Made by a program: the position numbers and the translations under genes. This document shows, piece after piece, positions 1-64,000 of a stretch of 64,000 nucleotides of DNA. The first letter of the stretch is position 1, and every line of letters starts with the position of its first letter. The notes beneath the pieces are model-generated. The model ran no database searches and was not told the DNA's origin. It saw nothing but the letters and a program-made list of their open reading frames with translations. Source of the stretch: Corylus avellana (lineage: Eukaryota; Streptophyta; Magnoliopsida; Fagales; Betulaceae); NCBI RefSeq assembly GCF_901000735.1, contig NC_081543.1, positions 29,844,771-29,908,770 on the forward strand, given 5' to 3'.

Positions 1-693
1 TATATATAAACTGATAGAGGGGTATAATGGATAATTTGAGTCACATGATGCATTTTCAGTCCAAGTTAATAGAAAATGCTAACGGAGATGGGAAATTGAA
101 AGTGCTTGCTAATTTGAAGGAGCCGATTGTCACTTTTTAAAATTTGGTGGGGTACTTGCAAATTGGGTGTGAGTTTAAGGGGGCTAAATGTAATTTTTCC
201 TTATATATTAAGATAAAGCACCTGCTTGATGTTTATTGAGTACTTTGCTACAAAATATTACATGCACCATAAGCTCTTAGTATTGGATACGAGACCTGCA
301 ACTCCCTTCTTTTTCCTATAGATTGCCAAGGCGACTGGCCAGTTTTTAGTTGTTCTTACCACTTAGGTGCATTATGAGAAGTTTCAATTTTCAATGCACA
401 TTTTTTCTTCTCCTTAAGGAGAAACAAAAGCACTTTTAGGCACCTTTATTTTGACTCTAATTGTTTTATTATCTATTGTGTCTTGTGCTTTTCTGCTATT
501 GTGTTAGATTCCAATGTAACTCTTTCGCTCAAGCATAATTGTCTATTTTTTAGAAATTAATTACCAATTCAAAGGCCTGATTAAGTGGTATGCATGAAAC
601 GTCTTTTTTCTTTTTTTTTTTCTAAAAAAAAAGATGAACAAAAGAAATGAAAGTATGATTGAGTGGTATCTTTGTTGTCTAATCTTGATGCAG
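1..693 (+). other. Intron sequence upstream of the visible acyltransferase exons
   Basis: No convincing exon is seen here. The stretch is AT-rich with poly-T runs and ends in a splice acceptor (CAG at 691-693) for the first visible exon of the S-acyltransferase gene. The DHHC cysteine-rich exons expected upstream are not in this stretch, so they lie before the window. Confidence 0.6.
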
Positions 694-2113
694 TTTTACA
701 CGTTTCTTGAGACAACTCTTGTCACCTTATCATTATTGCCATATTTTGTCACATTTTTCACTGATGGTGAGATACATGGAACAGCAGGCAGCCTTGCAGC
801 CACTTTTATCACATTCAGTAAGTTCTTCAAGATATAATGTCTTTAACTGTGATCCGTATCCTTAAAAGTACCCGTATTAACTGTCATTTTATCCATTCAG
901 TTTTGAACTTATCATTTGCACTGAGTGTTCTGGGCTTCCTGATTATGCACATATCATTGGTGGCAGCAAATACCACCACAATTGAGGTAGTTCCTTTTGC
1001 CAGTTACCCTTCCCGTTGTTTCCCATTAATTGGCAATGGATTCATACTCATAAGTGTCTCACATAAGGTTCTTGATCACTTGGTTTTCTTGTTTTTAGGC
1101 ATATGAGAAGAAAAACACTCCTCAATGGCGCTATGACCTAGGATGGAAAAAAAACCTTGAACAGGTTACCTTCTCTCTCTCTGTTTGTGTGTATGTGTAT
1201 GTTTTGGGAACATTATGGGTATGTTTCCATTTCCAGGGTTAGTAGGGATATGTAGTACTAGTGAAAATTTCCATGAAAACTTATAGATACAGAGTTTTGG
1301 CTTAAAACTTAGTAGGCGATACCCAGTATTTTCATTGTAACATCTTCCACTTGCAGCATGTTTAAGTAGGTTTTAAGTTTTTGCATGTAAGACCTGGTAC
1401 TTGAAATTTGGTTTTGTACTTTTTTTTTTTTTTTAATTTTTTTTTTTTTATGGGTGTGGGGGGAAGATGAATGTATACTTCGTATTGTTTGTAGACATAT
1501 CCTTGACTTCTTTTTTTTTCGTCTTTCTATGCCTTTGTTCTTGACTGCACTTCTCTTTACTGAATGCACCACATCAAACCATACTCGTGGTTGTATGATC
1601 ACGGATTAATGAGCTGCAAGCCGCTGAGACTCTAATATACCACATTACCACATTGGTGGCTGACAATGAACTCAAAAGTAGCGGCCGCAGTATTAGAACA
1701 CCCCTGCTGGTGATGGCTACCAATTGCTAAACAATCAGCTCTTTAAAACTGAACTACTTTAGCAATTGCTGTCCTCATATTGCGTAATCAAACCAGTTTC
1801 TTTTCACAAATTTCCAAATTATTCGCCAATCCCTTAATAAACTTTTTTTTTTTTTTTTTTTTTCACTTTGTATTGGAACCTTTTATATACTTGAATATTG
1901 TGTTGCACAAAAATCAAATTTTCAGAGGCTGTGCGTGGAAAACCCATGGTTGGTAACATAGTGAATTTCCTTTTTCCATTTCAGGTGTTTGGGATGGATA
2001 AGAAGTACTGGTTAATCCCTGCATATTCACACGAGGATTGGAGATCAATGCCGGCACTTCAGGGTCTTGAATATCCAATAAGGCCCGACTTTAATGTGCT
2101 CCAGCAGTTATAA
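694..2113 (+). CDS. Protein S-acyltransferase (DHHC palmitoyltransferase), 3' part, PAT16-like
   Basis: These are the last four exons of a membrane enzyme that attaches palmitate to cysteines of target proteins. The exons are 694-817, 901-986, 1099-1164 and 1985-2113, joined by GT-AG introns. Together they make 405 nt in one frame, ending in TAA. The first two encode the third and fourth membrane segments (start FYTFLETTLVTL; core FALSVLGFLIMHISLVA). These are followed by the TTxE motif of the family (TTIE at the end of the second exon). The last two give the conserved cytosolic tail (WRYDLGW, VFGMDKKYWLIP, MPALQGLEYP). From knowledge of the family, the tail and TTxE context match plant PAT16-type enzymes. 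The catalytic DHHC domain is outside the window, so activity cannot be judged. The frame is intact in what is visible. Confidence 0.88.
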
Positions 2114-2590
2114 CAATAGATGACAACACCAGGGCATTAGGTTGCAGTTCCTTTTACTAACACATGGTCTGTGCAACTGGACTTTATGCACAGAGACAAC
2201 AGCAATGGATAAACTTCAGCTTTGGAGATATATTACCAGGGTCTTTTGAAGGAGTGGTTGAATATTTGAACTTGGAGGGTGATGTCTTATTCTCACTGCT
2301 AGATTATGCCTGTTGGAAGTTAGGGTTTGGAAAAGGACTCACAGCTGCATGTTGTTTTATTATGTATATGTCATCATAGAGATTTGGTTATCTATAAATA
2401 GAGTACATTTGAGCGTGCTAGAAATGGAATGGTTTGTATTGTGTGCGTGTGGACATAGGACACAAGCTGGGGTGCTACACGTCCCTAATTATTGATGTGG
2501 CACCCCCACCTTGCTGCGTGCCCCATCAATTAATTTGGCTTTTACCATGGTTTCATGTAAAAACACATATGCAAGGCAATAGTTGTAACT
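2114..2590 (+). other. 3' flank of the acyltransferase gene
   Basis: Probable 3' UTR and short intergenic flank. No further exon is seen. Sequence related to the MLF spacers begins at about 2590, so the repeat array abuts this gene directly. Confidence 0.5.
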
Positions 2591-3285
2591 CAACCATAAT
2601 TTGGATTTTGAAGGAAAATTCCATACCTGTTTCATCTTCTCTCCTTTTTTATATCGATATTTCTATTTCTATAGTCCATTTGAAGAAACTTAGGCTTGTT
2701 AGCTAGATGCTAGCGCTCTATTTTGTAGAGTTCTTCAAATCCTCATTATTATTATTTTTAAATTAAACGATTGAGACTTTGTAATCACATATTTATTACA
2801 TGTGATACATTGAGGTTCATATTATAAAACTTTCTTTAATTCATTGCATATCACATATGATAAATGCTGAGATGATAAAACCAACATTATTTACTTTGAA
2901 AATAATGATTAAAATTAAAGAAACCTTATAGCATGGAGTCCACCAAAACAAAAAAAATGAACGGTTCAAGTTGAGCCCTTCAATTCTCCTATAACTCCAT
3001 ACCATAAATTTTCAGTATCCATAAAAGTTTCGACTCCTTGACTAACTAGCATTGTTGCTACACCTTTGGTGGAACTCTGCTATATTATTATTTTATGTAA
3101 TAATTTATTAGAAATGAAAGATATAATATTATTTTATGTAATAATTTATTAGAAATGAAAGAATGGCTATTGGCTATTTCAATCCTTATCATATACTTTA
3201 TGACCAAAGCTATTATATTCCAACTTTCTTCAATTCCTAATAAAGCTTCTTCTTTTTTTTTTTTTTTTTACCAAATGTAACTTAA

Positions 3286-3537
3286 GGATGCATTTGGTAC
3301 ACAGAATAGCTATTCCATTAAAACAAATGAGTAGTTTTATCGAAAATGAAAGAAGGTGAAATGGAATAGACTTGAAATAGAAATTTTATGGAAATGAGAT
3401 AATAGCTATTCCAAGTGTTAAGAGTATATGATAAGGATAAAACTCTTATCATATACTTTAAAACTAAGGTGATTATGTTCTAACTTTTTTTTTTTTTTTT
3501 TAATGGAATGACCAATTATGCATACCAAACGAACTCT
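3286..3537. mobile_element. MITE in spacer A, also present in spacer B
   Basis: Imperfect terminal inverted repeats are built on GCATTTGGTA...ATTCCATT at the left and AATGGAAT...TACCAAACGAA at the right. The same element sits at 26739-27010 in spacer B, so it was present before that duplication. No coding capacity. Confidence 0.6.
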
Positions 3538-3570
3538 AAAAGATTAGATCAACAAAGTCCAATATCCAAA

Positions 3571-3738
3571 GAGAAATGTTGTACTTGCCAACTTTTTTTT
3601 TTAAAAAAAAGTTGGTTCCTAAGTGATGTGTCGTCATTTTTCAAAATAATAGATATCATCCATGATGACACATTATTTGAAAACTAACTTTTGGATTTTT
3701 ATTTATTTTTTATTTTTAAGTGTAGCACTTCTCATTTC
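3571..3738. mobile_element. Small inverted-repeat element (MITE)
   Basis: The ends read GAGAAATGTTGTACTT and AAGTGTAGCACTTCTC, which are inverted relatives of each other. A second copy lies at about 27045-27218 in spacer B. Non-coding. Confidence 0.45.
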
Positions 3739-4186
3739 CAAATAGAAAACAATTAATGGCGAAATCCCAAACAACGACAAATTCTAAAATTACTATTAGT
3801 GGTCATAACATGTTAAATTACTAGTTATCTTGAAAACTTAAACCAATAAAAACACATTTAAATTATACGTAATAGAAATTTATGAAAACAAGGCACATGA
3901 ATGGCATTTTTGAGCCTAACCGAGGAATAAGGGATATTTGATAGCCACAAACCTTTGCATGAATTCATCTTTCGGCATGATTATGAATGACTCAACAATA
4001 ATCATTAATTAATTAGAAAAAAAAACAATAATCATTATTTAATTGGTCAAAACACTTGCATGCATGATGCATGGGAACTAGAACATGCACATACCTATAT
4101 AAACCATGAACTTTTTTCTAATTTCTAAAAAACTTCAAGCACATTGATCGATCACCAAGTCATATTTAAAAGGCCAACTAATTACC

Positions 4187-4500
4187 ATGAGTGACCTAAC
4201 GAAGGTCTTTGTAATTGTTCTTTTGCTGCTTATGGTTTATAGGTCTGTAAGGTAGGTGCCGACGTATTTTACGCCATTGTAACAAGTTCTTGTTGGGATG
4301 GTTGTGATGGTGTCGTGTATGTCGGCACCTATTTTAACGACCAACATGGTTGGAAGGTCGTATGTGAGTGCCTTAGGATTGCAGTAGATAATCTCGGGCC
4401 GGTCGATGATCGGATGTTTTCTCTCACCAACAAGTGTGGAGTGTTGGTAAGAGTACCTCTTCCTCTTGTCTCTCATGACCGCTTTCATTGTTCAAAGTAA
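4187..4500 (+). pseudogene. Decayed small secreted-protein-like reading frame, copy A
   Basis: A TATA-like TATATAAA lies at about 4096. The ATG at 4187 opens a 22-residue hydrophobic start resembling a signal peptide (VFVIVLLLLMVY), followed by TAG at 4253. One frame over, an open frame runs from about 4240 to TAA at 4498-4500. It carries spaced cysteines (SCWDGCDG, VCECLRI, NKCGV, FHCSK). Reading start and body together needs a frame change near 4240, either a frameshift or an unrecognised splice. A homologous, more damaged copy is at 28217. I do not recognise the family. It may be a relic of a small cysteine-containing secreted protein, but function is unknown. Confidence 0.4.
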
Positions 4501-4619
4501 TGGGTATGAATGAGAAGATTGTAGCAGCCGTCTTTAATTCTAACAAAACTTTTTAGTTCTTTGAAAGTACCAAAATTAGCCCGTGAAATATTGATCAAGA
4601 TCCCCAAAATTTCAAATAC

Positions 4620-4818
4620 AATGCTCCGTACTTGGGCCTAGCCTGCTACCCAATGCAGGTTGGCCCAATAAAACCAGCTCGGCCTTTTATTTCAACTAAT
4701 CATTCACAGAAACGTACTGTCCGGCCAGTAATGTCGCCGTATTTGTAGGCTGTGATATATAGAGAGTAGAGACTTCCTTTGATTCTCTCTCTCCATATTC
4801 GAGTCCGTTTTCCTTCGA
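4620..4818 (+). promoter_or_regulatory. Probable promoter and untranslated first exon of MLF copy 1
   Basis: This matches the region before copy 4 (about 60140-60410). It contains TGGGCC and GGCCCA elements (4633 and 4669 regions), of the kind common in promoters of housekeeping plant genes. A leader ending TTCGAAG before GTTTTTTC at about 4818 would fit a splice donor for the long leader intron, whose acceptor is at 6204-6205. The start of transcription is inferred. Confidence 0.45.
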
Positions 4819-5189
4819 AGGTTTTTTCTTTCTCTCTCTGTGATGCACTTGACTTAGGGTTCGTTATTCTATTGAAAAGTTTACTCATGTTATGCAAGTT
4901 TTGATTTTTAATCAAATAAATGTGTCTTTTTTTTTTTTTTTTTTTTTTAAGTAAATAAATGTGTGTTTTTGACTGTGAAATCGGTGCAAATTCGGGTTTC
5001 GGACTGTACTGTGTTGCTAATTCTGGTCCTTTTTGTTGGATTATGTTAGGGTTTTCGGTCTTGACGATAGTTGTGTTGAGAAGTTTTCGCCTTTTAAAGG
5101 GTTTGGGTTAGTGTTTATGGTTTCGTAACTTTGTTTATGAGTGCCTTAGTAAACCATCTAGGGCTTCCCGCTTCTGTTTTCTGGTAGAG

Positions 5190-5574
5190 TGATAGGTCAC
5201 ATTGTACACGAAGACCCACGTGGCAGAAGTAGACGTGGGAGTAGAGAGAAGTGGGAGAGGAGTTGTCCCATGAGCAGAGGACTGGTGCACGTATAAAAGC
5301 CGTTTGGCCAATTCCTCTGTTTTTGTTTCATAAAACAGAGTGGATTGCCCACAGTTAACAATGTGGTCTGTGTGCATGGCTGTAGTGTGTGTGGGTTATG
5401 TCTAAATTTAGTGTTCAGTATATAGTGGGTAGTTGAGTAAAAGTTGTGTGTCGTGTGTTGTAGAATCTCTACTGTGGTTTAACTCCCACCCGGGATGGAG
5501 TTCTACGTGTATTGTCTTCTTACTTTCATTGAGTTCTTATCGTATAAATTTACTTCTCTGATTGGGACCCATCA
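5190..5574 (+). mobile_element. Solo LTR in the leader intron of MLF copy 1
   Basis: The element starts TGATAGG and ends CCCATCA. It is flanked on both sides by the 5-bp duplication TAGAG (5185-5189 and 5575-5579). Copy 4 lacks the insert and reads straight through the target site (GGTAGAGATTGTAAGG, about 60801). The element contains a TATA-like TATAAAAG at about 5293 and a nearby CCCACGTGG motif. These traits identify a solo LTR left after recombination. The same insert is in copy 3 (53971-54344) and, truncated, in copy 2 (8593-9159). Confidence 0.75.
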
Positions 5575-6257
5575 TAGAGATTGTAACTTGTAACGTGGGC
5601 ATGTCTTGTTTTGTAATCTCTGTTATGCTTCGTTTGATGATCTTTTTGGTTGGTGAGAAAATTTGAAAGGGTACAAGCATACGTTGCTAGTGAAAATTAG
5701 AGACATTTTATAGGAGGGGTGAAATTTCTATGCGCATATGTTCTTTTGATATTCCTTGATCTTAATGTATTTTTCAGTTATCTGGTGGACATAACTTGTG
5801 CCTCTATGATTATGGATATGTAGATATATTTGTCCATAATGTAGAAAGTTTTGAATCTTTGATGGTTGAGAATGTTTAGTGTAGATCATGCCTGCTATAG
5901 TTCCAAAATTTTAATCGTGCTCATCAGTTTTTGTGAAACTAGTTCATGGAGAAGTTGTTAGGACCACCTGGAGACAGCCAGAGGTGGATTTTGGATTTTT
6001 TAGCGGATTTCTAAATATTTTTTAGTTGGTGGTTGCAAATTTATTTATAATATGCTGTTTGATTCTTTAGTTGTTGGTAAAATATCCTCGTAGATGGTCA
6101 TTTTGGTAAAGCTAGCAAGCAGAATTTCGACCCATTGTTTTTTGTTGTTATTGCTTCTTGTAATTGTCGTTTAATTGGTTCTAATGCTGAATCTCATGGT
6201 TGCAGCATATATTTTGCTTTGCATACTAAGCTTTGGGTGGTTCGTAGCACTTAGAAA

Positions 6258-8408
6258 ATGCAGGGAGGCAAAAAAGAAACCCCCTGTAATCATGGTAGGT
6301 CAAGTGGTAAAGCTTTTGTGGAGTATCCGGAACATGAAGTTGAAGGTAAAGTGCATCTTTTAACTGGTTGTAATGCTATTTTTTTTCCTAATAACTATAT
6401 AGGAAAAGGGAAAGACCCTTGAAGCTGTAACTTTAGAGCACATCATTTTACTAAGTCGACTGCTTCCTACATTGTGTTTGGATAAATTCCTTACTTGTCA
6501 CCCATTTTATCTTTCATTCTGATCAAGAGTGGAAAAGACCCGTTGGAATCCAACCTCAAAAAGTGCTGTTCATTTTTTTCCCTCTTGCTTGATTGCAGAG
6601 AAAAACAGCAAGCATGTGCAGTACAGAAATGACTACAGCAAGTCGGAGGAAATACAGTTGCAACATCACGATGGTAGTTTCACTTTTCATAAGTCCACTG
6701 TCACTTATGGCAATGCCGATGGATCATATAAATTTTCATCCACAATTAGAATGACAGGGAGTGATGGAGTAAGTGATCTTAATTTAAGGTTGATATAACA
6801 TGTTCAATTTGTAGGCTGGTTCTGTTTCTTAATTTCACTTTGTTGTGGAGCAGGTGACCTTCGTAGAAAGCAAAGTAGCTGAAACTGCTACAAGTCAGGC
6901 AAAACACAGCATATCTGGGGGACTTTATGATAAGGTATTATTGCTTCACTTTTCAGTCTGAACTTTTCGTGTTATTGGTGTTTATCTGTGCGATGTTGAA
7001 ATTGTACTTTTCTACATAAAAAAATGATATTGTACTTATGGTGATGACATATTTTGTAGGGCCATTCCACAACCGGGAAGCTTAATTCAGATTGTAAAGT
7101 GGACACAAAGCAGACCTTACCCAATCTGACTGAAGGTATATGTAGACATAGTATATTTTGGGGTATATGAGTATACAGAGGTGCACTTAAAAATTTTTTT
7201 TGCACATAAAGGAGAAATAACCAAAAGCTCTGGATTGGAAAATTTTCAGATGAAGCTAATGAGCTTTTTCGATTTGAACAATCATGGAAAGGAAATGATA
7301 CGCCTAGCTGGTCTGAGAATTTTATTGGCTATGATAATATTGGTAGGTATCTATCTCTTTTGCTATATGTGTTAGCTCATAAAGTATAAATAACCAAAAT
7401 CTCTGGATTTGAAAATTTTCAGATGAAGCTGATGAGCCTGCTGGATTTGAACAATCAGAAGCTGCTGAGATTTCTGGATTTGAACAATCATGGAACGGAA
7501 ATGATGCACCTGGCTGGTCTGAGAATTTTAATAGTTATGACAATATTGGTAGGTGTCTCTTTAGCTATTCAGGGATTTTTTTTTTTTTTTTTTAAAAAAA
7601 GAAAGTAATTGACAAATATCAGGAATGTGATACTGCATTGGCTTTTGATACAAAAATAAAATACTGTCATTATTTCATTAAAGAGAATAGAACTCTAATA
7701 TTTGTAGCATGTTGGTGTGTACATTTAGTCAGAGGTGCATATGCGTAGGTAAATCAAATAGCATTTTGGATTTGGTAAGAACAGACTTGCATTTCCTTTG
7801 TTGTACAAATGGCTTTTTGGGAACTTCATGTAAAAGGCTCTAATGAATTACATCTAATTTTGTTAAAGTATTTCATTGGTTTTTGGATCTCATCTCACCC
7901 TTATATCTTTTTTAAAGCCTAGATATTAGTCTTTCATGTACCATGTACATATTGTAATGTTAGACTAGAGATTTTGGAACAAATGACATCGCCTCTCCTA
8001 TCGATAATGGTGGATCACGGGTTCAATCTTCTATGGATGTGAATTGTGTTTATCAATTGTTTGAAATCATACTTGCATTTATTGTCTTGTTTTCTAGGTG
8101 TACATGAGATTTGGAAGGCAATGGGTGGTTTAATAAGGAAATTGTAAAAGAGTGAGATGAGAAACTGCTGAAAATTTCAAAATTATGCATTGTGATAGTT
8201 GCTTTACAAGCAATAGAGGGGAAATTTTACATGGAAAATGGGCCTCACATCACACAACAAAGGTTAGAATATTTTTTTAACTGTTGAACCATGAACTCAC
8301 ATATCCCCTTGTAACAACTTTACAGATGTCGTCGAGGAGGACTCATATGCATATCACGATGATTATTATCCGGACCCATATGAATATCACGATGAGTATT
8401 ATCTGTGA
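6258..8408 (+). CDS. MLF-like protein, short paralogue (array copy 1)
   Basis: The exons are 6258-6345, 6599-6768, 6854-6934, 7060-7135, 7250-7342, 7423-7548 and 8326-8408. They have GT-AG introns and add to 717 nt, giving 238 residues without a stop. The start is MQGGKKETPC, 52 nt inside an exon whose acceptor is at 6204-6205. The MLF core is in exons 2-5 (YRNDYSKS, SFTFHKSTVTYG, GHSTTGKLNSDCKVD, FEQSWKG). In animals, MLF proteins bind 14-3-3 and Hsp70/DnaJ partners and stabilise transcription factors; the plant role is not established. Compared with copy 4, 101 codons of the DPF-rich N-terminus are missing, in frame. The fifth exon is duplicated: 7250-7342 and 7423-7548 both begin DEA and keep the same splice phase. 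The tail is Tyr/Asp-rich (HDDYYPDPYEYHDEYYL). Expression is untested. Confidence 0.78.
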
Positions 8409-8592
8409 CTGTGAGGTTGACCGGAGGCTTCAACTTTTGATAAGTCAATTTTAGATGTTAATTTGCCGCATGTGGCATCTTTTGGAGTTGTTAAAATGAT
8501 ATGGTTTTAAGTATGACTTTTGAATATCTATGAAATATGGTTTCAGTATTAGTGCTCTGGTATGTTTTATGAGTGAGATTGTGGTTTAAAAA
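8409..8592 (+). other. 3' flank of MLF copy 1
   Basis: Likely 3' UTR. It matches the segment after copy 3 (56468-56650) up to about 8592, where the sequence jumps into the middle of the copy 2 leader LTR. This is a head-to-tail junction with no spacer or promoter between. Confidence 0.55.
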
Positions 8593-9159
8593 ACCAATGT
8601 GGACTATGTGAAGGGCTGTAGTGTGTGAGCGTGTGTGGGTTATGTCTAAATTTATGACTCGTTTGATTTGCGGAATAGATATTCTAGTAGGAAAATAATA
8701 GGTATTACTGTGAATAGAAAATGTTGGAATGGAATAATTATTTAAATTATTTATTTTGGTAACAACACATTTTATAATTGGAATTTATCAAAATTACTAA
8801 AATGCCTATATGATTTCTAATTTTTTCAAAACTCAAAAAAATAAAATAAAATAAAAAAGAAAAACCTAATGGGTGGCCAAGCCACCCCCAGAAGGCCATG
8901 GCGAGGCCCTCTGTGGGTGGCGCGGCCACTCCTAGTTCCTATTGTGGTTGGTCATCTATTTCATTCCAAGGGTTTATACAGCAAATCAAATGGACCCTTA
9001 GTGTTCTACATATAATGGGTAGTTGAGTAAAAGTTGTGTCCTCATTTGTGGTTTAACTCCCACACAGGGTGGAGTTGTGGAGTTGTATCGTGTATTGTCT
9101 TCTTATTTTTATTAATTTTTTTATCTTATAAATTGACTTTTTTATATTTGGACCTGTCA
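8593..9159 (+). mobile_element. Truncated solo LTR of MLF copy 2 leader
   Basis: This is the 3' part of the LTR described at 5190-5574. It begins at the stretch equivalent to about 5358 and ends GACCTGTCA, followed by TAGGG in the target-duplication position. The 5' part and everything upstream of it, including promoter and first exon, is missing from copy 2. A MITE at 8655-8997 interrupts it. Confidence 0.65.
8655..8997. mobile_element. Harbinger/Tourist-like MITE with TTA target duplication
   Basis: The terminal repeats are TGACTCGTTTGATTTGC and its inverted relative GCAAATCAAATGGACCC. The 3-bp TTA is duplicated at 8652-8654 and 8998-9000. Copy 1 has the unoccupied site (TCTAAATTTAGTGTTC, about 5401). 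The inside carries GGTGGCC-type palindromes (about 8870-8930). Size and TWA duplication fit PIF/Harbinger MITEs. Confidence 0.7.
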
Positions 9160-9335
9160 TAGGGTTTGCAACTTGAGCATTCCCAAAAACTTTCCTATAA
9201 ATGGTTTTCTTTTATAAATTTAGAAAAAATGTCAAAAAAGTCACAAAAGTGACAAAAAAAATCATCCACAACATAATTCTTAAATCTTCTCTACATTAGG
9301 ATCGCTATAGTACAATCCAATGCAATCCCTCTCAT

Positions 9336-9338
<3 letters not shown>

Positions 9339-9373
<35 letters not shown>
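9339..9373. repeat. (AT)n microsatellite
   Basis: Uninterrupted AT dinucleotide run within the copy 2 leader nest. Similar runs occur at 18703-18732, 20330-20356, 47334-47357, 48441-48462 and 59535-59562. Confidence 0.9.
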
Positions 9374-9377
<4 letters not shown>

Positions 9378-9557
9378 GTTATTAATATTAATTATCTACT
9401 AAGTAATTATTTACAGATAAATAATAATTATTATATATATTAAATTACGTGGTGGTAATATATAAGTAGATAAATGTGAATATTTATATACATATAGCAA
9501 TATCCATTAGAATAGAACTTTAAGTGAGATTTTATCCAATTAGATATAGGTAGATCT

Positions 9558-11292
9558 TCTTAAGGCAGTGGTTCAAGTGATCCCTACCTATTGTATGAGC
9601 GTTTTTCTTCTACCACGAGCTCTATGTAAGGAGATAAATTCCCAAATGTGTAAATTTTGGTGGGGCCAAAAAGAGAATAAATCCCGGGTAAATTGGATGA
9701 GTTGGGAGCGTATGGGCTTATCAAAAGAGGTCAGGGGGATGGGGTTTCTTGATTTTACAAATTTTAATAAGGCTCTTTTGGCAAAACAAAGTTGGAGGCT
9801 TTGGCACCAATTGGACAGCCTAGTAGCTCGGATTATGAAGGCGAAATATTATTCGGGATGTTCTATTTTGGAGGCAAATGTTGGAAGGCAACCCTCTTTT
9901 GCATGGAGAAGCATCCAAGGCTCTTGTGACCTACTTAAGGAATGGTTGGTGTGGAGAGAGCGTAATGGTTGCACGGCTTGGATTTGGAAGGATAGGTGGT
10001 TTCCGAACCCATCTACTTTCAAAATTGTTTCCCCACCAGCCTTTTTGGACCCGGAAGCAAAGGTTTGTACTGTTATTGATATAAACTCCATGTGGTGGGA
10101 TATTCCTCTTTTGGCGCCCCTATTTTCCAGTGAGGAGGTACAAAAGATTAAAGAAATTCCTCTAAGCTCTACCAATCAAGAAGACATTCTTATATGGAAG
10201 GGTACTAAGAATTGAGTTTTCTCGGTAAAGAGTGCATATCACATGCTAAAGGAGGTGGAAATTTAGACAGTGGCAGCTGGGTCATCCTCTAATGGTGGCA
10301 GTGAATTTTGGAAGTGGTTATGGGCTTTGCCGGTGCCTAATGAGGAGAAATTTTTTTTATGGCAGGCTTTTCATAATAACCTTCCAACTCGGGACAATCT
10401 TCACAAAAGAAAAGTTCTCTTGGATGCTCTTTGTCCGGTGTGTGGTTTAGAGGTGGAGACCAGTCTCCATATCTTATGGCAGTGTGCCTCGGCGATGGAT
10501 GTATGGTCGTTGGGGAATGCAAAACTTCAAAAATGCTCCTTTAGGAGACTTGGATTTATGTAGTTGTTGGAGTGTCTATTTGAGAGATGTGACCAAGAGG
10601 AACTCAGACAATTCTCTGGAATGGCTACACGTATATGGTTGCGAAGAAACGATTTAATACATAGGGGTGTTCTCTCACATCCGAGAGTAATTCTGCAGCA
10701 GACCAATAAGTCCATGCTAGAGTTGAGCTTGGCCAATGAAAAGGGAGAGCAAGCCTAGGCTTTACAAACGGAGGACGTAACTGTATGCTGGAGAGTCCCG
10801 GAGATGGGATGGGTAAAAGCAAATTATGATGCAGCACTTGAAAGGCATCAAGGTCGGATGGGGCTTGGAGTGGTGGTCCGCAATTCTCAAGGTACCATGC
10901 TGGCGGCAAGGTGTGTGGTTCGAGATGGGTGTCTTGCTCCGGCAGCAGCTGAGGCAATGGCGTTCCTCATGGCCATTTGTTTCTGTCGTGAGCTGAGATT
11001 TACCAAGGTGCACTTTGAAGGGGATGCAAAGTCTGTTATAGATTCTGTAAACTCGGATATGGTGGATAGCAGTGGAATGGGGCATATGATTGAGGATATT
11101 AAATTAGAGATTCATGCGTTTCAACAATTGGGGGGGGAGGGGGGAATCATGTAGCTCATTTACTTGCTAAATATGTTGTGAAGCATACTTGAATGGAGAG
11201 ATGTGCCTCCTGATTGTATACGTGATGTTTTCTTTGATTTTAATGAGATGCCAACTATTCTATCAAAAAAATAATAATAATAATAAATAAAA
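9558..11292 (+). mobile_element. 5'-truncated LINE (non-LTR retrotransposon)
   Basis: The element is bounded by a perfect 14-bp target duplication ATATAGGTAGATCT at 9544-9557 and 11293-11306. It ends in an A-rich AATAATAATAAT tail, as LINEs do. Only the 3' third of a plant L1-type ORF2 is present, which is typical 5' truncation during reverse transcription. Confidence 0.85.
9562..11190 (+). pseudogene. LINE ORF2 remnant: reverse transcriptase C-terminus, zf-RVT, RNase H
   Basis: The domains run in order. First is the C-terminal part of the reverse transcriptase (VIPTYCMSVFLLP, FWWGQ, ALLAKQSWRLW), open until TGA at 10213. Next is the zinc-binding zf-RVT segment (FFLWQAFHNNLPTRDNL, CPVCGLEVETSLHILWQC) up to TAG at 10561. 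Last is an RNase H domain (NYDAALE, GVVVRNSQG, AEAMAFLMA, FEGDAK) near 10810-11150, with a frame break at the G run around 11132. At least three in-frame stops and one frameshift make it inactive. Confidence 0.85.
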
Positions 11293-11355
11293 ATATAGGT
11301 AGATCTCTTAGAATATAGGAATAGATTTTCTTTTTCTCGACTCAACGTGGTGATA

Positions 11356-11536
11356 GAGTAATGCGATAAGTCTTCCTAAAGTCCTCCTAGAGCCATCCCA
11401 AATGTGATGTGGCTTTTAAAATCATCAATAGATCAAAAGTCAATAAATCACATCTCAAATTCAACGGTAATTTTAAAAACCACTTCACATTTAGGATGAC
11501 TTTAGGAGAATTCTAGGAAGACTTATAGCATTACTC
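11356..11536. mobile_element. MITE with 8-bp target duplication (GAGTAATGC family)
   Basis: The inverted ends GAGTAATGCGATAAGTCTTC and GAAGACTTATAGCATTACTC flank a non-coding core. The sequence GTGGTGAT is repeated on both sides (11347-11354 and 11537-11544). An 8-bp duplication fits hAT-type MITEs. A relative is at 42923-43082. Confidence 0.75.
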
Positions 11537-11544
11537 GTGGTGAT

Positions 11545-11991
11545 GGAAGTATATATAAATAAGAGGACCCATTAAAGTAGGTTTTTTTTTTTTTTAACCA
11601 ATTGAGGCCTTCTAGAAATCTAAGGATCGTACCCTCCAAGAAAAGCAATGATACGTGTCCCCCTCTTCTCATGCACTGTTCAAATAAATTGTTAAAGGCC
11701 ATCTGTCATCCACGTCGATTATACGTGTCTTTCTCCCTCTCTTCCTATTGGGTTATTTTAGAAGAGCATAAGTCTCCATATTTCCTTACACTATGTTCTA
11801 AGCCAAGGAAGAAGAAGGAGACACCTAAAATTTTCGTTCAACTCCGGTAATCCTTTCTCTTCTTCCTTCAATTTACTATAATGGTTCTTGTTCTACTTTG
11901 TTTTCCTCTTCCTGCATACCCTCTCTTCTCTATCACGTTCTGTTCTCTATGGACTTATTTAGGAATTCAATTTCAAACTATATATATATAT
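11545..11991 (+). other. LTR-like sequence interrupted by the copia element (left part)
   Basis: It contains a TATA-like TATATAAATAAG at about 11552 and a CT-rich leader ending CAACTCCG before GTAATCC (about 11848), which could be a splice donor. The sequence continues at 18314 after the copia insertion. Layout and some short motifs recall the long LTR at 29802, so a solo Ty3/gypsy-type LTR is my best guess. No coding frame is convincing. Confidence 0.3.
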
Positions 11992-12314
11992 TGCTAGAAT
12001 TTTACTAAATAAATCTGTCTTACTCCATAGCATGTGAACAAGAATAAAAAAGAATGTAAACGTACATTCTTTGCTTGAAGATGAATCTGCCATCTTCTTC
12101 CCTTTGGCCTGTTGTGTTGTGTGTGTAGAGGGTACTAGCCTCTCAACCCTAATTGCTCTGATGACCTAATGAAGTCTAATGGGCTAACTTCATTATATAT
12201 GTAGAGTGAGAGTACATGGCTTCCTCAAGTGCTTACAGAATTGGTCCAGCCCATTATGGACCAAAATATTAAAATGACTATGCAGCCCACCCAAAAGTGA
12301 AATAAAATACAACA
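11992..12314 (-). repeat. Copia 3' LTR
   Basis: On the plus strand it starts TGCTAGAATT and ends ATACAACA. It is homologous to 17997-18313 over its full length and is the 3' LTR because the element runs on the minus strand. Confidence 0.88.
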
Positions 12315-12328
12315 ATCTCCCACTTGGA
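12315..12328 (-). other. Copia polypurine tract
   Basis: Read on the minus strand this is CCAAGTGGGAGAT, directly before the 3' LTR. This is the usual copia plus-strand priming site. Confidence 0.8.
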
Positions 12329-12665
12329 CTGCATAATTCATTTAATTACCAAGTAAACACAAATAAGCATTCCAAAAACACAATCTGATCTGAATGTGTT
12401 TGCAACTACAAGTTAAGAATACATCGATAAGATGTATAACATATAACAAGTATTTACAATCACGTGATCTAGAAAAATAGAATGCAAGTATTACACACAA
12501 ATAACACAAATAGCACAAATAGTGATCACTCCATATTTATTTGAAGCCCACTGAGACTAACACACAATGTCTCGTATCATAATACAAATAATGCCATGAT
12601 CAATATCGCAAAACAGTACATGGCAACACAAAAGACTCACGATACACGCAAACATACAACTCCCA

Positions 12666-13310
12666 CTAACTCAATAGAACAGAAGACTCCAACAACCCCA
12701 TATAAGTCACATGCCCTTGAAACACTATAGGAGCTAACCCCTTAGTTAGTGGATCTACTAACATATGTTCTGTGGGAATATGCACAACACAAATGTGAGA
12801 CTCGGCTACTTTCTTTCTAACAAACAAGTATTTTATATCAATATGCTTGGATCGCAAAGAGCTTCTAGTGTTCCGAGAGAAAGAAACTGTTGCAAAATTA
12901 TCACAAAATATCTTCAGCGGCTTCTCAATGGTATCCACAACAACCAGCCCTGAGATAAAATTTTGCAGCCATATAGCCTGACATGTAGTCTGGTAACAAG
13001 CTATGTATTCTGCCTCCATAGTTGATGAAGCTGTAAGTGTTTGTTTGACACTTTTCCATGAAACAGCTCCCCCTACCATCATAAAAACATATCCAGAAGT
13101 GGATTTCCTATCATCTGAACAACCTGCAAAATCGGCATCTGAATATCCAACTACATCAAGAATGTCGGATCGCTGATATGTCAGCATAAAATTTTTAGTA
13201 CCCTGTAAGTATCTTAGTACTTTCTTTGCAGCTGTCCAGTGACTTAAACTTGGATCATTCAAGTATCTCCTAAGCACACTTACAGCATAAGCAATATAGG
13301 TCGTGTACAT
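12666..13310 (-). pseudogene. Copia RNase H segment
   Basis: The frame carries the end of the reverse transcriptase connection (RYLQGT) and the RNase H domain. Visible motifs are GYSDADFAGC, KSTSGYVF, SWKSVKQ, the catalytic-region EAEY and KHIDIKYLFVR. It is separated from the upstream reverse transcriptase by a frame change at about 13280-13310. Confidence 0.88.
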
Positions 13311-14465
13311 ACTTGAGCATACATCAGACTACCCACAACTGATGCATATGGAATGGATTGCATTTGAGTTCTTTCATTATCATTCTGAGGACATTGACAC
13401 TTAGAAAATGTATCACCCTTCACAATTGGTGTCTTTCCAAGAGAGCAAGATTGCATATGAAACCTATTTAATACTCGATCAATGTAGGTTTTCTGAGACA
13501 ATCCAAGAACACCTTTAGTTCTATCACGGAGAATTTGTATACCCAAAACATAAGAGGCCTCACCAAGGTCCTTCATATCAAAATGAGAGGACAACATATG
13601 TTTAGTTTCAAGCAAGAGCCCATTGTCATTTGTTGCAAGTAATATGTCATCCACATAGAGCACAAGAAAAATGTATCTGCTCCCACTGATCCTCAAATAT
13701 ATGCATTGATCAACAACATTTTCCTTAAAATTGTAAGAGGTGACAATTTCATCAAATTTCAGGTACCACTGCCTTGAAGCTTGCTTAAGCCCATAAATAG
13801 ATCTTTTAAGCTTGCACACCATATGCTCCTTTCCATTCACCTGAAAACCATCTGGTTGCTCCATATACACATCTTCAGATAAATGGCTATTGAGAAAAGC
13901 TGTTTTAACATCCATTTGTTGAAGCTCCAAGTCGAAATGAGCTACTAATGCCATGATTATCCGAAAAGAGTCCTTAGTAGAAATAGGTGAAAAAAGTGTC
14001 TTTATAGTCAATCCTCTCTCTTTGCTTAAAACCTTTTGCCACAAGTCTAGCTTTGTACCTCTCTACTTGGCCTTTGGAATCATGTTTGGTCTTAAAAACC
14101 CATTTGCAACCGATTGGTCTGCAACCACTTGGTAATTCAACCAAATCCCAAACATCATTTTGACGCATGGACTCCATCTCATCATGCATAGCCTCTATCC
14201 AATGTGAAGATTGTGGACCATCAGTAGCCTCTTGGAAAGTAGTTGGATCAATAGACAATCCAACATTGAACTCATGCTCCTGCAAATAAACTACATAATC
14301 ATCAGAAACTGCAGGCTTACGCGTCCTTTGGGATCTCCCTAGACGAACATCATCATCTGTCCCCTCATCAACATTTGGTTCAGTGTTGATAACATTTTCT
14401 TGAGCAATAACACGAGATTGCTCTACAGGTGGAGGTACATACACCGATGGTGAAATAAGATGCAC
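13280..14465 (-). pseudogene. Copia reverse transcriptase segment
   Basis: Two overlapping frames (13974-14465 and 13280-14044) together carry the copia RT. The first has WDLVELPSG, CKWVFKTK and ARLVAKGF. The second has DVKTAFLNSHL, QPDGF, the KLKRSIYGLKQASRQW stretch and the catalytic YVDDILLA. The frame change at about 13974-14044 disrupts the polyprotein. Confidence 0.9.
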
Positions 14466-14606
14466 TGGGACAACAACACGCTCCTCCCTAAATGAGATCT
14501 CACGAGGTATGGAAATCCCACTCTGAATATCATCCTCAAAATAAATGGCACGATCTGACTCAATGATTCTGGTTACATGAGAAGGGCAATAAAATCTAGA
14601 ACCTTT

Positions 14607-15740
14607 TTAGCCGACACAGTAACCTATAAAATATCTAGAAATAGTCTTAGGATCAAGTTTCTTTAAATGTGGATTATGAAGTCTCACTTCCGCCTTACAA
14701 CCCCAAACATGAAAATGGTGTAAACTAGGCCTTTTCCCAAACCACAACTCATAAGGAGTTTTAGGAACTGACTTGCTGGGTACCTGATTCAGAATGTATG
14801 TTGCAGTTTTCAAGGCTTCTCCCCATAAAAACTTTGGTAGGCATGAGTGACTAAGCATACATCGCACCATGTCCATCAAAGTACGATTTCTCATTTCTGC
14901 AACCCCATTTTGCTGAGGAGTTCCAGGCATTGTATATTGCGCTTCAATCCTGCATACTTCAAGAAACCTTGCAAAAGGCCCTGCATTTTGCCCAGTTTCA
15001 TCATATCTCCCATAATACTCACCACCTCTGTCTGATCTTACAGCTTTAATATTCTTGTTACGTTGGAGTTCAACCATAGCCTTAAAATTTTTAAAGGCTT
15101 CTAAAGATTCCGACTTTTCACGAATGAGCTCAATGTAACCATAACGTGAATAATCATCAATAAAGGTTATGAAGTACCTATAATTTCCCAAAGTAGCAGG
15201 AGTAATAGGACCACATATATCAGTATGTATCAATTCTAAGACATTTTCACTTCTCCCATCCTTTTGTCTCCTAGTTTTAGCAGTAAGCTTCCCTTTAACA
15301 CAATCAACACAAGTATCAAAATCAGAAAAATCTAGATTAGCATGAATACCATCTTTAATAAACCTTTCCATTCTTGGTCTAAAGATGTGACCCAATCGTG
15401 TGTGCCATAACATAGAGGATATTTCACTAGCCCTACTACGCTTGGAACCAACTACAGCACTCACAATAGGAGTATTAAGAGAAGAATAAGATAAAGAATG
15501 CATCAAGTCAATCATGTATAAACCATCACACAATATACCAGAACCAACCATAATAGAATCATAATAAATACTAACCATTCCATTTCCAATCTCAAAAGTA
15601 TATCCACATTTGTCCAAAAGAGAAATAGAGATAAGATTCCTCCTAATAGAAGGTACAAAAGCGATTCCTTTTAAATCCAAAAAATGCCCAGAGGCTAAAT
15701 GAAGTTTTGCAGTGCCAATGTATTCAACTTTGACCTTCAC
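14607..15740 (-). pseudogene. Copia integrase segment
   Basis: It contains the GAG-pre-integrase HHCC finger (LWHTRLGH...CVDCVKGK) and the integrase core, with [27 protein letters not shown] and TPQQNGVAE. It ends in TAG after [11 protein letters not shown], so integrase and RT are no longer in one frame. Confidence 0.9.
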
Positions 15741-16770
15741 ACCATTTTCCCATGTTCACCATCAACTCCCCATCACTCAGCCTTCTGGAGCTTTGTAATT
15801 CCTGCAAGGAATTTGTAACATGAATATTTGCACCATTATCTAACCACCAAGTGTCAGAGGGCACATCAACCATATTAGACTTAAAACACACTAACGTAAA
15901 AGGTGTACCTTTCTTCTCTAACCAAGCCATATATTTATTGCAACTTGCCTTCTTGTGCCCAAATGCATGACAAAAGTTACACTTTCCTTTGAACCCTTCT
16001 CTCTTAGGCACTAGAGAGGTGCGCACACCATCTTGTTGGGAAAACTTATTGAATTTCTTTACTTTATATGGCTTGTTCCCACTGCTGTTACCTTTATGAA
16101 AATTCTTCTTGAAATTTCCATTGTTTTGTGTCATTATAAAAACAGCAAGAGACTTTCCATTTTTTATCACCTCTTCTTCTTGAGTGACTATAGCAGTCAT
16201 TTCACTCAAGCTCCATTCATCTCTTTGAGCATTGTAGGTAGTCTTGAGGGCGTCAAATTGGGATGGCAAGGACTCAAGCACTTGCCACACAAGAAAACTA
16301 TCTGCTAACTCAACTTTCATTTCCCTTAGCTTGTTAAAAAAATGGGTGAGCTTCATAATATGCTCACGGACTCCACTAACACCATTATAAGTTGTGGTAG
16401 TAAGCAACTTCATGAAAGTTCCTTTTTCCGCTTTGTCAAACTTAATGAACTTCTTCCCAACCGCAACCAGAAAATCTTTGGCACTATCAGTATGAGTAAT
16501 ACTCTGCCTAATAGACTTGTCAATAGTGTACTTCATGATCATAAGACAAGTCCGGTTGGAATGCTCCCAACGCTCATAGTAGTTTTTCTCTTCGGCAGAA
16601 CTTTCCTCAATAAGTTTAGCAGGTGCCTCAACCTTCAAAGCCAAATCAAGATTCATAATTGCTAAATTGATAGTAAGAGACTCATACCAATCTTCATAAT
16701 TAGTCCCCGTCAGTGTTTTGATGGCAGATAATTGGAGAGACAGACCAGAATCGCTCAAAGCTAAGGACAT
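15724..16770 (-). pseudogene. Copia gag and protease segment
   Basis: The likely start is the Met at 16770 (MSLALSDSG). The gag core of the UBN2 type (LTGTNYEDWYESL...) is followed by a CCHC zinc knuckle (CNFCHAFGHKKASC). Next is the protease active site WWLDNGANIHVTN, where the usual DSGA reads DNGA but the catalytic Asp is kept. The frame breaks into integrase at about 15724-15740. Confidence 0.88.
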
Positions 16771-17982
16771 CACAACAAGATTTATTATGTATGTAAAAGG
16801 AAAATAAAAAACATGCACTCATAAGGTCATCACAATTTTTCATGCTAGAGTCTCAATGCACAATAGACTCTTACACATATAGTTAATCTCAAATTTTATG
16901 CTAGAGTTTTCCATATACAATGAACTCATACACATGATAAAGCAAAATAATTAAATACAATTACTTAAAATGGCCCGCTATCGAAAGGATAAGACTAGGT
17001 CATCAAGTGCAAAGTATTTAACAATTTCTTCATCGTCCTAAGCATCCTACCAAATTAATGATTTACCGATAGGGCAAATCAATTATCTGTGTGGACCTTA
17101 GTAAGGCAATGATTTCAAAAAACATAACAAACTCAATTTCCCTTCTTTTTTTTTTTTTCTTTTTTTTCGGATAATTTTCAATAATACCCCCAATAATTTA
17201 TCATGATTAGTCTCACGACAGGTGAGTACATAATCAATTAAAATCATTTGTATTAATACACAACAACATTATCCAAATTGTACTGGAAGTTTAATAAAAA
17301 GAAAACCCAATAATTTATCATAATTAGTCCCATGAGAGATGGATATGCAACTAATCAAAATCATTGGGTTTGATTCACAACAATATTATTCATATTGCAC
17401 TAAAAAATAAAAATTGAACATAAAATTCAACTTCCAAAACACAAATATTATAAATAACATATATAAAATAACATGCACATCACCCTTTGGATATTAGCAC
17501 AACACACATAAAAGGTCATGAATAATAACAAAATAGACCTTCCTTTTTTCTTTTTTTTTTCTTTATGACTTTTCAAGACATATATATTTTCTTTAGAAAA
17601 ATGAACAATGCCGGCCAGTACCCACAATGCACCTCTTTTCAAGACATGTTTTCTTTAGTAAAAATTAACAATGCAGTGCAGTGTAGTACCAGGTGCGCCT
17701 CCGCCAAATATCCACAATTTTTTTTTTTTTTTTTTAATTTCTTTTTATGTTGTAGTGGCCGGATTTTCATTCAACCAAAGAGAAGAAACAAAAAATATAA
17801 TTTTCAGGGATGGGTCTGATGACCCATACGATTATTAGAATAATCTCAAAAAAAAAAAAAAAAAATAGTTTAAACACAAGTCTAATGCAAATCTCATTGT
17901 TTACAATAATAATAATAATAATAACAATAATATTATTTAGAACAATGAGATTTATCACAATCATGTAGAAAAGAGACAGAAG

Positions 17983-17994
17983 GCTCTGATACCA
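17983..17994 (-). other. Copia primer binding site
   Basis: On the minus strand it reads TGGTATCAGAGC, complementary to the 3' end of initiator Met-tRNA, two bases inside the 5' LTR. Confidence 0.88.
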
Positions 17995-17996
17995 AT

Positions 17997-18313
17997 TGTT
18001 AGAATTTTAGTAAATAAATCTGTCTTACTCCATAGCAGGTGAACAAGAATAAAAAAGAATGTAAACGTACCTTCTTTGTTTGAAGGTGAATCTGCCATCT
18101 TCTTCCTTTTGGCCTGTTGTGTTGTGTGTGTAGAGGGCACTAGTCTCTCAACCCTAATTGCTCTGATGACCCAATGAAGTCTAATGGGCTAACTTCATTA
18201 TATATGTAAGGTGAGAGTATATGGCTTCCTCAAGTGCTTATAGAATTGGTCCAGCCCATTATGGACCCAAATATTAAAATGACTATGCAGCCCACCAAAA
18301 GTTAAATACAACA
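17997..18313 (-). repeat. Copia 5' LTR
   Basis: On the plus strand it starts TGTTAGAATT and ends AATACAACA. It is the partner of 11992-12314. Confidence 0.88.
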
Positions 18314-18703
18314 TATATATATATATAAACTTACTTTGTAGTTGTTAACTTAGTTCTTTATGGTTGGGAAATTGTGATTCTGTTTGATCTATACTGCTTA
18401 TGCTGTCTATTGCCGTTGAGTAAATTTCTGAGTTTCATCATTTTGGTGTTTTGATAAATTAAGGTTTAGTTGGTATAAAGGGGATTAAACACAAACAAGA
18501 GGATTCCACTAAGAAGTTCCTTCTCAAACTTTCTTTTCGATTATTGTTTTGTTTAGATGCTGTGCTCTTGGGGTTTTTGTGGATTATGAGTTTAATTCGT
18601 AGGAGATTATCAATATGGGTTTTATTTTCATGGGTTTTGTTGTTTCTTTGATTTTGAGCATTTTTTTTGTTCAGAGTTCAAATTTGATTTGGATTTCCAA
18701 CAG

Positions 18704-18735
<32 letters not shown>

Positions 18736-20042
18736 GTACCTTTATTTAAATTTTAGGCTTAAAATTTTAGAATACTCCTCTAAGCTTATTATTGCAAAAT
18801 GTTTAGGTAGAAGATACTCAAAGGGAAACTCAACACCAAATCTAGGTAAGGGGATACAACACCAAAAACCTCAATAGATTTTATTACAAATCTTTTGAAA
18901 AATGTTGGGCATTTTATAAATAATTCATTTACATGATTTAAAATTGCACTTCCTTTCATATTTTAATTGTTCAAGAATGTTGCGTATTATAATTACCTCA
19001 TTTTCATAAGTTATGCATGAATGCGATTATAAATGAAAGATGCTCATAAAGTTTCATGGTATTTTATACCATTATAGAAGAGTATACAAGATCATATGAA
19101 ATGTTACATGTGTATTCATGTTTATAAATGTTTAACTTGAGGCACGATTATAGTCACGATCGGTACCGCATGGGTAACATTGCAAGTATACCGAAGGACG
19201 ATTACGAGAAGGTGTGTGCTACCGGCCAGGTGGCCTTCACCTAAGGAAGTTTCTAACCTAGTACCTCTCCCCTGTGACGACAGGATGAGCATATAGGTCA
19301 TTGGGGACAAGTCAACATGCACTGCTCATGGTAAAATTGCGGTGTCGGATCAAGGATAAAACAGTAGTTTTGAAAGAAAAGTAAAAAGAAGTGCTTGCAC
19401 ATTTCATAACTTACTTGCTATTCTTACATTAATTGTCAATTATTTTATTATTAGTGTATAACTGAGATTATGACATAAAATTTGCATAGTGTTTTGGTGT
19501 TGTGGCTACTTACTGATTTGTCGAACTTAACATTTTCCCTTTAAATTTTTTCAGATGCCACTTTACATAATAGTATTAAGGATGGGACTACCGGTGGGCA
19601 TCCTTGAACTTAAGGACCCGGTCATATGGCCCTACGACTGGGACACGTGGACTTATTGTTTCGCAGAGTCGTAGGAGTCGTAGAGCTTGGGATTCCAGTA
19701 GATTACTTGGATTAAGCCGATACTGTGCAGACTTTTGATTATGTAGACTGCACAATTTTGATATTTTTGTATATATGAGGAGTACTTTGACGCATGGAAA
19801 GGTTATAACCTCCTTATAATAGCCACTTTTGGTTATACCTTCTAGTGGGCTTGTAATGTTTATTTTTGGATTCCCAAATTATATTTATACAAGATGTTAT
19901 AGATGTTTATATTAAGGTTATAATTTTATAACTCACTTTCCTTGGTTTAATTATGTATGTTTAATAGTAATATAGTAATAATAATAATAATAATAATTAT
20001 AAAATAAACTTTATAAACTTAAGAATTGAAAAAATAATAAAT
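18314..20042 (+). other. LTR-like sequence interrupted by the copia element (right part)
   Basis: Continuation of 11545-11991. There is no supported gene. It includes a TA microsatellite (18703-18732), a GC-richer patch with CGGTACCG (about 19160) and a stretch before ATTTTTTCAG (about 19555) that could be a splice acceptor. The patch-and-leader layout is similar to the LTR at 29802-32085, which suggests a solo LTR of a Ty3/gypsy element. I could not define its ends. Confidence 0.3.
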
Positions 20043-20323
20043 AAAATAGTAACCCCAATTAACAAACTAAAAAAAAAAAATTATGGAGAGTTGGGGGTGG
20101 CTTGCTACCCCATTTTGGCCATAGGGGGTGGTCGGCCACCTCCTTTTTAACTAAGGGTGGCTTAAGCGACCCCCAATGGCCAGCTAGAGGGTGGTTTGCC
20201 CACCCCCAACTTGCAAAATGGGGTGGCCGAACCATGCATATATATATAGAGGGTTGTTCTTTGAGGGTGGTTCGGCCAAGCCAAACGGAAGTGGCCAAGC
20301 CACCCATGGCCCCCCAAAGGCCA

Positions 20324-20359
<36 letters not shown>

Positions 20360-20525
20360 ATTTGGTCCTTAGGGATGACCGAACCACCCTTTGGCTAGCC
20401 ATTAGGGGTGGCTCAAGCCACCCTTTAGCTAAAATGGTGGTGGCCGAGACCAAAATGGGGTGGCCCGCAACCCCCAACTCTCCATAATTTTATTTATCAT
20501 TTTTTAATTGAGGTTACCATTTTTT
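20043..20525. mobile_element. Large inverted-repeat element with GGTGGCC palindromes
   Basis: The ends are long inverted repeats. The left arm runs from TAGTAACCCCAATTAA through TTATGGAGAGTTGGGGGTGG; the right arm is the inverse (CCCCCAACTCTCCATAA, then GAGGTTACCA). Many GGTGGC and GCCACC motifs occur inside. It is a non-coding MITE of about 480 bp. Related GGTGGC patches occur at 8870-8930 and about 57350-57490. Confidence 0.7.
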
Positions 20526-20872
20526 TTTTTTTTGCAGCATATGTGGCATCCATAGCATAGGTACCACCTATGATATAATGCCACGTTAGCCAATCTTCTA
20601 ATTAATTTGGCATTAATATGTGGCATTCGGGACAAGTGTTACCATTTTAAACGTGTACAGGTGTAGTTCTGTTAAATTTTTGAACGGAAGTACTAAGTGT
20701 GTCTTTTCAATATTCACAGGTACTAGTTGAGACACTTCTAGAAACCGAAGGGTTTGTTTGATTCTGGGCCTCACCACAGGTACCAAAATTGCATTTTAAC
20801 CTAAATTAAATGAATAAAATAAAATAAAGAAAAAGTTAAAAATAGGAAAAACTTCATTTACTCTATGAAATG
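20526..20872. other. No gene seen; repeat-like
   Basis: AT-rich sequence between two inverted-repeat elements, probably the remains of the element they inserted into. No feature is supported. Confidence 0.4.
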
Positions 20873-21432
20873 TGACGCATTTTGCAAAAACCCCTCAAAG
20901 TTCAAAATCTCTCACTTTAGTGTATCGATCTTTTGATTTTTTTTTTTTTTTTTTTTGGGTCAATTACCCCACTCCGTTAGAAGTTTCAGTTAAATCCTAA
21001 TGGAGGGGTGTGAAATTCTTAAAATGCCCTTAGTTTTTTTAATAAAAATTCTAAAAATTCCAACAATTCAGATCCTATCGTGGGTCACCCAGGTGACCCT
21101 CCGTTGGGTCTTGTGACCCACAGTGGGTCACTCTTGGGTCACCAAGGTGACCCACCGTGGGTCAAATGTGACCCACGATGTGTCACTTTTTTTTTTTTTT
21201 TTTTTTTAAATTTTGTCAAAAAATAATAATATTTTATTTGTAGTTAAGGGTAAATTTGAAGTTTTAAAAATGTTTCTGTGGTATAAAGGCCATTTTACCT
21301 CTTTTGCCGTATGATTTAACCTCAATCTCTAACAGAGGGGGGTAATTGAAAAAAATCAAAAGACTAATACACTGAAGTGAGAGTTTTTGAACTTTGGGGG
21401 GGTCATTGCAAAAGGCATTTACATTTTCTCCT
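20873..21432. mobile_element. Inverted-repeat element with GTGACCCAC core
   Basis: The arms of about 80-140 bp share CAAAGTTCAAAA, CTCTCACTT and CTTTTGATTTTTT with inverse partners near 21350-21410. The centre holds alternating GGGTCAC and GTGACCC motifs (about 21080-21180), so the molecule could fold into clustered hairpins. Non-coding. Confidence 0.65.
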
Positions 21433-21553
21433 AAAAAATAATATTTTATTGATGTATAAAAATATTAAGGGAAGCTATCGTGAAGTGTATTGAAATAAAG
21501 AAGAAAAAAATAGTTTAGTTATTTAAATTTAAGGAAAATGAATAGAAAGCTGC

Positions 21554-23223
21554 AGTGAATAAGGTGGGCATGTCTTGTTTTGTAATCTCTGTTATACTTC
21601 GTTTGATGTTCTTTTTGGTTGGAGAGAAAATTTGAAAGGGTATAATCATAGGTTGCTAGAGAAAATTAGGGACATTTTATAGGGGTGAAATTTCTGTGGC
21701 TGTTGGCAACGGCTATTTAGTGGCATAATACTATTTCTCAATTTTTTTTTTTTTTTAATTTTTAATATTCTTATTTTTTACTTTACATCAATCACATTTT
21801 ACTAGCATTTAAATAAAAAAATATCAATACAAAATAATTTTTTTTTATTTTTCTATATCAAACATTCTTATCGTACCAATGCCAAACAACCCCTCTATGC
21901 GCATAATATGTTCTTTTGCTATTCCTTGATCTTAACGTATTTTTTAGTTATTTAGTGGACATAACTTGTGTTGTGTCTCTTCAAGAATGATATGCCTTTT
22001 AAAATTATTATTGAACTTGTGATAGATTATTATTGAATTTTGATCAAATGGTAATTTTAAGAGCCACATCATTCTTGAGGGGAGACTTGCTTTTAACGTC
22101 TTAATGGTGACCCCCACCCCGTGTCTTATTCATCATGCACCACATGTTGTTGTCTCTAAATTATTTTGTTTTGCTGTCTCAATTATTATGCTTTTGCTTT
22201 TTCACTGAGCAGCTTTTGACTACACAAGATGTATACAAAGCGGTCATTGGGTGATAAGAGAGAGTGGCAGCAACTTAAAGAGAAGAAGAAAAACTTGAGT
22301 TGCAGAGAAGAAGGCAGCGTGTTTGAGTGAGTATATATACACCATTTTTGTTTCAGTTTTTTTTTTTTTTTTTTTTGAAAAGAGCTTAGAGAATTAAGAA
22401 AAGTTTTCTCTTTTGTATTTAATTCTTTTCATGGGAAAGTGAGATTTGAGTGTATTGTATTTTGAATTTGAGTGGTTTTTTCTTTACTTCTCTTTGTACT
22501 CCACCTCTCTTTTGTTTATGAATCTCTCTTAGATCGTCTCGGTATATATGGATGTAAGCATGCTTGTTAAGTCGAGCTACTTAAATCTTATTTTTTGATT
22601 GGGCACTTTTCTGGTTTTTCGGTGATCTTGGAATTTGCATTTGTCGCAACATATATGTGTCTTCTACTGATTGAAACGTAGATTCTGTGCTTGAGTTTGA
22701 TTCGTTGTTGCATAGGGTGATTCATGGATGGTAATATTGATCATCATGGTGTTAGGTTCCTTTTCTTGAGACGTTGATTGAGTGGAACTTAATGTATAAA
22801 GTTTTGAATCTTTGATGGTTGAGAATCTTTAGTGTAGATCATGCCTGCTAAGGCTGCTATAGTTCCAAAATTTTAATCTTGCTTATCAGTTATAGTGAAA
22901 CTAGTTCGTGGAGAAGTTGTTAGGACCACCTGGAGACAACCGGGTGGATTTTGGATTTTTTAGCGGATTTCTAAATATTTTCTAGTGGGATACTTGAAAT
23001 TTATTTATAATATGCTGTTTGATTGTTTAGTTGTTGGTAAAATATCATCGTAGATGGTCATTTTGGTAAGAAGTTAGCAAACATAATTTCTAGCCATGCA
23101 TATTTGTTTGTTGTTATTGTTTCATATAGTGGTCGTTTAATTGGTTCTAATGCTGAATCTCATGGTTGCAGCATATACTTTTCTTTGCATACTAAGCTTT
23201 GGGGGGTTCATAGCACTTAGAAA
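21554..23223 (+). other. Leader intron of MLF copy 2, distal part
   Basis: Homologous to the copy 1 leader (about 5595-6257), ending in the acceptor TTGCAG at 23166-23171 and a short 5' UTR. It carries extra insertions: a 198-bp MITE at 21696-21893 with TCT on both sides, a GAATGAT...ATCATTC inverted element at about 21983-22078, and unexplained sequence at about 22100-22560. No first exon equivalent is present. Confidence 0.6.
21696..21893. mobile_element. Small MITE in copy 2 leader
   Basis: The copy 1 leader reads AAATTTCTATGCGC without interruption. Copy 2 has 198 bp inserted with TCT duplicated (21693-21695 and 21894-21896). The ends include GTTGGCA and TGCCAAAC, a short inverted pair. 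Confidence 0.6.
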
Positions 23224-24588
23224 ATGCAGGGAGGCAAAAAAAAAGATACAAAGAAAGAAAAGTCATGTGGAAGTAAAGCTTTAGTGGAGTATCGGGCAGG
23301 TAAAGTTGAAGGTAAAGTGCATCTTTTAACTGGTTGTAATGCTATTTTTTTTCCCTAATAACTTTATAGGAAAATGTGCTAACTTTAGAGTGCACATCAT
23401 ATTACTAAGTGAACTGCTTGCTTCCTACTTGTCACCCATTTTATCTTTCATTTGGATCAAGAGTGGAAAAGATCCGTTGTAATCCAACCTCAAAAAGTGC
23501 TGTTCATTTTTTCACCTCTTGCTTGATTGCAGGGAAAAAGTGCAAGCATGAGCAGTACAAAAATTACTGCAGCAAGTCGAATGGAAAACAGTTGCAACAT
23601 CAAGGTCGTAGTTTCACTTTGCATAATACCACTGTCACTTATGGCAATGCCGATGGATCATATGTATCTTCATCCACAACTAGAATGACAGGGAGTGATG
23701 GAGTAAGTGATCTTTAAGGTTGATATTAACATGTTCAATTTGTAGGTTGGTTTTGTTTCTTAATTTGACTTTGTTGTGGAGCAGCTGACCATCCTAGAAA
23801 GCAATGAAGCTGAGACTTCTACAAGGCAAGGAAAACGCAAAAGCTCTGAGACTTCTACAAGGCAAGCAAAACGCAAAAGCTCTAAGACTCCTACAAGGCA
23901 AGCAAAACGCAAAAGCTCTGATACTGCTGCAAGGCAAGCAAAACGCAAAAGCTCTAATACTACTGCTACAAGGCAAGTAAAACGCAAGGTATCTGGGGGA
24001 CTTCATAATAAGGTATTTATTGCATGCATGCTTCACTTTTTAGTCTTGAGCTTTTTGTGTATATATATAAGATCAAAAATTGATATTCTACTTATGGTGA
24101 TGACATATTTTGTAGGGCCATTGCAATCTGAATGAAGGTATGTACACATTTGGGGTATATTTTTTTGCACATAAATGAGAAATAACCAAAAGGTCTGGAT
24201 TGGAAAATTTTCAGGTGAGGCTAATGAGCTTCTTCGATTTGAACATTCATGGAATGGAAATGATACGCGCAGCTGGTCTGAGAATTTTAGTGGCTATAAT
24301 GTTATGATTGGTAGGTGTCTCTTTTGCTATATGTGTTAACCATATTGGTAGGATTATGATAACATCCATCATTAAAAAATTATGCATTGTGATAGTTGCT
24401 TTACAAGCAATAGAGGGGAAATTTTACATGGAAAATGGGCCTCACATCACACACAACAAAGGTTAGAATATATATTTTTTTTAAGTACTTAATTAGCCGT
24501 AACTCGCATATCCCCTTGTAACAATTTTACAGATGTCTCCGAGGACGACTCGTATGAATATCACGAGGATTATTATCGGTGCGGTTGA
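23224..24588 (+). CDS. MLF-like protein, short paralogue with basic repeat expansion (array copy 2)
   Basis: The exons are 23224-23311, 23533-23702, 23785-24012, 24116-24137, 24215-24310 and 24533-24588. They total 660 nt, giving 219 residues with no stop. It starts MQGGKKKDTKKEK and, like copies 1 and 3, lacks the DPF-rich N-terminus (101 codons short of copy 4). Exon 3 is 228 nt instead of 81 because a 36-nt unit encoding ETSTRQAKRKSS is repeated about five times, making a strongly basic, Ser/Thr-rich tract that could act as a nuclear localisation or nucleic-acid-binding segment (inference). Exon 4 is 22 nt instead of 76, removing 18 codons of the conserved core after GH. The upstream promoter and first exon are missing, and the leader is split by the 12.4-kb nest, so expression is doubtful unless another promoter is used. 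Confidence 0.72.
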
Positions 24589-24740
24589 CCGGAGGCATCG
24601 ACTTTTGAAGTGCTAACTTTTGATAAGGCAGTTTTAGATGTTAATTTGCAGCATGTGGCATCTTTTGGAGTTGTAAAAATGATATGGTTTTAAGTTAAGA
24701 CTTTTGAATATCTATGCATGAAATAAAGCCGGGGTATTAT
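24589..24740 (+). other. 3' flank of MLF copy 2
   Basis: Likely 3' UTR, similar to that of copies 1 and 3 (GCATGTGGCATCTTTTGGAG shared). Confidence 0.5.
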
Positions 24741-25671
24741 TTGTAACTCGATCAACCATAAGTTAAATTTGAAATCTAAACGGAATTGGAAAATGCCCTA
24801 ATTTCTTTCATCTTCTCTCCTTTTTATATGCATATTTTGAAGAAACTTTGGCTTGTAAGCTGATTGAAGGCAACACTTTCCCACATGTTATAATTTCTCT
24901 ATTTTGTAGAGTTCTTCAAATCCTGATCATTCCTTAATTTTCTTTAATTCATCGCATGTCACATATGATAAATGTTGAGATGATAACCCCCTTTTTTTTT
25001 TTTTTTTTTTTTCATTTGATAATAATGTTTAAAATTTAAGAAACTTTATAGGATAAAGTCCTACGAGGATCCTGATCCAATTCTCACTTCAATCATGAGT
25101 TCTCATGCAATGAGAGACAAGAACCAAAAAAGAAAAGAAAAAAGGTCAAAACATAAATTAAATGGTTCAAGTTGAACCTATAAATTCTCTCCTATAATCC
25201 CATCCCATAAATTTTCATGCATATGTGTTGGAGAAATTTCTTCAAATCCAATCTATACATTTGTCATACGTTCCTCAACATATATATGAAAAACACATGA
25301 ATTTTTTAAAGTAAGAAGGACATGATTTTTTAATAGAACTATTAAAAAAACATGTTCTTCATGACTCAATGAACACATGATAGTTTTATAAGGTGAGTTG
25401 GAGGACATTTCTATCGACCAAATTTGAAAGAAACTAACTAGGATTGTTGCTAGACCTTTTAGTGCAACTATATATTCTATTTTATTTTTTTATTTTTTAT
25501 TTTTTAAAAAAAGTTAGAATTTTATTGAAAACTCAACAAAAAAACAAAAAGAACTCACAAGTAACTCTTGAAAAAACATGACGACTTAAAAGTCAGAGGA
25601 GACTTACACAAGCAAGTTCCTACAAAGAGGCAAACATGGGCAAGTAGTAATACTTTATTAAGAGTATTCCC

Positions 25672-26593
25672 AGCAACTTCCCTGTCATTTTTCCTATATT
25701 TAAGGATCTAAAATACTTTTTGCTTCCCTATGTCAAAATACACCCCAATAGCTTCCTTTAATCATTTTCTATATCATTTTCTATATTATTACTTTTTTAT
25801 TTCATTTTATTCTTTTAATTTATTAGACAAACTTTCTCTCTCTCCCTCATATTCCTTTCCGAGAGTGAAACCCATTTGAAATCCATCATCTTCTTCCATA
25901 GAGTCCACAAAATAGCAGTAATATTTGATGTTTTGGTTTCAGTTTCTTAAATTTTTGTCCGGCATGACGAAGAAGAAGGGAGAGTGGGTGTCGTTCGGCA
26001 TGACGAAGAAGAACGGATATGCGTTGTACTGGGTTTTTGAAGGCATATGCGTTCTCTTAAATCTATTGGGTTTCTATTTCTATGGATGATTTTGGTTTCT
26101 TGAGGGCAAAAATCTATGGTTGATTTTGGTTTCTTGAGGGTTGATCCAAAATCTATGGTTGATTTTGGTTTCTTAAGGGCAAAAAACAACTAGGATTCCA
26201 GATTAAGAAGAAGAAGAACGGAGATCAAAAGTAACGAATATCAAAAATAGCGTCTGCGATTTCTTCTCCGATTTGCAGTCCACAAAATAGTAGTAATATT
26301 TGATGTTTTGGGAGTGATGTTGGTTGAACTCCATTGCATTTGCAGGTGCTTGAACAAAGAAGAAGATGATGCTTTGAGAGGCGTGAGAGGAGAGAGAGTA
26401 TTTTCTTATTTGTGATTATAATAATCACAAGGATCGCTACAGTGAAACCCAAAACATTGGGTTCTACTGTGGCATCTGATGGTTTAAGAAAGCACATAAG
26501 GAGTCTGCTGTGGGTGGCTTTTTGTGATTTTTTTGATATTTTTCCTAAACTTAGGGAATAGACCCATTTATAGGAAGTCTGCTGGGAATGCTC
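25672..26593. mobile_element. Harbinger-like element with TAA target duplication
   Basis: The ends are GAGTATTCCCAGCA and TGCTGGGAATGCTC, with TAA on both sides (25669-25671 and 26594-26596). The inside includes three near-repeats of GATTTTGGTTTCTTGAGGG (about 26080-26180) and no transposase. It is the same family as 63495-63917. Confidence 0.7.
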
Positions 26594-26738
26594 TAAAAAT
26601 GAAAGAATGGATATCAGCTCTTTCAATCTTTATCATATACTTTAAGACCAAATCTATTATATTTCACTTTCTTCAATTTTATTATTATTATTTTTTTCTC
26701 TAATGGAATAATCATTCCGTGTACCAAATGTAATCTAA

Positions 26739-27010
26739 GGATCCGTTTGGTACACAAAATAGCTATTCTATTAAAAAAAATGAGTAGTTTTATTGAGAAT
26801 GAAAGAAGGTGAAATGGATTAGACTTGAAATAGCAATTTATATGGAAATTTAGGGAATAGCTATTCCAAGTGTTAGAATATATGATAAGGATAAAATTCT
26901 AGTCATATACTTTAAAACTAAGGCGAATATATTCTATCTTCTTCCATTCTTTATAAAATCTATTTTTTTTTTTTTAATTGAATGACCAATTCTGCATATC
27001 AAACGAACTC
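26739..27010. mobile_element. MITE in spacer B
   Basis: Counterpart of 3286-3537 in spacer A, with the same GTTTGGTAC and ACCAAACGAA-type ends (here ATCAAACGAA). Confidence 0.55.
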
Positions 27011-27353
27011 TAAAAGATTAGATCAACAAATTCCAATATCCAAAGAGAAATGCTATACTTTCCTCCATTTTTTTTTTCTTTCTAAAAGTTGGTTTCCAAG
27101 TGATGTGTCGTCATTTTCCAAAATAATAGATCTCTTCCATGATGACACATTATTTGGAAATCAACTTTTGAATTTTTTTTTTTTTTTGATAAGTGTAGCA
27201 CTTCTCATTTCCAAATAGAAAACAATTAACAACAGAATCCCAAACAACGACAAAGGAGTTAACTTTAAGATTGTAGCAGCCATCATAATTCTAACAAAAC
27301 TTTTTTTTTTTTTTTAAAAGTACCAAAGTTAGCCTGTGAATTATTGATCAAAA

Positions 27354-27670
27354 GGCATTGGTGCTGACACCCATTAATCCACACTAATAATAGGTCAATA
27401 GCATCTAATCTTATGTTAACGTTGTCGACCCTAAATAAAAATAAAAGATTAAAAGTAAGCACTATTAAGGCCAACCAACAAGTCGACGTTGATAATAGAT
27501 CAATAGCATCGACTTTTATGTCAACGCTATTAACCCTAAATAAAAAATAAAAACATCAGTGTCGACCGAAAAGTTGACACTATTGACATATTATCAGCAT
27601 CAACACCCACTAGTCGACGCTGATAATAGGTCAGTACGTATAGCGTCTACTTTTATGTGAACGTTGTTGA
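27354..27670. repeat. Imperfect tandem repeat rich in GTCGAC
   Basis: About three degenerate units of roughly 110 bp contain GTCGACG, GATAATAGGTCAATAG and a CCTAAATAAAA spacer. The content resembles subterminal arrays of CACTA elements, but no terminal repeats were found. Confidence 0.5.
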
Positions 27671-28216
27671 CACTACATAAAAGAAAATAAATTAAAATAT
27701 ATATATCATAATAATAATGTAATTTAATATAACAATAAATACCATATTATTTATATAGACAAATAATATAATTATATTAGTTTGTTTTATTAAATTTAAA
27801 TTTAAAACTAAAAAATATCATCCAAATATATGTAAAAAAAAAAATACTATTTGCTGTGATATTATGTTAAATTACTAATTATTTAAATAACTTAAACCAA
27901 TAAAAAAACAATGAATTTATTCATTTAAATTATACGTAATAAAAATTTATGAAAACAAGACACATGAATGGCATTTTTGAGCCTAACAAGGGAAATAAGG
28001 GATGTTTGATAGCCACAAACTTTTGCATGAATTCATCTTTCGGCATGAATCATGATTATGAATGACTCAACAATAATCATTATTTAATTGATAAAAGCAC
28101 TTTCATGCATGGAACTACAACATGCACACACCCATATAAACCATGCACTTCTTTCTAAAAAACTTCAAGCACATCAATCGATCACCAAGTCATATATATA
28201 AGGCCAACTAATTACC

Positions 28217-28540
28217 ATGAGTGATTGTAATTGTTCTTTTGCTGCTAAATTATGGTTAATTTATAGGTCGTTAAATTAGGCACCGGCATATTTTATGCTA
28301 TCGCAACAAGTTTTTGTTGAGATGGTTGTGATGGTGGAGAGTATGTCGGCACCTATTTTAACGACCAACATGGTTGGAAGGCCGTATGTAAGTGCCTTAG
28401 GATTGAGGTAGATAATCTTGGCTGGTCGATGATTGGATAATCTTCCCCCCTCCCCTCCCCCCCCCCCAAAACAAGTGTGGAGTACTGTTCGTAAGAGTAG
28501 CACTTGTCTCTCATGACCACTTTCATTGTTCAAAGTAATG
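28217..28540 (+). pseudogene. Decayed small secreted-protein-like reading frame, copy B
   Basis: Homologous to 4187-4500 and more damaged. The ATG at 28217 is followed by a deletion in the hydrophobic start, an in-frame TGA replaces a Trp codon (the TTTTGTTGAGATGG region, about 28312), and a C-rich run (28443-28467) disrupts the middle. The TATATAAAC upstream element, the YVGTYFNDQHGWKAVC stretch and the end are kept. Confidence 0.45.
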
Positions 28541-28555
28541 GGTATGAATGAGAAG

Positions 28556-28749
28556 AGGTGTTAGGCCGTTCATGATCTCTTCTGCTAATTTTCTTATAAC
28601 AAAATAAGCAGCACCGTAAATGAAATCATCCAATTATCGATCGACTCGAGAGTTATGACAGACTACAACAGTCAGCAGATAGCCAAATACATGTAGCATT
28701 TTTTTTTATTATTTATTGGTTTTTCTTTATGTCATCAAATGGCGGGTAG
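28556..28749. other. No gene seen
   Basis: Short unique-looking AT-rich stretch between the decayed gene and the duplicated block. No feature is supported. Confidence 0.4.
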
Positions 28750-29073
28750 TAGCTTAATAGGCCAAATGGATTCTCTCCATTTCCTTTGAAAAGGAGAGGA
28801 ACCGGCGTGGCAAAACAAGAAGACGTAATAGTTTTAAAAAAATTGAAATGATTTTTACCCTCTTCCCTTGATAGGTATGTGGTTGTATGAATAGATTTTT
28901 ATTTTTATTTTATTTATTTTTACAAGTGTAACACTTTCTCATATCCAAATAGAAACAGAATCCCAAACAACGTTTTAACTTTAAGATTATAGCAGCAGAT
29001 ATGTGGAATAAACTATTGTAATGAAATTGAATATTCATTCTTTAATTTGTTTGATAAGGATCTATTCATAAGA
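28750..29073. repeat. Duplicated block, left part of first copy
   Basis: Nearly identical to 52763-53086 (landmarks GGAACCGGCGTGGCAAAAC and CAAACAACGTTTTAACTTT). The second copy continues straight into sequence that here resumes only at 39756, so the DNA between is an insertion. Confidence 0.85.
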
Positions 29074-29095
29074 TCCTACAAGAAAATTGGTCTTT

Positions 29096-29600
29096 AGCGA
29101 CCATATTTTTAGCGACGACCTAAAAGTTGTCGCTATAGTTCAATATCAGCGACGACATTTTATTGTCGTCACTAATTCCATAAAAAAAGATTTGCAAACA
29201 GCGACGACTATATGTCGTCGCTGATAGGTAGTCGCTAATGTTGGACTAATTTTTTTTCCATGAAGCGAAAAGCCGCGCCAAAAAATTTGTGACAGGGTCC
29301 AGGTCATTTGCGACGACATTGTCGTCGCTAATAAGAATTTTAATTAGCGACGACAGTGTCGTCGCTAACTAATGAAAGAAAATAAATGAAAATCATAATT
29401 AGCGACGACATTGTCGTCGCTAATTAGAATTCTTATTAGCGACGACACATGTCGTCGCTAATCAATTAAAGAAAAAAATTAAAATTCTTATTAGCGACGA
29501 CCTTGTCGTCGCTAATTAAAATTCTTATTAGCGGCGACACATGTCGTCGCTAATCAATTAAAGAAAAAAAATTAAAATTCTTATTAGCGACGACCTTCTA
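29096..29600. repeat. Left subterminal array of AGCGACGAC palindromes
   Basis: About ten copies of AGCGACGAC paired with GTCGTCGCT across 3-7 bp, each able to form a short hairpin. They are separated by AT-rich spacers, and an internal unit of roughly 90 bp is repeated. In CACTA elements such subterminal motifs are transposase binding sites (family knowledge). Confidence 0.85.
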
Positions 29601-29639
29601 ATTAATTTTAATGGAATTTAGAGCGCGAGTATTAATTTG

Positions 29640-29801
29640 AGAAGGGCGCGGGAGACTTGTGCCCAACCATTTTTACCCTAAATTTCAGCTCCTATTCCTC
29701 CTCCTCTTCCTGTCAGCGCCGAGCCTACACAAACCCCCTTCAACACTTTGAACGCTACGCAATTAGGTCCAAGGGCGACCACGAACCAACGCTAGGGCTC
29801 A
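29640..29801 (+). other. GC-richer segment, possibly captured gene 5' sequence
   Basis: A C-rich leader-like stretch (CTCCTCCTCTTCCTGTCAGC region) between the palindrome array and the LARD. It differs in composition from its surroundings and may be captured host sequence. No open frame identifies it. Confidence 0.25.
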
Positions 29802-32085
29802 TGTAGTGCCCCAGATTTAAAATCCTCATTTAAAGATATTAAATTGAAGATAATATTATTTTAATAATTATATTAAGTGATGAGATTTGTTCTTGAAGAA
29901 TTTATGGATTATATGAGTATTATAGGAATGAAGTTTTATTTGAGATCATACATCCTAAGGTTTAGGATAGATTATAGCTTGATAATTTAGTTGGTGACTT
30001 TAAGAGATATGATGATATAATGATACATATTATACATTTGAAGGAAAGTTAGCTTTGAGGGATAGTTGATTTGGTGTTAGCAAATGAAGAATGGTGTGAG
30101 AATGGTTAGATGAGATTAGATATAATTTTAATAAGGAGTGGGCCCAAAGTGTTGTTAATAATGGACCGGAACCCTTCAATAATTCACACCATTTTCTTTC
30201 TTTTCCTTTATTTATTCCTTTTTTTTTTCCACACTCCCCTCTCTTTTTCCATGAGGCCCCCACCCACTTTCTTATCTTCCTTTCTTATTTTCCAGCACAC
30301 CAACGACCAACCCCTCTCTTCCCCCACTTTCCACAATACTACCACTCATTACTCCTTCCTTTTTCTTCCTTCCTTCTTTTACCACACGGCTTTTGAACTT
30401 TTCTTTTAATTTTTCTTTGACTTCACCTACTCCCATTTCTTATTACTTAACGGAGAAGAAGAAACAATAAGATAGAGAGAGGGAGCTTTACGGATATAAG
30501 AAAGAGAAGGCAGAGGGTGAGATGCTGAGGGGGAGAAACAGAGATTTAAAGGATGACCAAAAGAAAAATTCGCAGAATAACAAAGATAGGTTCTTCAAAG
30601 GTAAAATTCTTCTTCCTTTAGCTATGGGTATTTGATTTTAAGTTGAGTAATAGGCCTTAGATGAGAACCTTTTTGATTTAATCATGATGATATTGGGTGG
30701 TTTCACTCTTGAGAATTTTGAATTAGTAGTGGGAGTTGATTCTCTATTTTAATGGGTTAACTTCCCTAAAGGAGTAGACTGGAGTTAATTGATTCTCGTG
30801 AATTGTTATTAATTTAGTTGTGAATAAACAGAATGGAACAACAAGATATTTTGTCAAGATGATTAATTAGCAGTTTAAAGACTGCTCATAGCTTCAGTCT
30901 AGAGGTAAGTAAATTCACTACCCCTTCTAAAATTACTTCATGTCATGCTATTTATTCATTCTTTAGTAAATTGTAAATGATTATTTTATTTATGTATTAT
31001 GAAGTTATGTTGCATGCATGAAGGATTTCTAAAAGAATTATCTAGAAAGTTTCTATTTATTTAAACGCTTTTTAAATACAACAAGTTTATATTTGAAAAG
31101 GTTTTCAATTTGAGAAAAGAAAGTTGAGAAATGATGATGATTATAAGAAAGAAAAATGATGATAAACCCTCCTACATGTTGCCCTAAGATGCATCAAAAG
31201 AAGTACAAAGAAAAGTACAAGAGATGAGATAAATGTTTATGAAATGAGGGCACATGTATGGAGGAGAGTATTTTTGGCCCCAAGATAAGATAAGATGAGA
31301 GTTCGGTACCGATACTCGGATGGAGGCGAAACCACTGAAGGAGGCTATGCCAGAAGGTGGTATTCCATCAACTAGACCGTTGAGTGCACCAAGAAAGAGT
31401 TAATTGACGGTCGGGCATGGCTGTGGCCACAGTTCAGTGCCATGGTCACAAGGACCCGCAACCCTCGTGCACAGGGGTAATAGTGTACATGGGCCTTATT
31501 ATGAGAAAATGATACTATATTTTCAACGATGATATGCTATGATGATTTACAGAGATTATTTATAATGATGCATTATGATGATGATTTATAAAGATGATTT
31601 ACAACGATGATCTATTACTAGATGTAATAGTATGTATATGTTACGGGAGATACAACCGTACATACAGATATTATTATGGCTAGAATTATATTTATTTGCG
31701 AAAATGATTTTCAAAACTGAGAACAAGGAGTAAAACTATTTATGGTTGTGTATTTTACTTGCTGGGCCCCCTTTGGGCTCATTCAGTTTTATTTCTTGTT
31801 TTCAGGTAGAAAGGATGCTGGAATAGGAGGCCGGAATGGGGTGGGAATAATTATTAATTTTCAAAGTCTTTTCATATAAGTTATTGTAATGATATGATAT
31901 TCCGCAACTAAAGTTTAATGTTTTTCTAATTTCGCTTGTAATAAAATCTCTTGAATAATGTTTTATACATTTTTCGTATCCTTTAAAATCAAGTACTCTG
32001 ATAGACCTTATAGATCTTTGCAAGAACTTTTGTTGTAAAAGAAGAAAAGTGGCAAACTCAGCCTTAACGGGCTGGGGGTGTTACA
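29802..32085 (+). repeat. LARD 5' LTR
   Basis: Starts TGTAGTGCCCC and ends GGTGTTACA. It includes a CT-rich leader, a purine-rich stretch (about 30450-30560) and the GGTACCGATACTCGG patch at 31306. Confidence 0.88.
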
Positions 32086-32089
32086 ATTT

Positions 32090-32101
32090 TGGTATCAGAG
32101 C
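32090..32101 (+). other. LARD primer binding site
   Basis: TGGTATCAGAGC, complementary to initiator Met-tRNA, four bases downstream of the 5' LTR. Confidence 0.85.
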
Positions 32102-33675
32102 AAAGGTTATAAGGTTCTGGCAGACTTTTCAAAAAAAAAAAAAAAAACAAAAAAAACAAAAAAAACAAAAAAAAAAAAATTTGGGGGGTTAATGAGAAGC
32201 CACATTCCGGCCAAGTAGAGTGTGCATTGTTGTGTGGTCTCTAATAAAGGATGAATGAGCATTTTTCTAATGGTTAATTTTTTGGTTAAAAAAAAAAAAA
32301 AAAAAAAAAATCATCCTAGTGTGATTAATTTGGAGGATTTTATTATTGTGATCATGTTAATGACGGAGATGAATTTGTATTTTATAGATAGGTTGTGATC
32401 TATAGTATCTGCCTATTTGGATTTGCGGCAGTTTTCTAGAGTATCGATTGATAAGGGTATATTTTAAGGTGTCTCGAGGATTTAGAAAATATTATTGATC
32501 ATGATTTAAAATTGTATGATGATTTTATAGATTTAGGTTGCGTGATGATTTGTGTAATTAACTTGGTGACAAAATGGTTTTATGGATTTAGGTTGTGAGA
32601 CAAATTGTGTAAGTGATTTGGTAATGAATGGTCTTATGGATGTCGGTTGTGAAATGATTCTTGAACTGAATTAATGATATAAGAGTTTATATGAGTTTTT
32701 GGTAATGGCTAAGGTTTAGTCGATGACAATAATGATACTATGATTGATGTTATAATATATGGATTGATGAATAAGGATTACGTAGTGGCATGAAGTGAAT
32801 GCCTAAGTATTGCAGGGATAAATGCAAATAAGGTATACCCTAGAATCTATAAGATATTTTGAGATATAAAGTTGTGGTTTAAGGATTTTGATATTTTCAA
32901 ATGATTGTGATGACTTTAAGGTACAATTCACGAAATCGTTAAGGTGATTCTTAGAATTTGAGGTGATTCTTAGAATTTGAGGTGCTAGGTTTTCTGTAAT
33001 TGAGGTAAATTATATTGAAGTGATGCTTAAAGTTTTGAGGATGAATTAGTGCTCCTAGGTTGTGGATAATATTTAAATTTTGAGGCATTAGTGGATATGA
33101 AATTATGAGAAATTTTAGTTACATGCCAAAGCTTTTGATATAATTTTCTTTTACTAAGTAAAGATAATGGATTATTATTCTTGAGGTAAATTGAAGCATA
33201 AATGTAAGAGTTGAAAGACAATATAATACAGTGATATAATATAGTGACATGATCTAAATTTCTCTTATAAGATATATGTTCAATGATATTAAAGTATTTT
33301 AGAGGTTGATAACATGTGATGGTGCATACTTAGATGTTTTATTGAGTGATTAACTTGTTAAACAGATTGTTTGTTTAAAAGAAGTTATTATAATGACAGG
33401 ATGATTATATAATGAATATTGAATGAGTACTGAATGATTACGAAAAGAAATGTTTGGAGAACAAGCTCCTTATAATATTACATACCAGTGTCCATCAAAA
33501 AAAAAAAAAAAAAAAAAAAAAGAAGGGAATTTGTTGCATAAAGAGACACGTGGTAATGATGAGCAGATGATTCCTCAGAGCTGCTCGAGGAAAATTATTT
33601 ATGCATAGAGAAAACCTAGTATGAGCAGAATCGTATATATTTATATAATTGAATTATCTAAGGGAATATTTATTT

Positions 33676-34338
33676 CTAATGAGGTACCTGACTAGAACGT
33701 GTGCGGAGAGACTTGCAATACCCCTGAACATCGACCCGGAGTTTTTCGTGCTGTCGCTGGAGACGTTCGGTATTCTTCTCCATTTCTAGCATCTTTGGTC
33801 CCAAGTATTCTGCGTAAGATAACATCATCTTTTTCAGCTGAGTATTCTCCTGCTTCAAATCCACGTGTTTTCGTTTGTAGTATTTGAGCAGTCGCTGTAA
33901 GACCCCGAGTTGGTTTCTTGAGACTTTCAGCTCAACATTTCTGGCACTCAAACGTTGTGCCATGTCAGAAACTGAAGCAGCACCTTGGATACCGAATGCC
34001 AATGAGTTATTAATAGCATCAGTATCCGACCTATCAGCTAAGAACGTTTGATCCCGTGGAATTACGAAACCTTTGGCCACTGCTACAGCAGTAGAATCAT
34101 GGAGCATGACAGAATCGTGAATAGTGATAGGACGATTGTCAAAGACAAAAGTTGGCTGCCATACGTTAGGATATGCAGCAGGTTCATTAGGGTGTGTAAC
34201 AGGTACGACGGGATGAATAGCAGACACTTCAGGGGGAACAACAGGCACATCCGGTTGCACGTCAGGCATAACAATGGGTTGTGCTGCAGGAGCAATATTC
34301 AAATCGATGTTGTTAACGGATGATGATGATGCTCCCAT
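33676..34338 (-). CDS. Antisense 220-residue ORF inside the LARD
   Basis: This is the only long frame in the 4-kb internal region, and it runs against the element. It starts MGASSSSVNNIDLNIAPAA, then has a Pro/Val-rich stretch (about residues 20-60), a central segment with VFDNRPITIHDSVM, and a likely coiled coil from about residue 135 to 205 (VELKVSRNQLGVLQRLL, KQENTQLKKMM). The C-terminus is basic. A TATA-like sequence on the minus strand lies near 34715-34722, about 380 bp before the ATG. Antisense ORFs are known from some plant Ty3/gypsy elements such as Grande and Retand. Whether this one is related I cannot tell. It could be a protein needed by the element, a captured host fragment, or chance, although the length and coiled coil argue against chance. 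Confidence 0.5.
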   Translation of the reverse strand: MGASSSSVNNIDLNIAPAAQPIVMPDVQPDVPVVPPEVSAIHPVVPVTHPNEPAAYPNVWQPTFVFDNRPITIHDSVMLHDSTAVAVAKGFVIPRDQTFLADRSDTDAINNSLAFGIQGAASVSDMAQRLSARNVELKVSRNQLGVLQRLLKYYKRKHVDLKQENTQLKKMMLSYAEYLGPKMLEMEKNTERLQRQHEKLRVDVQGYCKSLRTRSSQVPH

Positions 34339-34739
34339 ATTTAGGAGAGTAAGGAAAAATAGTTGAGGATACGAAGAATTTGGGAGAAATGAAGTACTGA
34401 GAAGAGACTAAGCGTTAGGAACTGAAGAAATTTTTGTGAAGTTTCTGGAAGCAGCAGACGAGTGGCTTTAAAGGAATTTTTCACTTCAGGTGAAATAAAC
34501 AGTAAACAACAAAGCGTTAGGCGACCTCGGGCCGCGATGGAAATTTTGTCAAAAGATCCCGTGGAAGTAGGATCTTGTCTCTTGTCATAAATTCGACTGA
34601 GCTCATTTTTCAAACCCACTGTTCAATCAACGACTTCAAATACCATGCGTGGGCAACTGAATAAATTGTCATGCCAACGCGCACCACGCGCTCGTTCATT
34701 ATCCAGAAACCCTTCATATAAATTCACACCTCTTTCTCC

Positions 34740-36077
34740 ATTGCAACGCATGCCTTCTGATCATACTCCTTCACCTGAAATCTTCTAATGACCTTCCATA
34801 CAATGAAAGCTCGACTTTTCCTCCTAGTTGCGCGTATCCTCAAGAGAAAAATGCAGCCTCACGACTTGATTCACAAACCCAACTCCTTATACTCTCAGTA
34901 GTAAACCATTGAAGCAAGATTATCGTTGATCATGTCCTGAGGAAGCAAGATTATCCTTGATCATGCTTCTCAGGCTAAATATCTCTTTTTTCTTCTCAGT
35001 CTTCGTAAATGACAGAAGAGAGAGAGCATCCGATGTGGGTATTTTGAAAGTCTCACATACATGCCATGTCCTGAAATGCTTTTCAAATCTTCATTTCTAG
35101 AAAGCAACAGGACTATCTTTCTCTCTTTTCTCTTCTTGACCTTGCAAGACCCAAGGAAGAGAAATTATAGCATGTGTACTTTGGAACTTCCAGCCTGGAA
35201 ACTTACCCATATCCTACTTTGCTTGCTTATCAATTTCATCTCTAGAACGCAGCAAGCACAATATGTACTAGTCAAGAATGGATGAGAATCTTACATTTGA
35301 TGTAATCGTGTATTTCGTTTGAGTTGAAATCATAATTACGAGTTTCTATTGTTGAGTTATGATTTATCAAGTAAAGATGTAGTACTGAAAGATTTTCGCT
35401 GATATTGTAGCATCAACACAAAAGTTGGGATGAGAAAATAGAAACGGTTATGTATTTAGAATGAATCGAATTATGATGTCATTTCTGAGGTATATTCATG
35501 TAATAATGCTTTTGGAAAATATAAACTGTAGAATGTTGGTGCTATTTACTTTTACAGGCTTATGATGGTGAGAAGTTAATAATTATTAGAGCATCATATT
35601 AAAATTTCGTATGCATGATTTGGAATACTGAGATACTAAAGAGAATATAGGCAGGAATGATTTTTACACCTTTTTGATAAATTGATTAAATTAGATCGAG
35701 AAAATTATTGCAGGCTTGAAATGAGGACTATGATGTTTGGAGGTATGAACTATTGATTACATGATTTATTAATTTGATGTTTAAACCTTAACTGTAGACT
35801 ATCGATGAATAACTCGATTGTTGTTATTGAGGATGGAAAGAAACAATGGAAAAGATTTTGAGGTAAGATTTTAGTGTGAATTGATGAATGATTGCAAAAA
35901 TTGAGACTTTAGACTGTGAATAAGATTTACTCCTAAAAGAAGGAGATGGAATTTCAATATGATAAAAGAGAGTAGGCTTTGATGAAGGATTGAAAGGAAT
36001 ATTTTAAATCTAAATCGCTCAATTTGAAGATTGGACGATAATATTATAGACTTTAATTTCGAGGACGAAATTTCAAT
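34740..36077 (+). other. Remaining LARD internal sequence
   Basis: No supported coding frame. It includes short repeated phrases (AAGCAAGATTATC twice near 34912-34955) and AT-rich sequence up to the polypurine tract. The left internal part (32105-33675) is likewise non-coding with long A runs. Confidence 0.5.
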
Positions 36078-36090
36078 AAGGAGGGAAGAT
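36078..36090 (+). other. LARD polypurine tract
   Basis: AAGGAGGGAAGAT immediately before the 3' LTR. Confidence 0.8.
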
Positions 36091-38327
36091 TGTAGTGCCC
36101 CAGATTTAAAATCCTCATTTAAAGATATTAAATTGAAGATAATATTATTTTAATAATTATATTAAGTGATGAGATTTGTTCTTGAAGAATTTATGGATTA
36201 TATGAGTATTATAGGAATGAAGTTTTATTTGAAATCATACATCCTAAGGTTTATGATAGATTATAGCTTGATAATTTAGTTGGTGACTTTAAGAGATATG
36301 ATGATATAATGATACATATTATACATTTGAAGGAAAGTTAGCTTTGAGGGATAGTTGATTTGGTGTTAGCAAATGAAGAATGGTGTGAGAATGGTTAGAT
36401 GAGATTAGATATAATTTTAATAAGGAGTGGGCCCAAAGTGTTGTTAATAATGGACCGGAACCCTTCAATAATTCACACCATTTTCTTTCTTTTCCTTTAT
36501 TTATTCCTTTTTTTTTCCACACTCCCCTCTCTTTTTCCATGAGGCCCCCACCCACTTTCTTATCTTCCTTTCTTATTTTCCAGCACACCAACGACCAACC
36601 CCTCTCTTCCCCCACTTTCCACAATACTACCACTCATTACTCCTTCCTTTTTCTTCCTTCCTTCTTTTACCACACGGCTTTTGAACTTTTCTTTTAATTT
36701 TTCTTTGACTTCACCTACTCCCATTTCTTATTACTTAACGGAGAAGAAGAAACAATAAGATAGAGAGAGGAAGCTTTACGGATATAAGAAAGAGAAGGCA
36801 GAGGGTGAGATGCTGAGGTGGAGAAACAGAGATTTAAAGGATGACCAAAAGAAAAATTCGCAGAATAACAAAGATAGGTTCTTCAAAGGTAAAATTCTTC
36901 TTCCTTTAGCTATGGGTATTTGATTTTAAGTTAAGTAATAGGCCTTAGATGAGAACCTTTTTGATTTAATCATGATGATATTGGGTGGTTTCACTCTTGA
37001 GAATTTTGAATTAGTAGTGGGAGTTGATTCTCTATTTTAATGGGTTAACTTCCCTAAAGGAGTAGACTGGAGTTAATTGATTCTCGTGAATTGTTATTAA
37101 TTTAGTTGTGAATAAACAGAATGGAACAACAAGATATTTTGTCAAGATGATTAATTAGCAGTTTAAAGACTGCTCATAGCTTCAGTCTAGAGGTAAGTAA
37201 ATTCACTACCCCTTCTAAAATTACTTCATGTCATGCTATTTATTCATTCTTTAGTAAATTGTAAATGATTATTTTATTTACGTATTATGAAGTTATGTTG
37301 CATGCATGAAGGATTTCTAAAAGAATTATCTAGAAAGTTTCTATTTCTTTAAACGCTTTCTAAGTACAACAAGTTTATATTTGAAAAGGTTTCCATTTTG
37401 AGAAAAGAAAGTTGAGAAATGATGATGATTATAAGAAAGAAAAATGACGATAAACCCTCCTACATGTTGCCCTAAGATGCATCAAAAGAAGTACAAAGAA
37501 AAGTACAAGAGATGAGATAAATGTTTATGAAATGAGGGCACATGTATGGAGCAGAGTATTTTTGGCCCCAAGATAAGATAAGATGAGAGTTCGGTACCGA
37601 TACTCGGATGGAGGCGAACCCACTGAAGGAGGCTATGCCAGAAGGTGGTATTCCATCAACTAGACCGTTGAGTGCCCCAAGAAAGAGTTAATTGACGGTC
37701 GGGCATGGCTGTGGCCACAGTTCAGTGCCATGGTCACAAGGACCCGCAACCCTCGTGCACAGGGGTAATAGTGTACATGGGCCTTATTATGAGAAAATGA
37801 TACTATATTTTCAACGATGATATGCTATGATGATTTACAGAGATTATTTATAATAATGCATTATGATGATGATTTATAAAGATGATTTACAACGATGATC
37901 TATTACTAGATGTAATAGTATGTATATGTTACGGGAGATGCAACCGTACATACAGATATTATTATGGCTAGAATTATATTTATTTGTGAAAATGATTTTC
38001 AAAACTGAGAACAAGGAGTAAAACTATTTATGGTTGTGGATTTTACTTGCTGGGCCCCCTTTGGGCTCATTCAGTTTTATTTCTTGTTTTCAGGTAGAAA
38101 GGATGCTGGAATAGGAGGCCAGAATGGGGTGGGAATAATTATTAATTTTCAAAGTCTTTTCATATAAGTTATTGTAATGATATGATATTCCGCAACTAAA
38201 GTTTAATGTTTTCTAATTTCACTTGTAATAAAATCTCTTGAATAATGTTTTATACATTTTTCGTATCCTTTAAAATCAAGTACTCTGATAGACCTTATAG
38301 ATCTTTGCAAAAACTTTTGTTGTAAAA
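36091..38327 (+). repeat. LARD 3' LTR, end lost in a gap
   Basis: Starts TGTAGTGCCCC and follows the 5' LTR closely up to TGTTGTAAAA, where the N run begins. About 47 bp of the LTR and its target duplication are hidden. Confidence 0.88.
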
Positions 38328-38427
38328 NNNNNNNNNNNNNNNNNNNNNNNNNNNNNNNNNNNNNNNNNNNNNNNNNNNNNNNNNNNNNNNNNNNNNNNNN
38401 NNNNNNNNNNNNNNNNNNNNNNNNNNN
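38328..38427. other. Assembly gap of 100 N
   Basis: Exactly 100 N, the conventional size for a gap of unknown length. Confidence 0.98.
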
Positions 38428-39339
38428 ATTCATCAATGAATTTCATTGATATATATCAAGTCCTAATCACTCTTTAAATGCTTTCATACAAAATCAATTA
38501 TTAGTGGATACTCATGTAGTTAATTATGTGATGAATTCTATGACCTCTTAAACGCTAATTGCCCTGGAGAATTTTCCTTTGTTCTTTTGTTCATGAAACT
38601 ACCAAATTGCATCCATATTTGTGTTTTGTTCGAGTGATGTTTGAGTTTAGAGTATTCATTAAAAAAAAAAAAAAAGATGTTTGAGTTTAGTGAACTTGAC
38701 TCAAACATGTTTGTTCAAGGCTTGCTGATGGTCTTTGGTACAAAAGGAATCTCCTCCCTCCATACACAAAAGGTGGAGGGTGGGTTCAATCCATCATGAG
38801 TGTGTGCATGCTAGGTTGTTGCAAAATTAAGATTTGGTAACTGTGATACATGATGGACAGTTTTCTTTTTCTATTGCGTTTTTTCATATTTGAGTAGCAA
38901 CTGTTTGTCCAACTATGTGGTTATTATATTAGACATGCTTGTAGTTTTTAAGTGAGTTTTCTTGTCTAATATATGCTCTTCTTCTTCGTGCAGTTACATA
39001 TGGTATTGATGAGTCGTACAAGTTATCAGTTCTTACATCTGGGAAGCCTTCTTTGTAATCATTTTTTGGTTGCTTAGCTACATATGAAGTTTAATTTCTC
39101 AAGGAACATTGTTGTTGATGTATGCCTTCTTTGGCACTTACTTAAAAACTTGACAATTATGTAGTTTTCTCGGGCCATTTTTGAGACTTCTTCACTTGTA
39201 ATTAACTCTGTTTCAGACCTTTTAACATATTTAATTAGAAAGAGTTTTTTAGTAAGCTTTAACATATTGTTATGTTTAGATCATTTATACCAACCAATTT
39301 AAAACATTAATCGGCCAAAAAGAAAAGCATTTGATGTTG
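38428..39339. other. Right internal part of the CACTA-like element
   Basis: Mostly AT-rich, no transposase. One short exon-like piece at 38994-39058 is listed separately. Confidence 0.45.
38994..39058 (+). pseudogene. Exon-like fragment, possibly captured beta-hexosaminidase
   Basis: After a pyrimidine-rich tract and acceptor (CTTCTTCGTGCAG) comes a frame reading TYGIDESYKLSVLTSGKPS and then a stop. DESYKL followed by a short strand is reminiscent of plant beta-hexosaminidases just before the QTVYGALHGL-type region. The match rests on about ten residues, so it is tentative. If right, the element has captured a host exon. Confidence 0.28.
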
Positions 39340-39742
39340 ACGACGACGATCATTAGAAACACTGATGTGTTGGGTCATTAGCGACGACAAATGTCGTTGC
39401 TGATGTGTGCTAAATGTTGTTGCTAATATGTGCATCATCAGCGACGACATTTGTCGTCGCTGATGTGTGAGTCAACAGCGACGACATTGTCGTCGCTGAT
39501 GTGTGCATCATCAGCGACGACCTTGACTTTAACAAGCATTTTCAGCGACAAACTTTTATAGTTATTAGCGACGACAAATGTCGTCGCTGTTAATGATCAT
39601 CAGCGACGACATTGAATGTCGTCGCTGTTTACTCTTTAACGACGGATTACTTGCAACGACTGGGAGCGACGACTATAGTGACCATCAGTGACGACATGTG
39701 GGCCTTTAGCGACGACTCAGGGTCGTCGCTAAAGAGCAAATT
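39340..39742. repeat. Right subterminal array of AGCGACGAC palindromes
   Basis: About eight further palindromes of the left-array type, several joined by GATGTGTGCATCATC spacers. They end in TCGTCGCTAAAGAG next to the right terminal repeat. Confidence 0.85.
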
Positions 39743-39755
39743 TCCTGTAGTTTCT

Positions 39756-40406
39756 ATAGTAATTTTGGTGAAAATCACTAATTTTTTACACATAAAAATA
39801 TCTATTCTTTTAAAAAATAAAATAGAATTTTCTCTAATTTAAATAAATTAATAAAAAAATATTTTTATCTTTTTATTTTTTTATTTTTTGAGAAGACAAA
39901 AAAATAGTTCCAATGTAACTATCTAGATGAATCCTAATTCTAAAAAAATTGATAGGAATAGCTTCCTATCCTGTGAGATTAAGGGGGTGTTTGGCAAATG
40001 GGATGGCCTAAACACTGTAGTTGATGTAGATTGATGTGAAAAAAAGTAAGAATGTTTGGTATAAAAAAAATAAAAAAGTGGTATGAAAAAGTGAAAAATT
40101 TTGTTTTGTAGTGATTTTTTTATTTGAATAATAATAAAAAGTGAATGATTTGATATTAAAAGTGAAAAAGTTAGAATGTTTTGATGTTGATTTTTTTGGG
40201 AAATGGTGATGAACAGTATTTAGCCAATTCCCATCCCCATTACCAAACAAACCCTAAATGATTCGTTTTAGTTTGCCATAAAAGCCCTCAGCCTCTCTAT
40301 ATTCCAGCGGAAGTAAACCGTTCGTGTTCCTCAAACTGCAACTCGTCCGTCTTCCAACAGGTATCTCTCTCCTTCTCTTCTATCTCTCCTCTCTCGCCCT
40401 CTCTCT
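39756..40406. repeat. Duplicated block, right part of first copy
   Basis: Matches 53086-53459 apart from the 272-bp MITE at 39983-40254. It ends at the second N gap inside a CT-rich leader (CTCTCGCCCTCTCTCT), so the extent of the duplication is unknown. Confidence 0.85.
39983..40254. mobile_element. Tourist-like MITE with TAA target duplication
   Basis: Starts GGGGGTGTTTGGCAAATGGG and ends CCCATCCCC...ACCAAACAAACCC. TAA is repeated on both sides (39980-39982 and 40255-40257). The second duplicate reads CAGATTAAATGATTCG across the empty site at about 53310. Ends and duplication fit PIF/Harbinger. Confidence 0.88.
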
Positions 40407-40506
40407 NNNNNNNNNNNNNNNNNNNNNNNNNNNNNNNNNNNNNNNNNNNNNNNNNNNNNNNNNNNNNNNNNNNNNNNNNNNNNNNNNNNNNNNNNNNNNN
40501 NNNNNN
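40407..40506. other. Assembly gap of 100 N
   Basis: Exactly 100 N, breaking the duplicated leader sequence. Confidence 0.98.
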
Positions 40507-40910
40507 GACGTTTGACTCACCCTTAGCTAGCGACACATGTGCAATTTGAATGGTATCATGGTAATTAGAAGTCAAGTAAAGGACAAATCTAGTACATAAA
40601 AAATGACTTAAGTTCCTAATATAACCCTTCCCTGGACAGGTGTCGAATCTGGGTTTGTTTGATTAGGTGCAGATTCTGTACCTGATCCTTGAAGAAAGTT
40701 CGACGAAGCGAGAAAGAAAGAGTGGGCCATTATTGATTATTTCACACCGGCAATAGTTTGATCCTCGTTAAAGAATAATATACATACATACTTGGGTTGG
40801 GTGCATGTATATATATATATATATCTCCTTGATACATGGTTTATGAGATTTAAAACGATTCCAGGAATCTTAAGCATTATTTGATTAACCGCTGTCCATC
40901 GGCCTCCTCT
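40507..40910. other. Intergenic upstream of the AGP gene
   Basis: No gene seen. Contains a TA microsatellite (about 40808-40823). Likely includes upstream control sequence of the AGP gene. Confidence 0.45.
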
Positions 40911-40918
40911 TTTTATAT
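40911..40918 (+). promoter_or_regulatory. TATA box of the AGP gene
   Basis: TTTTATAT in a pyrimidine-rich context about 95 bp before the chosen start codon. It places the transcription start near 40940, downstream of the in-frame ATG at 40934, which is why the ATG at 41009 is preferred. Confidence 0.55.
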
Positions 40919-41008
40919 TCTCCCCTTCCACTTTTGAGCTCCTCATCACTCTCAAACTCACAACTTTGCTTCCTCATCTTTCTGAAGCTCTCTCTCACAC
41001 TTTGGAAA

Positions 41009-41458
41009 ATGAAGATGGGTTTCTATGGCTTCCAAGTTTTGATGATCTTGGGTCTCTTGGCCACCTTTTGCATAGCCCAGGCTCCAGGGCCAGCACCAAC
41101 CGCCTCACCACCCACAGCCACGCCACCCACTGCCACGCCACCCACCGCCACGCCACCCTCACCAGCTCCAACCCCATCACCACCTACATCTCCATCGCCA
41201 GCGCCGGCTCCGACCTCAAAGGCCCCGTCCCCTTCACCAACCAAAGCCCCTACCTCAGCTCCCACTCCTTCAGCGAAATCTCCTTCACCCGTGTCTCCTG
41301 CTCCCAAGAACTCTTCACCGCCGGCACCCAGTCCCGTTACCCCCTCATCCCAGCCACCGGCTGCTGATCAGACCCCCAGTGCCGCCTTCTCTCCTAGCAA
41401 AGCCGTTATTGCTGGAACCGCTCTTGTTGGAACATTCTTCGCCGTGGTGCTGGCTTAG
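41009..41458 (+). CDS. Classical arabinogalactan protein (AGP)
   Basis: Intronless, 149 residues. A signal peptide (MKMGFYGFQVLMILGLLATF, cleavage probably after CIA) is followed by a mature region starting QAPGPAPTA that is almost entirely Pro, Ala, Ser and Thr. It includes three TATPP units and AP, SP and TP dipeptides, the sites hydroxylated and decorated with arabinogalactan. The hydrophobic C-terminus (KAVIAGTALVGTFFAVVLA) is the signal for a GPI anchor, so the protein should sit at the outer plasma membrane and cell wall. The in-frame ATG at 40934 would spoil the signal peptide. Length and layout are normal for classical AGPs. The specific paralogue cannot be named. Confidence 0.92.
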   Translation: MKMGFYGFQVLMILGLLATFCIAQAPGPAPTASPPTATPPTATPPTATPPSPAPTPSPPTSPSPAPAPTSKAPSPSPTKAPTSAPTPSAKSPSPVSPAPKNSSPPAPSPVTPSSQPPAADQTPSAAFSPSKAVIAGTALVGTFFAVVLA

Positions 41459-42922
41459 ACTGGTTCTGGCTTTGTCCCACGTGGAGGCTCATCTCGGCTC
41501 TTACTAGATCTTATTTTTGATGCACGGATGAGATCTATTTGTTTCTCTTTCATGTTCATTTTTTTTTTTTCTTTTTTAATTTTCCGATATTTATTTTTGT
41601 TGCATTTGTCTCATTCCATATTGGGTTTTACTTAGGGTCGGATTTGTATGATGATGATGATGATGATTATTATTTGGAGATTCATTGCTTTCGTGTTGAC
41701 ACGTGTATCCATTTGTAGATGAGTCCGGTGTACATCAAATATTTGAATAAAACAACTTGTCATTCTTTTCTCTGATCTGTTACGCATATATTTGTTTTCT
41801 TAATTGAAGTCTCCAATTTGGTACAACATTTCTCTTCCCTCTTTATGGAATTCCTCTTCTACGCTAAGTTTTCCCACAAAAGGCAACCTTTACTGAGCAA
41901 ATACAATAAAAGGGCGGATTGCGTTGCCTTACATGATCATTATTAGTTTAGCATTACGCATGGGGAGAAAGAGATCAAATGTGTTGCACTCATGTGATAT
42001 TCCGTGAGCCCCCTCGGCTTTGGTACGTTGATGGGCCAAGGGTCTGGGCTTCCTTTCATTCCTCGGTGGCCAGATGGGTCTAAGCAGATCTCAGCCGCCA
42101 AGGCCCCTAAATTGGGTGAAAGAGACTGATCATGGGTAGAGGTCCCATAAACCCTTGGAAATAATTGGTCGCCGATGAGGCCCAAGTAGATCTTTTGGTT
42201 TTGTGCTTGACGTTGGCCCAAGAAACAAAAAGTCGCTCACCACCACCAATGCTCCACTAAATTGGGTCATGACTAAAGTTATTTGGAATTCATGTAACCT
42301 TCACAATGGTGCTCGATTGGGACAATAAGTGATTAGCTGGGGTTCAGATTCCGTGTTCGTTAAATTCTGTCCCCTCCCTCTCATATTGGGCTTTGCTTAC
42401 CCCAACACCTTTCTCTGATGGAGTTGAGAATGGTAGTTGGCCCAATCCGGTTTTAGCGATGGCATTGAGTGGAGGAAGAAGATATTATTTGCCTCCTACA
42501 TTACTGGAAGCCAATTCTTTCCATTGCTTTCTAGACGAATTAATTAATGAAGGATTAAACAGTTGATAATTACATCAGTTTGTCGTGGGAGACAACGAAG
42601 GTTTGATTCCTTTCTCTGATGGGATAGAGAATGGTACGTAGTTGTCCCAATCCGGACTCTAGGAAGAAGAATTATTTTGGGCTTTGCTTTCCATTATTAT
42701 TTGAATCGTACAATCTACAGCTAATTTTTTCCTGTATTTTCTTATTTCGCTAGCTGTAGATGAATGAACGTTTAAATAGTGGACAATCACATGACCAGTT
42801 TCGCGTGGAAGACAACCAAGATAATAAATATCATTCATTTCCTTTCCTTTTCAATGTTCATCAAACTTGCCCTTTTCTTTTGGGCCGGCTTGAAAGGAAA
42901 AAATGATTAAGAGCTTTTATAT
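41459..42922 (+). other. AGP 3' UTR and intergenic region
   Basis: Probable polyadenylation signal AATAAA at about 41746. Beyond it no gene is seen. 42400-42840 holds two diverged direct repeats of about 200 bp (CTCTGATGG...GAGAATGGTA...CCCAATCCGG, each followed by a GGGAGACAACGAAGG or GGAAGACAACCAAGA end). Confidence 0.55.
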
Positions 42923-43082
42923 GAGTAATTTTAAGTGATCTACTTATATCTCACTAAGAATAATGTGGCTATTAAAACTATCCATCGATCAAAATTTAAT
43001 TATGATCAATCACAAGTTCAGTGGTGATTTTAATAGTCACATCATTTTTAGTAGGACATAAGTAGGCCACTTAGAATTACTC
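42923..43082. mobile_element. GAGTAAT-family MITE
   Basis: The inverted ends are GAGTAATTTTAAGTG and CACTTAGAATTACTC, with inverse internal arms (GTGGCTATTAAAAC near 42963, TTTTAATAGTCAC near 43028). Flanks are TTTTATAT at the left and, past the SINE, CTTTATAT at the right, a near-match 8-bp duplication. Same family as 11356-11536. Confidence 0.7.
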
Positions 43083-43086
43083 ATTT

Positions 43087-43190
43087 GTTCTCAAGTGGTA
43101 GCTCAATCGGCTGTGAACTACGCTTAATGAAGCGGAGGTCATTAGTTCGAATCTCCCTCTCTATTTCCTTGTGTAGACATGTCAAAAAAA
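43087..43190 (+). mobile_element. tRNA-derived SINE
   Basis: About 104 bp with polymerase III promoter boxes: box A GGTAGCTCAATCGG and box B AGTTCGAATCTCC. It ends in an A run and is flanked by near-identical GAATTACTCATTT and GAATTACTCACTT (43074-43086 and 43191-43203). It inserted across the right end of the MITE. It is not a functional tRNA: no cloverleaf end and no acceptor stem were found. Confidence 0.75.
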
Positions 43191-43203
43191 GAATTACTCA
43201 CTT

Positions 43204-45595
43204 TATATATATAGCATGCATTTAAGTTATGTGAAACAAATGCAATGGGTCGACCTTCACGGCCGTACACTCTATCAACACTCAAATCTCATATTTGACA
43301 AGTTGTCTAATCCCATACTTGACTTGTTAGCTAATTCTCGTACCAAACGGATACAAATGTATATAAACATCATCAAAAATCAAAATTGTTGTGACATTTG
43401 TTGGGGGTTAAATAATTATAAAAAGAACAAATTGAAAGCCCTGTCAATTCTATCCATCAGATTGACTAAAATCTCATGGATAGAATCTTCAATCTTCAAT
43501 CACAATCCTCAGTATTAGGGAAGAGCGAATTAAGTAAGAAAAGTGTAGTGCACATAAAAGAGTTGAAGCACTAATCATACATTGCTGGTTGACATCCACA
43601 TGCTTGTATGCCGGAACCTAGTAATGTACGTACAATAATCTCTTTAATTATAATTATTATTTTTATTTTTTGAAAAACCTCTCTTTAATTATTTGAAGTG
43701 AAATGAAAGATGAATCTATTTATAGTCAAAATTATATTTTGTTTTATCTAATAGTATTTATGATACCACGTGATGAGTATGTTATCATGTCATTTAAACA
43801 TTTTAATTAATGTAACATCATTTATACCGTTAAAAAAAATATATATATTAATTATAAATAATGAGAATAACTTTTATAAGGGTGTGACATAAACTAGACT
43901 TTTTGTGCTCACTAATAAACAATAAATACATCAACATATATATTACACCAAATCCTTCATAAACGAAAATATTGGATCTTTACCCATTCTCTTCTCTTTC
44001 ACCTAGGAAGACAAAATCCCCTAATTGCATTCAAGATCGAGAAAAGAAACGGCCACCGGCCTCCCTCTGCCGGATGCTGTCTAACGCCACCAATGGTTCC
44101 CTCGCAGTTGCTCGTGTACCAGTAAGTTCTGAGTATTCATTCTTTGGAGAAAGGATATTTTCAAAATTTTATTTAGTTCATTTTATCTTTTTCTTGAGTT
44201 TTTATCATATGGGTGTTTATTTTTTTGTTGGGCCATTTGATTCCCAGGATCAGTGAATTGAAATCTTTGGATCTTTTTCTGATCTTAGATAATTTTTCAG
44301 GTATACATGATTCCAATCTTAAATTTATTTAATTTTTTAGGTACATATATATACGATAATCGCGCGTGAAGTCTCTTGATAAATCGATGAGAAGGGTAAA
44401 ATTAAACTGGGCATTCGAACTATATATATGAACCCACATGATTTTTGGCCATTTACTGCATCAAGTAAACCCACATGATTTTGTATTCATCCCAAAAAAA
44501 TACAAAAAACAAAAAGAAAAGACCTGATCTATATATACCAGATCCTTATAATTGAAAGAATTATGTGTACCACATAATTAAACCTCTTCATGACTAACGT
44601 TCCAAATTTCTCTTTCTATAACATCTGCACATGCATTGATTATATATGGCAATACAACTAGACCATAAAATGGTACAGACAAAGTTAATTATCATACGGA
44701 CAAAGTTCTTTCATTAATTATTCAAAAAAACAAATGAATCATCTGATTCGACACTCACACTTAAAGTGTAAAGTCTCTTTCTGCGAAATAAAGACACTCA
44801 CAAGTCACATGTGAAATGTGAAGAAGGCAAATAATTAAGTGTTAGGTGGTAAATCTGGCTAATATTATTAATTGATGCAGAAATGCAGCCAATTAATTAA
44901 CTCCAAGTCCAAGATAAGGATTCTCTCCGTTTTGCTTTCATTTTACGATGAGAATTAATTAATTTTTATAAATTTATTTATTATTATATATTGAATATGT
45001 TACGACTTTATTTAAAAATTTTAAATAACATTAATTAAACTATATAAACAAATTTTGACGTACAGTAAAATAATTAATACACTAGCTCCTTAATTTCTAA
45101 ATGAAATACAAAAATCATATTCACGTACGTACAGCCACCCTTATTTGGTCAATTATAATGGCTATAATTGAATCAAAGTCCTTATTTGCTTTTAGTAATA
45201 ATGAAAAAGAAAAATCAAACACGTAGAATACTAATTAATGTATCCGATATCCGTGCCAGCGCGAAACGATAAGAACCCTCGAATTATTTTTGTCTGTCTG
45301 AAGTAATCGACATGGCCTCTCGGGTTTACGCAAAGACCACTGGAATGAATCGTTGGGTGGAAGCGTACAAACAGGTGCGGTAAGCAGTGACACAACTTGT
45401 CTGTATCACGACATGCAGTTTTGGTGCTGCAGAGATCAACAGCCATGTCTCAATGCAACTTAATTATCTTCTACAAAACGACGATAATTGATGCTCACAC
45501 GTGGTCTCACGACATCCCTTTTGTTCAATACATGATTTTTTTTTTTTTTTTAATTGACAAATTAAATAAGCAGATAAAAAATATTATTTAAAACA
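43204..45595. other. Intergenic region before the MATE gene
   Basis: No supported gene over about 2.4 kb. A mixed-composition patch at 43975-44115 and another at 45240-45450 look less AT-rich than the rest and could be gene remnants, but no family is recognisable. Confidence 0.45.
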
Positions 45596-45598
45596 CCA

Positions 45599-45614
45599 CT
45601 ATATATATATATAT
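45599..45614 (+). promoter_or_regulatory. TATA-like repeat before the MATE gene
   Basis: A TATATATATATATA run about 110 bp before the start codon, in the right place for a core promoter. Being a microsatellite it is weak evidence. Confidence 0.4.
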
Positions 45615-45720
45615 CAGACGCCAAGGGATATATCCCATGAAATTCATTTGAGCTCTCTGTCCGGCTAGCTGTTTGGATTTATCCCAATTAAGAGATTCAT
45701 AAACAAGAAAGAGGAGAACG

Positions 45721-48527
45721 ATGATGTCTAGAAGCGCGTCAGTAGAGGATGCGAAGGTTCCTTTACTGGATGATTGCGGTTCAGCCGTCAGATCAAAAGT
45801 TGGAAAAGATGATGATGATGATCAGGACCAAGATCTGGCACGGAGGGTTTGGATCGAGTCTAAGAAGCTGTGGCACATAGTGGGTCCTGCAATCTTCAGC
45901 CGCCTCGCCTCCTACTCCATGTTGATCATCACCCAAGCCTTTGCCGGCCACTTGGGTGACCTTGAGCTCGCTGCAATTTCCATTGCCAATAATGTTGTCG
46001 TCGGCTTCGACTTTGGCCTCTTGGTATTACTTCAATTTCTCATATATTAATTACATATTGTTAATTTAATTATTATTGATATAATATATGGTTTGTTTAA
46101 TTTATTTATCAGCTGGGAATGGCAAGCGCTTTAGAAACGCTATGTGGGCAAGCTTTTGGGGCAAAAAAGTACCACATGTTGGGTGTATACATGCAGCGAT
46201 CGTGGATCGTTCTTTTCACGTGCTGCGTACTGCTTTTGCCTCTCTATCTCTTTGCCTCTCCGGTGCTGAAGCTGCTGGGACAGCCTTCAGAAGTGGCGGA
46301 GCTATCTGGGCGTGTGACAATGTGGATGATACCGCTTCATTTTAGCTTCGCATTTCAGTTCCCTCTCACGAGATTCTTGCAGAGCCAGCTCAAAACTGCG
46401 GTGACTGCGTGGGTGTCTCTGGCGGCACTTGTGGTCCATGTCATTCTGAGTTGGCTGTTTGTGTTTAGGCTTCAACTTGGAGTTGTTGGAATTGCAGTTA
46501 CTTTGAACTTTTCTTGGTGGGTTCTGGTCTTTGGGCTTCTGGGTTATGCTGTTTGCGGTGGTTGTCCTCTTACATGGACTGGTTTCTCCATTGAAGCATT
46601 TTCTCATCTCTGGGATTTTGTCAAACTTTCAGCTGCTTCCGGACTCATGCTTTGGTATCTCCCTAAACCCTTAATGTTATTGGATATCATATATCCTCCT
46701 ATATATAAATTAAGCATCTACAGTCTACTTGCATTGCTTCCACTTTTCCCTTCATTTCCAAAGCTGATGATCACTGCTAATTACCATTTCTTTTTTATTT
46801 GACATTGTTTCTTTCTAATTCTAATTTGCAGCTTAGAGAATTGGTATTATAGAATACTGATATTGATGACTGGAAATCTACCGAATGCAGAAATTGCCGT
46901 GGATGCTTTGTCCATATGGTAATTAATTAACATCTTTTTATCAATAGCATGATTTATATGTAATTGTAGATTAATGTTAATCTTTCACAACCATTTATCA
47001 CCATTCCAATTTTCAGCCATTTGCTGTCTTGATTGAGGCAGCAAATGTGAGAAAGCTTTGTATGAATAAGTGGGTGGACTCTTCCTAATTTGTCTTGGAC
47101 AAGTAAACCCTATAAGAGCTTTTTCTTATTTATTGTTCAAATTGTTACTAATTCAGTCATTAAAATTGTTAAACATCTCTATTTATTTATCATACTTATT
47201 TTATACTGGCCGAATTCAATTAATTAAAAATAAAACAAAAAATAGTTTATATGAAAGCCACTTAAAACATATCACATATTCACATCAATTAGTATAAAAT
47301 TGATATTACAAATAAGTGTGAAGAGTAACATTATATATATATATATATATATATATCACGTCTAATTTATCATTTCCTTTTTTCTTTTTTTTGTTTGACT
47401 TAACAAAATATATATGAATAAAAGTTTACAAAAATTATTTTCTAAAAGATTAATTTAATTTAATTTGTCCGCTAAATATTATTAGCCCTAAAGTTTTGAA
47501 AAGAATTTGCCTTTCACTTTCAGAAGGATACAATAATGTCTATATATATAAGTGATTCCGTTCACCATATGTATACAGCTGGCCATACTCTCTTATTGTT
47601 GAATAATCTTTAGCTAATGTGTGGACTCATATTATTTGTCTCGTTTGGCAGCATGGCAATAAATGGATGGGAGATGATGATTCCTCTTGCATTCTTTGCC
47701 GCAACCGGGTATTTCTTCTAGCTTCACATTTATTTGCATATATGCCTTTGGTTTCTCCTACTTTATTCATTTATTATATATCAACCTCTTTTTTTTTTCG
47801 GTGGAGCCCATGCCCATTTGGTGAACATCACTGTGCACCTCAACACAATTCCTCACCATATGCTCTAGTTAGCAACTAATTATGAACTCAAATAATAGAG
47901 GCGGTGCATGTCACGGGCAATTGTTAATAATTTGTGCATTTTACAGGAGAGAATTTTAATGAAACTCGCCTACCCAAATGGGATTAGGATCTACTGAAAT
48001 GTTTAAGGAATTTTAGTTTCTGAAATTTCAGATCTAAGCAGTTTATTTTTTATCAAATGGTCATTGTTCTGTCACGTGTTTCACTACTAATAAAATAATG
48101 AATATATAAATGGGATTAGGATTTACTTAAATTCTTAAGGAATTTCAGTTTCTGAAATTTCAGATCTAAGTAGTTCATTTTTCATCTAATAGTTTATATA
48201 TTTATTATTTTATTAGTAGTAAGATACGTGACAGAACAATAATCCTTAGATGAAAAATAGATAGCCTAAATCCAAAATTTTAGAAATTAAAATTTTTCAA
48301 AGAATTTAAGTGGATCCAGATCCATCCGAATGGGTGGACAAATTGTTTAAAATTTGTTAGAAAAAAAAAAAATCTTTTATTATATTTTAATTCAAATTGT
48401 TACCAACATCAACATTGTTAAAGATCAATTACAAAATATTATATATATATATATATATATATTTGTTAAAGATCTCTATGGCGGTCACAAATATAGGATC
48501 AGTACGTGAATTGACTATAGGGATAGG

Positions 48528-48564
<37 letters not shown>

Positions 48565-49966
48565 CCAAAGGGCCCCAGGCACCCAATAATGATTAACGTA
48601 CGACAAAATAAAATGATAATAATGCAACAAGGAAGATGATGATGACGACCAGAATGACGATGACGACGAAGAAGATGATATATAGTAGTTTACAATATTC
48701 AAACGTAAATTAAATTACATGTTCTTTTCCTCTTTTGAGGGCACGAATGAATTTGATTAGATGAGTAGAGAGATGGAGAATTCCAGGTGCATGCACTAAA
48801 GCTTTGAGATCGATAATATAATAATAATAATAATACAGAGTGAGGGTCGCAAATGAGCTTGGAGCTGGCAATGGAAAAGGAGCCAAATTTGCTACGATAG
48901 TGTCGGTGGTAACATCAGTTATAATTGGTCTCTTCTTCTGGTTATTGATTATGATTTTCCACAATGAGTTTGCCTTGATCTTCTCTTCAAGCAAACCTGT
49001 CCTCCAAGAAGTCAACAAGCTTTCAGTCCTCCTAGCCTTCACTATTTTTCTCAATAGTGTTCAGCCAGTTCTCTCTGGTAATTAATGCTTCAATTCTTTC
49101 TTATATATATATGTACATTTTATTTTTTCATTAATATTCTTGAAGCTAGCTATATATATATATAATTTACTTATTTACTTTTGAGCAGGCGTGGCTGTGG
49201 GATCGGGATGGCAATCATATGTTGCCTACATAAACTTAGGTTGCTACTATCTCATTGGGGTGCCTCTCGGATTTTTCATGGGCTGGTTCTTCCATCAAGG
49301 AGTTATGGTGCGTGTGGTTTTATCATATATATATATATATTTCAAGTCACACAAATTAAGCTCGGCTCATTATCAAACTTTGGGCTTATATATATAGCCT
49401 ACTCTATCTCTATGCTACCTAATGGATATCTCATGCATCATTGCGCCACATCCCAATCCCACATCAATTTCAACCTCGTCTAGTCACATACGACTACGAG
49501 AGCTGGAAACAAGATCAAAGAACTTCATTATAAACCCACTAATTAGTTTAAGATAGAGAAATTGTGATTTCAAACCCTTACTCCCACATGCAGTTTTATC
49601 CAATTTTAATTAAAATATTTCACATGTCACGTCTTCCTATATATAATTAAGCTTAAACTTTTGAAATAATTTGAAATTTAACAACATATATATGATAATA
49701 AACTTAATCAGGGAATTTGGGCTGGAATGATTTTTGGTGGGACAGCAGTTCAAACCTTGATATTGACCATCATTACCATACGATGTGACTGGGAAAAAGA
49801 GGTAAAAAAAAAAAATTCCCTCTAACCCTCTAAATTCCTGTGATTTTAATTACTTCTGCTTTCTATATATACAGAATGATGAACTCGTTTTGTTTCCTGT
49901 GCTTTGAAATTGCAGGCAGAGAAAGCTACGACGCACCTAATGAACTGGGCAGCGGACACAAATTAA
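45721..49966 (+). CDS. MATE efflux transporter, DETOXIFICATION 27-like
   Basis: A proton-coupled efflux carrier of the plant DTX family, expected to export small organic compounds across the plasma or vacuolar membrane. The exons are 45721-46023, 46113-46654, 46832-46918, 47652-47708, 48839-49077, 49189-49307, 49712-49801 and 49916-49966. All have GT-AG borders, total 1488 nt and give 495 residues, normal for the family. An acidic N-terminus (DDDDDQDQD) is followed by two MatE repeats. Visible signatures are IVGPAIFSRLASYSM, AFAGHLGDLELAAISIA, LETLCGQAFGAKKYHMLG, LENWYYRILILMTGN, NGWEMMIPLAFFAATG, RVANELGAGNGKGAKFA and SVQPVLSGVAVGSGWQ. The tail is short. Substrate cannot be read from sequence. 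Intron 4 (1.1 kb) contains an inverted-repeat element and microsatellites. The frame is intact. Confidence 0.94.
47945..48350. mobile_element. Inverted-repeat element in MATE intron 4
   Basis: The arm with GTTCTGTCACGTGTTTC (about 48066) and its inverse GATACGTGACAGAACAAT (about 48222) flank a short direct repeat of ATGGGATTAGGATYTACT (47980 and 48112). Non-coding MITE-like insertion. Confidence 0.6.
48530..48563. repeat. TA/GA compound microsatellite in MATE intron 4
   Basis: A TA run followed by GAGAGA repeats. Confidence 0.85.
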
Positions 49967-49967
49967 G

Positions 49968-50000
49968 TAAGAAATGCCTCCTTGGTTGAGGCATTTCTTA
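49968..50000 (+). other. Perfect hairpin just after the MATE stop codon
   Basis: Thirteen-base arms TAAGAAATGCCTC and GAGGCATTTCTTA are separated by a 7-base loop, one base after TAA. The left arm sequence GAAATGCCTCCTTGGT recurs at about 50112. It may influence mRNA stability or 3' processing (inference). Confidence 0.7.
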
Positions 50001-52387
50001 TTGGCATTACATTACATTATGGATTGGATCGATGGGCTCATAGGTTTAGTTTTCTGCCTTGTTTTACAATTCTCCTACTTCCAATATTGGCCTTTGAACT
50101 TTATTGGCATTGAAATGCCTCCTTGGTCCATTACTGAATGAAATTACAAGAGCACTATTGATTGTTTTTAAACTCCCATAGTATTATTCTAAAACATAAA
50201 TCAATCTTCGTCTTTCTATTTTCTTGTAGGCAGCTACCTCGAATAAAGTCAATACTTTAACCAAATTCATTCATCAATTCCATAATTACCATGTAGCTAG
50301 TTCATCACATCCATTTAATTACAATCCCATTACAACAGAAATGATCCAAAATACGATCAGAAAATTAAGTTGTTCATTACATATCTAGCATAATCGAGCT
50401 AGGCAATATTGCGTAATAGGCAGAAAAATCGCGCATAATTTTGACTACAAATATCAGAATCCTAAGTTACTCACATATTGTCGGACGTGATTAAGAGGGG
50501 ATTGAGTTGGACAAACCGGTAAAGATTGCATATTATTTTTTCTTGAAAAGGAAAGTAGCGACCTAGCAGATCAATTATGTTAGTCTAGTTGGGAGCTCAG
50601 CCCTTTAGCAGACCAATCTTCAGCAGATCAATCTATGGATCAATTAAAATTCAAATATTATTAGTACTTATCACCAAACACGACACAAAAGTAGACAATA
50701 ATGCAGCGGTTGTAGTGGATGACATTATGACAAATGACAATGCAGCACCTGCAGATATCAAGCAACTAAAGGGGTGTGTTTTGATAACCTTTTTTATACC
50801 TTTTACCCAAAAAGGAGAAGTGAGGGGAGCTTGTTTTATGCATTATGTTTTGATAACCTCCTTTTGTTTTTTTTTTGTTAGTCCTTTTAAAATTTATCTG
50901 AATTTTAAAAATTATTATTGAATTAAATTTAATAGTAAGCTTAAAGCCATATCAATTTTAAATAGATATAAGAAAGACTTATAACATTACTCATAAATAA
51001 GTGAGAATTTTAAAAGAAAAAATGTTAAGTTTACTACTAAAAAGAGGACAACTTTTAAAAAGGAGCAAAAAAAAAAAAAAAAAAGGGGGTTAAAATTATT
51101 TGACCCGAAAAAGGAATTTTAAAAAAGATTATCAATCATAAGGCAGAGCAACACCATGTTCTACAGCAGTCGCATGATCAAGCATTGATCAAGATAAACC
51201 AAGTATTCAAGCTCTTCAAAGTTCAGATTAGATGTAGGATTAGTGTCCTGCTGTCTTCAAATTGTAAAGTTATTATACTTTTGTATATGAATTGTAAATG
51301 AATACTAGTTTGAGTTATAATAATCCTTGTCAAAATCATTTAAAAAATGTGTTTTTTTTTTTTTTTTTTTCTCTCTCATTTTTGTGTTTATCTTGCGTAT
51401 ATTTTTACTGAATTAATGTGCTCAGTGCACAATTAATTAAAAAGAAAAAAAAGAGGATGCATTTTTCAAACCATTTTTTTAAAAGAGTCTTTTTTTTCCT
51501 TTTTTATTTTTGTTTTGTTTTTAAATTCTCTAGACAAAGTATTAAAGTTGTTGTCGATATCATAGGCTTCATAGCACAGCTTACATCTCAGCTTTAATTT
51601 TAGCGCACGTTTGAGGGAATCGCCTCAGACTCACGCTTTCCCAAAACGACAAAGCAACTCGGCTTATCTTTGTTTATCATGTATGACACGACAGCTCCCG
51701 GAATCCTTGTTTTTTTCGTTTGTTTTGGGCCTTTTGGCCTCGATACGAACAATTTACAATTGTTTGGGCCTGTTCGATACCAAATTTTATTTTTAAACAA
51801 TTTTCAGAATTAAGAACATGAAAGATTAAGGAGGAAAGATTACAGACTAATTTCACAGCAAGAGAATTGTAACCACAACTCTCAACTAACAAAATTTGTT
51901 TATTTATTATTTTAATTTAATTTTCTTTATTAGAATACAAAAGAATACTTAAATATACAAAGAATCCAAACTTTAATTTGACTAACTTTGGGCCAAGAGC
52001 CCATTATTGAATTACAAAATAATACTAATTCTTAAAATTTAAATAAAATAAAAGAAAAAATACACATACTCCCAAATTACAATTCTATTTGTCAATGTCT
52101 CTTTAAAGCAACTAATTGTGTTAATACTCCTCTTAAAATACCAAAATAATGTCAATGTTTCCAATAGCAAAAATACCTTTCATAAAACTAAAATAATTCT
52201 GTAAAAAAATCTCCTACGGAACTTTATAAAACATACACTTTTGTTTATTGAAATGTACGTGGTTTTTATTTTTATTTTTATTTTTATTTTTTTGATAATG
52301 TAATAAACTATTGAAACGTGGTTGATCGCCCATTGGTTCGGACAGTAGGTAGGCAATAATGAAGGCCAGGCCGATGAATGATAGGGA
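50001..52387. other. MATE 3' UTR and intergenic region
   Basis: No further gene is supported. A probable MITE lies at about 50771-51139 (ends GGGGTGTGTTTTGATAACC and GATTATCAATCAT, imperfect inverse). A poly-T tract (51352-51370) and an unassigned less AT-rich patch (51560-51770) follow. Confidence 0.45.
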
Positions 52388-52746
52388 CTCAACTTTTTTG
52401 TCCAACAAAAGTCTAACTTTTGCCTTATTTATTTTTAAAAAATAAAATAAAATAAAAAATGAAAAAAATGTTTAAAGCAACCCTATCTATTTTTTGTCTT
52501 TCTTTTATTTGGTATTTTTTAAAAAATGAAAAATGGTATTTTTTTCATAATAATGTCATTTTTTTTAAGAAAATGTCATTATTATGAAGAAAAATACTAT
52601 TTTTCATTTTAAAAAAAATACTAAATAAAAGAAAGGCAAAAAATAGATAGGGTTGCTTCAAACATTTTTTCCATTTTTCATTTTGGTTTTTTTAGAAAAA
52701 AAATAAAAGGTAAAAGTTAGACTTTTGTTGGGCAAAAAAGTTGGGC
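52388..52746. repeat. Long foldback repeat of about 360 bp
   Basis: Nearly perfect palindrome with arms of about 175 bp centred near 52567. The left arm carries GTCCAACAAAAGTCTAACTT and AAAGCAACCCTATCTATTTT; the right arm carries the inverses (AAAATAGATAGGGTTGCTT, AAGTTAGACTTTTGTTGGGC). There is almost no unpaired loop. Non-coding. Confidence 0.85.
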
Positions 52747-52762
52747 ATTTAGCATTTCTCGT

Positions 52763-53459
52763 AGCTTAATAGGTCAAATGGATTCTCTCCATTTCCTTTG
52801 AAAAGGAGAGGAACCGGCGTGGCAAAACAAGAAGATGTAATAATTTTAAAAAAATTGAAAAGATTTTTACCCTCTTCCCTTGATAGGTATGTGGTTGTAT
52901 GAATAGATTTTTATTTTTATTTTATTTATTTTTACAAGCGTAACACTTTCTCATATCCAAATAGAAACAGAATCCCAAACAACGTTTTAACTTTAAGATT
53001 ATAGCAGCAGATATGTGGAATAAACTATTGTAATGAAATTGAATATTCATTCTTTAATTTGTTTGATAAGGATCTATTCATAAGAATAGTAATTTTGGTG
53101 AAAATCACTAATTTTTTACACATAAAAATATTTATTTTTTTTTAAAATAAAATAGAATTCTCTCTAATTCAAATAAATTAATAAAAAAATATTTTTATCT
53201 TTTTATTTTTTTATTTTTTGAGAAGATAAAAATATAGTTCCAATGTAACTATCTAGATGAATCCTAATTCTAAAAAAATTGATAGGAATAGCTTCCTATC
53301 CTGTCAGATTAAATGATTCGTTTTAGTTTGCCATAAAAGCCCTCAGCCTCTCTATATTCCAGCGGAAGTAAACCGTTCGTGTTCCTCAAACTGCAACTCG
53401 TCCGTCTTCCAACAGGTATCTCTCTCCTTCTCTTCTATCTCTCATCTCTCGCCCTCTCT
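52763..53459. repeat. Duplicated block, second copy, with both empty sites
   Basis: Matches 28750-29073 joined to 39756-40406. It shows the DNA before insertion of the CACTA-like element (junction at about 53086) and before the Tourist MITE (about 53310). Confidence 0.85.
53330..53416 (+). promoter_or_regulatory. Foreign leader upstream of MLF copy 3
   Basis: A leader ending CGTCTTCCAACAG before GTATCTCTCTCC (about 53416) looks like an untranslated exon and donor. Part of it is repeated after about 115 bp (CCGTCTTCCAACCAG before GTATCTC). It replaces the usual MLF promoter and first exon found before copies 1 and 4. The same leader precedes the gap at 40407. Confidence 0.4.
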
Positions 53460-53970
53460 CTCTATTTCTATCTCTGCTCACCCTCTCTGTCTTCCTCAAA
53501 CTGCAATCCGTCTTCCAACCAGGTATCTCTCTCCATCTCTTGTATCTCTCATCTCTCGCCCCCTCACTATTTCTATCTCTCATCCCTCTCTCTCTGTTTT
53601 CCGTTTTTTATTTTGTACTGCAGTTTGTGTTTCTGTTTTTTTTATAAGGGTTTCTGTGATTTACCACGTGAATCCTTGCTGGTCTGTGAAAAAAAAAATA
53701 TTTTGATTATGGGTTTATGAATGGCTGAAAAAAAAAAAGTTCCTACATTTTCCACAACAATTACTGGCGGGACAGTACGTGTCGGACGGTACTGTGTTGC
53801 TAATTCTGGTCCTTTTTGTTGGATTATGTTAGGTTTTCGGTCTTGACGATAGTTGTTTTGAGAAGTTTTCGCTTTTAAAGGGTTTGGGTTGGTGTTTATG
53901 GTTTTGTTTATGAGTGCCTTAGAGCATTCCCAATGGAGGAACCATCTAGGGCTTCTAGTTTCTTGTAGAG

Positions 53971-54344
53971 TGAGAGGCCACGTCGTACACGAAGACCCAC
54001 GTTGTAGAAGTAGACGTGGGAGTAGAGAGAAGTGGGAGAGGAGTTGTCCCATGAGCAGAGGAGGACTGGTGCAAGTATAAAAGCCGTTTGGTCAATTCCT
54101 CTGTTTTCGCTTCATAAAACAGAGTGGGTTGCCGTGGGCTATGTGCATGGCTGTAGTGTATTTGGGTTATGTCTAAATTTAGTGTTCTGTATGTAATGGG
54201 TAGTTGAGTAAAAGTTGTGTGTCGTGTGTTGTAGAATCTCAACTGTGGTTTAATTCCCACCCGGGTGAGTTCTATTGTGTATTGTCATCCTACTTTCATT
54301 GAGTTCTTATCTTATAAATTGACTTCTCTGATTGGGACCCATCA
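53971..54344 (+). mobile_element. Solo LTR in the leader of MLF copy 3
   Basis: Orthologous insertion to 5190-5574. It starts TGAGAGG and ends CCCATCA, with TAGAG at the left and TGGAG at the right. It keeps the TATAAAAG box (about 54076). Confidence 0.72.
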
Positions 54345-55188
54345 TGGAGATTGTAACTTCTAAGGTGGGCATGTCTTGTTTTGTAATCTCTGTTATGCTT
54401 CGTTTGATGGTATTTTTGGTTGGTGAGAAAATTTGAAAGGGTATAATCATACGTTGCTAGCGAAAATTAGAGACATTTTATAGGGGTGAAATTTCTACAC
54501 GCATAACATGTTCTTTTGATATTCCTTGATCTTAATGTATTTTTTAGTTATCTGGTGGACATAACTTGTGTCTATGATTATGGAAACGTCTTATTTTTTG
54601 TTCTGCACTTTTCTGGTTCTTTGGTGATTTTTGAATTTGCATTTGTCGCAACATATATGTCTTCTACCGATTGAAACGTAGATTCTGTGCTTGAGTTTGA
54701 TTTGTTGTTGCATACGGTGATTCATGGATGGTAATATTGATCATCATGGTGTTAGGCTCCTTTTCTTGAGACGTTGATTGAGTGGAACTTAATGTAAAAA
54801 GTTTTGAATCTTTGATGGTTGAGAATCTTTAGTGTAGATCATGCTTGCTATAGTTCCAAAATTTCAATCTTGCTCATCAGTTATAGTGAAACTAGTTCGT
54901 GGAGAAGTTGTTAGGACCACCTGCAGACAACCGGGTGGATTTTGGATTTTTTAGTAGGATAGTTGAAATTTATTTATAATATGCTGTATGATGCTTTAGT
55001 TGTTGGTAAAATATCCTCGTCGATGGTCATTTTGGTAAGAAGTTATCAAACAGAATTTCTAGCCATATTTTTTTGTTGTCATTGTTTGATATAATGGTCG
55101 TCTAATTGGTTCTAATGCTGAATCTCATGGTTGCAGCATATATTTTGCTTTGCATACTAAGCTTTGGCGGGTTCATAGCACTTAGAAA

Positions 55189-56467
55189 ATGCAGGGAGGC
55201 AAAAAAAAAGTTACAAATAAAGAAAAGAAAGAAACGCCTTGGAATCATGGTAGGTCAAGTAGAACTAGTAAAGCTGTTGTGGAGTATCGTGAAGATAAAG
55301 TTGAAGGTAAAGTGCATCTTTTAACTGGTTGTAATGCTATTTTTTTTTTTCCTAAGAACTATATAGGAAAATGGAAAGACCCTCAAAAAGTGCACATCAT
55401 ATTACTAAGTGAACTGCTTCCTACCTTGTGTTTGAAGACCCATTGTAATCCTATGTTTTGATTGTTATTGTTGGGATCCAACCTCAAAAAGTGCTGTACA
55501 TTTTTTCCCCTCTTGCTTGATTGCAGAGAAAAAGAGCAAGCATGAGCAGTACAGAAATGACTACAGCAAGTCGAATGGAATAAAGTTGCAACATCAAGCT
55601 CGCAATTTCACTTTTCACAAGTCCTCTGTCACTTATGGCAATGCCGATGGATCATATATATCTTCATCCACAACTAGAATGACAGGGAGTGATGGAGTAA
55701 GTGATCTTTTAAGGTTGATAACATGTTCAATTTGTAGATTGGTTCTGTTTCTTAATTTGACTTTGTTGTGGAGCAGGCGACCTTCTTAGAAAGCAAAAAA
55801 GCTTATACTGCTACAAGGCAAGGAAAACGCAAAAGCTCTGATACTGCTACAACTACGAGGCAAGTAAAACACAAGATATCTCGGGGACTTGATAATAAGG
55901 TATTTATTGCTTTACTTTTTAGTCTGAGCTTTCTGTGTTATTGGTGTTTTTCTTTGCGATGTTGATATTGTACTTATGATGATGACATATTTTGTAGGGC
56001 CATTCCAATGTGAATAAAGGTATGTAGGCATAGTATATTTTTTGGGGTATATTTTTTTTTTGCACATAAAGGAGAAGTAACCAAAAGCTCTGGATTGGAA
56101 AATTTTCAGGTGAAGCAAATGAGCTTCTTCGATTTGAACAATCATGGAAAGGAAATGATACACGTAGCTGGTCTGAGAATTTTAGTGGCTATGATAATAT
56201 TGGTAGGTGTCTCTTTTGCTATATGCGTTGACAATATTAGTAGGATTTATGATAACATCCATCATTAAAAAATTATGCATTGTGATAGTTGCTTTACAAG
56301 CAATAGAGGTGAAATTTTACAAGGAAAATGTACCTCACATCACACACAACAAAGTTTAGAATGGTTAGAATATTTTTTCTAACTACTTAGCCGTAACACA
56401 CATATCCCGTTGTAACAATTTTACAGATGTCGCCAGGGAGGAATATTACGATGATTATTATCCGTGA
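55189..56467 (+). CDS. MLF-like protein, shortest paralogue (array copy 3)
   Basis: The exons are 55189-55306, 55527-55696, 55777-55899, 55998-56019, 56110-56202 and 56427-56467. They total 567 nt, giving 188 residues with no stop. It starts MQGGKKKVTNKEKKETPW and is 91 codons short of copy 4 at the N-terminus. The core stretch HEQYRNDYSKSNG...SFTFHKS-type is kept as HARNFTFHKSS-like sequence. Exon 3 (123 nt) has about two units of the basic repeat (TATRQGKRKSS, TTTRQVKHK). Exon 4 is reduced to 22 nt exactly as in copy 2, losing 18 codons. The end is FEQSWKGNDTRSWSENF and then an acidic Tyr-rich tail (EEYYDDYYP). The leader and promoter are of foreign origin plus the solo LTR. Retained introns exclude a processed copy. 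Function of the short form is unknown. Confidence 0.75.
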
Positions 56468-57640
56468 GGTTGGCCGGAGGCGTCAACTTTTGAAGTGCTA
56501 ACTTTTGATAAGTCAGTTTTAGATGTTAATTTGCAGCATGTGGCATCTTTTGGAGTTGTATTGTAAAAATGATATGGTTTTAAGTTATGACTTGTGAATA
56601 TCTATGAAATATGGTTTCAGTATTAGTGCTCTGGTATGTTTTATGAGTGAGATTATGGTTTTAAAAAGAAAAAGAACAATTATACTCGGAATCTTCTGCT
56701 GCAAGTGTGGATAAAAGTAGTAGCGATGCATATTCATAAAAGTGAGATATCTTCTTGCCTTTCTTGCCTCTCTCTTACACGTGCTGCCCTCTTCCTTTAC
56801 CAAGAGGTGCTCTCTTCCTTTACCAAGAGCTGCTCTCTCACCTCAGTTATGATTCACACATCTCCTTCAATTTATGGGCAAATTTATGATTCACACATCT
56901 CCTTCAATTTATGGGCAAAGGACAAAGTAGGACTAAATGATGAGATCCATAAATGAAGGGATGGTTCACCACACCAAAGGACTAAAGTGCCTTCAAGTTT
57001 CAATAAAGTTGCCGCATGCTCATTAATGAGCACCAAAAAGTGGTCTTCTCATTTTCACAGCCACAAGAGCTTCCTTCAAAGCTTATAGAAGAAGCTCAAT
57101 GGCAGCAACTTAAGAGACAAAGCCACGTGAGAGAGCAAATAAGTCTGTAAATTAAGATTATTTAAAAGGCATTCATAATGATTGTGGCCGCATTTTAGAT
57201 CTGTGAAATAGGAATACGGTGTTCTCTCATTTATTTTAGATAGAAGAATATTTAATTAATAGTTAAGATCTTTTCATAAATAGGATATTTATTCTATTAA
57301 TAAAAAATTAATAATATATATATATAAAATAAAATTATAAAAAATTAAAGGGTAGCTGGCTACCTCGTCAAATCATCCCAGTTGAGGCCTAGACTGCCCA
57401 TGAGGTTGGTCTGGCCATTAAGCTATCTGTATTTAAAATGGGGTGGTCTAGTTACTTCCTATGGCCAAGATGGGATGATCGGCTACTTCATATTTTTTTT
57501 AAAATTTAAAATATTGTTTTTTTAATTATTTTTTTAGTGGGACATGTATTTTATTTGTGACTTTAGAAATTTTTAGAAAAAATCTCAGCATGAACTGAAT
57601 GATGGAGGAGATGATCATAGTCTTATCAAATACAAGTCAT
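56468..57640. other. 3' flank of MLF copy 3 and repeat-rich stretch
   Basis: Similar to the copy 1 flank up to about 56650. Then comes unique sequence with two short direct duplications (CTCTCTTCCTTTACCAAGAG at about 56788 and 56809; TATGATTCACACATCTCC at about 56847 and 56885). Degenerate GGTGGC-type MITE sequence follows near 57340-57500. No gene. Confidence 0.5.
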
Positions 57641-59527
57641 TATCCAACATTAAATTTGAAATTTAAACTGAATAGGAAAATGCCCTAATATGTTTCATTT
57701 TCTCTCCTTCTTATATGCATCTTTTGAAGAAACTTAGGCTTGTAAGCTAATTGGTTGCAACATTTTCCCACATGTTATAATTTCTCTATTTTGTAGAGTT
57801 CTTCAAATCCTGATAATTCTTTAATTTTCTTTAACTCATCGCGTATCACATACTGATAAATGTTGAGGTGATAAAACACAAATTTTTTAATTTGAAAATA
57901 ATTGTTAAAATTTAAGAAACTTTATAGGACAAAGTCCTACAAGGATCCTGATCCAATTCTCACTTCAATATTGAGTTCTCACGCAATGAGAAACAAGAAC
58001 AAAAAAGAAAAGAAAAAAGGTCAAAACATAAATTAAATGGTTCAAGTTAAGCCTATAAATTCTCTCCTACAATCTCATCCCATAAATTTTCATACATGTG
58101 TGTCGGAAAAATTTCTTCAAATCCGATCTATAAATTTGTCATATGTTCCTCAACATATGAAAAACATAGAATTTTTTCAATTAGCATGTAAAAAGGACAT
58201 AATTTTTTAATAGAACTATTAAAAAAACATGTTTTCATGATTCAAAGGACATGTGATTGTTTTATAAGATGAGTTGGAGGACATTTCTATCGACCCAATT
58301 TGGAAGAAATTAACTAGGATTGTTGCTAGACCTTTTTGGTGCAACTATTCTATCTTTAAAATAAAAATTAAAAAAAAAATAAAAAAAAAAAAGAAAAGAA
58401 GAAGAAGAAGAAGAAGTAAGAATTTTATTGAAAACTCAACAAAAAAACCAGAAAGAACTCACAAGCTAGCAACTCTTGAAAAAACAAGACAACTTAAAAG
58501 TTAGAAGAAACTTACACAAGCAAGTTCCTACAAAGAGGCAAACTTGGGCAAGTATAACTAAAAGATTACATTAGAAAATTTTAAAGACACAACTAAAGAG
58601 TGATTAACGGGAGAATTATGAATAATCTTAAATGATTTAACTTTGATTTTAACCAACTGCTAACCTCCTAGGTAGTCATGATTAGCGGTTTTATGTTTTG
58701 AAAAAATCGTTAACCGCCTTTATGTATATTATATTTATACGAGATAAATGTAAAATTGGTTTTTGTAGTGAACTTAAATTACAAATCACTATATGTAGTA
58801 TAAAAAATAATTTATAAATTCCTATAGTTTGGCTAGATTACAAATCACTCCTTGTGGTAATAAAAATAATTTATAGGTCTTCAAGGTATGCCAAAATAAT
58901 AGTTTACTTCATGAAATCAATTTCCGTTAAAGAATTAACAAAATCTGTCACTTTGTCACGTTATACTCAATAAAAATGCGACACGTGTTATTATTAATTT
59001 CTGACTTTCAAAAATAACAATTAGGATTTTTCACATCATTTTACGACGCTAATTAAGATTACACATCAACCCTCACTCCACATCATATTGCGACAGTAAA
59101 TTAACCTAATATTACTATAGTAAATTAACTTAAACTCTTATATCCCCAAAAATTTACCCCGTGTGTAATCCTTCCTCATCTTCATTTTCCTCAGCCACTT
59201 CACAAAATGCAACCATCAAATTCTAGCAAAATGCTCCCAAATTGTGGCGAGGAAGATGAAAATGAGTGAGGGTTACGCACGAGATAAAATTTTGGGGATA
59301 TAAAAGATTATGTTAATTTATTGTAGTAATATGACGTGACAAAGTAGCCGATTTTGTTAAATTACTTAACGGAAATTGATTTTAGGGAGTACATTGTTAT
59401 TTTGGCTTACTCTGAGGACTTATCAATTATTTTTTATACCACATGGAATGATTTGTAATTTAGGCTAACTACAAAGACCTATAAATATATAAATATACAA
59501 AAATACTTGAAACAACGCCATTTTTGT

Positions 59528-59565
<38 letters not shown>

Positions 59566-60130
59566 TCGTATGTAGTAAGGTATTATCATATTACAATATA
59601 AAAGACGTCGCTTCGGTTTTTTTTTTTTTAATTGAACTTTTTAATTTTTTTTTTTTTTAAAAGCAGTTAGCAGTTATTAAGATTAGTGAATTTTACTAAT
59701 TGCCTAGGCGGTTATGGTTAGTGATTATAGCTAATAATTGCTAACTGTAACTACCTTTTCACCCCTAGACGATGCATGTGGAATCCCCGTTTCTCGCATT
59801 ATAGGACATAACTGTAGCATCCATCATAATTCTACCAAAAAGTTTTAAATAAAAAAAAAAAAAAAAACTACCAAAATGAGAATGTGAATTATTTATTAAA
59901 GGGTAATGCTTATTCTTTACATTTATTTCTCTCACTTATTTTTATATCGGCCGACATAATGTATTTTAAATGCCTTTTATTTTTATTTTTAAGGGATTAA
60001 CATAAAAAAAAAACACTAAAAGTACACTACATCGGTTGGTATAAAAATTAAAAAGGAGTGTTAATAATAGCAATACTCTTTATCAAAATTCCCCAAATTT
60101 ATCCAAAAAATAAAATAAAATAAAATAAAA
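57640..60130. repeat. MLF-array spacer, copy C
   Basis: Left part (57640-58560) is closely related to spacer B (24740-25665). The right end (59810-60130) matches the pre-promoter part of spacer A. The middle is replaced by a foldback-type element and AT-rich DNA. No small secreted-protein relic was found here. Confidence 0.65.
58756..59483. mobile_element. Large inverted-repeat element in spacer C
   Basis: Arms of roughly 170 bp share TTTGTAG...CTTAAATTACAAATCA, AATCAATTTCCGTTAA and ACTTTGTCACGTTAT with inverse partners near 59310-59480. Part of the left arm is duplicated (about 58780 and 58850). Non-coding. Confidence 0.65.
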
Positions 60131-60139
60131 ATTCCCCAA

Positions 60140-60410
60140 ATTTCAAATACAATGCTGTGTTGTTGGGCCTAGGCTTCAAGTTCCCAATTCAGGTTGGCCC
60201 AATAAGACCTGCTCGGCCTTTTATTTCAACCAATCATTCACAGACACGTACTGTCTTCTAATAATATCACCGTATTTCTTGGCTGTGCTAGAGACTCCCA
60301 TTTTATTCTCTCTTAGTCGGTGATTTTTCACGCTCTGATAATTTCCTGAGGCGGTTGGGGTTTTCGATTTCTTTCATTCTTCTCCATATTCGTTTCCATT
60401 TTCCTTTGAA
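60140..60410 (+). promoter_or_regulatory. Promoter and probable first exon of MLF copy 4
   Basis: Contains TTGGGCCTAGG and GGTTGGCCCAAT (site-II-like GGCCC motifs) and a pyrimidine-rich leader. The leader ends TTTCCTTTGAAG before GTTCTTTC, a possible donor for a leader intron of about 1.1 kb whose acceptor is at 61516-61517. Shared with copy 1. Confidence 0.5.
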
Positions 60411-61577
60411 GGTTCTTTCTTTCTCTCCGTGGGATACTCGCAGGGTTTGATATTCTATTGAAAAATTTACTAATTATATGCATGTTTTGATTTTTAGTTT
60501 CATGACTAGAGTCAATGTTAATAAAATAAATGCGTGTTTTTGGCTGTGAAATCGGTGCAAATTCGGAGATCGGTTGGTACAGTATTGCAAATTCTGGCCC
60601 TTTTTGTTGGATTATGTTTGGGATTTCGGTTTTGATGATAGTTGAGTTGAGAATTTCTCGTTTTAAAGGGTTTGCGTTGGTGTTTTTTTTTTTAATTTTT
60701 TTTTAAAATTTTTAATTTTTAATTTTATTATTTTTTTTTATAAAGTGCCTTCGTAAACCAGCTAGGGCTTCTGTTTCATGTTCGTGTTAATTTTGTATGG
60801 TAGAGATTGTAAGGTGGGCATTTCTTGTTTTGTAATCTCTGCTATACTACGTTTGATGTTCTTTTTGGTTGGTGAGAAAATTTGAAAGGGTATAATTATA
60901 CGTTGCTAATGAAAATTGGAGTAAATTAGTCATTTTATAGGGGCGAGATGTCTATGCGCATATCATGTTATTTTGCTATTCCATGTATTTGTTGAGTTAT
61001 CTGGTGGACAACTTGTATTTCTATGATTATGGATATGTAGATTCTATGCTAGAGTTTGATTTGTTAGGGTGATTCATTGACGTTAATATTGATCATCATG
61101 GTGTTAGGTTCCTTTTCTTGAGACGTTGATTGAGTAGAACTTAATGTAGAAACTTTTAAATATTTGATAGTTGAGAATGTTTAGTTTAGATCATGCCTGC
61201 TATAGTTCCATATTTTTTATCTTGCTCATTAGTTATAGTGAAATTAGTTCATGGAGAAGTTGTTAGGACCACAAGGAGGCAACCCGGGGTGGAGTTTTGG
61301 AATTTTTAGCGGATTTCTAAATATTTTTTAGTAGGAGTGTTGCAAATTTATTTATAATATGCTGTTTGATTCTGTAGTTGTTGGTAAAATATCCTCGTAG
61401 ATGGTCATTTTGGTAAGAAGTTAGCAGACAGAATTTCTACCCATGTTTTTCTTTTTGGGTTATTGCTCCATATAATTGTCGTTTAATTGGTTCTAATGCT
61501 GAATCTCATGGTTGCAGCTTATATTTTGCTTTGCATACTAAGGCTCAAGTTCTTGTGGGGTTCATAGCACTTAGAAA

Positions 61578-62954
61578 ATGCAGGGAGGCAGAGGTGGCGG
61601 GGATCCTTTCTTTAATTTTGGCGATCCTTTTGCTAGTTTCGGGGGCTTTGGGGGTAACAGAAGTTTAGTGCCAAGCTTATTTGGAGGGAGGGATCCATTT
61701 GATGACCCTTTCTTCACACGCCCATTCGGAGGCATGTTTGAATCAAACTTCTTCGGTTCAAGTGGAAGTCCTTTTATGAATATGCATCCGACTGGATTTC
61801 TTGAGCATCAAGCTCCACAGCCAGAAAGACCAAGGGGCCCAATTATCGAGGAGTTAAGTTCTGACGATGAAAAAGAAGATACAGATAAAGAAAAGAATGA
61901 AAACCGTAGGAAGCATGGTAGGTCAAGCAGTAAAGCTTTTGTTGAGGATCCGGAAGATGAAGTTGAAGGTAAAGTGCATCTTTTAACTGGTTGTGATACT
62001 GTATTTCTCCACCCCCCCGACCCACTAATCTATGTATGGGAAAAGGGAAAACCCCTTCAAGTTCTAACTTTAGAGCACATCAGTGGGCCGCTTTCTACCT
62101 GTTAGAAGCATTCCTGGCTAGTCACCCATGCTCTTATCCAGTTGTATCGAGAGTGGAAAGACCACGTTATAATGCTATGTTTTGATTGTTATTGTTGGAG
62201 TCCAACCTCAAACAGTGTTATCCTTTTTTTCCTCTCTCTTCCTTAATTGCAGAGAAAAAGAGCAAGCATGTGCAGTACAGAAATGACTACAGCAGGTCGA
62301 GTGGGATGCAGTTGCAACCACAAGCTCGTAGTTTCACTTTTCATAGCTCCGCTGTCTCTTATGGCGGTGCCAATGGATCATATTATACTTCGTCCACAAC
62401 TAGAAGGACAGGGAGTGATGGAGTAAGTGATCTTTAAGGTTGATGACATGTTCGATTTGTAGGTTGATTCTGTTTCTTAATTTGACTTTATTGTGGAACA
62501 GGTGACCTTCGAAGAAAGCAAAGAAGCTGATACTGCTACAAGGGAAGCAAAACACAGGATATCTAAGGGACTTCATCATAAGGTATTTATTGCTTAACTT
62601 TTTAGTCTCTGCCTTTTGTGTACTTCCACATGTGTTCTTGGTGTTTGTCTGTGGGTTGATGATATATTTTGTAGGGCCATTCCATGACAAGGAAGCTTAA
62701 GTCAGATGGTAAAGTGGACACAGTGCAGACCTTACACAATCTGAATGAAGGTATGTAGACGTGGTATACTTTTAGGGTGTGTGAGTATACCGAGGTGCAC
62801 TTAATAAATGTTAGCATGCAAAGGAGAAATAACCAAAAGCTCTGGATTGGAAAATTTTCAGATGAGCTTGCTGGATTTGAACAATCTTGGAAGGGAAGTG
62901 CTCAAAAACATATTCCTGGCTGGACTGAGAATGTTTTTGGCTATGACAATATTG
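61578..62954 (+). CDS. Myeloid leukemia factor (MLF)-like protein, full-length copy 4, 3' end outside window
   Basis: The exons in view are 61578-61968, 62253-62422, 62502-62582, 62675-62750 and 62862-62954, all GT-AG and in one frame (811 nt, about 270 residues). The last coding exon, by analogy with 8326-8408, lies past the right edge. The N-terminal 130 residues are rich in Gly, Phe and Asp with repeated DPF motifs (GDPFFNFGDPFASFGGFGG, DDPFFTRPFGG), then an acidic patch (EELSSDDEKEDTDKEK). The MLF core follows: YRNDYSRSSG, ARSFTFHSSAVSYGG, STTRRTGSDGV, GHSMTRKLKSDGKVD, FEQSWKGSAQKHIPGW. In animals MLF proteins act as adaptors for 14-3-3, COP9-signalosome and Hsp70/DnaJ partners; the plant role is unsettled. 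This copy has the ancestral structure and the regular promoter, so it is the likely parent of the array. Confidence 0.85.
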
Positions 62955-64000
62955 GTAGGTGTCTCTTTTGCTATTCAGGAATGTGATACTTTATTGGCTT
63001 TGGATTCAAAAATAAAAGAGGCATGTTTTCTCTCAACTATCTTTTAACCATATATTTTTGCAAATTCAATGGATTCACTATTGGATTTGTGAACTCACGT
63101 GGGTTCTATACAAATTCAATGGTAGATTCATTCCGTATAGTATACCGAGATGGGTGAAAGATGGATGGAGAATGATTTTTATTATTTCCCAAATACAATA
63201 TTCCCCTAATTTTTGAATCCTGATCTGCCTAGAAGGATGGAATGCTGCATGTTGTCACTCTAAGTATTTGTCTTTTAAATAAAAGACAAGAATTTTTTTT
63301 TTTTGTCCTTTAATTGGTCCAGGGAGTGGCTTTCAGTTGTTTAATTCGTCTGTAGCTACATTATGGGTTGCTGACTTGCTGTAACTAGAAATGAGTATGC
63401 CAACTAGACGTGTTGGGTCTTGTAGGAACAGAGCATTGCTATTCTGTCATTAGTTCAATGAAGAGAATAGCACTGTAATGTTTGTAGCATGTTAGAGCAC
63501 TAGTAGCAGATGTCCTATATGCTATTTTCTTCCTTATTGTTTAGGAAAAATTAAAAAAAAAAAACCACAAAAACTTACTCGCATCAGATTCCCTAAATTT
63601 AATCAACCCTCAAGGATTGTTACAGTATTTCTCAATGTGTAGGGAACCAAAAGTGGTTTCCTATACATTATTTTAATATAAACATTTCTCTTTTCTCTCT
63701 CATCTTTCATCTTTTTGTCTTTAAGTGGAGATTATGTTGAGATTTTGTAAAAAAAGTGAGGTTAGGTAGGGAACTTGTATTTTATAAAGAAATAACATCT
63801 TAATGGTATAGAGAAATATAAGGAAAACTATTGTGAAATATATTTTCATAAGGAAGCAAAAAGTAGTTTTGTGCCATAAACTTAGGGAAAATCAAAGGGA
63901 AGCTGCTGCTAGTACTCTTAGTGTTTACATTTACTTTGGCAGTGCATATGCATAGTCCAATCAAATATCATTTGGATTGGTAGGAATAGACTTGCATTTC
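62955..64000 (+). other. Last intron of MLF copy 4, reaching the window edge
   Basis: Homologous to copy 1 from 7549 to about 7800, plus a MITE at 63495-63917. By comparison with copy 1, the final exon should begin some 500 bp beyond the window. Confidence 0.65.
63495..63917. mobile_element. Harbinger-like MITE with TTA target duplication
   Basis: The ends GAGCACTAGTAGCAG and CTGCTGCTAGTACTC are flanked by TTA at 63492-63494 and 63918-63920. The same place in copy 1 (about 7708, GCATGTTGGTGTG) is unoccupied. Same family as 25672-26593 and the outer shell of 9175-21553. Confidence 0.75.

Follow-up and report, generated by a model that had tools for sequence, protein, structure and literature searches.

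Four MLF (PF10248-type) genes lie between positions 6258 and 62954 of the window, the whole 64,000-nucleotide stretch of hazel DNA analysed here, and three of them (copies 1-3) probably represent an old, truncated and chimeric MLF paralogue lineage that was freed from MLF constraint and drifts with its reading frame kept. By name, the analysis finds this lineage only in Corylus and Alnus. The four genes had been described as an array in a sequence-only reading of the window; their number is confirmed, but the term is a loose one, given that retroelements separate copies 1 and 2 and that about 30 kb with a MatE exon and other ORFs lie between copies 2 and 3. Searches of the window, of 9 kb upstream and of 16 kb downstream gave no additional MLF copy, apart from the last exon of copy 4.

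Copy 4 is an ordinary member of the plant MLF (PF10248) family. This full-length gene occupies 61578..62954 of the forward strand, which carries all four genes, and encodes 270 aa inside the window (exons 61578-61968, 62253-62422, 62502-62582, 62675-62750 and 62862-62954). Its last exon, on the same strand beyond the window at window-equivalent positions 64305-64600, completes the protein to 369 aa, and copy 4 is 89% identical to the full-length protein P0001. Copy 1 (LOC132176507; 6258..8408) encodes 238 aa in exons 6258-6345, 6599-6768, 6854-6934, 7060-7135, 7250-7342, 7423-7548 and 8326-8408, and its protein is identical to NCBI P0123; the exon at 7423-7548 is a duplicated exon 5. Copy 2 (LOC132175127; 23224..24588) encodes 219 aa in exons 23224-23311, 23533-23702, 23785-24012, 24116-24137, 24215-24310 and 24533-24588. 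The NCBI isoform X2 of this locus, at 215 aa, equals copy 2 minus four residues, a difference expected from use of a donor lying 12 bp further upstream in exon 1. Exon 3 of copy 2 encodes 12-residue basic repeats (TRQAKRKSS...), with a minisatellite of a 36-bp in-frame unit at 23774..23989 of the forward strand. Copy 3 (LOC132176307; 55189..56467) encodes 188 aa, identical to NCBI P0122, in exons 55189-55306, 55527-55696, 55777-55899, 55998-56019, 56110-56202 and 56427-56467.

These GT-AG exon models of copies 1-3, with 6, 5 and 5 introns, give the same protein lengths and open frames across five or six introns that had been read from the letters alone. No stop is present in the three copies, the homologous splice sites are intact and all counted coding indels are in frame. 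Since upstream sequence, leader and introns can be aligned across all four copies, their origin by duplication is clear. The upstream and leader region of copy 1 (5810..6257, forward strand), which includes a probable 5′-UTR intron acceptor judged by eye (CATGGTTGCAG) and is common to all four copies, is 88% identical to that of copy 4 over 449 aligned bp.

The exon-1 alignment identifies a 279-bp segment of copy 4 (61590..61868, forward strand; codons 5-97) that is gone from copies 1-3. This DPF/GGF-rich N-terminal region, present in copy 4 and absent from the other three, is probably disordered, as the matching part of the P0001 structure model has pLDDT below 50 except at isolated residues. 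Exon 1 is 303, 303 and 273 bp shorter in copies 1, 2 and 3 than in copy 4. The losses of 101, 101 and 91 codons counted earlier hold as net numbers but not as one event, since after the common 279-bp deletion came indels of 24, 27, 6 and 3 bp in individual lineages. The junction had been placed after the acidic patch and actually lies inside it. A mis-annotated exon 1 concealing an intact N-terminus was also considered and rejected, as tblastn with residues 1-105 of P0001 gave no match near copies 1-3.

The opposite end of the genes has changed as well, which had been missed in the sequence-only reading: copies 1-3 are without the conserved C-terminal (WALPS) exon of plant MLF that copy 4 has. 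In copy 1 an unrelated 3′ gene end has taken the place of this last exon. Homology of copy 1 to copy 4 runs through the intron and ends at the acceptor of copy 4's last exon, and the foreign 3′ end (8091..8600, forward strand) consists of a new terminal exon, encoding an acidic, Tyr-rich tail, and a 3′-UTR. The same break in the intron alignment rules out, for copy 1, a C-terminal exon that is present but outside the gene model. Copies 3 and 4 stop aligning about 20 bp beyond exon 5. The new 3′ end is common to copies 2 and 3 and matches, in addition, a truncated copy on C11 and segments on C1 and C5. As to the donor of this end, the homologous C1 segment lies 3′ of an ORF that carries SWIB and Plus-3 domains and may be the last exon of that gene. 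Part of the new end (query 89-224) is dispersed in the hazel genome.

A search for the same truncated form in relatives found it in Alnus glutinosa LOC133853681. At the protein level this alder homologue has the GGKK...DT.KEK junction of the hazel copies, and its isoforms X2 and X3 share with them the repeated exon 5 and a YYP-type tail. It differs in that exon 5 occurs up to three times (isoform X2), the exon-4 segment is retained and 12-residue repeats are absent. In a 28-row tree the truncated clade including alder comprises seven rows with 100/99 support, and alder branches outside the six other truncated rows (97/91), although five truncated rows fill under or about half of the columns and two have an odd composition. 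A tree in which alder falls outside a group of the six truncated rows, copy 4 and P0001 was rejected (AU p 5e-7), as was one pairing alder with P0001 (AU p 6e-6), while a pair of copy 1 and alder was not clearly rejected (p=0.0575). Introns and flanks link copies 1-3 in differing ways, and branch lengths may therefore be blurred by conversion; windowed mosaic counts, unreliable at the ends where the alignment fails, serve as a hint only. The proposal of a truncated ancestor that was then duplicated is borne out by this clade, while a recent local burst as the origin of copies 1-3 is ruled out by the same form in alder. The shared junction, the shared type of tail and the tree suggest that the truncated form is old and probably arose before the hazel-alder split.

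One further truncated copy was found in the hazel assembly, on C11 (LOC132166189). A 2-bp insertion, together with a larger deletion, disrupts its frame, and the NCBI annotation at this place is a 172-aa protein. LOC132166189 and the JGI proteins P0126 and P0129, which are spliced homologues on JGI contigs, resemble copy 2 in their basic repeats. P0126 and LOC132166189 share the truncated start, and the C11 copy and P0129 differ by a shifted exon-3 end (GLHNNR). From these spliced homologues and the annotation, copies 1-3 are most likely transcribed.

With the plant MLF or 'glycine-rich protein' family (PF10248 Mlf1IP, Arabidopsis AT4G22740 type) the genes share exon-by-exon homology, the MQGG start and, at least in part, the predicted core strands with the helix. 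Copies 1-3 depart from it in lacking codons 5-97 and the WALPS exon, in their other tail and in showing no family-level constraint, and copies 2 and 3 are moreover below Pfam detection. Against a PF10248 gathering cutoff of 34.5 bits, the part of copy 4 in the window scores 69.1, copy 1 38.8 and alder isoform X2 43.5, whereas copies 2 and 3 have no match up to E 1; a repeat search with copy 3 found none up to E 0.001. The P0001 model places strands at 158-235 and a helix at 239-256, with pLDDT blocks mostly 85-91; it has no fold relative in Foldseek at E<=0.001, and no solved relative was found by sequence (best E 0.77).

Selection was assessed on 138-211 available codons. The sequence-only reading had named dN/dS near 1 beforehand as a sign of pseudogenes, and the truncated branches give an omega of 1.25, which does not differ from 1 (p=0.42), with 0.5 rejected (p=4e-4; 211 columns). 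The copy-4 branch (omega 1.1-1.4) is inseparable from the truncated stem, which leaves the codon fit without an internal constrained control. Such a control comes from site classes: the full-length pair of copy 4 and P0001 changed at 2 of 60 family-conserved against 16 of 85 variable sites (p=0.005), whereas alder and copy 1 changed at 18/60 and 21/85, and copies 1 and 3 at 14/60 and 21/85. Copies 1-3 thus no longer show MLF-family constraint. Reading frames are nevertheless kept beyond chance. In exons 1-5, each of the eight indels counted within copies 1-3 has a length divisible by three, compared with 23 of 87 gaps in noncoding sequence (p 2e-5 to 4e-4; 0.0002-0.002 with the C11 miss added), and the neutral chance of no stop is 0.17, 0.18 and 0.33 per copy, about 0.01 jointly as their product. 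The pseudogene outcome is accordingly seen in omega but not in the genes themselves, where stops, frameshifts and lost splice sites are lacking, and copies 1-3 are not classical pseudogenes.

These opposing signals bear on several other explanations. Slow decay of dispensable duplicates, with open frames owed to luck, recency and survivorship, fits an omega of about 1 and the lack of family constraint, and the broken C11 relative means that survivorship may explain part of the frame retention; the in-frame indels, the low joint chance of no stop and the open alder homologue speak against it, and we regard it as possible but on the unlikely side. Frame retention argues for some selection not visible in omega. 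Recruitment of the truncated proteins to a new role favouring change would agree with dN exceeding dS in 3/3 pairs among copies 1-3 (NG86/YN00), with the fit to 138 codons, where omega is 2.0 (p=0.057), with the divergent charge of the acidic copy 1 and the basic-repeat copies 2 and 3 (K+R/D+E 19/46, 42/25 and 36/25) and with the repeat expansion seen also in P0126. Yet omega over all 211 columns is 1.25 (p=0.42 against 1), and dN among copies 1-3 (0.12-0.19; noncoding K2P 0.095-0.112) is close to the faster introns, leaving diversifying selection distinctly unlikely.

The sequence-only reading had suggested that the truncated forms could compete with the full-length protein for core partners. 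In this view, MLFs that retain the central domain but not the disordered N-terminus would bind the same J-protein partners and dampen or redirect the full-length protein. It accords with the low-confidence N-terminal region and with the model of copy 1, in which strands 1-4 are confident and the helix is kept. A fly study reports that the central MHD alone is enough for DnaJ-1 binding (PMC5549762), and a study of Giardia reports lower phosphoinositide binding after removal of the first 53 residues (PMC11527388). The idea is weakened by omega, by family-conserved sites that are unprotected even between copy 1 and alder, and by the core itself: in the copy 1 model the fifth strand is weak and the sixth is missing, and by alignment copies 2 and 3 lack the residues matching about 217-235, most of predicted strands 5 and 6. 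Core-competent competitors are thus plausible for copy 1 only, and altogether we consider them improbable.

The favoured reading, an old chimeric lineage drifting in frame, would have unfolded in steps. A duplicate of the full-length gene would have lost codons 5-97 by the one in-frame deletion seen in the alignment, and exchanged its conserved last exon for the unrelated 3′ gene end that supplied the short acidic, Tyr-rich terminal exon; both changes probably predate the separation of hazel and alder. The hazel assembly holds three copies at this locus and one on C11; two predicted core strands are largely gone from copies 2 and 3, which have gained 12-residue basic repeats. The frame is apparently kept while the amino-acid sequence drifts. 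The products are most likely short proteins, disordered for the most part, that retain little MLF activity. Only copy 1, in which most of the predicted beta core is preserved, may still be able to bind J-domain co-chaperones. A stronger version, to which we give little credence, is a Betulaceae family of chimeric, frame-kept, sequence-free proteins, derived from a conserved co-chaperone-adaptor gene and maintained over tens of millions of years by virtue of bulk properties like charge and disorder and not of sequence, possibly under diversifying selection. Copy 1 would there be an acidic protein and copies 2 and 3 basic repeat proteins.

A search over open-licence PMC literature found no papers on truncated plant MLF genes. 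The copies caution that purifying selection cannot be read from an open frame, even one that crosses five or six introns. They offer a datable multi-step case in which a duplicate loses a disordered end, swaps the other and escapes family constraint with its frame still open, and a naturally occurring MLF that lacks the N-terminal region, with which the function of the core could be told apart from that of the tail.

Tracing homologous GT-AG exon borders through the three shortened MLF genes of hazel, copy 1 (LOC132176507, 6258..8408), copy 2 (LOC132175127, 23224..24588) and copy 3 (LOC132176307, 55189..56467), all on the forward strand, reproduced exactly the lengths of 238, 219 and 188 aa proposed by the sequence-only reading. 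With these copies as query, a profile search matched 17 proteins (E<=0.001). Copies 1 and 3 each have an identical Corylus avellana protein in this set, and the hazel protein corresponding to copy 2 departs from it by four residues at an exon-1 donor. Copy 4 (61578..62954, forward strand), completed to 369 aa by a last exon starting at window-equivalent 64305, is a normal full-length plant MLF. This last exon (window-equivalent 64305-64600) carries a near-threefold LPSTE(R/H)AQHSGRVM repeat, of which P0001, a full-length relative (89% to copy 4), has one unit. Across the assembly (369.9 Mb, 12 contigs; window at C3:29844771-29908770), a DNA search with the gene gave, among the best candidates scored, copies 1-4, one further copy on contig C11 and short dispersed pieces, and a protein search gave two more MLF loci on C7. 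Since these two lie about 20 kb apart (C7:24658751-24680664) and two Carpinus proteins of a separate MLF clade have near-consecutive tags, a second tandem MLF pair is likely.

A Copia-type LTR retrotransposon (11990-18294), with RVT_2 and integrase ORFs on the reverse strand and 300-nt terminal copies 95% identical, sits between copies 1 and 2. The reverse-transcriptase-like stretch just downstream of copy 1 (9550-11154; RVT_3 at 10759-11154) is probably a LINE fragment, and the ORF at 9550 gave no Pfam match. Two pairs of 300-nt blocks (29802/36091, 99% identity; 30193/36481, 96%), each pair spaced by about 6.29 kb, make 29802-36780 a young long direct repeat; the blocks are possibly LTRs. 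A MatE-domain exon of a transporter gene (46101-46802) is found between copies 2 and 3, and a Pro/Ala/Ser/Thr-rich ORF (40889-41458) without a match in the Pfam search resembles, by eye, an arabinogalactan-protein precursor.

Exon 1 measures 88, 88 and 118 bp in copies 1, 2 and 3 versus 391 bp in copy 4, and the exon alignment resolves this difference into a single common 279-bp loss (copy-4 codons 5-97) and later, individual changes of 24, 27, 6 and 3 bp. The cut falls within the acidic patch, instead of after it as first described. An AlphaFold model built from 62 aligned rows with P0001 first (mean pLDDT 54.7) confines strands and helices to residues 158-267, the sole exception being a four-residue helix (44-47) where confidence is low. 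All but four isolated positions within residues 1-152 have pLDDT below 50, so the deletion took out low-confidence, probably disordered sequence.

The conserved C-terminal exon is also absent from copies 1-3, a loss that had escaped the sequence-only reading. The last intron of copy 1 can be aligned piecewise with copy 4 (up to 8090), and the homology ends where copy 4 has the acceptor of its last exon; the replacement 3' end includes a terminal exon and encodes an acidic, Tyr-rich tail. Searched against the assembly, this 3' end hits the copies described here and the one on C11; segments on C1 and C5 are more remote matches (66-77% by piece). The segment on C1 is preceded by an ORF encoding SWIB and Plus-3 domains, and its acceptor and stop correspond to those of the new 3' end; the gene with that ORF is a candidate donor. 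Part of the new 3' end (8179-8314; about 80-136 bp) is scattered, repeat-like, over C1, C7, C9 and C11, with identities that are mostly 74-85%.

The suggested search of related genomes, made among predicted proteins, recovered the same form in alder: the N-terminal junction is shared by Alnus glutinosa LOC133853681, in which exon 5 is also repeated and the tail ends in YYP. Among the predicted proteins searched, truncated forms under the names Betula or Carpinus were absent. Exon 5 is duplicated in copy 1 (7250-7548) and present two or three times in alder, depending on the isoform. A tree of 28 proteins unites the seven truncated rows in a single clade (support 100/99) and has alder branching outside the other six (97/91), two of which are JGI proteins; five of the truncated rows occupy 33-50% of the columns kept, and two are odd in composition. 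Joining the hazel-type rows to copy 4 and P0001 with alder out of the clade was rejected (AU p 5e-7), as was joining alder to P0001 (p 6e-6), while rejection of a pairing of copy 1 with alder was not clear (p 0.0575). The plastome-based date for the split between the two subfamilies of Betulaceae is about 70 Ma (PMC9789603); a nuclear study has Betulaceae and casuarina parting as late as about 51 Ma (PMC7917096), which would make the hazel-alder split younger.

Pairwise NG86 dN/dS over 138 codons was 0.186/0.056 (copies 1-2), 0.124/0.077 (1-3) and 0.132/0.088 (2-3), and noncoding K2P distances were 0.112, 0.095 and 0.102, respectively. A codon model purpose-written for this analysis and fitted to 211 columns gave omega 1.25 for the truncated branches, no different from 1 (p=0.42), the ratio that the sequence-only reading had named as pointing to pseudogenes; omega 0.5 was rejected (p=4e-4) and 0.7 weakly so (p=0.03), and omega came out at 2.0 in the 138-codon version (p=0.057 versus 1). 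The copy-4 branch is inseparable from the truncated stem (omega 1.36 and 1.08 in these two fits), so that the codon fits are without a constrained control, which was taken at the protein level instead. Sites were called family-conserved at >=90% among 107 full-length relatives (300-380 aa) out of 119 matches listed (P0002-P0120). Copy 4 retains 66/70 and P0001 67/70 of these; the truncated alder protein retains 53/70, copy 1 49/70, copy 3 41/60, copy 2 37/60 and the JGI protein P0126 36/60. Alder and copy 1 differ at 18/60 conserved versus 21/85 variable sites, and both classes changed alike in all six truncated pairs tested (p>0.25), whereas the full-length control, copy 4 with P0001, differs at 2/60 versus 16/85 (p=0.005). 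The truncated genes are evolving freely behind open frames. Affinities among the copies vary by region (5430-8600, 21470-24760, 54200-56680): K2P is 0.038 between copies 1 and 3 in the 3'-UTR, and in intron 5 0.077 between copies 2 and 3 versus 0.243 between 1 and 3, hinting at conversion or mosaic duplication.

The frames themselves were examined through indels counted from the exon alignment, leaving out 36-bp repeat-number changes and the exon-5 duplication. All eight within-clade coding indels in exons 1-5 of copies 1-3 are multiples of three, two of them in the minisatellite exon, against 23/87 noncoding pairwise gaps, a rough rate since events are common to several pairs; the chance of this is 2e-5, or 4e-4 using the highest pairwise rate. 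The chance of zero stops under neutral substitution is 0.17, 0.18 and 0.33 for copies 1, 2 and 3. The C11 copy, read from the alignment, has a 2-bp insertion at the exon 3 end and a deletion joining exon 5 to the tail, and NCBI annotates a 172-aa protein there; with the 2-bp event as one miss, the indel test gives p 0.0002-0.002. P0126 (copy-2 type, JGI contig of 1,368 bases) and P0129 (C11 type, JGI contig of 945 bases) read through exon joins with intron sequence absent, as expected of transcripts; P0132 continues into an intron, and its contig is 19 kb long. Copy 2 and the alder gene are both annotated with isoforms at NCBI.

It had been proposed that the shortened proteins could compete with full-length MLF for core partners. 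In the fly, the central domain of MLF is enough for binding to DnaJ-1 (PMC5549762), and work on Giardia attributes phosphoinositide binding partly to the MLF N-terminus and proposes that flanking disordered regions drive foci (PMC11527388). On these grounds an MLF reduced to its core is a reasonable proposal for copy 1, whose model (mean pLDDT 58.1, the alder protein entering as an alignment row) predicts strands 1-4 and the helix, with strand 5 weak and strand 6 absent. Exon 4 of copies 2 and 3 is missing 54 bp, which correspond closely or exactly to P0001 residues 217-235 and so to the greater part of strands 5 and 6; these two copies bear basic repeats (K+R/D+E 42/25 and 36/25; copy 1, 19/46). 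Since family constraint is undetectable in the truncated clade, retained MLF activity appears unlikely. What is real is three members of an old, end-swapped, truncated offshoot, older than thought, standing beside an ordinary full-length MLF.
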